NCBI GenBank assembly: GCA_037893225.1
Contig: JAZGUH010000378.1
Location: 427,001 to 491,000 of the forward strand
Reading direction: 5' to 3'
DNA length: 64,000 nt
DNA from: Hippasteria phrygiana
Lineage: Eukaryota; Echinodermata; Asteroidea; Valvatida; Goniasteridae
Below are positions 1-64,000 of the stretch, piece by piece (position 1 is the stretch's first letter; the number at the start of each line of letters is the position of its first letter). The notes under the pieces were generated by a model, which had not been told where the DNA came from, did no database searches, and saw nothing but the letters and a program-made list of their open reading frames with translations. The position numbers and the translations under genes were made by a program.

Positions 1-286
1 TACTACAAAGCAACCAAGTGCATCGACATTTTTCGGGGTTAGATTTAAAGTAGAGTTCTTTTATAACTCTTTTATACTTGGTTTTAGCCAGCTTTTCGAC
101 GCGTTCTAGTTGTTGTCTTTTATTTAAAGCATGATTCGCACAAAGTTGCGTAGTTGATTTAGTTCCGCAGCCACAAATTAAACACGGTTTAGGCGCTAGG
201 TTTCGTAGGTAAAAATGATCGAGACACCACGGGTCTCCATCATTTTCGCACGTAGTTAGCTTTCCGATGTTTAACCACTTGCACAT
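1..286 (-). CDS. Partial Cys/His-rich small protein, cut by the window edge
   Basis: An open frame starts at ATG 284-286 and runs without a stop through the window edge (95 codons seen). The product is rich in Cys and His. A cluster CLICGC followed about 10 residues later by CANH looks like a zinc-binding knuckle, and basic and Lys/Glu-rich sequence follows. It is transcribed in the same direction as the polymerase and lies 215 bp past the polymerase stop, as expected for neighbouring genes of one element. I do not recognise the family; a zinc-binding accessory protein is only a guess. Confidence 0.55.
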   Translation of the reverse strand, partial: MCKWLNIGKLTTCENDGDPWCLDHFYLRNLAPKPCLICGCGTKSTTQLCANHALNKRQQLERVEKLAKTKYKRVIKELYFKSNPEKCRCTWLLCS

Positions 287-393
287 GATTTATATATATG
301 ATTATTTTATTATTTTTTTTCTCATTTTTTTATTATTTCATTTTTCGTAAAGGGGGGGGTTTCCCTGTCGCGTTCGCTCCTCTGATGTATTCC

Positions 394-490
394 TATACGA
401 CGTTAGAATGCGAGTGGTATATACGACGTTAAAAAGTGAGTATTACTATACGATGTTAGAAGGCAGCCTGTATTCCTATACGACTGTTCG
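394..490. repeat. Four short repeats TATACGAYGTTA between two element genes
   Basis: Near-identical copies start at about 394, 420, 447 and 477 (the last one degenerate), spaced 26-30 bp. They fill the gap between the polymerase stop and the next gene's start. A promoter or termination role is possible but unproven. The rest of 287-501 is AT-rich, with a G8 run near 352. Confidence 0.6.
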
Positions 491-501
491 ATACTCACTC
501 A

Positions 502-3500
502 TTACGCGCGTATAGCGTAATGATCGTGCATCAGGGTATGAATTCCATCGTCTAAGATATGCCGTTTGTCGTCTCTAGGATTGAGTGATACCTTATTTTG
601 AGTTAAAGAGTTCACGATATGTTTGTCGCTCCTCAACGTGTTCATATCGTGTCGATAAACCGTAGAGTTAAACAGGCAGTCTTTATAATCTCGGTGAGTT
701 ATCGAGTTGGCAACGACGTACCTTTTGACTCCTTTCGATTTCTTAATGTTCTTCTTATCGTCCATATAGATGGAGTACATTTTTGATCTGATGCAAACCA
801 CTTCTTTGATAGGTTTTCCTCCGCATTCATCCTTGAACTTGCCTATAACTTTCTTGTTTGAATCGCCGTATAAAAAGTGACCTTTCTCGTAGTTGCTAAA
901 ATCGTAGTCGTCTTTCTCGCTCGCCATGTCGAGATAAAGGTCTTCAGTTTCGATACGTAAGAGCAACGAGTCCGTATCGGTATAAATCAAATCGACTTTG
1001 TCTTCGTAAGTCTTTTTTAGTTTATCGTAATAAAATTCGTACATTAAAAGCTTCGATAAGTCTAAAATACTCATACCGCAATAGACGGGTTTGTTTAAAA
1101 CAACTCGCGTCTTCGACATGTTTATCATCAAAAGATTACAACGTTCAAAAATTGTTCTACCGCTATAACTGGGTTTGGCCACCAAACGAATAATTCTATC
1201 TTCTTCGTGGGCTCTGCATAAATGGGTGTTCATTCGCTTTCTAACGTCTTCCATAGTTTTGCCAAATACCGAGTTGTTCATCAATTTAAAAAAGTCTTTT
1301 TCGAAATCGGATTTAGCTTCCGTTCTCAATCGGGTATTTTTGTCGATGTAAGATTTCATCCAAGGCGTTTGTTTAAACTTTAAAACCCTACATACTTTTT
1401 TGAGAACTAGACCGTGAGCGAGGTAAAATTTTAGATTTCTATAGTGGAGTACGTAATTCTTTCTCGGCCCGCCCGTCGCTACCAACTTAGTTTCGTTCGA
1501 CGGTTTCGCTCCCGTTTTTCCCAACAGGTCGAGCTGATAAGGACTCATTGATTCCAACGAGATAACTCGGTTCTCGGGCGCTAAAGGATAACCGTTGTGT
1601 AAGTCGTGTAGTTCAGCCGGATAGTCTAGGTCCACTTCGAGAATATAGCCCCAAAAAGAGTCGTCGGCTAGAGACTCTATATATTCGGCGGTAAACAGAC
1701 CTAATTTCTTTTCGTCGATCCACCTAAAGTCTGAGATCGGTAATGGTTGACTCATGGCCCATCCGTAGAGGTTGTTGGCGTCTAGATACGAAATATACGA
1801 GTTGGGCTTATCTCGATCGTAATCTTTTAGGTACTTATTGTTGGCTTCGGCATATCTACATGAGCCCACGCTAGATATTCCCCCTCTGGTTCCTTTCTCT
1901 ACGAATAAATGTTGATCTATATCGGTCAAGAGTTCTAATTTGGCTTTAGAGTGTTTTAATAAAGCGTCCCAACTTAGGCCGGGCGATGTAAAATAATGGC
2001 ACGGATCCAACTTATAATTCTCTTTACAGATTCTTCTAAAATTCTCGAATACGCTGGATAGTAATAGTACGTCGGTCAATACGTAGAGGTCGTGATATTC
2101 ACCCAAGTTTTTGATGCTGAAGGTCCGCCATACTTTTTTAGCGTGTTCGTAGTCTTCGTCCGTTATATGTTTATCCGAAAGAGAGCTGTAAAAATGCTTC
2201 TTAGCCGGTAGTTTTCTCTCGTTAAATCGTTCAAAGCTGTCCATATACTCGTAGGGGTATACACCCTTTTTCAAAAGAAGATCTCGTTTGGCGTTGGGTA
2301 ACCTCTCGTCGTTTCCGTCGGGTATGGGCTCGTCAACTTCGTCGTCTTCGACGTCTAAAACTGTTTTGTCGTCCGCCAAGTAGGTTATCAGTTTTCCGAT
2401 TACGTTGTAATCGTTAACTTCGTCTTCGTTTGGGTCTATCGCCGTCTCTAGAGCACTCGCGTCAACGTCTTCGTACGCGGGGCTGACAGACTCTGGGTTG
2501 ATCGCTTTATCCCTCGTCCTACTTGCGTAGCCGATGTACTTAAACGCGTCTATCGGACACGCGGCTACCAATCGCTCCAACGATGTGGATAAGAAATTGT
2601 ACGAATCTAAAAATCTGAGTTGACCTATCGAAAATGAAATATATTTTTCGGACGTTTTAGCTATACACTTTAGCTTTCCGTCGGTTTCCGAAATACTCTG
2701 CATAATCAAATGGGCGTCGTAATTTTCTAAGTTGTGAAAGATGACCGGTATTGCCGTTTTACCGGGTTGTACCCGTAATTTTAAGTTACAGCAAGCGTGT
2801 GCGGCTCCTCTATACTTGCCGGTGATGTGACAATGGTCTCTTACTTTCCTAAACGCGCAAATCTTTTTGACGCATCTATAGCAGAATTTTGTCGGAAAAG
2901 ATCTCGTTTCGAGCTCTTCCCCCTTTAAAAACTCGTTTTCTATAGCGGATATATAGTCCGCTTTAATATACCTCCCCGTTGGTTCGTCCAACTCGATGCG
3001 TTTATCCGCGATTATTTCTAATAGTTCTTCGTTAGTTTTTTTACCGAGATGATCTAAATTTATATCTATCGGACGCGTACATTCGCAAGTGTTGGTTTTG
3101 TATTGAAGGGGGTACTCGCAAATCCAGCAATTTTTAGCGCCGTTATGAGATAACTCGTCTTCGGTCGTAAAAATCATGGGTTTCGTACTCGAGAATATTT
3201 CGTTGATTTTGTCTTTTTCGGCTAGTAAACGATTTAAGAAATGTGATGTCGCGTTCGATCCTCTATACGTCTTGGGCTCGCCTAAAACTTGACCGTCTGG
3301 TCCGATTATGATATATGCATAGCCGCAAGCTTCGTGTTCGTGAGTCTTTTTAGTGCGCGGGGGTTGCGTGCTCGCGTGGGGTGTAGAGGGTACTAAGATA
3401 CTTTCAAAGTCGGCGTATATAGTAAAAGGCGCCGGTTGTTTATTTTTAAAGTTTTTGAATTTTAGAACGTTGTTGGTTGAGTCGGGTAATACAGCTAAAG

Positions 3501-4782
3501 CCGGGGTTTGGCTAACGCCCCTACAATCTGTCTCGTGTCTGTCTAAAATATCTTGCCTACTAAAATGTTGTAGGCATCTCATACAAAAATAGATGTGGTG
3601 ACCGTGTTTAGTTTCTTTAGACAACAAGCGGTCGAGGTTTTTTATCCAACAATAATGATTATTATCTCCTTTTGAAAACATCAGTAGATTGATGGCCGGT
3701 TTTCGTTGAGTAGTTAATCTCAGAGGGAAAATATTATTTTCGTAACCAAAAACGTTAATGGCGAGATTGTTCTGTTTTTCGATCTTGCCAATATCCGTGA
3801 TGGGAGTTGGAAACGCTACGTTCTTAAAATCTAATCCATCATCTTCTTCGTAGATCGTGGTTCTACAGTAATTAATTTTATAGTTGGGGTTGTTTTTAAT
3901 CGATTCTTTGACCGAGGGCTTAAATTTTGATAGGGCGGCTCTCAACGCCCATTTGATACACTCCTGATCTTTATTTTTAACGTTTACGACTGCGTTTTTA
4001 TGGATTATGTGAGGGGGTAGTTTTACGTAGGAACTGCCTCTTATCGGCTGATATCTAGAAACGTTGATGTAGAGCGCCTTTAAATCGTAAACGACCCAGC
4101 CGCTTCCGTTTGTTTGAAAGCGCTCTATTTTTTCGATTATGAGCTCTATCTGTTCTCGTACTTGGTTTTCTATTTCGTCTTCGTTTAATGCGGTCAATTG
4201 AGGCCCAAAAAACATGCTCGCGTCTTCGACAAAAGTATCGTTCGCAAGATTATATTTTCTCAACGTCGCTTTTAATACGAGTTGAAATTTGAAGCTTCTA
4301 AATTCGTTTAGCGCGCCTTTCAATGTTTCTACAATTTTTTGCTCGTTTTCGTTAAAAAATGCTAGAGGATCTACGAGAATTCTGTCGATATTCATCTCGT
4401 AATTACGCAAATAATTTCTGAATGATCTCGGAGCTGTTTCGTTAAAAATCAGGGGGGCCAGTTCTTCGTCGGGTTTTTTATAGTATCGCCGTATGGCGGA
4501 TTCTAAATCTTTTTTAATGTATTGACCCCTTCTTCCGGTAGGATCGCCCAGCGGAATATGCTTATCCGCGATTAAATGTTCTAACGATTCTTTAGACTTT
4601 GATCGTAAATTTTTATAAAGCGCTTCGTTCTTTTTTATGGCCGATAGAAAGTCTCGTCTGATATGCGCGCCGTCGCGTCCGGTTGGTGGGCCCAACGTAA
4701 TGGCGTATTTGTCGATGTATTTTTTCAAGCTGCATTTTGGCCAACGTGTGTAGCCTATCGCTGGTATCATTATGTTTTCCAT
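502..4782 (-). CDS. Protein-primed family B DNA polymerase (Polinton/adintovirus type) with endonuclease VII-like insert
   Basis: Predicted to copy the element's linear DNA from a protein primer. The frame is 1,426 aa, from ATG at 4780-4782 to the stop at 502. Exonuclease motifs: Exo I YADFES (D458, E460), Exo II NYDAH near 687-691, Exo III YVLTD at 900-904. Polymerase motifs: A, DANNLYGWAM from 1001; B, KLMNNSVFGK from 1166; C, YTDTDS at 1267-1272. A C2HC-type finger lies at 400-420. A Cys/His block with RDHCH at 648-652 and paired Cys at 664-665 resembles the endonuclease VII/HNH insert of animal members of this family. Three LxxPTGR modules (about 30-50, 78-98 and 597-613) resemble SAP-like DNA-binding repeats. 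No frameshift is seen and all catalytic Asp are present, so the gene may be intact. It is longer than many Polinton polymerases. A TATA-like stretch lies about 60 bp upstream of the ATG. Confidence 0.9.
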   Translation of the reverse strand: MENIMIPAIGYTRWPKCSLKKYIDKYAITLGPPTGRDGAHIRRDFLSAIKKNEALYKNLRSKSKESLEHLIADKHIPLGDPTGRRGQYIKKDLESAIRRYYKKPDEELAPLIFNETAPRSFRNYLRNYEMNIDRILVDPLAFFNENEQKIVETLKGALNEFRSFKFQLVLKATLRKYNLANDTFVEDASMFFGPQLTALNEDEIENQVREQIELIIEKIERFQTNGSGWVVYDLKALYINVSRYQPIRGSSYVKLPPHIIHKNAVVNVKNKDQECIKWALRAALSKFKPSVKESIKNNPNYKINYCRTTIYEEDDGLDFKNVAFPTPITDIGKIEKQNNLAINVFGYENNIFPLRLTTQRKPAINLLMFSKGDNNHYCWIKNLDRLLSKETKHGHHIYFCMRCLQHFSRQDILDRHETDCRGVSQTPALAVLPDSTNNVLKFKNFKNKQPAPFTIYADFESILVPSTPHASTQPPRTKKTHEHEACGYAYIIIGPDGQVLGEPKTYRGSNATSHFLNRLLAEKDKINEIFSSTKPMIFTTEDELSHNGAKNCWICEYPLQYKTNTCECTRPIDINLDHLGKKTNEELLEIIADKRIELDEPTGRYIKADYISAIENEFLKGEELETRSFPTKFCYRCVKKICAFRKVRDHCHITGKYRGAAHACCNLKLRVQPGKTAIPVIFHNLENYDAHLIMQSISETDGKLKCIAKTSEKYISFSIGQLRFLDSYNFLSTSLERLVAACPIDAFKYIGYASRTRDKAINPESVSPAYEDVDASALETAIDPNEDEVNDYNVIGKLITYLADDKTVLDVEDDEVDEPIPDGNDERLPNAKRDLLLKKGVYPYEYMDSFERFNERKLPAKKHFYSSLSDKHITDEDYEHAKKVWRTFSIKNLGEYHDLYVLTDVLLLSSVFENFRRICKENYKLDPCHYFTSPGLSWDALLKHSKAKLELLTDIDQHLFVEKGTRGGISSVGSCRYAEANNKYLKDYDRDKPNSYISYLDANNLYGWAMSQPLPISDFRWIDEKKLGLFTAEYIESLADDSFWGYILEVDLDYPAELHDLHNGYPLAPENRVISLESMSPYQLDLLGKTGAKPSNETKLVATGGPRKNYVLHYRNLKFYLAHGLVLKKVCRVLKFKQTPWMKSYIDKNTRLRTEAKSDFEKDFFKLMNNSVFGKTMEDVRKRMNTHLCRAHEEDRIIRLVAKPSYSGRTIFERCNLLMINMSKTRVVLNKPVYCGMSILDLSKLLMYEFYYDKLKKTYEDKVDLIYTDTDSLLLRIETEDLYLDMASEKDDYDFSNYEKGHFLYGDSNKKVIGKFKDECGGKPIKEVVCIRSKMYSIYMDDKKNIKKSKGVKRYVVANSITHRDYKDCLFNSTVYRHDMNTLRSDKHIVNSLTQNKVSLNPRDDKRHILDDGIHTLMHDHYAIRA

Positions 4783-5221
4783 CTTTATAATAGTCGTTTA
4801 TTTTATTTTTTTTAAAAAAAATTTAATTTTTTTTGATAGCTAAAATATAGAGAGAGAGGTTTGGGGGTTTTGGGTTTTTTTTTTTGCAAGAGAATTTTAA
4901 GGTGATTATGATACGGGTGGGGATGTAGGAAAAATAGTTTGATTTTATTGATTTTTACAAAAATTTGGTGTGGGTATATACAGCAAAATTTGTTAAAAAT
5001 CAGAAGAGTCTGAAAACGCTATGTTTTTTCAATTTTTTTAAAATTTTTATACAAATTTGGTGTGGGTAGATACAGCGAAATTTGAGAGAAATCGAGAGAG
5101 AGAGAGAGAAATTTGAGGTTTTGAGATTTTGGGTTTTTTTTCTTCAAATTTTTACATAAATTTGGTGTGGGTATATACAGCAATTTTGAAAGTGCTCCAG
5201 CTTCGGCCATTACATACTACT
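4783..5221. other. Non-coding terminal region of the Polinton-like element
   Basis: Homopolymer T/A and (GA)n tracts with three direct repeats. No gene was found. Probably the subterminal or terminal inverted repeat; the partner repeat would be outside the window. Confidence 0.5.
4954..5181. repeat. Three direct copies around GGTGTGGGTATATACAGC
   Basis: Copies at 4954-4984, 5044-5076 and 5150-5182, each preceded by a TTTTTAYA(A)AAATTT run. Spacing is about 90 and 106 bp. They lie just inside the element's proposed terminus. Confidence 0.8.
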
Positions 5222-5267
<46 letters not shown>

Positions 5268-5273
5268 TCCGGC
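5222..5273 (-). pseudogene. tRNA-Phe truncated at the array's left edge
   Basis: Only the 5' 52 nt remain, from the acceptor 5' strand to the start of the T stem. The break at 5221/5222 is the proposed Polinton insertion site. Confidence 0.9.
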
Positions 5274-5418
5274 TGTATTATGATCCCAATTCCTACCTTC
5301 ATGAGACTGTAAATGAAAAGTTGAAAGATAGGTGATGACGTAGACCTATTTCTGTGCGTTTTGTCTTTTAACATGCACAGTTTTCCTATTTCAAGAAACT
5401 TCAAAAATATAAACCGTT

Positions 5419-5435
5419 TGCCGGAACCCGGGACT

Positions 5436-5485
<50 letters not shown>

Positions 5486-5491
5486 TCCGGC
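5419..5491 (-). tRNA. tRNA-Phe(GAA) unit 1, variant
   Basis: A58G in the B box; T5 trailer. Confidence 0.75.
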
Positions 5492-5637
5492 TGTATTATG
5501 ATCCCAATTCCTACCTTCATGAGACTGTCAATGAAAAGTTTAAAGATAGGTGATGACGTAGACCTATTTCTGTGCGTTTTGTCTTTTAACATGTACAGTT
5601 TTCCTATTACAAGAAACTTCAAAAAATACAACCCGTT

Positions 5638-5654
5638 TGCCGGAACTCGGGATT

Positions 5655-5704
<50 letters not shown>

Positions 5705-5710
5705 TCCGGC
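5638..5710 (-). tRNA. tRNA-Phe(GAA) unit 2, variant
   Basis: G64A breaks a T-stem pair; T6 trailer. Confidence 0.75.
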
Positions 5711-5855
5711 TGTATTATGATCCCAATTCCTACCTTCATGAGACTGTAAATGAAAAGTTGAAAGATAGGTGATGACATAGACCTATTTCTTTGCGTTTTG
5801 TCTTTTAATATGCGCAGTTTTCTTATTACAAGAAACTTCACAAATAGAAACCGTT

Positions 5856-5891
5856 TGCCGGAACCCGGGATTGAACCAGGGACCTTCAGAA

Positions 5892-5922
<31 letters not shown>

Positions 5923-5928
5923 TCCGGC
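5856..5928 (-). tRNA. tRNA-Phe(GAA) unit 3, variant
   Basis: A38T in the anticodon loop; no close T4 run. Confidence 0.8.
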
Positions 5929-6073
5929 TGTATTATGATCCCAATTCCTACCTTCATGAGACTGTAAATGAAAAGTTGAAAGATAGGTGATGACGTAGAC
6001 CTATTTCTTTGCGTTTTGTCTTTTAATATGCGCAGTTTTCTTATTACAAGAAACTTCACAAATAGAAACCGTT

Positions 6074-6090
6074 TGCCGGAACCCGGGATT

Positions 6091-6140
<50 letters not shown>

Positions 6141-6146
6141 TCCGGC
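6074..6146 (-). tRNA. tRNA-Phe(GAA) unit 4
   Basis: Consensus; no close T4 run. Confidence 0.93.
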
Positions 6147-6291
6147 TGTATTATGATCCCAATTCCTACCTTCATGAGACTGTAAATGAAAAGTTGAAAG
6201 ATAGGTGATGACGTAGACCTATTTCTGTGCGTTTTGTCTTTTAATATGCACAGTTTTCCTATTACAAGAAACTTTACAAAAATAAACCGTT

Positions 6292-6308
6292 TGCCGGAAC
6301 CCGGGATT

Positions 6309-6358
<50 letters not shown>

Positions 6359-6364
6359 TCCGGC
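6292..6364 (-). tRNA. tRNA-Phe(GAA) unit 5
   Basis: Consensus; T5 trailer. Confidence 0.96.
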
Positions 6365-6513
6365 TGTATTATGATCCCAATTCCTACCTTCATGAGAATG
6401 GCAATGAAAAGTTGAGTTGAAAGATAGGTGATGACGTAGCCTATTTCTTTGCGTTTTGTCTCTTAATATGGGCAGTTTTCTTATTACAAGAAACTTCACA
6501 AATAGAAACCGTT

Positions 6514-6531
6514 TGCCGGAACCCGGGATTA

Positions 6532-6580
<49 letters not shown>

Positions 6581-6586
6581 TCCGGC
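6514..6586 (-). tRNA. tRNA-Phe(GAA) unit 6, variant
   Basis: C56T removes the invariant T-loop C and a B-box base; no close T4 run. Confidence 0.65.
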
Positions 6587-6735
6587 TGTATTATGATCCC
6601 AATTCCTACCTTCATGAGACTGGCAATGAAAAGTTGAGTTGAAAGATAGGTGATGACGTAGCCTATTTCTTTGCGTTTTGTCTCTTAATATGGGCAGTTT
6701 TCTTATTACAAGAAACTTCAAAAATACAACCCGTT

Positions 6736-6752
6736 TGCCGGAATCCGGGATT

Positions 6753-6802
<50 letters not shown>

Positions 6803-6808
6803 TCCGGC
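6736..6808 (-). tRNA. tRNA-Phe(GAA) unit 7, variant
   Basis: G65A opens the first T-stem pair; T5 trailer. Confidence 0.75.
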
Positions 6809-6953
6809 TGTATTATGATCCCAATTCCTACCTTCATGAGACTGTAAATGAAAAGTTGAAAGATAGGTGATGACGTAGACCTATTTCTGTGCGTTTTGTC
6901 TTTTAACATGCACAGTTTTCCTATTACAAGAAACTTTACAAAAATAAACCGTT

Positions 6954-6970
6954 TGCCGGAACCCGGGATT

Positions 6971-7020
<50 letters not shown>

Positions 7021-7026
7021 TCCGGC
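6954..7026 (-). tRNA. tRNA-Phe(GAA) unit 8
   Basis: Consensus; T5 trailer. Confidence 0.96.
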
Positions 7027-7175
7027 TGTATTATGATCCCAATTCCTACCTTCATGAGACTGGCAATGAAAAGTTGAGTTGAAAGATAGGTGATGACGTA
7101 GCCTATTTCTTTGCGTTTTGTCTCTTAATATGGGCAGTTTTCTTATTACAAGAAACTTCAAAAATACAACCCGTT

Positions 7176-7192
7176 TGCCGGAACCCGGGATT

Positions 7193-7242
<50 letters not shown>

Positions 7243-7248
7243 TCCGGC
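7176..7248 (-). tRNA. tRNA-Phe(GAA) unit 9
   Basis: Consensus; T5 trailer. Confidence 0.96.
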
Positions 7249-7393
7249 TGTATTATGATCCCAATTCCTACCTTCATGAGACTGTAAATGAAAAGTTGAA
7301 AGATAGGTGATGACGTAGACCTATTTCTGTGCGTTTTGTCTTTTAACATGCACAGTTTTCCTATTACAAGAAACTTCAAAAATATAATCCGTT

Positions 7394-7410
7394 TGCCGGA
7401 ACCCGGGATT

Positions 7411-7460
<50 letters not shown>

Positions 7461-7466
7461 TCCGGA
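7394..7466 (-). tRNA. tRNA-Phe(GAA) unit 10, variant
   Basis: G1T gives a 1:72 mismatch; T5 trailer. Confidence 0.75.
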
Positions 7467-7612
7467 TGTATTATGATCCCAATTCCTACCTTCATGAGAC
7501 TGGCAATGAAAAGTTGCGTTGAAAGATAGGTGATGACGTATATTTCTGTGCGCTTTGTCTTTTAATAAGCGCAGTTTTCTTAATACAAGAAACTTCACAA
7601 ATAAAAACCGTT

Positions 7613-7649
7613 TGCCGGAACCCGGGATTGAACCAGGGACTATTCCGGC
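7613..7649 (-). pseudogene. 37-nt tRNA-Phe minihelix, unit 11
   Basis: D and anticodon arms deleted; acceptor and T arm intact; B box kept; T5 directly behind. Confidence 0.9.
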
Positions 7650-7795
7650 TGTATTATGATCCCAATTCCTACCTTCATGAGACTGTAAATGAAAAGTTGA
7701 AAGATAGGTGATGACGTAGACGTATTTCTATGCGTTTTGTCATTTATCATGCGCAGTTTTCTTATTACAAAAAAAATTCAGAAATAGAAACCGTT

Positions 7796-7868
7796 TGCCG
7801 GAACCCGGGATTGAACCACGGACCTTCAGATCTTCAGTCTTACGCTCTCCCAACTGAGCTATTCCGGC
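7796..7868 (-). tRNA. tRNA-Phe(GAA) unit 12, variant
   Basis: C28A and C50G, one mismatch in each of two stems; T8 further downstream. Confidence 0.65.
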
Positions 7869-8013
7869 TGTATTATGATCCCAATTCCTACCTTCATGAG
7901 ACTGTAAATGAAAAGTTGAAAGATAGGTGATGACATAGACCTATTTCTTTGCGTTTTGTCTTTTAATATGCGCAGTTTTCTTATTACAAGAAACTTTACA
8001 AAAATAAACCGTT

Positions 8014-8041
8014 TGCCGGAACCCGGGATTGAACCATGGAA

Positions 8042-8080
<39 letters not shown>

Positions 8081-8086
8081 TCCGGC
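8014..8086 (-). tRNA. tRNA-Phe(GAA) unit 13, variant
   Basis: G46T and C50A; T5 trailer. Confidence 0.65.
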
Positions 8087-8235
8087 TGTATTATGATCCC
8101 AATTCCTAACTTCATGAGACTGGCAATGAAAAGTTGAGTTGAAAGATAGGTGATGACGTAGCCTATTTCTTTGCGTTTTGTCTCTTAATATGGGCAGTTT
8201 TCTTATTACAAGAAACTTCAAAAATACAACCCGTT

Positions 8236-8252
8236 TGCCGGAACCCGGGATT

Positions 8253-8302
<50 letters not shown>

Positions 8303-8308
8303 TCCGGC
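8236..8308 (-). tRNA. tRNA-Phe(GAA) unit 14
   Basis: Consensus; T5 trailer. Confidence 0.96.
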
Positions 8309-8453
8309 TGTATTATGATCCCAATTCCTACCTTCATGAGACTGTAAATGAAAAGTTGAAAGATAGGTGATGACGTAGACCTATTTCTGTGCGTTTTGTC
8401 TTTTAACATGCACAGTTTTCCTATTACAAGAAACTTCAAAAATATAATCCGTT

Positions 8454-8470
8454 TGCCGGAACCCGGGATT

Positions 8471-8520
<50 letters not shown>

Positions 8521-8526
8521 TCCGGA
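8454..8526 (-). tRNA. tRNA-Phe(GAA) unit 15, variant
   Basis: G1T; T5 trailer. Confidence 0.75.
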
Positions 8527-8672
8527 TGTATTATGATCCCAATTCCTACCTTCATGAGACTGGCAATGAAAAGTTGCGTTGAAAGATAGGTGATGACGTA
8601 TATTTCTGTGCGCTTTGTCTTTTAATAAGCGCAGTTTTCTTAATACAAGAAACTTCACAAATAAAAACCGTT

Positions 8673-8709
8673 TGCCGGAACCCGGGATTGAACCAGGGAC
8701 TATTCCGGC
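8673..8709 (-). pseudogene. 37-nt tRNA-Phe minihelix, unit 16
   Basis: Same deletion as unit 11. Confidence 0.9.
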
Positions 8710-8855
8710 TGTATTATGATCCCAATTCCTACCTTCATGAGACTGTAAATGAAAAGTTGAAAGATAGGTGATGACGTAGACGTATTTCTATGCGTTTTGT
8801 CATTTATCATGCGCAGTTTTCTTATTACAAAAAAAATTCAGAAATAGAAACCGTT

Positions 8856-8928
8856 TGCCGGAACCCGGGATTGAACCAGGGACCTTCAGATCTTCAGTCT
8901 TACGCTCTCCCAACTGAGCTATTCCGGC
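8856..8928 (-). tRNA. tRNA-Phe(GAA) unit 17, variant
   Basis: C28A only; T8 downstream. Confidence 0.7.
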
Positions 8929-9078
8929 TGTATTATGATCCCAATTCCTACCTTCATGAGACTGGCAATGAAAAGTTGCGTTGAAAGATAGGTGATGACA
9001 TAGACCTATTTCTTTGCGTTTTGTCTTTTAATATGCGCAGTTTTCTTATTACAAGAAACTTCACAAATAGAAACCGTT

Positions 9079-9095
9079 TGCCGGAACCCGGGATT

Positions 9096-9145
<50 letters not shown>

Positions 9146-9151
9146 TCCGGC
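9079..9151 (-). tRNA. tRNA-Phe(GAA) unit 18
   Basis: Consensus; no close T4 run. Confidence 0.93.
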
Positions 9152-9300
9152 TGTATTATGATCCCAATTCCTACCTTCATGAGACTGTAAATGAAAAGTT
9201 GAGTTGAAAGATAGGTGATGACGTAGCCTATTTCTTTGCGTTTTGTCTCTTAATATGGGCAGTTTTCTTATTACAAGAAACTTCAAAAATACAACCCGTT

Positions 9301-9316
9301 TGCCGGAACCCGGGAT

Positions 9317-9355
<39 letters not shown>

Positions 9356-9361
9356 TCCGGC
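9301..9361 (-). pseudogene. tRNA-Phe unit 19 with T-arm deletion
   Basis: 12 nt missing (T stem 5' strand and loop), so the B box is lost; anticodon arm intact. Confidence 0.9.
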
Positions 9362-9506
9362 TGTATTATGATCCCAATTCCTACCTTCATGAGACTGTAA
9401 ATGAAAAGTTGAAAGATAGGTGATGACATAGACCTATTTCTTTGCGTTTTGTCTTTTAATATGGGCAGTTTTCTTATTACAAGAAACTTCACAAATAGAA
9501 ACCGTT

Positions 9507-9523
9507 TGCCGGAACCCGGGATT

Positions 9524-9566
<43 letters not shown>

Positions 9567-9579
9567 TAGCTATTCCGGC
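9507..9579 (-). tRNA. tRNA-Phe(GAA) unit 20, variant
   Basis: C13A in the D stem and A box; no close T4 run. Confidence 0.7.
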
Positions 9580-9728
9580 TGTATTATGATCCCAATTCCT
9601 ACCTTCATGAGACTGGCAATGAAAAGTTGAGTTGAAAGATAGGTGATGACGTAGCCTATTTCTTTGCGTTTTGTCTCTTAATATGGGCAGTTTTCTTATT
9701 ACAAGAAACTTCAAAAATACAACCCGTT

Positions 9729-9745
9729 TGCCGGAACCCGGGATT

Positions 9746-9795
<50 letters not shown>

Positions 9796-9801
9796 TCCGG
9801 C
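9729..9801 (-). tRNA. tRNA-Phe(GAA) unit 21
   Basis: Consensus; T5 trailer. Confidence 0.96.
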
Positions 9802-9946
9802 TGTATTATGATCCCAATTCCTACCTTCATGAGACTGTAAATGAAAAGTTGAAAGATAGGTGATGACGTAGACCTATTTCTGTGCGTTTTGTCTTTTAAC
9901 ATGCACAGTTTTCCTATTTCAAGAAACTTCAAAAATATAAACCGTT

Positions 9947-9963
9947 TGCCGGAACCCGGGACT

Positions 9964-10013
<50 letters not shown>

Positions 10014-10019
10014 TCCGGC
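9947..10019 (-). tRNA. tRNA-Phe(GAA) unit 22, variant
   Basis: A58G; T5 trailer. Confidence 0.75.
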
Positions 10020-10168
10020 TGTATTATGATCCCAATTCCTACCTTCATGAGACTGTCAATGAAAAGTTGAGTTGAAAGATAGGTGATGACGTAGCCTATT
10101 TCTTTGCGTTTTGTCTCTTAATATGGGCAGTTTTCTTATTACAAGACACTTCAAAAATATAATCCGTT

Positions 10169-10185
10169 TGCCGGAACCCGGGATT

Positions 10186-10235
<50 letters not shown>

Positions 10236-10241
10236 TCCGGA
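10169..10241 (-). tRNA. tRNA-Phe(GAA) unit 23, variant
   Basis: G1T; T5 trailer. Confidence 0.75.
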
Positions 10242-10387
10242 TGTATTATGATCCCAATTCCTACCTTCATGAGACTGGCAATGAAAAGTTGCGTTGAAAG
10301 ATAGGTGATGACGTATATTTCTGTGCGCTTTGTCTTTTAATAAGCGCAGTTTTCTTAATACAAGAAACTTCACAAATAAAAACCGTT

Positions 10388-10424
10388 TGCCGGAACCCGG
10401 GATTGAACCAGGGACTATTGCGGC
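10388..10424 (-). pseudogene. 37-nt tRNA-Phe minihelix, unit 24
   Basis: Same deletion as unit 11, plus one change in the acceptor 5' strand (+ strand reads TTGCGGC). Confidence 0.88.
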
Positions 10425-10570
10425 TGTATTATGATCCCAATTCCTACCTTCATGAGACTGTAAATGAAAAGTTGAAAGATAGGTGATGACGTAGACGTAT
10501 TTCTATGCGTTTTGTCATTTATCATGCGCAGTTTTCTTATTACAAAAAAAATTCAGAAATAGAAACCGTT

Positions 10571-10643
10571 TGCCGGAACCCGGGATTGAACCACGGACCT
10601 TCAGATCTTCAGTCTTACGCTCTCCCAACTGAGCTATTCCGGC
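10571..10643 (-). tRNA. tRNA-Phe(GAA) unit 25, variant
   Basis: C28A and C50G; T8 downstream. Confidence 0.65.
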
Positions 10644-10788
10644 TGTATTATGATCCCAATTCCTACCTTCATGAGACTGTAAATGAAAAGTTGAAAGATA
10701 GGTGATGACATAGACCTATTTCTTTGCGTTTTGTCTTTTAATATGCGCAGTTTTCTTATTACAAGAAACTTTACAAAAATAAACCGTT

Positions 10789-10816
10789 TGCCGGAACCCG
10801 GGATTGAACCATGGAA

Positions 10817-10855
<39 letters not shown>

Positions 10856-10861
10856 TCCGGC
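10789..10861 (-). tRNA. tRNA-Phe(GAA) unit 26, variant
   Basis: G46T and C50A; T5 trailer. Confidence 0.65.
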
Positions 10862-11010
10862 TGTATTATGATCCCAATTCCTAACTTCATGAGACTGGCA
10901 ATGAAAAGTTGAGTTGAAAGATAGGTGATGACGTAGCCTATTTCTTTGCGTTTTGTCTCTTAATATGGGCAGTTTTCTTATTACAAGAAACTTCAAAAAT
11001 ACAACCCGTT

Positions 11011-11027
11011 TGCCGGAACCCGGGATT

Positions 11028-11077
<50 letters not shown>

Positions 11078-11083
11078 TCCGGC
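11011..11083 (-). tRNA. tRNA-Phe(GAA) unit 27
   Basis: Consensus; T5 trailer. Confidence 0.96.
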
Positions 11084-11228
11084 TGTATTATGATCCCAAT
11101 TCCTACCTTCATGAGACTGTAAATGAAAAGTTGAAAGATAGGTGATGACGTAGACCTATTTCTGTGCGTTTTGTCTTTTAACATGCACAGTTTTCCTATT
11201 ACAAGAAACTTCAAAAATATAATCCGTT

Positions 11229-11245
11229 TGCCGGAACCCGGGATT

Positions 11246-11295
<50 letters not shown>

Positions 11296-11301
11296 TCCGG
11301 A
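11229..11301 (-). tRNA. tRNA-Phe(GAA) unit 28, variant
   Basis: G1T; T5 trailer. Confidence 0.75.
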
Positions 11302-11447
11302 TGTATTATGATCCCAATTCCTACCTTCATGAGACTGGCAATGAAAAGTTGCGTTGAAAGATAGGTGATGACGTATATTTCTGTGCGCTTTGTCTTTTAA
11401 TAAGCGCAGTTTTCTTAATACAAGAAACTTCACAAATAAAAACCGTT

Positions 11448-11484
11448 TGCCGGAACCCGGGATTGAACCAGGGACTATTCCGGC
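11448..11484 (-). pseudogene. 37-nt tRNA-Phe minihelix, unit 29
   Basis: Same deletion as unit 11. Confidence 0.9.
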
Positions 11485-11630
11485 TGTATTATGATCCCAA
11501 TTCCTACCTTCATGAGACTGTAAATGAAAAGTTGAAAGATAGGTGATGACGTAGACGTATTTCTATGCGTTTTGTCATTTATCATGCGCAGTTTTCTTAT
11601 TACAAAAAAAAATCAGAAATAGAAACCGTT

Positions 11631-11703
11631 TGCCGGAACCCGGGATTGAACCAGGGACCTTCAGATCTTCAGTCTTACGCTCTCCCAACTGAGCTATTCC
11701 GGC
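11631..11703 (-). tRNA. tRNA-Phe(GAA) unit 30, variant
   Basis: C28A; T9 downstream. Confidence 0.7.
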
Positions 11704-11853
11704 TGTATTATGATCCCAATTCCTACCTTCATGAGACTGGCAATGAAAAGTTGCGTTGAAAGATAGGTGATGACATAGACCTATTTCTTTGCGTTTTGTC
11801 TTTTAATATGCGCAGTTTTCTTATTACAAGAAACTTCACAAATAGAAACCGTT

Positions 11854-11870
11854 TGCCGGAACCCGGGATT

Positions 11871-11920
<50 letters not shown>

Positions 11921-11926
11921 TCCGGC
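11854..11926 (-). tRNA. tRNA-Phe(GAA) unit 31
   Basis: Consensus; no close T4 run. Confidence 0.93.
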
Positions 11927-12076
11927 TGTATTATGATCCCAATTCCTACCTTCATGAGACTGGCAATGAAAAGTTGCGTTGAAAGATAGGTGATGACATA
12001 GACCTATTTCTTTGCGTTTTGTCTTTTAATATGCGCAGTTTTCTTATTACAAGAAACTTCACAAATAGAAACCGTT

Positions 12077-12093
12077 TGCCGGAACCCGGGATT

Positions 12094-12143
<50 letters not shown>

Positions 12144-12149
12144 TCCGGC
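12077..12149 (-). tRNA. tRNA-Phe(GAA) unit 32
   Basis: Consensus; no close T4 run. Local duplicate of unit 31. Confidence 0.93.
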
Positions 12150-12298
12150 TGTATTATGATCCCAATTCCTACCTTCATGAGACTGTAAATGAAAAGTTGA
12201 GTTGAAAGATAGGTGATGACGTAGCCTATTTCTTTGCGTTTTGTCTCTTAATATGGGCAGTTTTCTTATTACAAGAAACTTCAAAAATACAACACGTT

Positions 12299-12314
12299 TG
12301 CCGGAACCCGGGAT

Positions 12315-12353
<39 letters not shown>

Positions 12354-12359
12354 TCCGGC
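12299..12359 (-). pseudogene. tRNA-Phe unit 33 with T-arm deletion
   Basis: Same deletion as unit 19; trailer has a private C-to-A change (ACACG), shared with unit 36. Confidence 0.9.
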
Positions 12360-12504
12360 TGTATTATGATCCCAATTCCTACCTTCATGAGACTGTAAAT
12401 GAAAAGTTGAAAGATAGGTGATGACATAGACCTATTTCTTTGCGTTTTGTCTTTTAATATGCGCAGTTTTCTTATTACAAGAAACTTCACAAATAGAAAC
12501 CGTT

Positions 12505-12521
12505 TGCCGGAACCCGGGATT

Positions 12522-12571
<50 letters not shown>

Positions 12572-12577
12572 TCCGGC
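12505..12577 (-). tRNA. tRNA-Phe(GAA) unit 34
   Basis: Consensus; no close T4 run. Confidence 0.93.
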
Positions 12578-12726
12578 TGTATTATGATCCCAATTCCTAC
12601 CTTCATGAGACTGGCAATGAAAAGTTGAGTTGAAAGATAGGTGATGACGTAGCCTATTTCTTTGCGTTTTGTCTCTTAATATGGGCAGTTTTCTTATTAC
12701 AAGAAACTTCAAAAATACAACCCGTT

Positions 12727-12743
12727 TGCCGGAACCCGGGATT

Positions 12744-12793
<50 letters not shown>

Positions 12794-12799
12794 TCCGGC
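12727..12799 (-). tRNA. tRNA-Phe(GAA) unit 35
   Basis: Consensus; T5 trailer. Confidence 0.96.
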
Positions 12800-12948
12800 T
12801 GTATTATGATCCCAATTCCTACCTTCATGAGACTGTAAATGAAAAGTTGAGTTGAAAGATAGGTGATGACGTAGCCTATTTCTTTGCGTTTTGTCTCTTA
12901 ATATGGGCAGTTTTCTTATTACAAGAAACTTCAAAAATACAACACGTT

Positions 12949-12964
12949 TGCCGGAACCCGGGAT

Positions 12965-13003
<39 letters not shown>

Positions 13004-13009
13004 TCCGGC
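12949..13009 (-). pseudogene. tRNA-Phe unit 36 with T-arm deletion
   Basis: Same deletion as unit 19; units 33-35 and 36-38 form a 650-bp tandem duplicate. Confidence 0.9.
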
Positions 13010-13154
13010 TGTATTATGATCCCAATTCCTACCTTCATGAGACTGTAAATGAAAAGTTGAAAGATAGGTGATGACATAGACCTATTTCTTTGCGTTTTGT
13101 CTTTTAATATGCGCAGTTTTCTTATTACAAGAAACTTCACAAATAGAAACCGTT

Positions 13155-13171
13155 TGCCGGAACCCGGGATT

Positions 13172-13221
<50 letters not shown>

Positions 13222-13227
13222 TCCGGC
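13155..13227 (-). tRNA. tRNA-Phe(GAA) unit 37
   Basis: Consensus; no close T4 run. Confidence 0.93.
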
Positions 13228-13376
13228 TGTATTATGATCCCAATTCCTACCTTCATGAGACTGGCAATGAAAAGTTGAGTTGAAAGATAGGTGATGACGT
13301 AGCCTATTTCTTTGCGTTTTGTCTCTTAATATGGGCAGTTTTCTTATTACAAGAAACTTCAAAAATACAACCCGTT

Positions 13377-13393
13377 TGCCGGAACCCGGGATT

Positions 13394-13443
<50 letters not shown>

Positions 13444-13449
13444 TCCGGC
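13377..13449 (-). tRNA. tRNA-Phe(GAA) unit 38
   Basis: Consensus; T5 trailer. In phase with the truncated left-edge unit. Confidence 0.96.
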
Positions 13450-13594
13450 TGTATTATGATCCCAATTCCTACCTTCATGAGACTGTAAATGAAAAGTTGA
13501 AAGATAGGTGATGACGTAGACCTATTTCTGTGCGTTTTGTCTTTTAACATGCACAGTTTTCCTATTTCAAGAAACTTCAAAAATATAAACCGTT

Positions 13595-13611
13595 TGCCGG
13601 AACCCGGGACT

Positions 13612-13661
<50 letters not shown>

Positions 13662-13667
13662 TCCGGC
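13595..13667 (-). tRNA. tRNA-Phe(GAA) unit 39, variant
   Basis: A58G; T5 trailer. Confidence 0.75.
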
Positions 13668-13813
13668 TGTATTATGATCCCAATTCCTACCTTCATGAGA
13701 CTGTCAATGAAAAGTTTAAAGATAGGTGATGACGTAGACCTATTTCTGTGCGTTTTGTCTTTTAACATGTACAGTTTTCCTATTACAAGAAACTTCAAAA
13801 AATACAACCCGTT

Positions 13814-13830
13814 TGCCGGAACTCGGGATT

Positions 13831-13880
<50 letters not shown>

Positions 13881-13886
13881 TCCGGC
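13814..13886 (-). tRNA. tRNA-Phe(GAA) unit 40, variant
   Basis: G64A; T6 trailer. Confidence 0.75.
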
Positions 13887-14031
13887 TGTATTATGATCCC
13901 AATTCCTACCTTCATGAGACTGTAAATGAAAAGTTGAAAGATAGGTGATGACATAGACCTATTTCTTTGCGTTTTGTCTTTTAATATGCGCAGTTTTCTT
14001 ATTACAAGAAACTTCACAAATAGAAACCGTT

Positions 14032-14067
14032 TGCCGGAACCCGGGATTGAACCAGGGACCTTCAGAA

Positions 14068-14098
<31 letters not shown>

Positions 14099-14104
14099 TC
14101 CGGC
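14032..14104 (-). tRNA. tRNA-Phe(GAA) unit 41, variant
   Basis: A38T; no close T4 run. Confidence 0.8.
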
Positions 14105-14249
14105 TGTATTATGATCCCAATTCCTACCTTCATGAGACTGTAAATGAAAAGTTGAAAGATAGGTGATGACGTAGACCTATTTCTTTGCGTTTTGTCTTTT
14201 AATATGCGCAGTTTTCTTATTACAAGAAACTTCACAAATAGAAACCGTT

Positions 14250-14266
14250 TGCCGGAACCCGGGATT

Positions 14267-14316
<50 letters not shown>

Positions 14317-14322
14317 TCCGGC
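14250..14322 (-). tRNA. tRNA-Phe(GAA) unit 42
   Basis: Consensus; no close T4 run. Confidence 0.93.
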
Positions 14323-14467
14323 TGTATTATGATCCCAATTCCTACCTTCATGAGACTGTAAATGAAAAGTTGAAAGATAGGTGATGACGTAGACCTATTT
14401 CTGTGCGTTTTGTCTTTTAATATGCACAGTTTTCCTATTACAAGAAACTTTACAAAAATAAACCGTT

Positions 14468-14484
14468 TGCCGGAACCCGGGATT

Positions 14485-14534
<50 letters not shown>

Positions 14535-14540
14535 TCCGGC
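14468..14540 (-). tRNA. tRNA-Phe(GAA) unit 43
   Basis: Consensus; T5 trailer. Confidence 0.96.
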
Positions 14541-14689
14541 TGTATTATGATCCCAATTCCTACCTTCATGAGAATGGCAATGAAAAGTTGAGTTGAAAGA
14601 TAGGTGATGACGTAGCCTATTTCTTTGCGTTTTGTCTCTTAATATGGGCAGTTTTCTTATTACAAGAAACTTCACAAATAGAAACCGTT

Positions 14690-14707
14690 TGCCGGAACCC
14701 GGGATTA

Positions 14708-14756
<49 letters not shown>

Positions 14757-14762
14757 TCCGGC
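14690..14762 (-). tRNA. tRNA-Phe(GAA) unit 44, variant
   Basis: C56T; no close T4 run. Confidence 0.65.
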
Positions 14763-14911
14763 TGTATTATGATCCCAATTCCTACCTTCATGAGACTGGC
14801 AATGAAAAGTTGAGTTGAAAGATAGGTGATGACGTAGCCTATTTCTTTGCGTTTTGTCTCTTAATATGGGCAGTTTTCTTATTACAAGAAACTTCAAAAA
14901 TACAACCCGTT

Positions 14912-14928
14912 TGCCGGAATCCGGGATT

Positions 14929-14978
<50 letters not shown>

Positions 14979-14984
14979 TCCGGC
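14912..14984 (-). tRNA. tRNA-Phe(GAA) unit 45, variant
   Basis: G65A; T5 trailer. Confidence 0.75.
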
Positions 14985-15129
14985 TGTATTATGATCCCAA
15001 TTCCTACCTTCATGAGACTGTAAATGAAAAGTTGAAAGATAGGTGATGACGTAGACCTATTTCTGTGCGTTTTGTCTTTTAACATGCACAGTTTTCCTAT
15101 TACAAGAAACTTTACAAAAATAAACCGTT

Positions 15130-15146
15130 TGCCGGAACCCGGGATT

Positions 15147-15196
<50 letters not shown>

Positions 15197-15202
15197 TCCG
15201 GC
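15130..15202 (-). tRNA. tRNA-Phe(GAA) unit 46
   Basis: Consensus; T5 trailer. Confidence 0.96.
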
Positions 15203-15351
15203 TGTATTATGATCCCAATTCCTACCTTCATGAGACTGGCAATGAAAAGTTGAGTTGAAAGATAGGTGATGACGTAGCCTATTTCTTTGCGTTTTGTCTC
15301 TTAATATGGGCAGTTTTCTTATTACAAGAAACTTCAAAAATACAACCCGTT

Positions 15352-15368
15352 TGCCGGAACCCGGGATT

Positions 15369-15418
<50 letters not shown>

Positions 15419-15424
15419 TCCGGC
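15352..15424 (-). tRNA. tRNA-Phe(GAA) unit 47
   Basis: Consensus; T5 trailer. Confidence 0.96.
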
Positions 15425-15569
15425 TGTATTATGATCCCAATTCCTACCTTCATGAGACTGTAAATGAAAAGTTGAAAGATAGGTGATGACGTAGACCTAT
15501 TTCTGTGCGTTTTGTCTTTTAACATGCACAGTTTTCCTATTACAAGAAACTTCAAAAATATAATCCGTT

Positions 15570-15586
15570 TGCCGGAACCCGGGATT

Positions 15587-15636
<50 letters not shown>

Positions 15637-15642
15637 TCCGGA
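15570..15642 (-). tRNA. tRNA-Phe(GAA) unit 48, variant
   Basis: G1T; T5 trailer. Confidence 0.75.
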
Positions 15643-15788
15643 TGTATTATGATCCCAATTCCTACCTTCATGAGACTGGCAATGAAAAGTTGCGTTGAAA
15701 GATAGGTGATGACGTATATTTCTGTGCGCTTTGTCTTTTAATAAGCGCAGTTTTCTTAATACAAGAAACTTCACAAATAAAAACCGTT

Positions 15789-15825
15789 TGCCGGAACCCG
15801 GGATTGAACCAGGGACTATTCCGGC
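15789..15825 (-). pseudogene. 37-nt tRNA-Phe minihelix, unit 49
   Basis: Same deletion as unit 11. Confidence 0.9.
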
Positions 15826-15971
15826 TGTATTATGATCCCAATTCCTACCTTCATGAGACTGTAAATGAAAAGTTGAAAGATAGGTGATGACGTAGACGTA
15901 TTTCTATGCGTTTTGTCATTTATCATGCGCAGTTTTCTTATTACAAAAAAAATTCAGAAATAGAAACCGTT

Positions 15972-16044
15972 TGCCGGAACCCGGGATTGAACCACGGACC
16001 TTCAGATCTTCAGTCTTACGCTCTCCCAACTGAGCTATTCCGGC
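15972..16044 (-). tRNA. tRNA-Phe(GAA) unit 50, variant
   Basis: C28A and C50G; T8 downstream. Confidence 0.65.
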
Positions 16045-16189
16045 TGTATTATGATCCCAATTCCTACCTTCATGAGACTGTAAATGAAAAGTTGAAAGAT
16101 AGGTGATGACATAGACCTATTTCTTTGCGTTTTGTCTTTTAATATGCGCAGTTTTCTTATTACAAGAAACTTTACAAAAATAAACCGTT

Positions 16190-16217
16190 TGCCGGAACCC
16201 GGGATTGAACCATGGAA

Positions 16218-16256
<39 letters not shown>

Positions 16257-16262
16257 TCCGGC
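16190..16262 (-). tRNA. tRNA-Phe(GAA) unit 51, variant
   Basis: G46T and C50A; T5 trailer. Confidence 0.65.
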
Positions 16263-16411
16263 TGTATTATGATCCCAATTCCTAACTTCATGAGACTGGC
16301 AATGAAAAGTTGAGTTGAAAGATAGGTGATGACGTAGCCTATTTCTTTGCGTTTTGTCTCTTAATATGGGCAGTTTTCTTATTACAAGAAACTTCAAAAA
16401 TACAACCCGTT

Positions 16412-16428
16412 TGCCGGAACCCGGGATT

Positions 16429-16478
<50 letters not shown>

Positions 16479-16484
16479 TCCGGC
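16412..16484 (-). tRNA. tRNA-Phe(GAA) unit 52
   Basis: Consensus; T5 trailer. Confidence 0.96.
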
Positions 16485-16629
16485 TGTATTATGATCCCAA
16501 TTCCTACCTTCATGAGACTGTAAATGAAAAGTTGAAAGATAGGTGATGACGTAGACCTATTTCTGTGCGTTTTGTCTTTTAACATGCACAGTTTTCCTAT
16601 TACAAGAAACTTCAAAAATATAATCGGTT

Positions 16630-16646
16630 TGCCGGAACCCGGGATT

Positions 16647-16696
<50 letters not shown>

Positions 16697-16702
16697 TCCG
16701 GA
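16630..16702 (-). tRNA. tRNA-Phe(GAA) unit 53, variant
   Basis: G1T; T5 trailer carrying the ATCGG change. Confidence 0.75.
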
Positions 16703-16848
16703 TGTATTATGATCCCAATTCCTACCTTCATGAGACTGGCAATGAAAAGTTGCGTTGAAAGATAGGTGATGACGTATATTTCTGTGCGCTTTGTCTTTTA
16801 ATAAGCGCAGTTTTCTTAATACAAGAAACTTCACAAATAAAAACCGTT

Positions 16849-16885
16849 TGCCGGAACCCGGGATTGAACCAGGGACTATTCCGGC
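16849..16885 (-). pseudogene. 37-nt tRNA-Phe minihelix, unit 54
   Basis: Same deletion as unit 11. Confidence 0.9.
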
Positions 16886-17031
16886 TGTATTATGATCCCA
16901 ATTCCTACCTTCATGAGACTGTAAATGAAAAGTTGAAAGATAGGTGATGACGTAGACGTATTTCTATGCGTTTTGTCATTTATCATGCGCAGTTTTCTTA
17001 TTACAAAAAAAATTCAGAAATAGAAACCGTT

Positions 17032-17104
17032 TGCCGGAACCCGGGATTGAACCAGGGACCTTCAGATCTTCAGTCTTACGCTCTCCCAACTGAGCTATTC
17101 CGGC
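17032..17104 (-). tRNA. tRNA-Phe(GAA) unit 55, variant
   Basis: C28A; T8 downstream. Confidence 0.7.
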
Positions 17105-17254
17105 TGTATTATGATCCCAATTCCTACCTTCATGAGACTGGCAATGAAAAGTTGCGTTGAAAGATAGGTGATGACATAGACCTATTTCTTTGCGTTTTGT
17201 CTTTTAATATGCGCAGTTTTCTTATTACAAGAAACTTCACAAATAGAAACCGTT

Positions 17255-17271
17255 TGCCGGAACCCGGGATT

Positions 17272-17321
<50 letters not shown>

Positions 17322-17327
17322 TCCGGC
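17255..17327 (-). tRNA. tRNA-Phe(GAA) unit 56
   Basis: Consensus; no close T4 run. Confidence 0.93.
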
Positions 17328-17476
17328 TGTATTATGATCCCAATTCCTACCTTCATGAGACTGTAAATGAAAAGTTGAGTTGAAAGATAGGTGATGACGT
17401 AGCCTATTTCTTTGCGTTTTGTCTCTTAATATGGGCAGTTTTCTTATTACAAGAAACTTCAAAAATACAACCCGTT

Positions 17477-17492
17477 TGCCGGAACCCGGGAT

Positions 17493-17531
<39 letters not shown>

Positions 17532-17537
17532 TCCGGC
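17477..17537 (-). pseudogene. tRNA-Phe unit 57 with T-arm deletion
   Basis: Same deletion as unit 19. Confidence 0.9.
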
Positions 17538-17682
17538 TGTATTATGATCCCAATTCCTACCTTCATGAGACTGTAAATGAAAAGTTGAAAGATAGGTGAT
17601 GACATAGACCTATTTCTTTGCGTTTTGTCTTTTAATATGGGCAGTTTTCTTATTACAAGAAACTTCACAAATAGAAACCGTT

Positions 17683-17699
17683 TGCCGGAACCCGGGATT

Positions 17700-17742
<43 letters not shown>

Positions 17743-17755
17743 TAGCTATTCCGGC
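17683..17755 (-). tRNA. tRNA-Phe(GAA) unit 58, variant
   Basis: C13A; no close T4 run. Confidence 0.7.
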
Positions 17756-17904
17756 TGTATTATGATCCCAATTCCTACCTTCATGAGACTGGCAATGAAA
17801 AGTTGAGTTGAAAGATAGGTGATGACGTAGCCTATTTCTTTGCGTTTTGTCTCTTAATATGGGCAGTTTTCTTATTACAAGAAACTTCAAAAATACAACC
17901 CGTT

Positions 17905-17921
17905 TGCCGGAACCCGGGATT

Positions 17922-17971
<50 letters not shown>

Positions 17972-17977
17972 TCCGGC
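17905..17977 (-). tRNA. tRNA-Phe(GAA) unit 59
   Basis: Consensus; T5 trailer. Confidence 0.96.
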
Positions 17978-18122
17978 TGTATTATGATCCCAATTCCTAC
18001 CTTCATGAGACTGTAAATGAAAAGTTGAAAGATAGGTGATGACGTAGACCTATTTCTGTGCGTTTTGTCTTTTAACATGCACAGTTTTCCTATTACAAGA
18101 AACTTTACAAAAATAAACCGTT

Positions 18123-18139
18123 TGCCGGAACCCGGGATT

Positions 18140-18189
<50 letters not shown>

Positions 18190-18195
18190 TCCGGC
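18123..18195 (-). tRNA. tRNA-Phe(GAA) unit 60
   Basis: Consensus; T5 trailer. Confidence 0.96.
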
Positions 18196-18344
18196 TGTAT
18201 TATGATCCCAATTCCTACCTTCATGAGACTGGCAATGAAAAGTTGAGTTGAAAGATAGGTGATGACGTAGCCTATTTCTTTGCGTTTTGTCTCTTAATAT
18301 GGGCAGTTTTCTTATTACAAGAAACTTCAAAAATACAACCCGTT

Positions 18345-18361
18345 TGCCGGAACCCGGGATT

Positions 18362-18411
<50 letters not shown>

Positions 18412-18417
18412 TCCGGC
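18345..18417 (-). tRNA. tRNA-Phe(GAA) unit 61
   Basis: Consensus; T5 trailer. Confidence 0.96.
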
Positions 18418-18562
18418 TGTATTATGATCCCAATTCCTACCTTCATGAGACTGTAAATGAAAAGTTGAAAGATAGGTGATGACGTAGACCTATTTCTGTG
18501 CGTTTTGTCTTTTAACATGCACAGTTTTCCTATTACAAGAAACTTCAAAAATATAATCCGTT

Positions 18563-18579
18563 TGCCGGAACCCGGGATT

Positions 18580-18629
<50 letters not shown>

Positions 18630-18635
18630 TCCGGA
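18563..18635 (-). tRNA. tRNA-Phe(GAA) unit 62, variant
   Basis: G1T; T5 trailer. Confidence 0.75.
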
Positions 18636-18781
18636 TGTATTATGATCCCAATTCCTACCTTCATGAGACTGGCAATGAAAAGTTGCGTTGAAAGATAGGT
18701 GATGACGTATATTTCTGTGCGCTTTGTCTTTTAATAAGCGCAGTTTTCTTAATACAAGAAACTTCACAAATAAAAACCGTT

Positions 18782-18818
18782 TGCCGGAACCCGGGATTGA
18801 ACCAGGGACTATTCCGGC
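18782..18818 (-). pseudogene. 37-nt tRNA-Phe minihelix, unit 63
   Basis: Same deletion as unit 11. Confidence 0.9.
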
Positions 18819-18964
18819 TGTATTATGATCCCAATTCCTACCTTCATGAGACTGTAAATGAAAAGTTGAAAGATAGGTGATGACGTAGACGTATTTCTAT
18901 GCGTTTTGTCATTTATCATGCGCAGTTTTCTTATTACAAAAAAAATTCAGAAATAGAAACCGTT

Positions 18965-19037
18965 TGCCGGAACCCGGGATTGAACCACGGACCTTCAGAT
19001 CTTCAGTCTTACGCTCTCCCAACTGAGCTATTCCGGC
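18965..19037 (-). tRNA. tRNA-Phe(GAA) unit 64, variant
   Basis: C28A and C50G; T8 downstream. Confidence 0.65.
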
Positions 19038-19182
19038 TGTATTATGATCCCAATTCCTACCTTCATGAGACTGTAAATGAAAAGTTGAAAGATAGGTGAT
19101 GACATAGACCTATTTCTTTGCGTTTTGTCTTTTAATATGCGCAGTTTTCTTATTACAAGAAACTTTACAAAAATAAACCGTT

Positions 19183-19210
19183 TGCCGGAACCCGGGATTG
19201 AACCATGGAA

Positions 19211-19249
<39 letters not shown>

Positions 19250-19255
19250 TCCGGC
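19183..19255 (-). tRNA. tRNA-Phe(GAA) unit 65, variant
   Basis: G46T and C50A; T5 trailer. Confidence 0.65.
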
Positions 19256-19404
19256 TGTATTATGATCCCAATTCCTAACTTCATGAGACTGGCAATGAAA
19301 AGTTGAGTTGAAAGATAGGTGATGACGTAGCCTATTTCTTTGCGTTTTGTCTCTTAATATGGGCAGTTTTCTTATTACAAGAAACTTCAAAAATACAACC
19401 CGTT

Positions 19405-19421
19405 TGCCGGAACCCGGGATT

Positions 19422-19471
<50 letters not shown>

Positions 19472-19477
19472 TCCGGC
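19405..19477 (-). tRNA. tRNA-Phe(GAA) unit 66
   Basis: Consensus; T5 trailer. Confidence 0.96.
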
Positions 19478-19622
19478 TGTATTATGATCCCAATTCCTAC
19501 CTTCATGAGACTGTAAATGAAAAGTTGAAAGATAGGTGATGACGTAGACCTATTTCTGTGCGTTTTGTCTTTTAACATGCACAGTTTTCCTATTACAAGA
19601 AACTTCAAAAATATAATCGGTT

Positions 19623-19639
19623 TGCCGGAACCCGGGATT

Positions 19640-19689
<50 letters not shown>

Positions 19690-19695
19690 TCCGGA
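19623..19695 (-). tRNA. tRNA-Phe(GAA) unit 67, variant
   Basis: G1T; T5 trailer carrying the ATCGG change. Confidence 0.75.
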
Positions 19696-19841
19696 TGTAT
19701 TATGATCCCAATTCCTACCTTCATGAGACTGGCAATGAAAAGTTGCGTTGAAAGATAGGTGATGACGTATATTTCTGTGCGCTTTGTCTTTTAATAAGCG
19801 CAGTTTTCTTAATACAAGAAACTTCACAAATAAAAACCGTT

Positions 19842-19878
19842 TGCCGGAACCCGGGATTGAACCAGGGACTATTCCGGC
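19842..19878 (-). pseudogene. 37-nt tRNA-Phe minihelix, unit 68
   Basis: Same deletion as unit 11. Confidence 0.9.
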
Positions 19879-20024
19879 TGTATTATGATCCCAATTCCTA
19901 CCTTCATGAGACTGTAAATGAAAAGTTGAAAGATAGGTGATGACGTAGACGTATTTCTATGCGTTTTGTCATTTATCATGCGCAGTTTTCTTATTACAAA
20001 AAAAATTCAGAAATAGAAACCGTT

Positions 20025-20097
20025 TGCCGGAACCCGGGATTGAACCAGGGACCTTCAGATCTTCAGTCTTACGCTCTCCCAACTGAGCTATTCCGGC
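20025..20097 (-). tRNA. tRNA-Phe(GAA) unit 69, variant
   Basis: C28A; T8 downstream. Confidence 0.7.
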
Positions 20098-20247
20098 TGT
20101 ATTATGATCCCAATTCCTACCTTCATGAGACTGGCAATGAAAAGTTGCGTTGAAAGATAGGTGATGACATAGACCTATTTCTTTGCGTTTTGTCTTTTAA
20201 TATGCGCAGTTTTCTTATTACAAGAAACTTCACAAATAGAAACCGTT

Positions 20248-20264
20248 TGCCGGAACCCGGGATT

Positions 20265-20314
<50 letters not shown>

Positions 20315-20320
20315 TCCGGC
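20248..20320 (-). tRNA. tRNA-Phe(GAA) unit 70
   Basis: Consensus; no close T4 run. Confidence 0.93.
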
Positions 20321-20469
20321 TGTATTATGATCCCAATTCCTACCTTCATGAGACTGTAAATGAAAAGTTGAGTTGAAAGATAGGTGATGACGTAGCCTAT
20401 TTCTTTGCGTTTTGTCTCTTAATATGGGCAGTTTTCTTATTACAAGAAACTTCAAAAATACAACCCGTT

Positions 20470-20485
20470 TGCCGGAACCCGGGAT

Positions 20486-20524
<39 letters not shown>

Positions 20525-20530
20525 TCCGGC
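20470..20530 (-). pseudogene. tRNA-Phe unit 71 with T-arm deletion
   Basis: Same deletion as unit 19. Confidence 0.9.
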
Positions 20531-20675
20531 TGTATTATGATCCCAATTCCTACCTTCATGAGACTGTAAATGAAAAGTTGAAAGATAGGTGATGACATAG
20601 ACCTATTTCTTTGCGTTTTGTCTTTTAATATGGGCAGTTTTCTTATTACAAGAAACTTCACAAATAGAAACCGTT

Positions 20676-20692
20676 TGCCGGAACCCGGGATT

Positions 20693-20735
<43 letters not shown>

Positions 20736-20748
20736 TAGCTATTCCGGC
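20676..20748 (-). tRNA. tRNA-Phe(GAA) unit 72, variant
   Basis: C13A; no close T4 run. Confidence 0.7.
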
Positions 20749-20897
20749 TGTATTATGATCCCAATTCCTACCTTCATGAGACTGGCAATGAAAAGTTGAG
20801 TTGAAAGATAGGTGATGACGTAGCCTATTTCTTTGCGTTTTGTCTCTTAATATGGGCAGTTTTCTTATTACAAGAAACTTCAAAAATACAACCCGTT

Positions 20898-20914
20898 TGC
20901 CGGAACCCGGGATT

Positions 20915-20964
<50 letters not shown>

Positions 20965-20970
20965 TCCGGC
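20898..20970 (-). tRNA. tRNA-Phe(GAA) unit 73
   Basis: Consensus; T5 trailer. Confidence 0.96.
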
Positions 20971-21115
20971 TGTATTATGATCCCAATTCCTACCTTCATG
21001 AGACTGTAAATGAAAAGTTGAAAGATAGGTGATGACGTAGACCTATTTCTGTGCGTTTTGTCTTTTAACATGCACAGTTTTCCTATTTCAAGAAACTTCA
21101 AAAATATAAACCGTT

Positions 21116-21132
21116 TGCCGGAACCCGGGACT

Positions 21133-21182
<50 letters not shown>

Positions 21183-21188
21183 TCCGGC
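21116..21188 (-). tRNA. tRNA-Phe(GAA) unit 74, variant
   Basis: A58G; T5 trailer. Confidence 0.75.
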
Positions 21189-21337
21189 TGTATTATGATC
21201 CCAATTCCTACCTTCATGAGACTGTCAATGAAAAGTTGAGTTGAAAGATAGGTGATGACGTAGCCTATTTCTTTGCGTTTTGTCTCTTAATATGGGCAGT
21301 TTTCTTATTACAAGACACTTCAAAAATATAATCCGTT

Positions 21338-21354
21338 TGCCGGAACCCGGGATT

Positions 21355-21404
<50 letters not shown>

Positions 21405-21410
21405 TCCGGA
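21338..21410 (-). tRNA. tRNA-Phe(GAA) unit 75, variant
   Basis: G1T; T5 trailer. Confidence 0.75.
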
Positions 21411-21556
21411 TGTATTATGATCCCAATTCCTACCTTCATGAGACTGGCAATGAAAAGTTGCGTTGAAAGATAGGTGATGACGTATATTTCTGTGCGCTTT
21501 GTCTTTTAATAAGCGCAGTTTTCTTAATACAAGAAACTTCACAAATAAAAACCGTT

Positions 21557-21593
21557 TGCCGGAACCCGGGATTGAACCAGGGACTATTCCGGC
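21557..21593 (-). pseudogene. 37-nt tRNA-Phe minihelix, unit 76
   Basis: Same deletion as unit 11. Confidence 0.9.
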
Positions 21594-21739
21594 TGTATTA
21601 TGATCCCAATTCCTACCTTCATGAGACTGTAAATGAAAAGTTGAAAGATAGGTGATGACGTAGACGTATTTCTATGCGTTTTGTCATTTATCATGCGCAG
21701 TTTTCTTATTACAAAAAAAATTCAGAAATAGAAACCGTT

Positions 21740-21812
21740 TGCCGGAACCCGGGATTGAACCACGGACCTTCAGATCTTCAGTCTTACGCTCTCCCAACTG
21801 AGCTATTCCGGC
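21740..21812 (-). tRNA. tRNA-Phe(GAA) unit 77, variant
   Basis: C28A and C50G; T8 downstream. Confidence 0.65.
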
Positions 21813-21957
21813 TGTATTATGATCCCAATTCCTACCTTCATGAGACTGTAAATGAAAAGTTGAAAGATAGGTGATGACATAGACCTATTTCTTTGCGTTT
21901 TGTCTTTTAATATGCGCAGTTTTCTTATTACAAGAAACTTTACAAAAATAAACCGTT

Positions 21958-21985
21958 TGCCGGAACCCGGGATTGAACCATGGAA

Positions 21986-22024
<39 letters not shown>

Positions 22025-22030
22025 TCCGGC
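21958..22030 (-). tRNA. tRNA-Phe(GAA) unit 78, variant
   Basis: G46T and C50A; T5 trailer. Confidence 0.65.
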
Positions 22031-22179
22031 TGTATTATGATCCCAATTCCTAACTTCATGAGACTGGCAATGAAAAGTTGAGTTGAAAGATAGGTGATGA
22101 CGTAGCCTATTTCTTTGCGTTTTGTCTCTTAATATGGGCAGTTTTCTTATTACAAGAAACTTCAAAAATACAACCCGTT

Positions 22180-22196
22180 TGCCGGAACCCGGGATT

Positions 22197-22246
<50 letters not shown>

Positions 22247-22252
22247 TCCGGC
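22180..22252 (-). tRNA. tRNA-Phe(GAA) unit 79
   Basis: Consensus; T5 trailer. Confidence 0.96.
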
Positions 22253-22397
22253 TGTATTATGATCCCAATTCCTACCTTCATGAGACTGTAAATGAAAAGT
22301 TGAAAGATAGGTGATGACGTAGACCTATTTCTGTGCGTTTTGTCTTTTAACATGCACAGTTTTCCTATTACAAGAAACTTCAAAAATATAATCCGTT

Positions 22398-22414
22398 TGC
22401 CGGAACCCGGGATT

Positions 22415-22464
<50 letters not shown>

Positions 22465-22470
22465 TCCGGA
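22398..22470 (-). tRNA. tRNA-Phe(GAA) unit 80, variant
   Basis: G1T; T5 trailer. Confidence 0.75.
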
Positions 22471-22616
22471 TGTATTATGATCCCAATTCCTACCTTCATG
22501 AGACTGGCAATGAAAAGTTGCGTTGAAAGATAGGTGATGACGTATATTTCTGTGCGCTTTGTCTTTTAATAAGCGCAGTTTTCTTAATACAAGAAACTTC
22601 ACAAATAAAAACCGTT

Positions 22617-22653
22617 TGCCGGAACCCGGGATTGAACCAGGGACTATTCCGGC
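22617..22653 (-). pseudogene. 37-nt tRNA-Phe minihelix, unit 81
   Basis: Same deletion as unit 11. Confidence 0.9.
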
Positions 22654-22799
22654 TGTATTATGATCCCAATTCCTACCTTCATGAGACTGTAAATGAAAAG
22701 TTGAAAGATAGGTGATGACGTAGACGTATTTCTATGCGTTTTGTCATTTATCATGCGCAGTTTTCTTATTACAAAAAAAATTCAGAAATAGAAACCGTT

Positions 22800-22872
22800 T
22801 GCCGGAACCCGGGATTGAACCAGGGACCTTCAGATCTTCAGTCTTACGCTCTCCCAACTGAGCTATTCCGGC
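22800..22872 (-). tRNA. tRNA-Phe(GAA) unit 82, variant
   Basis: C28A; T8 downstream. Confidence 0.7.
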
Positions 22873-23022
22873 TGTATTATGATCCCAATTCCTACCTTCA
22901 TGAGACTGGCAATGAAAAGTTGCGTTGAAAGATAGGTGATGACATAGACCTATTTCTTTGCGTTTTGTCTTTTAATATGCGCAGTTTTCTTATTACAAGA
23001 AACTTCACAAATAGAAACCGTT

Positions 23023-23039
23023 TGCCGGAACCCGGGATT

Positions 23040-23089
<50 letters not shown>

Positions 23090-23095
23090 TCCGGC
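23023..23095 (-). tRNA. tRNA-Phe(GAA) unit 83
   Basis: Consensus; no close T4 run. Confidence 0.93.
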
Positions 23096-23244
23096 TGTAT
23101 TATGATCCCAATTCCTACCTTCATGAGACTGTAAATGAAAAGTTGAGTTGAAAGATAGGTGATGACGTAGCCTATTTCTTTGCGTTTTGTCTCTTAATAT
23201 GGGCAGTTTTCTTATTACAAGAAACTTCAAAAATACAACCCGTT

Positions 23245-23260
23245 TGCCGGAACCCGGGAT

Positions 23261-23299
<39 letters not shown>

Positions 23300-23305
23300 T
23301 CCGGC
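23245..23305 (-). pseudogene. tRNA-Phe unit 84 with T-arm deletion
   Basis: Same deletion as unit 19. Confidence 0.9.
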
Positions 23306-23450
23306 TGTATTATGATCCCAATTCCTACCTTCATGAGACTGTAAATGAAAAGTTGAAAGATAGGTGATGACATAGACCTATTTCTTTGCGTTTTGTCTTT
23401 TAATATGGGCAGTTTTCTTATTACAAGAAACTTCACAAATAGAAACCGTT

Positions 23451-23467
23451 TGCCGGAACCCGGGATT

Positions 23468-23510
<43 letters not shown>

Positions 23511-23523
23511 TAGCTATTCCGGC
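23451..23523 (-). tRNA. tRNA-Phe(GAA) unit 85, variant
   Basis: C13A; no close T4 run. Confidence 0.7.
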
Positions 23524-23672
23524 TGTATTATGATCCCAATTCCTACCTTCATGAGACTGGCAATGAAAAGTTGAGTTGAAAGATAGGTGATGACGTAGCC
23601 TATTTCTTTGCGTTTTGTCTCTTAATATGGGCAGTTTTCTTATTACAAGAAACTTCAAAAATACAACCCGTT

Positions 23673-23689
23673 TGCCGGAACCCGGGATT

Positions 23690-23739
<50 letters not shown>

Positions 23740-23745
23740 TCCGGC
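23673..23745 (-). tRNA. tRNA-Phe(GAA) unit 86
   Basis: Consensus; T5 trailer. Confidence 0.96.
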
Positions 23746-23890
23746 TGTATTATGATCCCAATTCCTACCTTCATGAGACTGTAAATGAAAAGTTGAAAGA
23801 TAGGTGATGACGTAGACCTATTTCTGTGCGTTTTGTCTTTTAACATGCACAGTTTTCCTATTTCAAGAAACTTCAAAAATATAAACCGTT

Positions 23891-23907
23891 TGCCGGAACC
23901 CGGGACT

Positions 23908-23957
<50 letters not shown>

Positions 23958-23963
23958 TCCGGC
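23891..23963 (-). tRNA. tRNA-Phe(GAA) unit 87, variant
   Basis: A58G; T5 trailer. Confidence 0.75.
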
Positions 23964-24113
23964 TGTATTATGATCCCAATTCCTACCTTCATGAGACTGT
24001 CAATGAAAAGTTGAGTTGAAAGATAGGTGATGACGTAGCCTATTTCTTTGCGTTTTGTCTCTTAATATGGGCAGTTTTCTTATTACAAGACACTTCAAAA
24101 AATACAACCCGTT

Positions 24114-24130
24114 TGCCGGAACTCGGGATT

Positions 24131-24180
<50 letters not shown>

Positions 24181-24186
24181 TCCGGC
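24114..24186 (-). tRNA. tRNA-Phe(GAA) unit 88, variant and chimeric
   Basis: G64A; T6 trailer. Its far spacer matches the unit 23/75 type and its trailer and body the unit 2/40 type, so a crossover lies near 24091-24105. Confidence 0.75.
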
Positions 24187-24331
24187 TGTATTATGATCCC
24201 AATTCCTACCTTCATGAGACTGTAAATGAAAAGTTGAAAGATAGGTGATGACATAGACCTATTTCTTTGCGTTTTGTCTTTTAATATGCGCAGTTTTCTT
24301 ATTACAAGAAACTTCACAAATAGAAACCGTT

Positions 24332-24367
24332 TGCCGGAACCCGGGATTGAACCAGGGACCTTCAGAA

Positions 24368-24398
<31 letters not shown>

Positions 24399-24404
24399 TC
24401 CGGC
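24332..24404 (-). tRNA. tRNA-Phe(GAA) unit 89, variant
   Basis: A38T; no close T4 run. Confidence 0.8.
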
Positions 24405-24549
24405 TGTATTATGATCCCAATTCCTACCTTCATGAGACTGTCAATGAAAAGTTGAAAGATAGGTGATGACGTAGACCTATTTCTTTGCGTTTTGTCTTTT
24501 AATATGCGCAGTTTTCTTATTACAAGAAACTTCACAAATAGAAACCGTT

Positions 24550-24566
24550 TGCCGGAACCCGGGATT

Positions 24567-24616
<50 letters not shown>

Positions 24617-24622
24617 TCCGGC
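24550..24622 (-). tRNA. tRNA-Phe(GAA) unit 90
   Basis: Consensus; no close T4 run. Confidence 0.93.
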
Positions 24623-24767
24623 TGTATTATGATCCCAATTCCTACCTTCATGAGACTGTAAATGAAAAGTTGAAAGATAGGTGATGACGTAGACCTATTT
24701 CTGTGCGTTTTGTCTTTTAACATGCACAGTTTTCCTATTACAAGAAACTTTAAAAAAATAAACCGTT

Positions 24768-24784
24768 TTCCGGAACCCGGGATT

Positions 24785-24834
<50 letters not shown>

Positions 24835-24840
24835 TCCGGC
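24768..24840 (-). tRNA. tRNA-Phe(GAA) unit 91, variant
   Basis: C72A opens the 1:72 pair; T7 trailer. Confidence 0.7.
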
Positions 24841-24989
24841 TGTATTATGATCCCAATTCCTACCTTCATGAGACTGGCAATGAAAAGTTGAGTTGAAAGA
24901 TAGGTGATGACGTAGCCTATTTCTTTGCGTTTTGTCTCTTAATATGGGCAGTTTTCTTATTACAAGAAACTTCAAAAATACAACCCGTT

Positions 24990-25006
24990 TGCCGGAACCC
25001 GGGATT

Positions 25007-25056
<50 letters not shown>

Positions 25057-25062
25057 TCCGGC
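24990..25062 (-). tRNA. tRNA-Phe(GAA) unit 92
   Basis: Consensus; T5 trailer. Confidence 0.96.
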
Positions 25063-25207
25063 TGTATTATGATCCCAATTCCTACCTTCATGAGACTGTA
25101 AATGAAAAGTTGAAAGATAGGTGATGACGTAGACATATTTCTGTGCGTTTTGTCTTTTAACATGCACAGTTTTCCTATTACAAGAAACTTCAAAAATATA
25201 ATCCGTT

Positions 25208-25224
25208 TGCCGGAACCCGGGATT

Positions 25225-25274
<50 letters not shown>

Positions 25275-25280
25275 TCCGGC
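25208..25280 (-). tRNA. tRNA-Phe(GAA) unit 93
   Basis: Consensus, although its trailer is the type usually paired with G1T; T5. Confidence 0.96.
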
Positions 25281-25426
25281 TGTATTATGATCCCAATTCC
25301 TACCTTCATGAGACTGGCAATGAAAAGTTGCGTTGAAAGATAGGTGATGACGTATATTTCTGTGCGCTTTGTCTTTTAATAAGCGCAGTTTTCTTAATAC
25401 AAGAAACTTCACAAATAAAAACCGTT

Positions 25427-25463
25427 TGCCGGAACCCGGGATTGAACCAGGGACTATTCCGGC
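25427..25463 (-). pseudogene. 37-nt tRNA-Phe minihelix, unit 94
   Basis: Same deletion as unit 11. Confidence 0.9.
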
Positions 25464-25608
25464 TGTATTATGATCCCAATTCCTACCTTCATGAGACTGT
25501 AAATGAAAAGTTGAAAGATAGGTGATGACGTAGACGTATTTCTATGCGTTTTGTCATTTATCATGCGCAGTTTTCTTATTACAAGAAACTTCACAAATAG
25601 AAACCGTT

Positions 25609-25625
25609 TGCCGGAACCCGGGATT

Positions 25626-25675
<50 letters not shown>

Positions 25676-25681
25676 TCCGGA
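25609..25681 (-). tRNA. tRNA-Phe(GAA) unit 95, variant
   Basis: G1T joined to the terminator-less trailer type, an unusual pairing suggesting exchange. Confidence 0.75.
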
Positions 25682-25830
25682 TGTATTATGATCCCAATTC
25701 CTACCTTCATGAGACTGTAAATGAAAAGTTGAGTTGAAAGATAGGTGATGACGTAGCCTATTTCTTTGCGTTTTGTCTCTTAATATGGGCAGTTTTCTTA
25801 TTACAAGAAACTTCAAAAATACAACCCGTT

Positions 25831-25846
25831 TGCCGGAACCCGGGAT

Positions 25847-25885
<39 letters not shown>

Positions 25886-25891
25886 TCCGGC
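25831..25891 (-). pseudogene. tRNA-Phe unit 96 with T-arm deletion
   Basis: Same deletion as unit 19. Confidence 0.9.
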
Positions 25892-26036
25892 TGTATTATG
25901 ATCCCAATTCCTACCTTCATGAGACTGTAAATGAAAAGTTGAAAGATAGGTGATGACATAGACCTATTTCTTTGCGTTTTGTCTTTTAATATGCGCAGTT
26001 TTCTTATTACAAGAAACTTCACAAATAGAAACCGTT

Positions 26037-26053
26037 TGCCGGAACCCGGGATT

Positions 26054-26103
<50 letters not shown>

Positions 26104-26109
26104 TCCGGC
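26037..26109 (-). tRNA. tRNA-Phe(GAA) unit 97
   Basis: Consensus; no close T4 run. Confidence 0.93.
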
Positions 26110-26254
26110 TGTATTATGATCCCAATTCCTACCTTCATGAGACTGTAAATGAAAAGTTGAAAGATAGGTGATGACGTAGACCTATTTCTGTGCGTTTTGT
26201 CTTTTAACATGCACAGTTTTCCTATTACAAGAAACTTAAAAAAAATAAACCGTT

Positions 26255-26271
26255 TGCCGGAACCCGGGATT

Positions 26272-26321
<50 letters not shown>

Positions 26322-26327
26322 TCCGGC
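26255..26327 (-). tRNA. tRNA-Phe(GAA) unit 98
   Basis: Consensus; T8 trailer. Confidence 0.96.
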
Positions 26328-26476
26328 TGTATTATGATCCGAATTCCTACCTTCATGAGACTGGCAATGAAAAGTTGAGTTGAAAGATAGGTGATGACGT
26401 AGCCTATTTCTTTGCGTTTTGTCTCTTAATATGGGCAGTTTTCTTATTACAAGAAACTTCAAAAATACAACCCGTT

Positions 26477-26493
26477 TGCCGGAACCCGGGATT

Positions 26494-26543
<50 letters not shown>

Positions 26544-26549
26544 TCCGGC
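26477..26549 (-). tRNA. tRNA-Phe(GAA) unit 99
   Basis: Consensus; T5 trailer. Confidence 0.96.
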
Positions 26550-26694
26550 TGTATTATGATCCCAATTCCTACCTTCATGAGACTGTAAATGAAAAGTTGA
26601 AAGATAGGTGATGACGTAGACCTATTTCTGTGCGTTTTGTCTTTTAACATGCACAGTTTTCCTATTTCAAGAAACTTCAAAAATATAAACCGTT

Positions 26695-26711
26695 TGCCGG
26701 AACCCGGGATT

Positions 26712-26761
<50 letters not shown>

Positions 26762-26767
26762 TCCGGC
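26695..26767 (-). tRNA. tRNA-Phe(GAA) unit 100
   Basis: Consensus (A58 restored relative to its relatives, units 1/22); T5 trailer. Confidence 0.96.
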
Positions 26768-26912
26768 TGTATTATGATCCCAATTCCTACCTTCATGAGA
26801 CTGTCAATGAAAAGTTGAAAGATAGGTGATGACGTAGACCTATTTCTGTGCGTTTTGTCTTTTAACATGCACAGTTTTCCTATTACAAGAAACTTCAAAA
26901 ATATAATCCGTT

Positions 26913-26929
26913 TGCCGGAACCCGGGATT

Positions 26930-26979
<50 letters not shown>

Positions 26980-26985
26980 TCCGGC
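26913..26985 (-). tRNA. tRNA-Phe(GAA) unit 101
   Basis: Consensus; T5 trailer. Confidence 0.96.
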
Positions 26986-27135
26986 TGTATTATGATCCCA
27001 ATTCCTACCTTCATGAGACTGGCAATGAAAAGTTGCGTTGAAAGATAGGTGATGACGTTAACCTATTTCTGTGCGTTTTGTCTTTTAACATGCACAGTTT
27101 TCCTATTACAAGAAACTTTAAAAAAATAAACCGTT

Positions 27136-27152
27136 TTCCGGAACCCGGGATT

Positions 27153-27202
<50 letters not shown>

Positions 27203-27208
27203 TCCGGC
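27136..27208 (-). tRNA. tRNA-Phe(GAA) unit 102, variant
   Basis: C72A; T7 trailer. Last unit before the retrotransposon. Confidence 0.7.
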
Positions 27209-27277
27209 TGTATTATGATCCCAATTCCTACCTTCATGAGACTGGAAATGAAAAGTTGAAAGATAGGTGATGACGAA

Positions 27278-27474
27278 CATTCATTTCCCGCGGTTCGCAG
27301 TATAGCGGGAAATAATTGTCTTTGGAATTCGGGCAACGCATGTAATGCGTATAGCAGGTGTTTAGCAAAGAAAGGTGTTACGTAATGAGTTCAGTGAGTA
27401 GTATATATAAGGAGGAGGGATAAAAGAAAGCCAGTTCTAGCAAGCACTTCACAAGAGCTACCTCGTTAGGTTGT
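27278..27474 (+). repeat. Split direct repeat A1
   Basis: 197 bp; differs from A2 mainly by a 3-bp GGA insertion and one base in the TATA region. Begins with a 9-bp stem hairpin, ATTTCCCGC/GCGGGAAAT (27283-27291 and 27305-27313). Confidence 0.95.
27412..27420 (+). promoter_or_regulatory. TATA-like box in A1
   Basis: TATATATAA, about 75 bp before the first in-frame ATG; A2 has TATAAATAA at the same place. Inferred promoter of the element. Confidence 0.5.
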
Positions 27475-29562
27475 TTGTTTCCGCCAGCGCCATGGATGCT
27501 CAATCGCAAGCAGCCTTCATCGAAGACCGGGTTCAATCAAGCTGTAGCAGGATCGCAGGCAGCCTTGTTAGACAAGATTGATGGCTTGATATCTACCAAG
27601 TTTTCCGCTTTTGAGAGCAGAGTAAGCGACACGCAGAGACAGATTTCGGACACCCAGTTTTCAAAAATCGAATGCAACATCCTACATAATGACAGTTACA
27701 GATTCAAACGCAAGAGCTGTGAGGACCAATACAAGTTTAATGCCAAGGTTGCCACGAAGCTTTTAAATGCAAAGTCAAACCTGGACAGCATGAGGGACAC
27801 ACCCCAAGTAGCCAAGGATGTTGCCGAAGGTATTGAACTTTTAAATCACCGTCAAAAATTAATTAAGATGGCAGATTCATCCGAATCTGGGTGGCGAGTG
27901 GTCACCGAATACGAAACTAATCCGTTAGCATCCGATTCGGATGACGAAAAACGTATCAATCGAGCTGAATCTAGAGCTTCCAAGAAGCTTAAGCTTGAAC
28001 AATCCAAGAGAGTTAAGAAGGCAAGCAGATTCTCATCATGGCCTTCTTCAGCACGGGTTGATCCTGTACTCCCATCGGCTCATCGCGCCATTACTACCGG
28101 CACGTCATCGTTCAGCAAGCCGGGAGTTTGCTTCACCTGCGGGCAGCCAGGCCACTGGAAGCATGAGTGCCCTAAGGCGAGACAGCCGGCCAGGGCCGAT
28201 AAGATAAGTGACCATTTGGTTTTCTCTGAACGTAAAACCTCTGAAGATCATAAGGTTTTAAGGCAAAAGTCGGCCGATGATAACTGTATTGAGCAGGTCG
28301 AACAAGGTTCAACAATTGGTAGATTAAGAAATTCACTTAATCAATGGGACAAAGCCAGTGTCAATGCTCATATAAAGTCAGTCCTAAAAGAGGGATATAT
28401 TATTCCTTTCATAACGCTTCCAGACGCATTTCATTTGAAAAATAACCGTTCAGCATTGGACAACTGTTTGTTCGTTTCAGAAGAAATTAAAAGGCTCATT
28501 GATAGAGGCTGTATATCTGAACTTGATCATAAACCAACTTGTGTCAATCCGTTGACTGTCGCCTTTAGTAAACAGAACAAGGCGAGACTAGTGTTGGATT
28601 GCAGGAATTTGAACCCACATCTTGCGCAGTTCAAGTTTAAATATGAAGATGTTTCAGTAGCTAAACAGATGTTTCAACAAGGAGATTTTTTGTTTACATT
28701 TTATCTCAAATCTGCATATCATCAAATTGAAATGTATCCTAGTCATAAGACGTATGTTGGTTTTTCTTGGAACAACGCCGACAAAAAGCGTTTTTACGAA
28801 TTTAATGTCTTGCCTTTTGGTTTGGCCACTGCACCATATATTTTCACCAAGATGATGAGAGTAGTCATTTCATGGTGGAGGTCAAAAGGTCACAAAGTCG
28901 TCATGTTTTTAGACGACGGTCTTGGTGGTTGCAGTCATTTTGATGATGCAGTAAACTTAAGCAAAGAAATTCAAACATCGCTCCAAGATTTTGGTTTCTT
29001 AATTGCTCATGACAAGTGTGTTTGGGAACCTTCACAGGTTGTACAATGGCTGGGGTTCAAGTGGTTTATGACCACAGGCATGTTGCAAGCAACGGAGGCA
29101 AGAATAGAAAGAGTGGAAACTGCCCTTGTTTCCCTTATCAAGCAAATTGATATGGATAAGAATCGTACCGTCCCAGCCAGATTTTTGGCCTCTGTTGTTG
29201 GCCAGATAATATCTTTGTTACATGCAGTTGGAAAAATTGCAAGATTAAGGACCCGAGCTTTGTATCGATGCATAGATACTAGAGCCAGTTGGAATGCACC
29301 AGTGCTGATAGATGATGCAGCTTACAAAGAGATAAATTTTTTGAATAATGAAGTTAAAAACCTAAACGATAAAGGTTTTAATGTGGAGTACAAGGACGAG
29401 TATGAAATTGAAGCATTTAGTGATGCATCCGCAGATGGATATGGCGGGTATGTTTCCCTGTGTGCGGGAGCCTTGGCTGAAGGCACAGAAGTGATTGGTT
29501 CCTGGAACCAGGAAGAGGCTCAGCAAAGCTCCACTTGGAGAGAAGCTGAAGACCAATGTTGA
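27475..29562 (+). CDS. Gag-like and reverse transcriptase polyprotein of the Ngaro-like element
   Basis: Open for 695 codons; the first ATG in this frame is 27496, while the best-context ATG (27492) lies in another frame and stops after 29 codons. An N-terminal coiled or charged region is followed by a zinc knuckle (C-x2-C-x4-H-x4-C, residues 219-232) and a DIRS-type RT. RT landmarks: LVLDCRNLNPH near 372-382, motif A region FYLKSAYHQIEM near 409, LPFGLATAP near 446, and motif C FLDDG near 478-482. Motif A normally has Asp before LKS; here it is Tyr (Y410), one base from GAT. The RNase H start FSDASADGYGG is present near the end, then the frame stops at 29562 inside RNase H. Likely a dead copy. 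Confidence 0.88.
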   Translation: MFPPAPWMLNRKQPSSKTGFNQAVAGSQAALLDKIDGLISTKFSAFESRVSDTQRQISDTQFSKIECNILHNDSYRFKRKSCEDQYKFNAKVATKLLNAKSNLDSMRDTPQVAKDVAEGIELLNHRQKLIKMADSSESGWRVVTEYETNPLASDSDDEKRINRAESRASKKLKLEQSKRVKKASRFSSWPSSARVDPVLPSAHRAITTGTSSFSKPGVCFTCGQPGHWKHECPKARQPARADKISDHLVFSERKTSEDHKVLRQKSADDNCIEQVEQGSTIGRLRNSLNQWDKASVNAHIKSVLKEGYIIPFITLPDAFHLKNNRSALDNCLFVSEEIKRLIDRGCISELDHKPTCVNPLTVAFSKQNKARLVLDCRNLNPHLAQFKFKYEDVSVAKQMFQQGDFLFTFYLKSAYHQIEMYPSHKTYVGFSWNNADKKRFYEFNVLPFGLATAPYIFTKMMRVVISWWRSKGHKVVMFLDDGLGGCSHFDDAVNLSKEIQTSLQDFGFLIAHDKCVWEPSQVVQWLGFKWFMTTGMLQATEARIERVETALVSLIKQIDMDKNRTVPARFLASVVGQIISLLHAVGKIARLRTRALYRCIDTRASWNAPVLIDDAAYKEINFLNNEVKNLNDKGFNVEYKDEYEIEAFSDASADGYGGYVSLCAGALAEGTEVIGSWNQEEAQQSSTWREAEDQC

Positions 29563-30245
29563 AATTTTGCAAAATAAGAAAGTTAAATGGTTCAGACAAT
29601 CAAAATGTAAAGAGAATCATAAGGTCCGGCAGCAAAAAGCCAGACTTGCATTGTATTGCTTTGAACATTCACGAGGCATGTGAAAAGAAGGGAATTGATA
29701 TTCAACCCGAGTGGATTAAAAGGATGATAACGTTAAAGCTGATACACTCAGCAGAACTAAGGACAGTGATGATTGGCAAATCCATGAAAAGATGTTCAAC
29801 AATTTGAACGTAGTATGGGGCCCCCATACTATCGATAGATTTGCAACTAATTTAACCACACATTGTAAAAGATTTAACTCCAGGTTTTGGTGCCCTGGAA
29901 CAGAAGGAGTTAATGCATTTAGCCAGAATTGGTCGGACGAATGCAACTGGTTGGTCCCCCCCACCCAGGCTTATTCTCAGAGCTCTGAAAAAGATGCAGA
30001 AAGAAAAGGCTTTTGGTACCATGATTGTGCCACAGTGGAGATCATCTCCATTTTGGTCGGAATTAGTGAACGAGGACGGGTTGTTCAAAAGTTTTGTCAA
30101 AGATAGCGAAATATTGCCACAACAAGATGTGATTACTCGGAATCGCAGTAAGCTTGGGATTTTCTCCGAAAGCCCATTGAAGTTCACTTTGATTGCTTTG
30201 TGCATTTCTTTTCGAAGACAGTCTGGTAAAGACGAGAATAAGTAG
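29540..30245 (+). pseudogene. Frameshifted RNase H and linker region of the element
   Basis: The RNase H domain continues in pieces in different frames: NQNVKRIIRSGSKK near 29590-29640, then VVWGPHTIDRFATN and NSRFWCPGTEGVNAF from 29805 on, then a further frame from about 29960. The DRFATN..RFWCPGTEG stretch is characteristic of DIRS RNase H C-terminal parts. At least two frameshifts separate the blocks. Genomic decay or assembly error in homopolymers (C6-C7 near 29956) are both possible. Confidence 0.75.
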
Positions 30246-30295
30246 TTGACAAAATGCAGATATGGCATTCTTCATGATGGAAGTGGTATATATCG

Positions 30296-31321
30296 GTGAC
30301 TGCCGTTTTCTATTTACCAGGTATTCAACTGAAGCAAAACGTTGATGATGCTTTGAAAGCAGCAGGAGTTACTGATGACAGTATAGGGCAGAGGATGTGT
30401 GCTCATCTACTAGCAGCCAGGAGCGACAATACCGTCACCAAATACTACGGTGCCTTCAAACGATGGACAACTTTTTGTCACCACAGCAGCTTCCAAGTGA
30501 TCCCGGCAGAACCAATCCATATAGCTGTCTACCTGACACAACTTCTAGACGGGGGCTCGTCACATAGCGTCATATCCTCTGCAATTTACAGTATCAAGTG
30601 GGCACACGACATGAATGGCTTCACGGATCCCACGGGCAACGCCTTTGTCCGGAATCTGCACGAGTCTGCTAAACGAACGACTGGCCACAAAGTTATCAAA
30701 AAAGATGTCGTTACAGCAGATATACTCATCGAGCTATGCGACAAATATGTAAAGAATAATGATCCAATTGAAATCAGAACTTTGTGTATGATTACAACAG
30801 CTTTTGCAGGGTTTTTGCGATATGATGAGTTAAGTTCAATAAGATGTAATGATGTAGTTATTCATCCGGATTACCTTATTATTAACATAAAGAAAAGCAA
30901 AACGGATCAACTTAGATCAGGCAATGAAGTTATCATTGCCAAAGGTTCTACTTCGGCATGCCCTCACGGCATGTTGTTGAGGTACATGTCAGTTTCAGGA
31001 ATTACTACAGATTCAGATCATTTCTTGTTTAAACCGGCTTACAGATCCAAGAATGTCTGTAAACTTATTTCCAAAGATAAGCCTTTAAGCTATACCAGAG
31101 CCAGGGAAACCATCATCAAAATGATTTCGGTCGTTGCACCCGGTATGAATTTTGGCCTACATTCTCTCAGGTCGGGGGGTGCTACAGCAGCAGCCAATAA
31201 TCAAGTAAATGATCGGTGTCTAAGAAGACATGGGAGATGGAAAAGAGATGTAAGTAAGGATGGTTACATAGCCGATTCACTCGAGAAGCGTTTGGAAGTT
31301 ACTCAAAAACTTGGTTTGTAA
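30296..31321 (+). CDS. Tyrosine recombinase (phage-integrase fold) of the Ngaro-like element
   Basis: Expected to integrate the circular DNA copy by site-specific-style strand exchange. A 341-codon frame opens after an in-frame stop at 30275; it has no early ATG (GTG at 30296, first ATG near residue 34), so translation probably depended on the upstream gene. Catalytic residues are present: R175 in FLRYDEL, H289 and R292 in GLHSLRSGG, W315 in GRWKR and nucleophile Y324 in KDGYIADS. The N-terminal core-binding part contains TVTKYYGAFKRW. No frameshift is seen, unlike the RNase H region. Confidence 0.9.
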   Translation: MTAVFYLPGIQLKQNVDDALKAAGVTDDSIGQRMCAHLLAARSDNTVTKYYGAFKRWTTFCHHSSFQVIPAEPIHIAVYLTQLLDGGSSHSVISSAIYSIKWAHDMNGFTDPTGNAFVRNLHESAKRTTGHKVIKKDVVTADILIELCDKYVKNNDPIEIRTLCMITTAFAGFLRYDELSSIRCNDVVIHPDYLIINIKKSKTDQLRSGNEVIIAKGSTSACPHGMLLRYMSVSGITTDSDHFLFKPAYRSKNVCKLISKDKPLSYTRARETIIKMISVVAPGMNFGLHSLRSGGATAAANNQVNDRCLRRHGRWKRDVSKDGYIADSLEKRLEVTQKLGL

Positions 31322-31438
31322 TTATCTGAATACAATGTAAAATTGTTAACTCATTTCTCTAATGAATAGCGAATTGCAAATTAGTCATACTAAGTACCGT
31401 ATGCCCTACAGCAACACTTGCTTTGGTGCTTTAGTCTA

Positions 31439-31519
31439 TTAGGCGGCTCTTGACGTGCTTTGCTACCGCCTAATATATAACTTTGTTGTATCGTTTATAT
31501 GATTGAGTAAACCTAAGAC
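31439..31519 (+). repeat. Split direct repeat B1
   Basis: 81 bp, matching B2. Starts with an 8-bp stem hairpin TTAGGCGG/CCGCCTAA (31439-31446 and 31466-31473). Confidence 0.95.
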
Positions 31520-31713
31520 CATTCATTTCCCGCGGTTCGCAGTATAGCGGGAAATAATTGTCTTTGGAATTCGGGCAACGCATGTAATGCGTATAGCAGG
31601 TGTTTAGCAAAGAAAGGTGTTACGTAATGAGTTCAGTGAGTAGTATAAATAAGGAGGGATAAAAGAAAGCCAGTTCTAGCAAGCACTTCACAAGAGCTAC
31701 CTCGTTAGGTTGT
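31520..31713 (+). repeat. Split direct repeat A2
   Basis: 194 bp, directly after B1; carries the same end hairpin as A1. Confidence 0.95.
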
Positions 31714-32153
31714 GAAATTTGATTTCAATTGATCACTTCGATATCTCGGGTGAAGCCCACACCCCCACGGAGAACACTGATTGTTTTTGGGCACAGGTTT
31801 TCAGAGCATTTTGAAACGATTTATCTCTGTTTTTTCCTGGACGTCGTGTTTCTCCGATGAAGTGAAGTCATATATTTTATGCTCACAAATTGTATGATAC
31901 AAAAAGAATCCTTGTTTGTGCAGATGATAACATACATTATCTATATCGAAAACTGAATATTGGATGTATTGATTGCTTAGCTACAACCTTTGAGAATCAA
32001 AGTAATAGTATAGTTCTGATTGTATGATTATACTGTGCGGCTTGTTCCCCTAGACCATGAGTATGTTTTCTGCGTTCATTGTTACTATTTTTTTCGATTA
32101 TTATATTTCTGCTCAGTTGTATATATGTTATATCGAGGCGAATAAATGGCGGC
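31714..32153 (+). other. Non-coding stretch between A2 and B2
   Basis: AT-rich, no gene or further repeat seen. Belongs to the element by position. Confidence 0.8.
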
Positions 32154-32234
32154 TTAGGCGGCTCTTGACGTGCTTTGCTACCGCCTAATATATAACTTTG
32201 TTGTATCGTTTATATGATTGAGTAAACCTAAGAC
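32154..32234 (+). repeat. Split direct repeat B2
   Basis: Right end of the element; array sequence resumes at GACCTATTTC. Confidence 0.95.
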
Positions 32235-32311
32235 GACCTATTTCTATGCGTTTTGTCTTTTAACATGCGCAGTTTTCTTATTACAAAAGAACTTCAGAAA
32301 TAGAAACCGTT

Positions 32312-32384
32312 TGCCGGAACCCGGGATTGAACCAGGGACATTCAGATTTTCAGTCTGACGCTCTCCCAATTGAACTATTCCGGC
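32312..32384 (-). tRNA. Diverged tRNA-Phe(GAA) copy
   Basis: C11T, G15A, G37A and G45T relative to consensus; cloverleaf still forms, with a G-U type pair in the D stem; GAA anticodon kept. Confidence 0.6.
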
Positions 32385-32529
32385 TGTATTATGATCCCAA
32401 TTCCTACCTTCATGAGACTGGAAATGAAAAGTTGAAAGATATGTGATGACGTAGACCTATTTCTGTGCGTTTTGTCTTTTAACATGCACAGTTTTCTTAT
32501 TACAAGAAACTTCAAAAATATATACCGTT

Positions 32530-32602
32530 TGCCGGAACCCGGAACTGAACCAGGGACCTTCAGATCTTCATTCTGACGCTCTCCCAACTGAGCTTTTCCT
32601 GC
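32530..32602 (-). pseudogene. Decayed tRNA-Phe copy
   Basis: Changes at 3, 8, 32, 58 and 60 break the acceptor, the T8 position and the B box. Confidence 0.85.
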
Positions 32603-32758
32603 TGTATAAAGAAGAGAATTCCCATACCTCCATGAGAGTGGCAATGAAAGGTTGCGTTTACATGTAAGTGATGACAGACGTAGACCTATTTCTATGCGTT
32701 TTGTCTTTTAACATTCGTAATTTTCCTATTACAAAAATCTGCACAAATAGAACCCGTT

Positions 32759-32790
32759 TGCCGGAACCCGGGATTGAACCAGGGACCTTT

Positions 32791-32825
<35 letters not shown>

Positions 32826-32831
32826 TCCGGC
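32759..32831 (-). tRNA. tRNA-Phe(GAA) copy, G42A
   Basis: Only G42A in the anticodon stem (C28 opposite A42); otherwise consensus. T5 lies about 20 nt downstream. Confidence 0.75.
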
Positions 32832-32981
32832 TGTATTGTGAACCCAATTCCTACCTTCATGAGACTGGCAATGAAAAGTTGCGTTGAAAGATAGGTGAAG
32901 ACGTAGACCTATTTCTATGCGTTTTGTCTTTTAACATGCGTAGTTTTCGTATTTAAACAATCTGCACAAATATATATCTTT

Positions 32982-33054
32982 TGCCGGAAGTCTAAATTGA
33001 ACAAGGGACCTTCAGATTTTCAGTTTGACGCTCTCCCAACTGAGCTATTCCGGC
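32982..33054 (-). pseudogene. Decayed tRNA-Phe copy with ruined T arm
   Basis: Several changes in the T arm and B box plus G30A; acceptor ends and GAA anticodon still visible. Confidence 0.85.
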
Positions 33055-33126
33055 TGTATTACAAGGCCAATTCCTACCTCCATAAGAGTGGCAGTGAAAG
33101 GTTGCGTTTAAAAGGTGGGTGCAATG

Positions 33127-33491
33127 AAATTGTATAAAAAGATAAATTTTGTTTTGTATAGGCCTAACTCTTTTACAATATAAGAAATGTGATTAAAATG
33201 TGTTTTCCGTATTTCTGCCCATTTTTGGTGTTGAATTTTCCCGGAATAAAGTTGCCCCTTCTCTATAGTTTCCGCGCCCCTAACAGCGTGGTGTCATCTC
33301 GGGAACACGGTTTGATCATAAACGCTTTGTATACGTGTTAATGTGTATGCCGTTGTTGAGGGAACCAGCCACGCGCGATTAAATAGCTTTGGATGAAGGG
33401 ACCAGGGAAACATTTCTTGTCGCGTTAAAATTTACAAACAGAATCATTTTTATCTGAATCTGACAATCAAGTGTCTATTTTAGTCTTGTCA
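33127..33491. other. Left non-coding arm of the THAP element
   Basis: No gene or repeat recognised; unique-looking sequence with a GC-rich patch near 33270-33300. Confidence 0.5.
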
Positions 33492-34112
33492 ATACAGGAA
33501 TTTCACATTAGCCACTTCTGCGCACTTCCGGGTTGAAAGCGAGAATGTCAGTGGCAAACAAAACAACGCTTTTCAGCAAATTCATTCATGCATGAATTAA
33601 TCAGGCTATAACATGACGGTTACAGTTAGCGCCTGAGACGTGTTACATCTCTCTGACGAAAACGTCTCAATATTTTCTGTTCCCGTCAATATTTGCTCGC
33701 CGATATCTTACAACATCAAGATGTAGGCCTTTGGACGGCACAAGGAACTTTGGAGACGTCTTAAGGAGATTCCTGAAGTGTTTCTACTGTGGCAGATAAG
33801 GCGGACCCAGCAGATATGCTACATCACCCGGCTTAGATGGCATGGCAGCAAAGCTTTGTGGAGAGCTCAGGTCATCGGTACGGGCGCACTAGGTACTGCA
33901 GGCCATCCACCTCAGCTAAACGCATCTCCCGACGTCTCGACTCTGTCTTGCCTCTGGCCCCAGATGAGCGAAGTCGATAGAGTGATGATGACTCAGCGCA
34001 AATCTCCTTCAATTAAATCAAAGTCACGCGCAGGTGCCGTTACATCTCCACCGTCTCCATCCCCCTCCCTCCCCCTCCCCACAGACACATCCTCCAGGAC
34101 TATCTTTCTACC

Positions 34113-35546
34113 GTGAGTGCTCTTCAAAACGAAATGACATCGACAACTTACTCACAGAGCAAGCATACGAACTGCAAAAAAGCCAAACAACGTCCGCTTA
34201 ACTTTGCAGCCTGGAATGTGCGAACACTCCGTGATGGCCCCAATAGACCTATACGAAGAACTGCACTCGTTGACAGAGAGCTTCCCAAATACAACATTGA
34301 CATAGCAACACTTAGTGAAACTCGTTTTGCTGAGAAAGGTCATCTCAAGGAACTTGGTGCTGGTTACACCTTTTTCTGGAGTGGTCGTTCTAGCGATGAA
34401 CATCATGAAGCTGGTGTTGGTTTTGCCGTGAAAAATCACATCGTAGATAATCTTGAAAGTCTACCAGTGGGTATCAACGACCGCTTAATGACTTTGCGTC
34501 TGTCTCTCACAGCGAAACAACATGCCACCATAGTCAGCGTGTATGCACCTACCATGGCGAACCCGGATGATGTCAAAGACAAGTTCTATGCTGATCTGGA
34601 ACAAATAATTTCCCAGGTTCCCACAAAAGACAAACTCATAATTCTCGGCGACTTCAATGTTCGTGTTGGCTCTGACCATCATACATGGCAGGGCATAATA
34701 GGGAAGCATGGTATCGGTACTTGCAATTCAAATGGTCTCCTTCTCCTCACGAAATGTGCAGAACATAACCTCACCATCAGCAACACTTTGTTTCGACTTC
34801 CGAATAAAAACAAAACGTCATGGATGCATCCCCGCTCAAAACATTGGCACCTGATTGATTATATTATAATCAGGAAGAGGGACATCGCAGATGTGAAAAT
34901 CACCAAGGCTATGAAAGGAGCCAACTGCTCGACTGACCATCGACTCATCCGTGCGAAGTTCAACTTCAACATCAAACCACTCAGGAGACCTCAAGGCAAG
35001 AAGCCACCAAGGAAGCTCAATGTTACCAAATTGAAGACCGCCGCTGTAAAATGTGAACTGTGCAGTGCAATGTACAAGCAGTTCAACTCTGCTGACTTGG
35101 TCTCAGGTGACATTGAAGCTGACTGGAAATGCTTCAAAGATGCAGTCCACACGGCAGCTTTCGGAACTTTGGGCCCTGTTCTACGGAAACACCAAGATTG
35201 GTTTGATGAAAATGATGAGGAGATCAAGAAACTTCTTGAAGAGAAACACCGCTTACACCTATCCATGATCAATGATGAAACATCCGCATCAAAGAAAGCA
35301 GCCTTCCAGAACATCCGTAAGACGCTGCAGGCCAGACTCAGAGCTATGTGCGACTCATGGTGGAGCAAAAAAGCGGACGAGCTCCAGACCTACTCAGACC
35401 GTAAAGACATGAAGAAGTTCTACGATGCGCTTAAGACAATTTATGACCCAAAATCAAGTGGCTCTACCTCCGTCCTGAGCTCTGATGAATCCACACTCAT
35501 CACAGATAAGAACCTCGATCATGGACCGCTGGGCTTCCCACTTTGA
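34113..35546 (+). pseudogene. LINE apurinic-type endonuclease and N-terminal RT linker
   Basis: First ATG at 34134. Endonuclease landmarks: AAWNVRTL, LSETR (catalytic Glu), SVYAPT, LGDFNVRVG, LIDYIII and STDHRLI (catalytic Asp-His). The domain itself reads without a stop. The frame is lost near 35500-35546, just before the RT palm, where the continuing sequence is in another frame. Confidence 0.88.
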
Positions 35547-36868
35547 AAATCTGTTAAACAGAGACTCAAACATCAGCTCCGAGGCAATAGATCAACTGCC
35601 TCAATGCACTGTCAATATGATGTGCCCATGCACTACTGCCGAGACCGAAGAAGCCATTGATGCACTATCCATGGGCAAAGCATCTGGTTCCGACTCCATT
35701 CCTGCCGAGATATACAAAGCAGGAGATGCTTCGTTTGTGCAACGCCTCACAGAGCTATTCCAACTAATGTGGATCAAGGGAGTGCTCACCCAAGAGTTCA
35801 AGGATGCTTCTATTGTCCACATTTATAAGAAGAAAGGCAACCGCTTCATGTGTGACAACCACAGAGGAATCTCCCTGCTGGTCATTGCTGGTAAGATCCT
35901 GGCCAGAATCATGCTCAATCGCTTCACAACACACATTGCCAACACATTTCTACCTGACAGCCAGTGTGGTTTCAGAAAAGAAAGAGGTACAGCCGACATG
36001 ATCTTTGCAGCCCGGCAGCTACAAGAGAAATGCAGAGAGCATAATACCGACCTCTACTGTGCCTTCGTCGACTTGACAAAGGCATTCGACACTGTCAGTA
36101 GAAAAGGCCTCTGGAAACTCTTGTCCAAAATTGGCTGCACTGAAAAGTATATCGAGACGGTGAAGCAGTTTCAGATGGTATGATGGCGCGAGTAATGGAT
36201 GATGGGGTGTCTTCAAAAGCCTTCCCTGTATCAAATGGAGTTAAACAAGGCTGTGTCCTTGCACCAACGCTCTTCAGTGTCGTATTTGCTAGCATGCTTC
36301 TTGATGCTGTCCGTGACATCAATATCGGCGTAAAGATGAGATTCAGGACTGATGGAAAACTCTTCAATCTCAGAAGACTTCAGGCGAAAACGAAGGTATT
36401 CGATGAATTAGTTCGTGAACTTCTATATGCCGATGACTGCGCTCTTGTCGCCCACACTCAGGAGGACAACTCATCATGGACTGCTTCGCAACAGCTTGCT
36501 CACGCTTTGGGCTTTCAATCAGTCTAAAAAAGACAGAGGTGTTGTTTCAACCTGCTCCCAGAAAGCCGTATATTCCTCCAGTCATCACCATTGGAGATCA
36601 CATCCTTCATTATGTGGACAAGTTTACATACTTGGGCAGCACCCTGTCAAGAGAGGTCCACATAAACGAGGAAATCGCTCACCAGATATCCAAAGCCAGC
36701 TCAGCATTCGGAAGATTTCGTGAGCGTCTGTGGAATAGAAGAGGCATAAGCTTGAAAACAAAGCTACGTGTCTATCAAGCTGCAGTCCTGACTTCTCTGT
36801 TGTATGCCTGTGAAACTTGGACAACCTACAGCCGCCACATCGGAAAGCTGAACCACTTCCACCTTTAA
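35485..36868 (+). pseudogene. LINE reverse transcriptase, in three frames
   Basis: Block 1 (35485-36183) has GKASGSDSIPAEIYK, NHRGISLL and motif A region AFVDLTKAFDTV. Block 2 (36180-36527) has GVKQGCVLAPTLF and the catalytic YADD box. Block 3 (36476-36868) has KKTEVLFQP, YLGSTLS and LLYACETWT. Frame changes near 36180 and 36500 and a stop at 36868 make it non-functional. Confidence 0.9.
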
Positions 36869-36869
36869 T

Positions 36870-37285
36870 GTACGCGCAAGATCTAACGCATCAGATGGCA
36901 AGACAAGGTCCCTGACACTGAAGTCCTCAAGCGAGCGGAATTGCCCAGTGTAGGAGCTTTGATCATGAGAGCTCAGCTTCGCTGGTCAGGTCATGTAGTA
37001 CGAATGCCTGATGATCGACTCCCCAAAAAGATATTCTATGGTGAACTAACAACAGGCAAAAGATCTGCTGGTGGTCAATTCAAGAGATACAAGGATTGCC
37101 TTAAAGCAACCATGAAGCAGTGCAACATCAATGTGAGTAACTGGGAAGAACATGCCCAGGATCGAACGACATGGCGAAGATCATCCCACGAAGGTACATC
37201 AAGCTTCGAAGCCCGTCGCATCATTGAGGCTGAGCTGAAACGACAGCAACGGAAATCTCGTCAGCTAGACGCTTCCCTGCGTGTC
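36870..37285 (+). pseudogene. LINE C-terminal tail
   Basis: Continues the LINE protein after the stop at 36868: AQLRWSGHVVRMPDDRLPKK and GGQFKRYKDCLKATMK are typical of the region after RT in this LINE type. Confidence 0.8.
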
Positions 37286-37687
37286 CAACCCCCCCCCCCC
37301 CCCCAAGATCTAGTGGGTCCAGTGTGTGACCTCAGCTTCCTGACTATATTAGCCATCAGCGACCACACAACACCAACTAGCATGGAGATGTTGGCTGTCA
37401 TCTTCGAGTTTCGAAGGACGAACTATATATATAATCAGGCCATAAAAGGAAGCGCAGCTAGGCGCACGATTAGCATAAAATTGTTTACTGTGACATTGAC
37501 ATCCTCGTTTTCAAACGCAGAAGTGCGCAGATCGGCGCTAATCTCGTCGTTGTGGGATTCCTCTATTCAATAATTCAAGCTCGTCCGTACATGTACAGAA
37601 GGCGAGAGTAACCGCGAAAATACTGAATCGGACTCCGATGCGGAACGCGGTGAACGACTTGAAAACAACGATCGGTAGGCTAAATAA

Positions 37688-37801
37688 CACTCTCTGAGTC
37701 CAAATACGATGGTATTTCGGTTCTACAGGAAAGAGGGGAAGACTAACACCATCCTTAGTGGTGTTGCTGAATCCAGCAGCAACACAACGACGCGGTATTA
37801 T
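37688..37801 (-). pseudogene. THAP zinc-finger fragment, N-terminal half
   Basis: Reads PRRCVAAGF..GVSLPLFP..RIWTQRV, the first half of a THAP (C2CH) DNA-binding domain. The second zinc Cys is Phe, and the sequence downstream loses similarity, so it cannot fold as a normal THAP domain. THAP domains occur in P-like transposases and host genes; its place between TIRs suggests a transposase exon. Confidence 0.75.
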
Positions 37802-38117
37802 CAACGAAAAACATTCGCAAAACACTGAAAGCTTTCCACGACACAGCGAAAACACACGTGCATGTCAATGCAACGCACGATCGGTGTACTAGTTATGTAC
37901 ATGTCGAGACTAGTCGAGTCATGGCCGACCATCTATACCAGCCAGCCGGGTTCCCGGGATGACGTCACAGCGGCGTTACCACTTCATGTGCGGGGCTCAC
38001 CCCCTCCCGACTTAAAAAAAACATTATTTTAAAATGCTTACGCGAAATAAACAAATACAAACAACACAAAGTTGTGTTTCAAAAACTATATTTCATCGAT
38101 ATACACAATAAAAATTC
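37802..38117. other. Right non-coding arm of the THAP element
   Basis: Upstream of the THAP fragment; includes GGGATGACGTCACAGCGG (CRE-like TGACGTCA) near 37960. No other gene seen. Confidence 0.5.
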
Positions 38118-38175
38118 CATTGCACCCACAGACGTAGACATATTTCTGTTCGTTTTGTCTTTTGTGAACACCGTT

Positions 38176-38240
38176 TGCCGGAACCCGGGATTGAACCAGG
38201 GATCTTTAGTCTGACGCTCTCTTAACTGAGCTATTCCGGC
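38176..38240 (-). pseudogene. Outermost tRNA-Phe remnant
   Basis: 65 nt; 8 nt missing across the anticodon stem 3' side and variable loop. Array spacer sequence continues to about 38297, marking the array's original right limit. Confidence 0.85.
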
Positions 38241-38297
38241 TGTCTTATGAAGAGAGTTCCTACCTCCATGAGAGTGGCAATGAAAGGTTGCGTTTAA

Positions 38298-39053
38298 CCC
38301 CTTTGCGTACGGAAGACGTCCTATGCCGCAAAAACAGTGCCACCAGGCCGGATAACGCCATTTGCCGCTGTTTGTGCAGTTTCAATCCATTGTTGGATTA
38401 TTGTGTGTGTTACGCTTGACTGCACAAACACATTGTGGCCGTTTCACTTGGCTGCCAGAGCCGCCGCGACAACTTAATTTGTCTTTGTTTTTACATTTAA
38501 CATGGTATTATTTTTTGTTAAACAAATTTCGGTCAATTATAACTTTTGTTAACATGTATTTTGCACTTTAACTAAAAACTGTCAATAAACATAACTAATA
38601 TAACAAACAAACAAACAAACTACAATTACCTAATTTGTCTTTCTTTTTAGAGACAGATTATTGTAGGTTTACAACTTGCTGTGATTAAACAATTGCAGCG
38701 TAAAATTGCAAACAAAAAATGACACAGAATATTTGTTTTATAACATTTAAAACATTTGTTTTAATCATATTTGTTTATATAATTGAACAATACACATTTC
38801 TGGTCCTTCAAATGGTACGTTCTTTCACATGTATTTCGCGTCATAGCAAAAAGTGTGTTTGTCTTTTTACAGGGAAACTTTAAGATTTATAATTTCCTTG
38901 TACTATAATATATTTATCTGTAAACAAGACAAATAAAATATATCATTTTCTTTATCACACATGATGTGATAAAAATATGTTTTTTACACAGATCTTTTGT
39001 TTGTTATTTGCTTATACATTGTTGTTGATGTAAATAAACACATTCTATCAATA
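38298..39053. other. AT-rich DNA without recognisable features
   Basis: No gene or repeat recognised except a short (AAAC)n patch near 38605. Confidence 0.5.
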
Positions 39054-39312
39054 TTAAAGAGGAAAGAAAACCAATTTGCATTTTTTTACTTTAGTGGCTT
39101 TTCTGAGAGCTTATGCCTCCCCAAACCTAACAAAGTAGGTTTTAAGAGTTTATGCATGGATTTGGCAATTTTAGAGAAGTTTTACTTTGGAGTCTCTTTC
39201 GCTCAGAATCAGAAAAGCTCGGGGTCAACCGCGTGTTTACAATCCAATCGTGTGACGTAGCTGCGTGGAGATAGATGACGTCACTATGCGAGTGCCCATT
39301 GTGTTTGTGTGA

Positions 39313-39497
39313 GTTTGTATATGCCGGCAATCGTGGACCTAGGACAAAAGAATTCGAGCGTAGACAATGGGTCCACGTTTGACCTAACGTCCACGATTGA
39401 AAATCGTGTACAAAACCAATGGGAGGCCTTCCGAAAAAGTTAGAGTATAAACAAAAAAGGAACAATGGGAGGTCCACGATTGCACCCGTTTACATGA
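39313..39497. mobile_element. Diverged MITE of the GTGTGTAAATACC family
   Basis: Body matches the copy at 48417-48593 in inverted orientation (CAATCGTGGACC, CCACGATTGAAAATCGTG, GGCCTTCCGAAAAAG). Confidence 0.75.
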
Positions 39498-39974
39498 CTG
39501 GGTGCGTGTACGTGTGTACTATGTGTTGGTTTTGTCCTATTTTTTAATGTTCCTGGCGGTGCATTATTGCATGAACGTTGCACTGATGAGTTTTTCATTA
39601 TTATTTTAATGGGGTCTTTGTGGAGCAGGAAGCTTACTCGTGTCTTATTCATCCATATTTTGACACTGAAATTTGGGTTTGGAATTTGTGTGGATGGAGA
39701 GAGATATACCGTACCCTGTGGAGACATGAAAACAATAGAGACAAAGGGACTGAATAGGTCTCCACCAGGCAATTCTATGGGTTAGGTTGTCTCCACAAGG
39801 AATTTTGTGTACAAAGACTATGGGGGTTTGCTTAAGTACAGGGACAAAGGGGAGAACAATGCCATGTCTCCACAGGGATGCAAAAGCGCAGAAGTGTGGA
39901 TGGATTTGTGTGTGCGCCGCGAACATAGTCTGGTAACTGCATTGTATCTGTCTCAATGAAATGAATAAAAAAAA

Positions 39975-40050
39975 TAGCTGGCCTGACGTATCCAAATTCC
40001 AACTGCCTTTGAGAAAGAACTTGCTTAAGTTCGAAACGTCAGGCCAGCTA
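39975..40050. repeat. Foldback hairpin with 15-bp perfect arms
   Basis: TAGCTGGCCTGACGT at 39975-39989 and its exact complement at 40036-40050, loop 46 nt. Confidence 0.9.
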
Positions 40051-40683
40051 ATTTTTTGATTTGTATATTTCAGGTCCATTCAGTCAGTCATCAGCAGTTT
40101 GCAACAGTTTAATTCATTTCCAATGAAATGAAAACATACAGTGACGTCGCGATACGTACAGACGTACATGTACTTTAAATTTTCGCTCTGGAATAATGGC
40201 AGAATCTGGTGGCTCGTGGGAGGAGTATAGCGTAGATTCTGAAGATTTTCAGCTGCATAATACCGTCAACTGTAATACATTCGAGCTCTGAACTCCAAAA
40301 GTAAGCTAGGAAGGCCGTGAATTCGGCAAAAATTGCCAAGAAAGTACGACCAGCTGACGACGAAAATGTCATAACACACACGCGGATGATAGTGCCAACA
40401 CGCTGCAGACGTGGTGCATGCAGTGGCCGCGCTGCTGGTCCACCGAGGCCAAGTAAGCGCACACGCGTCATAAGGTCATATGCATATATTTGCATCCTTA
40501 ATGACCTTTGCAGGAATTGAGACCAAACGCTCACTCCAAGGGGCAATTTTAGTCATTTTTTTTTCAATGAAATAAATTTTAATCGTTCTTTACCAATTTG
40601 TATTCGGTCAGAAGAATATACAAGCTCTCAGAAAAGCCAATAAGGCGGAAAAATGCAACTTGGTTTTCTTTCCTCTTTAATGT

Positions 40684-42079
40684 ATTTTAACATATTTTGT
40701 TGAATTGTTTTAACATGCGTTTGTAATTGTTTCATTGTAAATCGGCATATCTACATCACGATCTGTAAACGTACAGTTTCCCCTGTTTTTTGAAAAATGT
40801 GTATTTCTTAATTAATTAGACGGCGTGCTTCTTAATATTAGTTTTACGTATTCCTATAGTTTTCTTGCAATTCAACCAAAATATGGTAATTAGTTAAAAA
40901 AATCGTGCTAAAATATACATTCATTGTTTTGTTAATAGCCGTATGTGCTAAATGCGCACATTTATTTGTCTTTTAACGTACAACTCTGTATTTCAGCAGA
41001 CCAGCTTGTTTCAGAACACACGTATTAACTGATTCACCCAATCAGCAATGCGAATTATTTACGCGCGGTGATGTCCGATTGTGTATTGTGTATGCAGCTG
41101 CCGCATGTTTAACTTTGAAAAGTTGCACCAACGTTGCAAGTAGTCTAGTACATGTAATACTAGTATAAGTATAAGGTAACTGTTCCACTTTTGCTTGCAA
41201 TTTTATAGGCTAAATCCACATCTCAACAAGCTGCAGTATTTGACGAAATAATTGTTCGAGTAGTGGCGGTTTTAACACAACACTGTTTTACAGCAGTTGG
41301 ATGTTTCCGTTCCAGTCATAACAAATTGTTGTAAAAAATACACTGTTAAAAATTACGTTGTGGTATACAACTATTTACAGTTTTTCTTTCTGTATAACCA
41401 CATACAAACTCTGTTACAAACATTGTGTTTTTTTACAAGGAATTTCTTGTACATCAACAACTGCGCAATTGTAAACTGTACATTTACAAAGAAGTTCGGT
41501 AAATATACAAAGTTCTTTTAAAGAAAATTGTTCATTCACATAGAATCTACCGTTATCCTACATGAATCTCATTATGCGGCAGCTGACCAATCAGAATTGA
41601 GGAAATTTGTGTGCGCCAAAAAACATGTTAAATTGCTGTGTTTTAGTTCAAAAACACACTTTCTTGATCATAATAGGTAATTTGTCAAGCAATTCATGTA
41701 CAGAATTACTTTTATCCAAACATTATTAAATAATGGCATGTTACATCCCTGTTCGTGTTCAAAAAATCGAAACGGTTGTTAGCGAATTCGAACCATGACT
41801 TCATAATGGTTCGACCGAATGAATATATAACCAAAATGCGCTCTTCTCTCATATGTATGTTTAAGTAGTAGGCGCATGTACACCGTAGTATGTAATATGT
41901 TGGATTTCATAGTAATCACACTGTACAAATATTGTAAAAATATATAAACTGCACTCTTTAGATGTATACAGACCATATGTACACACACACAGCCCTTGAC
42001 TGCAGATTCTGCTTTTTAAATTTTGCAGATATCTGTAAAAGTTAAAAACAAAGCCCCCATTTAAATAACATTTTTGTAA
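40684..42079. other. AT-rich intergenic DNA
   Basis: No coding or repeat structure that I can support. Confidence 0.5.
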
Positions 42080-42515
42080 GCTTTAATAATTGTTGCAGGT
42101 TGTAAACACAAAAACGTACAAATCCTATATTTAGCATTTTACGGTTTTCCTGTATTTTGCCAAAACAAATTGGTCTGTTCATAACGTTTACAACATTTTT
42201 ATTTTTAAGTAATAACAAAATATCTGTAATTAAATATTGCAAATTTGACTGTTACATGAAATAACAGAAAGTGCTGGCAACTGAAATAACAGAAAGTGCT
42301 TGCATTTCTGTCAACTTCAATAATTGTTGCAGGTTGTAAACACAAAAAGCGTACATCCCATATTTAGCATTTCAGAGTTCGCTTGTATTTTGCCAAAACA
42401 AATTGGTTTGTTCAAAACGTTTACAACATTGTTATTCTTTTTAAATAACAAAATGTCTGTGATTACATTTTGCAAAATTAACTGTCAAATAAAAAAAAAC
42501 AGAAAGTGATGGCAA
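42080..42515. repeat. Two-copy tandem duplication, about 240-bp period
   Basis: Both copies contain AATAATTGTTGCAGGTTGTA, ATATTTAGCATTT, TTGCCAAAACAAATTGGT and CAGAAAGTG. Identity is moderate, so the duplication is old. Confidence 0.8.
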
Positions 42516-42522
42516 CTTTGTT

Positions 42523-42579
42523 GCAGTTTAGAATGTATTCTGGTTCCTAACATTGCATTGATTGACTTCGGTACTCTAT
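42523..42579. mobile_element. 3' fragment of an ATAGAGTACC-family MITE
   Basis: Matches the right half of 45891-46007 up to ACTTCGGTACTCTAT. Confidence 0.8.
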
Positions 42580-43159
42580 GGTGGCAGGCCTTCTAGAGCT
42601 GACGTCACGGTTCTGACATCCGGGCTACTAGTGTAAGTGGGATTGTTTAGGGGCGGGGCAACCGGCACATAAAAATTGTTTGTATTACAATAAAAATGCG
42701 AAAGATCAATTAAATATTTATTGATTACAACTCTAAACAATGCATTCTTCAATTTAGGTGAATTTTGTTTTCTATTTCGGTGACTTTTTAAGAACTTCTT
42801 CTAGAATGTTTACTCTGTTAACCTGAAATAGTTTAGTGGCCATGATCAAATCATAGACTGATCTGTGGTGGACCATTGGTGCATTCGTAATTTATCACCC
42901 ATATGAACATATGAAATCGCCATTTCAAGGCGCGTCGCGCCCACACCGACCATAACTCCTCTATTCCAACAGGGAAAATCTTCATTTAAACACCCTTAGA
43001 AGGCGCATGAATTCCTTTTTTGTGTCATGTAAAACCTGACGCTATTGGTCTAAATTCCCTAAGAATAAAGAAATAAGTAAGAATCAAAATATAGTGAACG
43101 GAACACGAATGTCGAAGTTCCTAGATTTCCCCTTCATTGGAAGCTCAGTGTAGGCCCCA

Positions 43160-43310
43160 CAGAGTACGGTACTCACGTCAGTTGAAACGACAACTGGCTC
43201 CAAACAAATTGAGCTTTCGACTGTTCTTTTTAACTATCAAGTCATGCAAACACATTGACACAGAATAAAGTATTCTGGTTCCAAACATTGCATTGACGTC
43301 ATCACTCTAT
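43160..43310. mobile_element. Diverged ATAGAGTACC-family MITE
   Basis: Ends AGAGTAC and ATCACTCTAT with the shared body TATTCTGGTTCCAAACATTG. Confidence 0.7.
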
Positions 43311-43880
43311 AAAGGATACCATATTTATTTTCGAATGGCAAAGTGGCGGTTTGTATTGTCGTCCTTTAAAATTCGACCCAGAGCCACTTTTCACTTAGGA
43401 TTTGGGCAAACTACTATGTTTGTACTGTCCTGCTGGCAATGTAGTTAACATTGGATCATTTTATTCCTGGTCATGAACCGTAACTTGACCCTGTATTGTA
43501 CTATCGGGGCCATGTAGCGCATTATGCAGAGGCACAGTCTGCAACTGAAAGTCAGCCAAGAGAAGCTGTTGTTTGCAATACTCGTCAAAGACGTGAGTTT
43601 ATATTTATGCAGTTCCGTACAGTGTATTTTGCAGGGCTACATATAATCGAGTCCCATCCAAGTCCGATGTTAGAACAGTGAAAAAGAGGACTAGGTGTCC
43701 AACTTGAAAACTCAATAAATGAGTTGAAATCTGATGGACTCGACGAGCCCTGCCTCTATTAACGTACACTTGAGGCTGGATTCTAAAGTACTTTTTTTTA
43801 GAGTGAAGATGGAATTTGCCTTGGGGACGATGTTAATTATATGCTCAGTGCTTTCCGAGCGCCTGTGGGGAAAATTCACA
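43311..43880. other. Unassigned intergenic sequence
   Basis: Short open frames only; none shows codon or motif support. Confidence 0.4.
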
Positions 43881-43951
43881 GGCTTACTCGGGCGGGACTC
43901 GAACCCACAACATACTGCTTACTAGTGCAGACGTCACAACCACTCGACCTT
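43881..43951 (-). mobile_element. tRNA-derived SINE head (Leu/Ser-like)
   Basis: On the minus strand a B box GGGTTCGAGTCCC and an A-box-like GTCGAGTGGTTGTG in tRNA spacing, with no good cloverleaf acceptor. Most likely a SINE promoter head. Confidence 0.6.
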
Positions 43952-45120
43952 TTTACTTTTTTTTAATACCATGGTGGTCTTAGAATTATGCCCGGCCTGG
44001 TCCAAACTCGCCAGGTATAGGCATGACTTCGGGAGCATACTCATTTTCGAAAGTGCCTTATAGTTTTTAATTCCTACTGGACTCTCCACTTTTTCACTAT
44101 TTTGACATCGGATTCGAATTGGGACTCGAGTATACAGCCCTGATATTTTGTGTGTTTTGATTCATATAGTCGCCGAATTTGTATTGGGTTAACATGTTAT
44201 GTTGCATAATTCTTTCGCGACATAATACAATGTTTAAAGACAGTATTGATTCGAGCGCTAACATGCTCGCTGTCTGCCGTGGTCGATATTTGTGAGTTCA
44301 AAATTACAATGTCTACTGTGTGCAACTCTGATGAGTAGGCCTACATGTCGCCCAGGCTGAAGACTTTATAGTCCATGGACCAGACAAAAAAATCGGTACC
44401 ACCTTAAAGGCAAAACTTTAGTGGTACTAAAATATTTGTAGGGTCAGTACATTTAAGTTAATATGTGATAACCTTGCCACACGAGCAGCTTAAGCCATCT
44501 ATTTTGGATGTTAGTGTTTTCCGCCCATAGCCACCCATGCACAATTGACTGAAATTGTATATTTGTTTCCATATTGGGCCTACACGTACGTTACCAGTAT
44601 ATGTTGTATGAGTTTACAGGCCAGCAAATAAACATGTTGGGATGCGTTTTCTCATTCAATCTATAGTGCAGTGCACATTATGTTCTTTGGGGGGGAAATT
44701 AGACTCCCTAGGGAGGTAGTAATGCTATAATAGCTGGACAAATCGCCTTTTTAGGGTTTGTCCATTCAACGCATAAGCTGCCACTCTGGAAGGGTTATCA
44801 TATCGAAACATAATCTAGGGATGTTGAACTATTCAAAAATGGCAACTAGAATTTGCCCACCAAAATGGTACCGATAAGTGAATTTTTGGGTCTAGGCCAA
44901 AGGTCCTCGAACTTGGGATAGAACGGTTTTGAATAGCTGACGTCATTAGCTTTCCAATGACATAAGACACAGCCTGATTGGCTAAATAGAAACGAAGCAC
45001 TGGTAAAATAAAATTAGTCTTACCAATATAAGTTTTCTTACGTCTTTATAGTGACCTGCCGAATCACCAATGGAATGTTCAATGTCTAACTCTGTGCATG
45101 TGTGTGTTGAGTATGTGTGC
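43952..45120. other. Unassigned intergenic sequence
   Basis: No gene or clear repeat found. Confidence 0.4.
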
Positions 45121-45200
45121 GTGTGTAAATACCGGCCTTCCGAAAAAGTATAAATAAAAGAGGGACAATGGGACGTCCACGGTTGCAGGTATTTACACAC
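45121..45200. mobile_element. Short MITE, GTGTGTAAATACC family
   Basis: 80 bp bounded by GTGTGTAAATACC and GGTATTTACACAC, with the shared CCTTCCGAAAAAGTATAAA body. Confidence 0.85.
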
Positions 45201-45440
45201 TGTGTGAGTGTGTTATAAGTCAACTCTCCCTGGCCTCTGCACACACAACATTTACAGGGCTTAGGCTTAGATTTTGCTTAAAATCGGGCAAAAATACATT
45301 TTTAATTACGAATGTCCCTTTAAAGATATGTTGTCTTTTTTTAAGTAAGCCGGGTCGACTTCGAAGATCAAGGACTTAGAGGATCCTTTAATCAGAAACA
45401 TCAACTTCGAGTGAGGCTGCAAATTGTCCAGCTTAATAAC
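45201..45440 (+). promoter_or_regulatory. Upstream region of the GH3 gene
   Basis: Immediately precedes the proposed ATG; no TATA box seen. Promoter role is inferred from position only. Confidence 0.35.
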
Positions 45441-48400
45441 ATGGCGGTCACTTGGAGTTTTCGCTGTGCATCCTGGGGGATTTCCTCCTCGCTCGTAGCT
45501 GCGGTGTTATCCAGCTGTGTCTTATCAACCGAGACTCATCTTGCCGCGCGAGTTTTAGCAGGTAAATTATTCTCTTGTAAACATGAATCGCTATAGAATA
45601 TTTTAAAAAGAAATTCAAAGAAATATATCGTACGGTTGGGTGCAGACAAGACGGAGTGCATAGGTGGGGTTACAAAGCTAAAGGCCATTCTTGGGTATCA
45701 GCTACAAAAAGAGATCGTATGGCTAACCCTGTAGAGGAATAGCCCTGTGTGCGCACTTTCCGGTTGAAAGTGAGAATGTCCGCGCTAAACAAAAACAGTG
45801 CTATTCAACAAATTCATTCATGCATGGATTAATGAATCACGCTATAAAATGCAGCGCAGCACACTATCAGCATAAAGTTGTTTACCTGCCATAGAGTACC
45901 GAAGTCTGACGTCAGTTGCCGCGGCAATGGTTCCAAACACATGCAGTTTAGAATGTATTCTGGTTCCAAACATTGCATTGATTGACGTCATCACTTCGGT
46001 ACTCTATTGAGATCACCGCTTTCAAACCAGGAAGTGAGCACAGATCGGTGCTCGTCAATTCGGGATTCCTCTATCAGTCCTATAAGGTTTTCCTATAGGC
46101 CCCTGGGTCCAGATTTAAAGAAATGATAAATTTTCTTTAGAAGCGAGGGACACGGATCACTATATGCTTTAAAATATTGAGGAAAAATCACTCCCTCCCC
46201 CTCCCCGAAAAAAAGTGTCCAAATACTGATGTAATGGCAAAAACGTCGACTTTTTAAGTGTTGTCGTTTTGTTATTTTGTTTTTGTTTTTGTTTTTTTGG
46301 GGTGTTTCATTTTTTTGTAGGGGTTTTCTTCGGTCTTTTTTTTTCAATCACTTTTATATTGTTTTCTTTATTAGGTGCCGGCGCGATACTACTCGGCATT
46401 TCATCCCTTATCGCCTTTCGCATCTCGTCACTCCGATGTTCTGAGAGCCACACCCTCAAGACCCTTCTCTTGTCATATAAAATGCACGAGATGGAACGAC
46501 TAGCCACGCCCTTCATCATGGCTAGGGCCAACCACATGTGGAAGCATCCGCGAGAAGCCCAGGAAGATCTGATTCGAGAGCTGACCAGGAGACATACCAA
46601 GACGGAGTACGGGCGCAAGAACCGTCTTGGAGAAATCCGATCCGTAGAAGATCTCCGTAGGAAGCATCCCCTGACAACGTACGACCACTTCAAGGGTTAC
46701 ATCCAGCGGCTGGCTGATGGAGAGGAAGGGGTCTTCCTTGACGAGAAGCCCAAGCGGTTTGCTGTCACTTCTGGAACGACTGGAGGCGGGAAACTTATAC
46801 CTTGGTCTGACCTGTGGTTGACTGGAAATGCTCAAGGCAAACAGCTCGTCCGCTTGGCTATCTATCGGGGCAGCAGCATTCCAAGCCCGGTACAGAAGCG
46901 CTGCCTTCTGTATACACATCCCAGAAGCACAGTCACAACAACTGGTGTGCTCGTTTCTTTGTATACATTCATCGATTTCAAGAAGGAGTCCTTGCGTTTA
47001 TCTGAACTCAGCTCTCCTCCCCCATCGCTCTGCATCTCAGACGCACCCACCGCTACCTACATCCACATGCTGTTTGCGATTGCTGACCCAAACCTAGCTC
47101 TGCTGTCTGCTATGTTCTCACCTCAACTCTACCGCGGTCTGAAGTTCCTGGAGACCAACTGGCAGGCGATGTTGGAGGACCTCTCTACCGGGCAGATCAA
47201 CGCTAAGCTCCCTCTGGATCCCGACGTGCGCCGGTCCCTCCAAGGTTATCTGAGACCGGATCAGGACCGCGTATCCCAGTTGAGGAGGGAATTCGAGAAA
47301 GGTTTTCAGGGAATCGCAAAGAGGATTTGGCCTTATCTGATCGCTCTTCAGGGAATCAATTTTGGATTTTGGAAGGAACTGCAAGAGACGTATGGCGAAG
47401 GTAAAAGCTCTTTTTCTTTGGCCAAACAGGAACGTTGATCATAAAATTATCCCAGTCATTAATTTATTAGGACCACGTTTTAGGCTTTTTCATCCTAGAA
47501 CGACCAGTTAGCCTTCTCGTCCGTAGTTTCCGTATTCCTTGGAAGCAGTACCGGTAGCGTATCCAGCTTTTTGTGCCAGGGAGGGCAAACAACGTCTGAA
47601 TCATCTTAAAATCGTCTTAAAAACACTATTTCTTTTTGTTTTTTTTATGACGCCTCAAATGCCGCCGGGGGGGGGGGGGGGGGGGGGGGGGGAGTTCCCC
47701 CTCCACCCCGCCCCCCACCCCCCCCCCCCCCCCCCCCCGCGCTGGATACGCCACTGCTTGGAAGATTTTCATTTAAATCTAAATTAAAAATTTTCATTTC
47801 ATTTTAGTTTAAATGCTTCTAAACAAGTCAGCTGAAAGATAAATTCATTATCCCCTCGCGGTCGTGAAACACGGAAAATGCTTCTGCGTCCCGTACGCCA
47901 CGTGGCTGAAATGGGACTAATTTGACGACATCGGTTTGATTAATATGAGATAAAATGGTGTTCACTTTCGGTATAGGCCTACCTTCTTTGCTCACCCTGT
48001 AAACTCACATTGTCTATCTCGTTTAACGATTTCATGGTTAGGTGTTCCGTGTGTCAGTGGGGTATACGGCGGTACAGAGGGAGGTTACCTTGCAGCTAAC
48101 ATGTGGATTAACGAGAAGGAACCAAGATATGTTCTTCTGCCTTCAGCTGCCGTCTTTGAATTCATCCCAGAAGAGCACAAGTACGGACACATTATACTCA
48201 AGATTTCGTTTTGTTCCCACCTTCAAGCACAAACAAGACTTTAGTGTGTAACACATAGGACCTCCTATTGTCCCCCTATTGTTCATACTTTTTGGCAAGG
48301 ACCCTCATTGGTTTTGTACACGATTTTCAAACGGGGACCTTTCTCAATCGGGGACCCTATTGTTTACTCTATTGTTAAAGGTCCCCTATTGAATGCAAAA

Positions 48401-50643
48401 ACAAACTCACACACACGTGTGTAAATACCGGCAATCGCGGACCTCCTATTGTCCCTCTTTTGTTTGTACTTTTCGGAGGCCTCTCATATGTTTTGTACAA
48501 GATTTTCAATCGTGGACGTTCAGTCAAACGTGGACCCTTTGTCTACGCCCTAACCCTTTTGTCCCAAATCCACGATTTCCGGTATTTACACACGCACTCT
48601 TTTGTTACACACCTTGTGTAGACATTCCTTTGTTCTCGTGTAGTTTAAAGACAAAACACATTTTAAAGTAGGCCTATTGTCCCTTGCACTTGTGACCAGT
48701 TTTTTGACGTGAATGTTCTTCATATTGCGACAAATAACCATAACCAAAAATGCCTCAAAGACAGCTTTTCAAAAACCCGTGCGAGCCCATGTAACGTCTT
48801 GAGATCCTACATTGTGTAGACATATTTTGTTTGCAGGTCCACACACTGATTGCAATGTAGAAACACTGAAACACCAACACATTAACACACGCAAGTCCTT
48901 GCATATACCTTCTGTGGACATTGATTTTTTGTCTTGTTTTATTACAGTTTTGAAGAAGATCCCAAGACCCTCTTAATAGACGAGGTGGAGGTTGGCGGGA
49001 AATATGAATTGGTGATGACCGCGCGGTCTGGACTGTACCGCTACAGGAACGGTGACGTCATCGAAGTGGTGGGATTCCACGAGAAGTGCCCCGTCATCCG
49101 CATGCTGTACAGGTAAAAGGAAAGAGCAAGAAAGCCAAGCTGAAGCAAACCAAACCAAATTACCCAAACTAAACCAAGCCGTACCAAGTAATACCAAGCC
49201 ATACCTAGCCAAACCAAGCCGTACCAAGCAAAACCAAGCAAAGCCAATGCAAGGCAAGGAAAACAAGCCATGCAAAGCCAATGCAAACCAAACCAAGCCA
49301 AGTTAAGCAGAGACAAACCAAGCCAAACCAAATTAAACTAAAGTAAACCAAATCAAACCAATTTAAACAAAGCTAGACCAAGCCAAGGCAACCGATGCAT
49401 GCCAATTACAGTTTATCAGAGCCAAGCCAAAACAAAACAAAACAAAACTTAGATTGGCCAAGCTACTCCAAACCAAACTATACTCTGCTGCGCCACACCA
49501 CACAAAATCCCACCAAGCCAAACTATCCCAACCCAACCCATCCCATTCCAAACTAACCCAACCCAACCTAACCCAACCCAAATTGAGTCACCAACCCCTT
49601 ACAACAAATTTCTTGGTTTTTCTTTTTTCAGGACAGGAGAGTACCTGAGCTTAGCGACCGAGAAAACTAACACCAAAGTCGTGGCCACTGCCTTAAAGGC
49701 TACCGCGGAAAACTGCTGGCCTGGGCTTCAACTGGTCAATTGGACATGCGCAGAGAGTCCTCTCTATGACCCCGACAGTTCTGGTATGCATAAAATTCAC
49801 TATATAAATATATAGTTCATGGTATTCACTATTATGCAAAACACTCCAGGAGTATTTTGTATGCATCAGTTTGCACGTGGGTCCACCTGTAAAACCAGTT
49901 GCACAAGCGAAGTAAATTTGTTGAGTTCTGTACTCTTATCCGGATTCCGGCCTCATATACGTTTTGTTAATTAATTTCGCTGCAGTTATATACATTATTA
50001 CAAAAATCAACAAAGTAAAATATGGAATGCACAAACCACATAGAATCGAGGTACAAACAACAAATACCTGTATTCATGATTCACTTTCTCCACCGTTTAA
50101 ATTACTATAATTTGAATACCCGAAGTCTCCCTTTTCTGGACTTGTACGGCAGGATTAGCGAAAATCCTAAAAGGCCTGATAATGACGCCCTTCTAACAAT
50201 TTGTCTTGATGCAGCGTTGTACTACGTTCTGTTTGTTGAAGTCGATCCTGGCGAAGGGAAGCTGGCTCTTACGGCGGAACAAAAGTCAAAGGTAAAGTTC
50301 ATTGTGTTTAATGATCTTAAGAATGTGATAATTATAATACTAGAAGCACCATCGAGGGAAAAAATACACTTAAGGTGCGCACGAAAATATCTATTAATCC
50401 TGGTCAATTTTTCCTTTTTAGTTTGACGAGTTTCTCCAGGAACATCAATACGTGTATAAATCCATGCGCGCCACTCACACCATGCTCCCAGCTATAGTGC
50501 ACGTGGTTAGACCAGGTACATTCATAGAGCTTCGAGATCTCATCGTTTCTCGCTCCTCGGGGTCAATCAACCAGTACAAGACGCCCCGCAAGATGAGGAC
50601 AGAGGAATATCTCCAGTGGCTGATGAAGAAGGTGATTGACTGA
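45441..50643 (+). CDS. GHDC: GH3 domain-containing protein, seven exons
   Basis: Exons: 45441-45561, 46375-47400, 48042-48180, 48948-49112, 49632-49783, 50215-50291 and 50422-50643. All six introns are GT-AG and phases join without a stop, giving 1,902 nt and 633 aa. ATG 45441 has a good context (AACATGGCG). Exon 1 plus the start of exon 2 encode hydrophobic segments, suggesting a signal anchor. GH3 landmarks: nucleotide-binding TSGTTGGGK near residue 172, YGGTEGG near 392 and YRYRNGDVIEVVGF near 460. GH3 proteins belong to the acyl-adenylating superfamily; plant members conjugate hormones to amino acids, whereas the animal member (GHDC/LGP1) has no settled substrate. Introns hold MITEs and low-complexity tracts. 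The reading frame looks intact. The gene may be a GHDC paralogue rather than the strict orthologue. Confidence 0.9.
45732..46073. mobile_element. MITE-like TIR element (TAGAGGAAT family) in intron 1
   Basis: Ends TAGAGGAAT and ATTCCTCTA; arms TGCGCACTTTCCGGTTGAAA and an inverted relative near 46020-46050. Interrupted by a 117-bp MITE. Confidence 0.8.
45891..46007. mobile_element. ATAGAGTACC-family MITE nested in the previous element
   Basis: Perfect 15-bp TIRs, ATAGAGTACCGAAGT and ACTTCGGTACTCTAT. Confidence 0.92.
47401..48041. other. GH3 intron 2 with G26 and C21 tracts
   Basis: G run 47667-47692 and C run 47718-47738, flanked by GCGTATCCAGC near 47552 and GCTGGATACGCC near 47741. A foldback or quadruplex-prone block. 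Confidence 0.9.
48417..48593. mobile_element. MITE, GTGTGTAAATACC family, in GH3 intron 3
   Basis: 177 bp with TIRs GTGTGTAAATACCGG and CCGGTATTTACACAC. A further degenerate copy seems to precede it at about 48250-48380. Confidence 0.88.
49120..49600. repeat. Degenerate CCAAR pentanucleotide repeat in GH3 intron 4
   Basis: Long run of AACCAAGCC, CCAAACC and CCAATGC words; low complexity. Confidence 0.85.
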
Positions 50644-51563
50644 GGCCAAGTCAACCGAATATTCTAATACCTTTTGCAGGTTCAAATGCATGTATTCGAG
50701 AAAAAAAATTACATAATTATGTATTGCACGTACAGATACAACTCTGATGCTATTTTAATAGAAGAGTTACGGCGCTTAGCAGAGGCAAATGCTGCATTTT
50801 TGTCGACGGAAACTTTCTTTTTGCACGGAGGTTTATTGTTCCCGTCCGTAAAACCCTTGACACTTATAAAATAATTACTGCAAAAACGCAGACTGGAGTT
50901 TGGTTTCTTGCTATCAGAACATTATAACTGCCCGCAATGATCTTGATACAAGAGGGGCATGCAAAGGAAATGTCGACCGGGCAGTCCATAATATCGATCG
51001 CCGCAAAAAAACACCGGCGTGCTTTGCGTGCAACTTTTTACCGGCGCGCGTCATCATGCCGTTGCAGCTGACGCGTGAACAAACTTGATGGGCGAGTATC
51101 GAATATTCGAATATTCGGTCAAACCCAGTTTCGAATAATGGAATAATAAATTATTCGAAAATGAACACCCATAAAGACAAAGACGGGTATCGATTACTCC
51201 TTTATGCGTCCTTTCCATAAGTGTGTTTTTAGGGTCCGTTTTTCGGTCCGTTTGGCGTTTGTTGCCTAAAGGAGCGCGAGTTATTAAACCATGCGCGTAT
51301 ATCCTATAACGAACACAAAACAATCCACAAACGTAATTGATCTATCGCCGTTTACGAGTTAACCACGCCCCTTAGAATGCCGTTATCGCCAGGGATCACA
51401 GTTAAATAGTCGTATCCTCATTGAGTGATCCAACAATGTCGCTTCCCATGTTGTATCGTAAAACTGGGTGTGATCCCTGGCGATACAGCACTCTGGGTTT
51501 ATGACTTCTGACTAGCACCCACCCGAACAAAGATACTTACAATTTTGGAGACCGCTAACATAG
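50644..51563. other. Sequence after the GH3 gene
   Basis: 3' untranslated and intergenic DNA; contains a palindromic GAATATTCGAATATTCGG near 51105. No second gene supported. Confidence 0.4.
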
Positions 51564-51638
51564 GGCAAGATAGCTCAGTTGGTAGAGCGCCGGTACGGTA
51601 TATTCCGGAGGTCGCAGGTTCGAATCCCACTCCTGCCA
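51564..51638 (+). tRNA. tRNA-like sequence, pseudogene or SINE head
   Basis: A box TAGCTCAGTTGG and B box GGTTCGAATCC are perfect and the acceptor pairs with one mismatch, but the anticodon arm pairs only CCGG/CCGG around an 11-nt loop and the T stem has two mismatches. No anticodon can be assigned safely. Confidence 0.5.
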
Positions 51639-51737
51639 GTTTCTTTGTTCACTTTGAAAATGTATACAAGTTTCCCTTGTGGATTGTTTGACGAATATTT
51701 CAAAGTTGTGAGAATCTTTTTATGGCGTCAAATTCGC

Positions 51738-54699
51738 TTCACTGTTAAAAATAATTTGTCAATTTGACTTGAAAATATTAGTCCACAACAGTGTCTCATA
51801 CAACTAAAAAAATAAGTCGATTAATAATGAAAATTTGTCACATCTGACATGAAAACGTTAGTCCTACAACAAGATCAAAACCTGCTTCATACGACTAATC
51901 TTGAGTCCAGCGACTTTCGCAATTTGTAATTGAACTTCCGACTAACTTAATTAGTCAAGGTCCTGACTAGAACAAATTGTCATATGACAAGGATAGGATC
52001 ATGTCTGATACGACTAATCTCTTAGTCAACTGACTTTCGCAATTTGTAATTGAACTGACTAATCACACTGTAGTCCAGTGACTAATGAGCTTGAAGATTT
52101 ACCATTAATCTGACACATTGAAATTAGTAGCAGTGGCAGATCCAAGTGGCACTGTGCACATCTCCGAGTAATTAGGACATCTGCACTGCAGCTGACTTGT
52201 GTCTTACTGATACATTTTGTAGTACATTGGATTGGGTCACAGTGCCAGTGTTTAGCTCCTTAAATCTACCACTGCATCATCATAATCACACCTGCAAGGG
52301 AAACACAAAGAGAAAAATATGTTTTCATTTCTTGAATACTGTCTATTTCTCTCATCTGTCAAGAAGATACAGTATTTTTAAGGCTATTCCATTGGGCTAT
52401 GCAAAATATGCGGAATATTTGAATATTCGTTCAACCGGTATCCAATAGCTTTATTCTAACTCAAATATTTGAAAACTGTGATCGGTCTTGAAAATGATGA
52501 AAAAGGTCCACTGTCTTCTTCTTAAATGTAGTTGTGTGGTTCTAAATATTTCCAATGCCAGAATTTTGTTGAAAGCAACTTCTGCGTATGATTTGAGAGC
52601 ATCCATAAGAAATATGGCTCGAATTTCTTTTTAAAATTGGTTCATATTGGTTATTCAACTATTGTATTTTTCAGCAGACACAGACAAATCCTGTTTGGGG
52701 TCATTTTAGGCTGTACATAATTATCTTGATGAGCACATTTTGAACATTCAAATATTTCATCAAGTCCAAGTTAGGATAATCGAATACTATAATTATTAGA
52801 AAAATGCACAAGTTGAAGACCTATATACAGAGTGTAAACCAATAAAATAATGTATTTACCAGGGAGTGTCAAACAATAGTTTGCTTAAAAAGGGTGGACA
52901 CTATTTGCAGTGACTAGAAAACGGAACTCCAAATCAGTCTATGAAAACGTAGGAAAAGCAAGGCGTGGTTGCTGATATTGCACGTTGGATTTGGTAATGA
53001 TTTGCTCTGATTGCATGTAAACATGATAGCAATTGCAAATAGAGCCAAACCCTTTTACAAAACTGTCATGTTAATAAAATACAATTTTCATTAGTGTCAA
53101 TTGTGCCTATTTATCTAGACAATATAAGCAAGGTGTATGGTGATATAATTAATCTGATGCTGATATACATGTACATGCAGAGTGCTTTTATAAGAATTTA
53201 TATACAAGGCATAAACAGTTTTTTCAGTCGTAAAAAGTTAACCTAATTACCATAAAAGATTTTTATGTGCCTGTGTACAAATTTCATAATTATACCTTTA
53301 TACAACAATTATCATTGATAATTTATCACTTGCAGTACTATGTTGCTCCAGCAAATGTTGACCATTACTATGTGTGAACATTATTTGGTCCAAAATTGGT
53401 TTACAATGAGAAACTTTGTAGGAGCCACTGATAAACAGAAAATATTGCTTAGTAACAGATTGTTGTGTTTGCCACCTTGCTGAAAATACAGGATGCAGAC
53501 ATCCAACATTTTAAGTGCTAACAAGTCTTTAAGCTATACAATTCATAAATTATGTACTACATAACAAATTGATGAATTGATTCTTGATTTATAGATGTTT
53601 AACTCACTGCTTCCTCTTTAAGCACGATCATGTTGGTGATCAGCTCTTTCAGCAAGCATGGTATGCCCAGGACAGCAGCACTGCAAGTTGCTTCTTAAAA
53701 AAAACAAAAAACATATTCACTACAAAAGAAAACAATGGGCTGATATAGAATCACCAAAACAAATCATGGACCCAAAACTCAGTCTAAAAAGTTCATTATA
53801 TTTATAACTGCCAACTGAATCGAATGACCTGAACTTATAAATGATAAAAAAATTGGGAGGCTAATCATAAATACTCGCAGCTGGGATGCTGAATTGCGAT
53901 CAGGACGCGGCTACAACGTGGTCAAGTCGCTGGCACGTAAAGGCGTTTTCGTTCTCATAAATGCGTCACTACGATTACTACAAAAATAGTCTTTCATACG
54001 TAGGCCTAATACTAGTAATATACACACACGTTAGTCTGACTAAGGGGCAGCTTGGGCTGACTAACGTTAGCCTAAATTGAACGTTCGGCCGGACAAGCTA
54101 TAGTCGGGAAACTTGTGACTGTCAGATGGGCCTATATCATCAAATCAATCTTTATCAATAAAATCAGAAACACATATCGACTTACCTTTGCATATTTGAC
54201 ATCGTTAAGTTGACAAGGCGCGGCGCACTATACGAAAAGTGTCCTTGTATATTGTACGTGTGTGGTGTACATGTACTTGTAACAATGGCGACGGTATAAA
54301 CAAAACGTCGCGTACAATCCCGCCTAAATGTAATTAACAGACTGAACGCGGGAAAATGACAAAGCTGAAGTTGGTCAGAACATAGAGCAAGGCTCTATGG
54401 TCAGAAATAGTCAATGCATGTACATCTAGAGACAATTGACTTTGCGAAATTAGTCAATTAACTCATCTCAATTAGTCAAGGGCATTTTACAACTGACTAA
54501 GCGAAATTGGTCAAAACCAATTTAAGTCACGAATTTAAGTCACGAATGTACATCAGTCAAAAGGACGTTTCGTTTTAGCAATTTCCAATGATAAATTAGT
54601 CGTCCTCACGTATACATTAGTCATTCAATAAAAACCAATCAAAGTTAGTCACTGTGACAAATTAAATAGCCCGAATGACAAATTAATTTTCAGAGTGAA
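51738..54699. mobile_element. Non-autonomous DNA transposon with TTAGTCA-rich ends
   Basis: TIRs TTCACTGTTAAAAATAATTT and (complement) TTCACTCTGAAAATTAATTT, flanked by TTCGC on both sides (51733-51737 and 54700-54704). About 350 bp at the left end and 300 bp at the right end are packed with TTAGTCA/TGACTAA words, like subterminal transposase sites. No transposase frame. A splice-bounded exon-like piece on the minus strand (about 53607-53690) is unexplained. Confidence 0.8.
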
Positions 54700-55339
54700 T
54701 TCGCATTCGTGTGAAGTATGAACTGGCCTTAATAAAAACAGCGGCTAAATTTCATTTTGAATTTGCTCGCACGTGCTCACATATTATAATACTTTCAAAA
54801 GGCGTATAAATTAGGGCAACCTTAAACAAAACAAAAAATATTCTATATTATGTGTCTGCTTATTTCTATTCGGCTACAAGACCATACAATGCATTTTTAA
54901 AAGCTTTTAATTGAGAAATATTCTTAAACCAGATTTTAGTTTTAATACGTATAAATGTGTGTATTCTGTTGAGAAACTAGGTAAACAGATTGTTTTTAAC
55001 ACAATCATCGACAGCCTTTCAGTGAAAGAAGACTGAAGCAAAGTATTTGTAAAATGTACAATTAAAACTTCATTATTGATAACATCGGTTTCTTAACGAG
55101 TGTTATATGTATAGAAGTGAGCTTTTTTAGAAGTGTGTACATTTTAGTTTCAATTGTACAGATTTAATTGTACAGATTTGATCAAAAGGAGTAGCTTTAG
55201 AGATCTTAATAATTTCTGCATGAAATGCATCTATATACATATAGGGTAAGTCTGATGAACAGTTTGGGAAATACGCAATTTAATTTTATTATACCTATAG
55301 TGTTGAGGCAGTTTAGTTCATGGGCAGTGATAATTTACC

Positions 55340-55534
55340 CTATACGAATGCAAAACGCGGTAGATTGTAATACGGAAGTTCGGCTTTAAATTCAGGGCCG
55401 TAATTTTCACAAATGTTTTCCATAGGCCTATTTAGTTTTACCCTCAATGACACGAACTTCTCTTCAATGCCTTTTTTCATCCAATAACGGAAGGCAAATG
55501 CTAGAACGTGCAATTTGACCTCAAAAAGTAGCAT
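55340..55534 (-). CDS. Hypothetical 64-aa reading frame or first exon
   Basis: Not recognised. ATG at 55534 lies next to an ETS/CRE-like promoter block. A possible donor AGG/GTAAAA near residue 31 would make it a first exon. No motif supports a function. Confidence 0.3.
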   Translation of the reverse strand: MLLFEVKLHVLAFAFRYWMKKGIEEKFVSLRVKLNRPMENICENYGPEFKAELPYYNLPRFAFV

Positions 55535-55545
55535 GACATTACGTG

Positions 55546-55620
55546 AATACCGGACTTCCGGTCACATTGTATACTCTTTGCTAATGTGACGTCATAGTGG
55601 ATCCGGAAATGCAGTGCATA
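55546..55620. promoter_or_regulatory. Possible bidirectional promoter (ETS plus CRE sites)
   Basis: ACCGGACTTCCGGT (two facing ETS cores) at 55549-55562, a perfect CRE TGACGTCA at 55587-55594 and a further CCGGAAAT at 55603. Open frames start on either side. Confidence 0.4.
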
Positions 55621-55863
55621 AATGCAAACGAATGGAACACGCATGCGTGTAATGCGCCGTTCATAGAGTCCCATGTAGCCTGTGTGCGGCGTCTTATTAT
55701 TTTACGAAACTATGCCATAGGGGCTACCATATATCAGTCATGTCTGGAAACCATTCCACTTCCTTCGGTTAAATTCCTAAATCCTTTTAAACAGCAGTTG
55801 ACTTTCGTGAACTTTAGAACACAGACACACAAAGCAAGAATGGTTAAGGAGTGGTTTTCATAA

Positions 55864-56590
55864 TTCCAATTAAATATATCCCTTTCAATACCAAGGAATA
55901 TTTTGTGACTGTGCTCTGGTTACCACACTCATTTTTTTTATTTATTTATTTATTGTAATCTTTACCGAGGGTAGTCCATTTCAGTTTAGTAAACTGCTTT
56001 CCAAAGGAGCCCTCACATGACATGTCCACTTCTTCACCAGACACTTTTGGCCAAGTTTTAGTGTAGGCCTATAGCGCCTTCACAAGGCAATGTAATGAAA
56101 GGCTATTCTTCTCTGAAGTGTTGTGGAATCCTGAGGTTCATTTAGAAACAGTACCCCAACCTAACTAATTTAATGAGAACCAAAATATTGGTCATTGAAA
56201 AGAGATGTATTTTGAGGGGTGGTTCATAAACCCCCAACTCTCAAGGAATGTGCGACAATTGTATTTAGATTGAAGTAATCGGGATTGTTGTGATAATTGC
56301 ACAAACTTGAAAAAATGAGTACTGTTTGGATGCAGTTAAGAGGGCATTTCTCAAACCCTGGCTTGGGCTCGGGCTTCGTGTAATTTTGTCCCCAGATTTG
56401 GCAAGATCTTGGATAGTTTGGGCTATATGTACATGTACAAATGTATATAAAAGTCTGATGTTTTAATCCGGAGCCAGTCTGTTAGTATATTTACGTATCA
56501 AGGCTTCAGAACGGGACTGCGGAATAGCTGGAGACGAAGCCAGGGTTTCATTGACGACAGAAGGTTTTTTGATCGTACGAAGTCCACTCA
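55864..56590. other. Unassigned intergenic DNA
   Basis: No feature supported. Confidence 0.4.
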
Positions 56591-56903
56591 AACTTATGGT
56601 GTACTATTTACGACACACCGCTTTGCCTCTTCCATACGCTACGCGACTATACGACGCGACGGCACGACGGCTCCGTTGCATCGTGCCGTCGCGTCGTACC
56701 GTCGCTTCTTTCCCATTACTTTTGTACACATTCTGGCGTCGCGTCGTACGTCGCGTCGTGCCGTCGTGTCGTCGCGTCGTTTTTTTCCGTCGTTTTTTCC
56801 GTCGCCCATCGCGTCGCACCGTCGTACGTTGCGTCGTGCTTTGCGTCGTGCTTTGCGTCGTGCGTCGCGTCGCACCATCGTGCGTCGCGTCGTGTTTCGA
56901 ATC
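56591..56903. repeat. Dispersed repeat with CGTCG minisatellite, copy 1
   Basis: Starts CTTATGGTGTACTATTTACG, followed by tandem GTCGCGTCGTGC-like units. Closely matches 63605-64000. Confidence 0.9.
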
Positions 56904-57988
56904 AAGTAGCCGTGCCACTGTGAACATGCGCAGTTGAAATACCGAACTGGCTCACAGACTAATCCGCTAATAAATCAAATTCGTGCGCGCATGCGCATAA
57001 GCGCGCGGTAAAACAAAAAGCCTGAGCGCTGTATTTGAAATGTGTAAAAAGACGATTTTGCTAGAATTTCTCGAATTCTGTTTGTATTTTTGCGGTTTTC
57101 GTGGATCAGAATCAACAACGATACCGCGCTACAGCGGTGTCTGGCGGGACAAAATAAAGATTTAAAATAGAGAAAATATGCCGTTCCTAAGCACAATGCA
57201 ATGGGCACTATAAAAATGCGCGCAAGGGTGCGGATGCTGGCAAGGGTATTGTGTAACGCATGAATCCTTAATGACTGCGCGCTTGGCAATAAACAAAATT
57301 CAGTAATCAACAAACATAACAAAAGAAAGGTACTTTGCTATTATGAGAAGGTTGTATTCTCCCAAACTTTCTCATCTACATTATTATTAGTAATTGGAAG
57401 TAGTGCAACCCGTCGAATAGTCGGTATGCCCGCCCCCTTTTTGTGCACGTCCTATGGGGATTGCGGAGGGGTGTGGCTTGATTTGAGGAGCCGATTTGAG
57501 GAGCAGGGTCAGTGTAGTTAGTAGCCTGTCTGTGTTCTTTGTGTTCGGGACAAACATGTCATTTTTCTTTGGGGAGTTTCGTCAGTACTTGGAGATGTGT
57601 TGGGACCGCTTGCAATGATTGCGTGGGGTCAGCTCGTTCATAATGCAGACAGGGCGTCACACCATGGAGGAAGGAATACACGGAGTCTATATGATAAACC
57701 TATTCCATAAACCTATTTTTTTGTTTAATTAAAGGTACAATCCGGCCTCAACCGGCCTCAAATAATCAATTCAGAATCATGGATTATACTATTTAAAAGG
57801 TTGTTGTAAAAATTGTTTACCAAAATGTCTTTTCATTAATGAGAAATGGTAAAAAATCCGAAATAGATCAAAGGTTAACGTAGGCCTATACGCTTTTCCA
57901 GCCGCAACAACCGTCTACTTTTTGTGACTAATGTATAGACATGGTCAGGCCCCTACAGCATCACTGTCAAACGTTAATTTTTACATAC
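56904..57988. other. Unassigned intergenic DNA
   Basis: No supported gene; repeat content not recognised. Confidence 0.4.
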
Positions 57989-58219
57989 CTATCCAACAAA
58001 ATGCTGGCAAATACTGCATCTTTCATGCTGTCTTCATGATCAGTCACAAGTCCGAGGGCTTGGTTCCTCAGCGTTTTCCATCTGGCTAGGTTAGCTGGTT
58101 CCACCACTTTCGCTAGGCGGTCCTCACCAGCTGACGAAAGCGGTCGGCCCTTCTCCGAGCTTCCCGTAAGCTCAATATCCTCCGTTTCTCTGCGGAAGAT
58201 TTGGCAGGACGGCCCCCAC
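57989..58219 (-). pseudogene. Exon piece downstream of the split point
   Basis: One frame is open throughout and looks coding: it includes EDRLAKVVEPANLARWKTL and VTDHEDSMKDAVFASILL, then a good donor G/GTATGT at 57989. A second frame reads GRPAKSSAEKRRILSLREAR and continues the Lys/Arg-rich start found at 62014-62062 but ends at a stop, so a 1-base shift or alternative donor (CTG/GTGAGG) is involved. The product is not recognised. Its 5' side abuts the long-inverted-repeat element. Confidence 0.5.
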
Positions 58220-59232
58220 TATGGCATGTCAAACGTTGCAATATTCGATAATCTACGTATTTTTGTGCGATGTTCAAATATATATGTGCGATGTTTGTCA
58301 TTATGTGCGATGTTCAAATATATATGTTCGATGTTTGTCATTGTATGTGCGATGTTCCAATTTATATGTGCGATGTTCCAATTTATATGTGCGATGTTCC
58401 AATTTATATGTGCGATGTTCCAATTTATATGTGCGATGTTCAAATATATATGCGATGTTTTGTCATATGTGCGATGTTTGTCATTATATATGCAATGTTC
58501 AAATGTATGTGTGCGATGTTTGGTATTATATGTACGATGTTCAAATATATATATGCGATGTTTGTCATATAGGCCCTATGTGCAATGTTCAAATGTATAT
58601 GTTCGATGTTCAAATAATATGTGCGATGTTTTTCAATTTATATTCGAAAACGGAATTGTGGGATATAGTATGGTTTCCAGACCGAAATAGTATGAATATT
58701 CCTAATAAGTTACATCAGGGACCAGACTACTTTGGACTGTCTAGCTGTTGCACTGACTTGGCTAAAGCTAGCCCGCGATTCAGCCCGCGATTCGCAATAG
58801 GGCCCGCGATTCGCCCGATCAGAGCAGCCGCATATTGAAAACTAGAATCCATTCGACAAAAGGAGTTTTTTCTTAATAAAATCGCTGGATTCAGGCAACG
58901 AATTTTTTAGAAAATGTCAAGAAATTACATACCAATTTTGCATGAAATTTCAGAATAGGTATGAGCAAAGCTGTACATATTATACTTAACAATGTTTTAT
59001 GGGTCTTTCTTAATGAATTAATTAGTCGTTTCGCGAAGGCCCATTTCAAAGGGTTCTCTACATCAATTCCTTTCGGCTCAGCACAATAGCTTCTGTTTGA
59101 AAGAAAGTGTACCGCACAAGTTTTTAAAAATTCATATTTTTCTTTCATATTCATAATTGCCACCTTCCTGGGCACACTTAATTTCAGCAAGAGCTTATTG
59201 CAAGAATGGCTTCTGTTCCAATTAGCCGGTTA
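58220..59232 (+). repeat. Left arm of the long inverted repeat
   Basis: Pairs with 61048-62013. Confidence 0.93.
58268..58640 (+). repeat. Minisatellite TTATATGTGCGATGTTCAA
   Basis: About 17 degenerate units of 20-24 bp. Open in several frames, hence spurious Cys/Tyr-rich translations. Confidence 0.92.
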
Positions 59233-59234
59233 AA

Positions 59235-59652
59235 GACGGATCATTCTCATTAATATCTGGAAATGCGGTATTCGGAGTTTCGTGTGAAATGCCGTCTTTG
59301 AAAGAAAGTGTACCACACATATTTTGAAATCTTCATATTTTCCTTTAATATTCATAATTCCCACCTTCCCGGGCACACTTAATTTCAGCAAGGGCCTATT
59401 CCAAGAATGGCTTCTGTTCCAATTAGCCGCTTAAAGACGGACCATTTTAGAGAATATTTGGAAATGCGGTTTTCGGAGTTTCGTGTGAAATGCCGTCTTT
59501 GAGAGAAAGTACCCGGGAAGGTGGGAATTATGAATATGAAAGGAAAATAAGAATTTTTCAAAATATGAGTAGTACACTTTCTTTCAAAGACGGCACATTT
59601 CACACGGAACTCCGAATACCGCATTTCCAGAAATTCATGAAAATGATCCGTC
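59235..59652. repeat. Large internal palindrome
   Basis: 59235-59373 and 59512-59652 are inverted copies (GACGGATCATT outward, CCCGGG inward) around a 138-nt spacer. Confidence 0.9.
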
Positions 59653-60568
59653 TTTAAAGGAAACATGCTTCTCAAACTGGCCGGATCACATTTTATTTCA
59701 TAAATAAATTAATTTATATGTATTAAATGTGAATTAAAAGCCGAACTGGTTCAAGTGAAGTTTTAGTGTGATTATTTGGTGCCCAAAAATTGACCCCCCC
59801 TTTTTGGAATTTGTTGATACTCAAATTGAGGGCGCTGTTCGTGACGTAGACCGAGGCACTGAAATTCATGGATCGACTGGACACGTACACTAGGTCTACA
59901 CGTGCAATTTCGTAAGTTGCAACAACTAACATCGAACTTACCCTGATTGTCTCCCTTTTAGCGAAGGCTCCTCGGGAAATGGGCCGTTTACGGTATTACC
60001 TGCTTTCGCCTGTACCTTACTCACATCTGGGAACTTTGTTGGGATGGCAGTGGACTTGAGCATATTTTTAATGGTCATCCTATGATTTGAAAATACCAGT
60101 ATCAAAACACGACGGCTCAAAGTGGTCGCTACATAACGCTCTTGTCACCTTCACTTTCGCCGTCCAAATTCTCTGATATTTCGCATCAGTTGGAAATAGA
60201 AGAAGGCTTACTCCAGCCTTCGTTGTTTTGCTGCACCAAGCAGCCACACACCTTGTCGGCATGGCCGAAAAACACTATATTTTGATTAGATTTTGGACGA
60301 AGAATGTGCACTCAATGCATACGCGTGATGAATGGGGCCGGCTCGAGCAGAATCTGTAATGTGCCTTGGTCTACGTCACACACTTATGTTAATGAGGGTC
60401 CCACTCAGGGGGCGGAGTAGCTCGGACAAACATTTTCAAGAATTTTTTTCTCATATTTAATCTGGGAAATAATTGTCTCTGGACACAAAATATCATTGTC
60501 AAGATAATACTTTATTGTTTTAAGCAGGAATAATGCAATATAAATCCTAAATCATGTTTCCTTTAAAG
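59652..60568 (-). mobile_element. Inner TIR element carrying the THAP remnant
   Basis: Perfect 16-bp inverted ends CTTTAAAGGAAACATG at 59652-59667 and 60553-60568. Confidence 0.7.
59938..60262 (-). pseudogene. THAP-domain gene fragment, frameshifted
   Basis: From ATG-like start PTRCVAAWC..GVSLLLFP..RIWTAK to ALCSDHFEPSCF: the four zinc ligands C-x4-C and C-x2-H are all present, with a shorter middle than usual (33 residues between the second and third ligands). A 1-base shift near 60085 separates this from MTIKNMLKSTAIPTKFP, the AVPxxFP-type element that ends THAP domains. Either a transposase 5' exon or a captured host domain. Confidence 0.75.
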
Positions 60569-60857
60569 GCAGTGTACATGATTGGTCATTGTTGCAATTT
60601 TTAGAAATGGGCGGATTTGGGGGTTAGTATGTTATAGGAAATATCATTCCACTGACCTGTTCAAAGTTTTGCGTTGTTAGATGGCGAAAAAACAAATGAA
60701 AAACGGCGCTCGTTTTCAACCGTCGGGCGGATAATAGCCTTTAGTCGAGGCGCGCGTGGCTATCTGGGCCCGGTTATGCCAAGGCGCCATCATGTCCGGG
60801 GCGCGCCACTTGTCCAGGTAGCCACTCGCGTTTTGACTAACGGCTACAGGGCAGTTC

Positions 60858-60887
60858 TCCAACGATTTCCAGCTGGAAATCGTTGGA
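60858..60887. repeat. 30-bp perfect palindrome
   Basis: Centre CAGCTG; arms TCCAACGATTTCCAG and complement with no loop. Confidence 0.95.
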
Positions 60888-61047
60888 AGACAATATAAAT
60901 TTCCACTTTTCTTGACAACAACAGCACATCTGGTGCCATAATTTCACAGGATGATTGAGACTATTATTAACTTACAGTCTACAAAGGTATTTTGTAATAA
61001 TTCATTAAAAACTTTTTTGGAGAATTACCAATCGTGTACACTTTTTT

Positions 61048-62013
61048 TAAGCGGCTAATTGGAACAGAAGCCATTCTTGGAATAGGCCCTTGCTGAAATT
61101 AAGTGTGCCCAGGAAGGTGGAAATTATGAATATGAAAGAAAAATATGAATTTTAAAAAACATGTGCGGTACACTTTCTTTCAAACAGAAGCTATTGTGCT
61201 GAGCCGAAAGGAATTGATGTAGAGAACCCTTTGGAATGGGCCTTCGCGAAACGACTAATTAATTCATTAAAAAAGACCCATAAAACAATGTTAAGTATAA
61301 TATGTACAGCTTTGCTCATAACTATTCTGAAATTTCATGCAAAATTGGTATGTATTTTCTTGACATTTAAAAAAAAATTCGTTGCCTGAATCCAGCGATT
61401 TCATTAAGAAAAAACTCCTTTTGTCGAATGGATTCTAGTTTTCAATATGCGGCTGCTCTGATCGGGCAAATCGCGGGCCCTATTGCGAATCGCGGGCTGA
61501 ATCGCGGGCTAGCTTCAGCCAGGTAAGTGCAACAGATAGACAGTCCAAAGTAGTCTGGTCCCTGATGTAACTTATTAGGAATATTTATACTATTTCGGTC
61601 TGGAAACCATACTATATCCCACAATTCCGTTTTCGAATATAAATTGAAAACATCGCACATATTATTTGAACATCGAACATATATGACAAACATTGCACAT
61701 ATATATTTGAACATGGCACATATAAATTTGAACATCGCACATATAAATTTGAACAGCATTGCACATAATGACAAACATCGCATACATATTTGAACATCGT
61801 ATAACAAACATCGCACACATGCATTTGAACATCGCATATATAATGACAAACATCGCACATATATGACAAAACATCGCATATATATTTGAACATCGCACAT
61901 ATAAAATGGAACATCGCACATATAAATTGGAACATCGCACATATAATGACAAACATTGAACATCGCACAAAAATACGTAGATTATCGAATATTGCAACGT
62001 TTGACATGCCATA
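61048..62013 (-). repeat. Right arm of the long inverted repeat
   Basis: Includes the minisatellite at 61640-61960 with fewer clean units than the left arm. Confidence 0.93.
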
Positions 62014-62062
62014 CTCCACCACTAAACGACGTTTTCTTCTTTGCCTTTGGAGTAGTAGACAT
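62014..62062 (-). pseudogene. First-exon start of the split gene
   Basis: ATG at 62060-62062 (context GCGAAATGT) opens a Lys-rich start STTPKAKKKTSFSGG that runs into the element. The CpG-rich stretch to the right could be its promoter. Continuation is at 57989-58219. Confidence 0.5.
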
Positions 62063-62089
62063 TTCGCTGTTTCACAGATTTAGGAGTAA

Positions 62090-62420
62090 AACTGCAATTT
62101 GCATGTGTCAACGACGGATATTATGCCTTCAACGGGGTGCCATGCCTGCAGTGCTGACCAGCTCTCTCCGCGACGCGTCGACGCAAGCCGCCGACCAGTA
62201 GTAGGCTAGACACAGCCGGCGCCTGTACAGTGCAGTCTTGCCGCGTTGATAGATTTATGCGGCAGCTGTGCTGGGTCTTCGCCCCGCCGGCCGCGAAGGC
62301 TATGCCGCGCTGGCCCCACGCCGTGTCTCGTAAAACATGGGTCCGTCGCCCGGTCTTTGGGAAAAGTGTTACGACTTTCGCCAAAATTTCGCCAAATAGA
62401 AGTATAATTAACAAATAAAC
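62090..62420. promoter_or_regulatory. CpG-rich region upstream of the split gene
   Basis: GC- and CpG-rich compared with its surroundings (for example CCGCCGGCCGCGAAGG near 62284). Promoter role inferred. Confidence 0.35.
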
Positions 62421-62916
62421 AATAGGTACAGTTTGGAAAAATAGTCATGATTATTATGGTTAAATTAAACTGGAATTTGGTTCACTTATTGAAAGGTTTT
62501 ACGGTTGGAAGTAAAACTAGCCCTAATGATCACGTGAGTTTCGTGAACCAAAATTTGGTGCAAGAAAGTCACGTGACTAACGTTTTTTTGTTTAATTACA
62601 CGAAAACGGGAACATTTCAAGTTGTCGCGATTGGACCTCTATATTCTAATTAAAAAAAACCTTCCAGTCATTGTGAAATCTAATTTAGCGCCTAAAATCG
62701 CCCAAAAATCACCTAAGAGGCCGGTGTGTACCTTTAACAGGTTTGATGGTCGACCGCTATAGGCCTATGTACACTGTCACTTTCGTGTGTGTAAACAACA
62801 TTGCGTAAGAGGAAACAGCAAAGTAATCCCTTTAGTTGTTATTGTGACGTGACACGACCATACAAGGCCAAAGAAAGGAAGGGATAAACTCGTATACACA
62901 ATGTTTTCGGACATTT

Positions 62917-63190
62917 TCACACTATGCTCTTACCCGGGTAATTGCCGGGTTAACGAAAAATTTAACCCGGCAATTACCCGGGTAATGTGGAGCGTTCACA
63001 CTACAATTCGCCGGGTTAGAAATTCTCCGGGTTAACTGCCCAAAAACGCCACTTACCCGGGTAATTTCTAACCCTGCTCGCGAGGTGGGTTAACCCACCA
63101 ATCTCGGGGTTAACGACGACCTTGAGACGATTCTCCGGGTTACCATCGGTAGTGTGAATGCTCGCCGGGTTTTCTTCTACCCGGGTAGGT
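62917..63190. mobile_element. Hairpin-rich CCGGGTTA element
   Basis: Many CCGGGTTA/TAACCCGG and ACCCGGGT words, bounded by TTCACACTATGCTC and AGTGTGAATGCTC motifs. Probably a MITE or foldback; no gene. Confidence 0.6.
62930..62985. repeat. Perfect 24-bp-stem hairpin
   Basis: Arms 62930-62953 and 62962-62985, loop 8 nt; contains two CCCGGG sites. Confidence 0.95.
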
Positions 63191-63604
63191 ACGTGGGTGG
63201 GTGCGTGCGCTTTGTCGTGTTTTATCGGCCAACTTTGCGAAGGTGACGTAATTTATTAGTACGGCCTCCGTGGCTGGTACTTCGCCTTAAGTTTATTTTT
63301 ACGTATACTTAATGAAAGGCACCAGTCTTCCGTAGATGATGCCTCGTCTTAATAAGTACATTTTACATACACTTAATGCAAGGCACCAGTCTAGACCGCA
63401 CAGTTGCAGGATGACTAGACTTGAAATCAAGTCGGTAATTAGTCGGCATTAGTCCGACTGCACCACCCCGCGTATTATAATACTTATTTCGCACTTTGCA
63501 GGGGTTACGTGTAGCGAGCGGTATAATAACATGTGGGAACGTTCGTGCAACCTTGGCCCCAAGATGCGTGTGTGTCGACTGTCCAATTACTGACTGGTAT
63601 GAAG
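63191..63604. other. Short-range duplication and unassigned DNA
   Basis: TTTATTTTTACGTATACTTAATG and a relative near 63360 form a 60-bp direct repeat (AAGGCACCAGTCT at 63317 and 63380). No gene. Confidence 0.5.
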
Positions 63605-64000
63605 GAAAGTATGGTGTACTATTTACGACACATCGCTTTGCCTCTTCCATACGCGACGCGACTATACGACGCGACGGCACGACGGCTGCGTTGCATCGTG
63701 CCGTCGCGTCGTGCCGTCGCTTCTTTCCCATTACTTCTGGCGTCGCGTCGTGCGTCGCGTCGTGCCGTCGTGTCGTTTTTTCTAGCTTGCAGGTTTTCTT
63801 TCCTCAACGTCGCCCCTAATTCCGTCGCCCATCGCGTCGTACCGTCGTGCGTCGCGTCGTGCGTCGCGTCGTGCATCGCGTCGTGCGTCGCGTCGTGTGT
63901 CGCGTCGTGCGTCGCGTCGTGCTCGCGTCGTGCGTCGCGTCGTGCTCGCGTCGTGCGTCGCGTCGTGTTTCGCGTCGTGTTTCGCGTCGTGTTTCGCGTC
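63605..64000. repeat. Dispersed repeat with CGTCG minisatellite, copy 2
   Basis: Starts GTATGGTGTACTATTTACG; tandem CGTCGTGCGTCG units run through the window edge with periods of 10-12 bp. Confidence 0.92.

What the first reader, a model, noticed from the sequence alone, without database searches (positions are those of the whole stretch)
5222..27277. One tRNA gene expanded into a 22-kb satellite: 102 tandem tRNA-Phe(GAA) units
All units share strand, spacing and Pol III boxes; 37 are consensus. A single isoacceptor at this copy number is far beyond decoding need in most animals. It could serve Phe-tRNA supply, tRNA fragments, chromatin boundary or replication-pausing functions, or be a selfish satellite.
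Basis: partly seen in the sequence, partly recalled or inferred. Interest (0 to 1): 0.92.

Follow-up and report, generated by a model that had tools for sequence, protein, structure and literature searches.

The report
Giant tRNA-Phe gene satellite, 220 kilobases
This unnamed 944-million-base genome carries hundreds of copies of one phenylalanine tRNA gene in a row about 220,000 bases long, with similar rows for other tRNAs, likely a stockpiling device like the egg-cell tRNA arrays of frogs and fish.

Summary
Confirmed, and ten times larger than reported. Window 5222-27277 holds 102 same-strand units (183-223 bp); 37 tRNAs are consensus, ARAGORN, and 18 units carry deletions removing the A box and anticodon (11) or the B box core (7). 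The window shows only the right end: the array spans about C378:245.7-465.3 kb (219.6 kb; estimated 877 units), interrupted by a PolB element, a tyrosine-recombinase retroelement and a TIR-bounded segment. A 35-base tRNA-Phe pattern has 480 exact genome matches, 479 on one strand. The canonical tRNA-Phe, within 3 mismatches, was found at 2 places (C48); the array type differs from that gene by two compensatory pair swaps plus positions 16 and 57. Two further giant arrays exist: Tyr+Lys (about 303 kb) and initiator Met (at least 229 kb, sampled). tRNA sequence is 3 to 5.5 times less diverse than trailer and mid-spacer, yet broken units multiply as readily as intact ones. Best reading: functional Pol III supply arrays, likely oocyte/maternal as in Xenopus and zebrafish, maintained by unequal exchange. 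Expression is untested. The kind is known; this single-gene, short-unit form is a new variant.

The parts
5222..27277 (-). Main block of the tRNA-Phe(GAA) array: 102 units in 34 distinct sequences, 37 with consensus tRNA
5222..5273 (-). Partial unit: 5' part of a tRNA-Phe gene cut by the PolB element; its 3' part lies left of the window in L013
5929..6146 (-). Example of a typical 218-bp unit (query unit)
6074..6146 (-). Example consensus tRNA-Phe(GAA) gene, 73 nt, 69.2 bits, all stem pairs intact
6128..6139 (-). A box region (tRNA positions 8-19) of that example; position by reading the sequence
   Evidence: sequence; box definition recalled
6085..6095 (-). B box region (tRNA positions 52-62, GGTTCAATCCC) of that example; position by reading the sequence
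   Evidence: sequence; box definition recalled
7467..7649 (-). First of 11 deletion-36 units (183 bp, no A box, no anticodon); nhmmer high ends of the others at 8701, 10416, 11476, 15817, 16877, 18810, 19870, 21585, 22645, 25455
9301..9361 (-). First of 7 deletion-12 tRNAs (61 nt, B box core lost); the others start at 12299, 12949, 17477, 20470, 23245, 25831
27278..32234 (+). Insertion in the array: Ngaro/DIRS-like tyrosine-recombinase retroelement (class name recalled): CCHC+RT ORF 27424-29562, Phage_integrase ORF 30278-31321, direct repeats 27275-27415/31517-31657, 27413-27474/31652-31713 and 31439-31529/32154-32244
32235..33112 (-). Array resumes: 4 diverged tRNA-Phe units
33115..38129 (.). 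Insertion in the array: segment bounded by a 17-bp inverted repeat (94% complementary), containing a LINE-type endonuclease/reverse-transcriptase region (ORFs within 34017-37573)
38130..38300 (-). Right-most, degenerate array unit (41.8-bit tRNA match at 38176-38240)
1..5221 (.). Right part of a 14,241-bp insertion in the array (C378:417,981-432,221): 1431-aa PolB-like ORF 502-4797(-), ends identical as inverted repeats over all 40 bases compared, 5-bp target duplication inside a tRNA-Phe T arm

Best explanation
The feature is the right end of a 220-kb tandem array of an estimated 877 tRNA-Phe(GAA) gene units that is likely a functional bulk-supply locus, predicted to be transcribed by RNA polymerase III mainly in oocytes or early embryos, beside a small dispersed set of canonical tRNA-Phe genes. 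Shown: array size (part read, part sampled) and structure; hundreds of cloverleaf genes with A and B boxes; a distinct array isodecoder with two compensatory stem swaps; low diversity of the tRNA against its own spacer; sister arrays for Tyr+Lys and initiator Met. Inferred: units are copied and deleted in blocks by unequal crossing-over and conversion, which does not tell good units from broken ones; selection acts on the total yield of the array and slowly purges tRNA mutations. Inferred by analogy: the demand is maternal, because in Xenopus tandem tRNA genes are called oocyte-specific and in zebrafish maternally deposited tRNAs come from repetitive regions while later ones come from isolated genes.
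For: Array extent: C378:377,001-417,980 is array apart from three stretches of about 300 bp without unit similarity; 10 of 10 1-kb samples at 257-368 kb contain array units, 0 of 10 at 238 kb and below; first whole unit near 245.77 kb. 480 exact matches to a 35-base D-to-anticodon pattern, 479 on one strand. In 283 units read, 109 carry the consensus tRNA and 30 more keep all pairs and invariant bases; 76 of the 109 have a T4+ run within 30 nt downstream, the other 33 at 91-105 nt. Diversity among 105 distinct unit types (258 units of 205-226 bp): tRNA 0.021, trailer 0.113, mid-spacer 0.068, 5' flank 0.050; 0 of 73 tRNA sites have a minor allele at 10% or more, against 20 of 145 other sites. 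Canonical tRNA-Phe within 3 mismatches at 2 places, both C48; the better of them differs from the array consensus at 5:68 and 28:42 (paired swaps), 16 and 57, and its flanks are unrelated. Sister arrays: Lys 217 matches, all on one strand; iMet 440 of 441 on one strand. Precedent: passages of PMC11417395, PMC11500080, PMC3565088.
Against: No expression data. 144 of 283 units have indels, broken pairs or hit invariants. Mean copy number of distinct unit types is the same for consensus and other tRNAs (2.48 vs 2.49), so amplification ignores function. Twenty-one of 283 units carry the A-box/anticodon deletion. The array-versus-dispersed contrast is shown for Phe only; the two isolated Lys(TTT) genes seen each have one unpaired stem position by my reading. 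Not every isotype looks arrayed: Thr(GGT)-like sequences were found singly or in pairs on C331, C240 and C355, and further places on other contigs in the family search were not examined. The dispersed search would miss Phe genes more than 3 mismatches from the canonical sequence. The 5' flank is also fairly conserved and 7 of 218 placements of a 73-column window are as low as the tRNA, so part of the low diversity could be conversion bias.
Confidence: 0.5

Rival explanations
1. Neutral or selfish satellite: tRNA genes are recombination-prone and were amplified by unequal exchange with no benefit; most copies are silent.
For: Higher-order blocks with exact repeats to 3.2 kb; broken and intact unit types equally numerous; A-box/anticodon-deleted units amplified to 21 of 283; degenerate right edge as in ordinary satellites; three insertions of mobile elements.
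Against: tRNA diversity 3.3 to 5.5 times below mid-spacer and trailer in the same units; four isotypes (Phe, Tyr, Lys, iMet) show the same kind of organisation on three contigs, which is odd for chance amplification; the array isodecoder keeps compensatory pairs.
Confidence: 0.28
2. Constitutive main supply: the arrays are simply the ordinary tRNA genes of this species, used in all tissues, with no oocyte/somatic split.
For: Only 2 canonical Phe genes found elsewhere within 3 mismatches, so the array may be the principal Phe source; initiator Met, needed everywhere, is arrayed too.
Against: A separate canonical tRNA-Phe with its own flanks and a T6 run a few bases downstream persists; copy numbers of hundreds exceed usual somatic need (general knowledge).
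Confidence: 0.14
3. Structural role: Pol III gene arrays as chromatin boundary, heterochromatin or replication-pause element, as proposed for the human 1q23.3 tRNA repeat (CTCF) and tRNA clusters generally.
For: tRNA clusters are linked to barriers and fork pausing (passages of PMC2888827; abstract of PMC4041453).
Against: 220 kb is far more than a boundary needs (judgement); nothing here tests it; intact acceptor, anticodon and identity bases are not needed for it.
Confidence: 0.05
4. Assembly artefact: unit number inflated by mis-assembly.
For: Arrays are hard to assemble; no reads available.
Against: Many private unit variants, unique insertions inside the array, exact repeats no longer than about 3 kb in the 63 kb read, three arrays on three contigs.
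Confidence: 0.03

Closest known systems
Xenopus oocyte-type tandem tRNA genes (dual oocyte/somatic tRNA genes)
   Same: Tandem, high-copy tRNA genes beside a separate small set; dual system for Xenopus tRNA genes stated in PMC3565088 (passage), oocyte-specific tandem arrays activated at zygotic genome activation in PMC11500080 (passage). Phe, Tyr, Lys and iMet are among the isotypes of the Xenopus repeat (recalled, from no call).
   Different: The Xenopus unit is about 3 kb with several different tRNAs (recalled); here Phe and iMet units hold one gene in about 220-245 bp and the three arrays lie on three contigs. Oocyte expression not tested here.
Zebrafish clustered tRNA genes on chromosome 4
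   Same: Massive clusters; isolated genes encode later-stage isodecoders while maternally deposited tRNAs come from highly repetitive regions (discussion passage of PMC11417395).
   Different: Zebrafish clusters lie especially along one chromosome arm; here homogeneous arrays of one isotype, or of one Tyr-Lys pair, 200-300 kb long.
Entamoeba tRNA gene arrays
   Same: tRNA genes organised into tandem arrays by small sets of isotypes, many copies, far beyond decoding need (PMC2652664, passages).
   Different: That paper reports no clear evidence of nonfunctional copies and units of up to 5 genes; here broken units are amplified. The telomere-substitute proposal there does not fit: this array lies inside a 1.7-Mb contig.
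Arabidopsis SYY (Ser-Tyr-Tyr) tDNA cluster
   Same: Tandem tRNA genes with major and minor variants and tissue-specific use (PMC12308677, passages).
   Different: Tens of Tyr copies, heterogeneous unit, plant.
Human 1q23.3 tRNA tandem repeat
   Same: tRNA-bearing large tandem repeat with copy-number variation (PMC4041453, abstract and outline).
   Different: 7.3-kb unit, 9-43 copies, CTCF site; tRNA genes under 6% of a unit versus one third here.

Membership tests
Nuclear tRNA-Phe gene | Cloverleaf scored by tRNA models, GAA anticodon | tested here: met
   84 of 102 main-block units by ARAGORN, 91 by cmscan; all pairs intact in the consensus
Nuclear tRNA-Phe gene | A box, B box and T4+ terminator close downstream | tested here: inconclusive
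   Boxes in intact units; 11+7 of 102 lack one box; 76 of 109 consensus units have T4+ within 30 nt
Nuclear tRNA-Phe gene | Transcribed, charged with Phe | not testable with these tools
   No RNA data
Satellite DNA | Long head-to-tail array, homogenised, with higher-order structure and diverged edge | tested here: met
Oocyte-type tDNA (dual tRNA gene system) | High-copy tandem array of the isodecoder | tested here: met
Oocyte-type tDNA (dual tRNA gene system) | Separate low-copy dispersed genes of a different isodecoder | tested here: met
   Met for Phe only: 2 places within 3 mismatches of the canonical sequence, C48; not established for Lys, Tyr, iMet
Oocyte-type tDNA (dual tRNA gene system) | Array active in oocytes, silent in soma | not testable with these tools
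   No expression data
tRNA-derived SINE | Dispersed retroposed copies of tRNA plus body, on both strands | tested here: not met
   479 of 480 tRNA-Phe pattern matches are on one strand; unit search: 394 matches, the listed part all on C378:246-386 kb, the rest not listed
Entamoeba-type tRNA arrays | Nearly all tRNA genes of the genome in arrays | tested here: inconclusive
   Phe, Tyr, Lys and iMet are arrayed; Thr(GGT)-like sequences are dispersed; Asp and dispersed-Tyr searches did not complete

The most novel reading that the evidence does not exclude
This invertebrate-like genome runs a dual tRNA system: many isotypes are carried as isotype-specific giant satellites of short single-gene units encoding special array isodecoders for the egg, next to a tiny dispersed canonical set for the soma, evolved independently of amphibians and fish.
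Probability: 0.27. Interest if true: 0.82.

Novelty: new variant of a known kind. Interest (0 to 1): 0.66.

Why it matters
tRNA genes are usually thought of as small dispersed families. Here single tRNA genes have become satellites of 200-300 kb, for at least four isotypes, and the Phe array encodes a version distinguishable by sequence from the canonical gene. That makes the old question whether arrayed tRNA genes are egg supplies or evolutionary junk directly testable with ordinary tRNA-seq, because the two Phe types differ at six positions. It also gives a natural system for watching how unequal exchange and selection share control of a functional RNA satellite.

Tried and rejected
Considered and rejected: a tRNA-derived SINE (479 of 480 matches on one strand; no dispersed unit copies among the listed matches); a coding satellite (minus-strand ORFs of up to 247 aa run through units, but most unit lengths are not multiples of three, so frames break; not pursued); the array as a passenger of a TIR transposon (first suspected from the 17-bp inverted repeat, but that repeat bounds an insertion into the array). 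CpG decay as a sign of germ-line methylation was looked at and gave nothing decisive (1 transition allele at 8 tRNA CpG sites; CpG observed/expected 0.82 in the array, 1.02 in window 38301-64000). Search of viral contigs for the tRNA core: 0 matches. Pfam gave no family for the PolB-like ORF at E 0.001 and only sub-threshold ones at E 10; its identity rests on relatives that carry PF03175. Initiator Met was chosen as a control expected to be dispersed and turned out to be arrayed. Searches for COX1, dispersed Tyr and Asp did not complete.
Full report
CHECK OF THE OBSERVATION. ARAGORN tRNA-Phe genes in it and cmscan 91 (not counting the partial one at 5205-5273); 11 units carry a 36-nt deletion that removes the A box and anticodon, and the 7 units that only cmscan sees carry a 12-nt deletion in the T arm. 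Unit lengths are 183 to 223 bp. The 102 units comprise only 34 distinct sequences, arranged in recurring blocks; the longest exact repeat is 3,228 bp.

TRUE EXTENT. The window is G000:C378:427001-491000 of a 944-Mb assembly. To the right of 27277 lies an Ngaro/DIRS-like retroelement with split direct repeats and a tyrosine recombinase; the array then resumes at 32235-33112, is broken again by a 5-kb segment with a 17-bp inverted repeat at its ends, and ends in a degenerate unit at 38130-38300. To the left, window 1-5221 is the right part of a 14,241-bp insertion with a PolB-like ORF, ends that are identical as inverted repeats over all 40 bases compared, and a 5-bp target duplication, in the T arm of an array tRNA; most of its interior was not examined. 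Beyond it the array continues: C378:377,001-417,980 is array apart from three stretches of about 300 bp, with 154 ARAGORN tRNA-Phe genes and 72 consensus tRNAs; 10 of 10 one-kb samples between 257 and 368 kb contain array units and 0 of 10 at 238 kb and below do (the sample at 327 kb also has a gap of about 300 bp); the first whole unit is near 245.77 kb. The span is 219.6 kb, or 195.4 kb without the three insertions, an estimated 877 units. A 35-base pattern through the D and anticodon arms has 480 exact matches in the genome, 479 on one strand; the first listed is on C234, the other listed ones are in this array, and the rest were not listed. From 109 consensus tRNAs in the 63 kb read and 20 in 15 one-kb samples I estimate roughly 280 consensus genes in all (extrapolation).

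ARRAY ISODECODER VERSUS CANONICAL GENE. The first has all stems paired by my reading; the second has one acceptor mismatch. A third canonical-type copy, on C234, is split by a 32-nt insertion in the T arm and is not called by ARAGORN. The array consensus differs from the better C48 gene at positions 5, 16, 28, 42, 57 and 68; 5:68 and 28:42 are pairs and both changed together. Flanks of the C48 genes do not resemble those of the array by eye. So at least for Phe there is a two-part gene set: a few canonical genes and a distinct isodecoder in hundreds of copies. Phe genes more than 3 mismatches from the canonical sequence would have been missed.

CONSTRAINT. Among 105 distinct unit types (the 258 of 283 units that are 205-226 bp long), mean diversity is 0.021 in the tRNA, 0.113 in the 3' trailer, 0.068 in the middle of the spacer and 0.050 in the 55-bp 5' flank; 0 of 73 tRNA sites but 20 of the other 145 sites have a minor allele at 10% or more. 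Sliding a 73-column window around the unit, 7 of 218 placements are as low as the tRNA. The 34 types of the window alone gave the same order (0.022, 0.090, 0.076, 0.027). Recency cannot explain a difference between parts of the same unit, so selection or biased conversion must. Against this, consensus tRNAs (44 types, 109 units) and others (70 types, 174 units) have the same mean multiplicity, 2.48 and 2.49: block amplification is blind to tRNA quality. Of 283 units, 109 are consensus, 30 keep all pairs and invariants, 96 have broken pairs or hit invariants, 48 have indels; 21 carry the 36-nt deletion. Of the 109 consensus units, 76 have T4 or more within 30 nt downstream; the other 33 have their first T4+ run 91-105 nt downstream.

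SISTER ARRAYS. C375 from 515.1 to 818.7 kb carries, wherever sampled, repeats of about 1.17 kb with oppositely oriented tRNA-Tyr (ARAGORN with introns allowed names it Tyr(GTA) with a 9-10-nt intron) and tRNA-Lys(TTT); 126 tRNAs were tallied in 12 sampled loci; a thirteenth, at 640 kb, has a Tyr and two Thr-like sequences; none was found at 460, 490, 500, 825, 850 and 900 kb. The array-type Lys 3' half has 217 exact genome matches, all on one strand; those listed are all on C375. Initiator Met, which I picked as a control that should be dispersed, has 441 exact matches, 440 on one strand; those listed are all on C4:621,357-678,318, 7 of 7 samples from 650 to 850 kb contain initiator tRNA-Met genes, and the sample at 618 kb and the 6 at 865 kb and beyond do not. 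Thus four isotypes are arrayed on three contigs. I took Phe from the finding, Tyr and Lys because a family search ranked Lys first (which scored 63 of 120,239 candidates), and only iMet blind. Not everything is arrayed: Thr(GGT)-like sequences appeared singly or in pairs on C331, C240 and C355, isolated Lys genes on C222 and C591, and further places on other contigs were not examined.

MECHANISM. I commit to a supply function: arrays of array-specific isodecoders, likely transcribed by Pol III for the oocyte or early embryo, kept in number and similarity by unequal exchange, with selection on total output. The shown steps are structure, constraint and the isodecoder split; transcription, tissue and benefit are inferred. 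The strongest support for the tissue is analogy: in zebrafish, isodecoders of later stages come from isolated genes and maternally deposited tRNAs from repetitive regions (PMC11417395, discussion passage); in Xenopus tandemly arrayed tRNA genes are called oocyte-specific and are activated at zygotic genome activation (PMC11500080, passage), and dual tRNA gene systems are described (PMC3565088, passage, which also reports about 150,000 tRNA genes in the newt Pleurodeles). The main rival is a satellite that is mostly silent.

COMPARISON AND NOVELTY. Tandem tRNA arrays are known in amphibians, zebrafish, Entamoeba (PMC2652664, passages), Arabidopsis (PMC12308677, passages) and human 1q23.3 (PMC4041453, abstract and outline); 89% of tDNAs are clustered in Nematostella (PMC2888827, passages). 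My paper searches (listings with abstract beginnings) showed no report of a single-gene short-unit tRNA array of this length in an invertebrate; the library holds only part of the literature. I therefore rate it a new variant of a known kind.

Noticed in passing
L016-L023, L061, L062, L064, L065 (C375:515-819 kb): Second giant array: 1.17-kb units with oppositely oriented tRNA-Tyr (with intron) and tRNA-Lys(TTT), about 303 kb by sampling
   Followed up: partly
L072-L077, L079, L080, L087 (C4:621-851 kb): Third giant array: initiator tRNA-Met units of about 244 bp, at least 229 kb by sampling, 441 exact pattern matches genome-wide
   Followed up: partly
window 1-5221 and L013 from 981: 14,241-bp virus-like, possibly Polinton-like insertion with a PolB-like ORF (relatives carry PF03175) in the T arm of an array tRNA gene; inverted-repeat ends, 5-bp target duplication; described only
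   Followed up: partly
window 27278-32234: Ngaro/DIRS-like retroelement with split direct repeats inside the array; closest named relatives mostly in bivalves
   Followed up: partly
window 33115-38129: 5-kb segment with 17-bp inverted terminal repeat inserted in the array, carrying LINE-type endonuclease and RT reading frames in several pieces
   Followed up: no
L011 and L012: Eight array tRNA-Phe genes have anticodon AAA instead of GAA
   Followed up: no
L069 (C234:1882024): Canonical-type tRNA-Phe whose T arm is split by a 32-nt insertion; possible pseudogene
   Followed up: no
window 51564-51638 (+): Called tRNA-Tyr by ARAGORN, but its sequence resembles the genome's dispersed Thr(GGT)-like copies (L026-L028), perhaps a tRNA-derived repeat family
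   Followed up: no
L063 (C375:640 kb): Oppositely oriented pair of tRNA-Thr-like sequences inside the Tyr-Lys array
   Followed up: no
L014 3469-3544 (+), C378:494.5 kb: Isolated tRNA-Phe-like stretch (49 bits) on the other strand, 29 kb right of the array, not called by ARAGORN
   Followed up: no
window 46230-47438 (+): ORF with a GH3 domain; best of 3 homologues 60% identical, unnamed
   Followed up: no
window 58264-58630, 61648-61963, 63843-64000: Minisatellites (21-bp and 12-bp units), not related to the tRNA array
   Followed up: no
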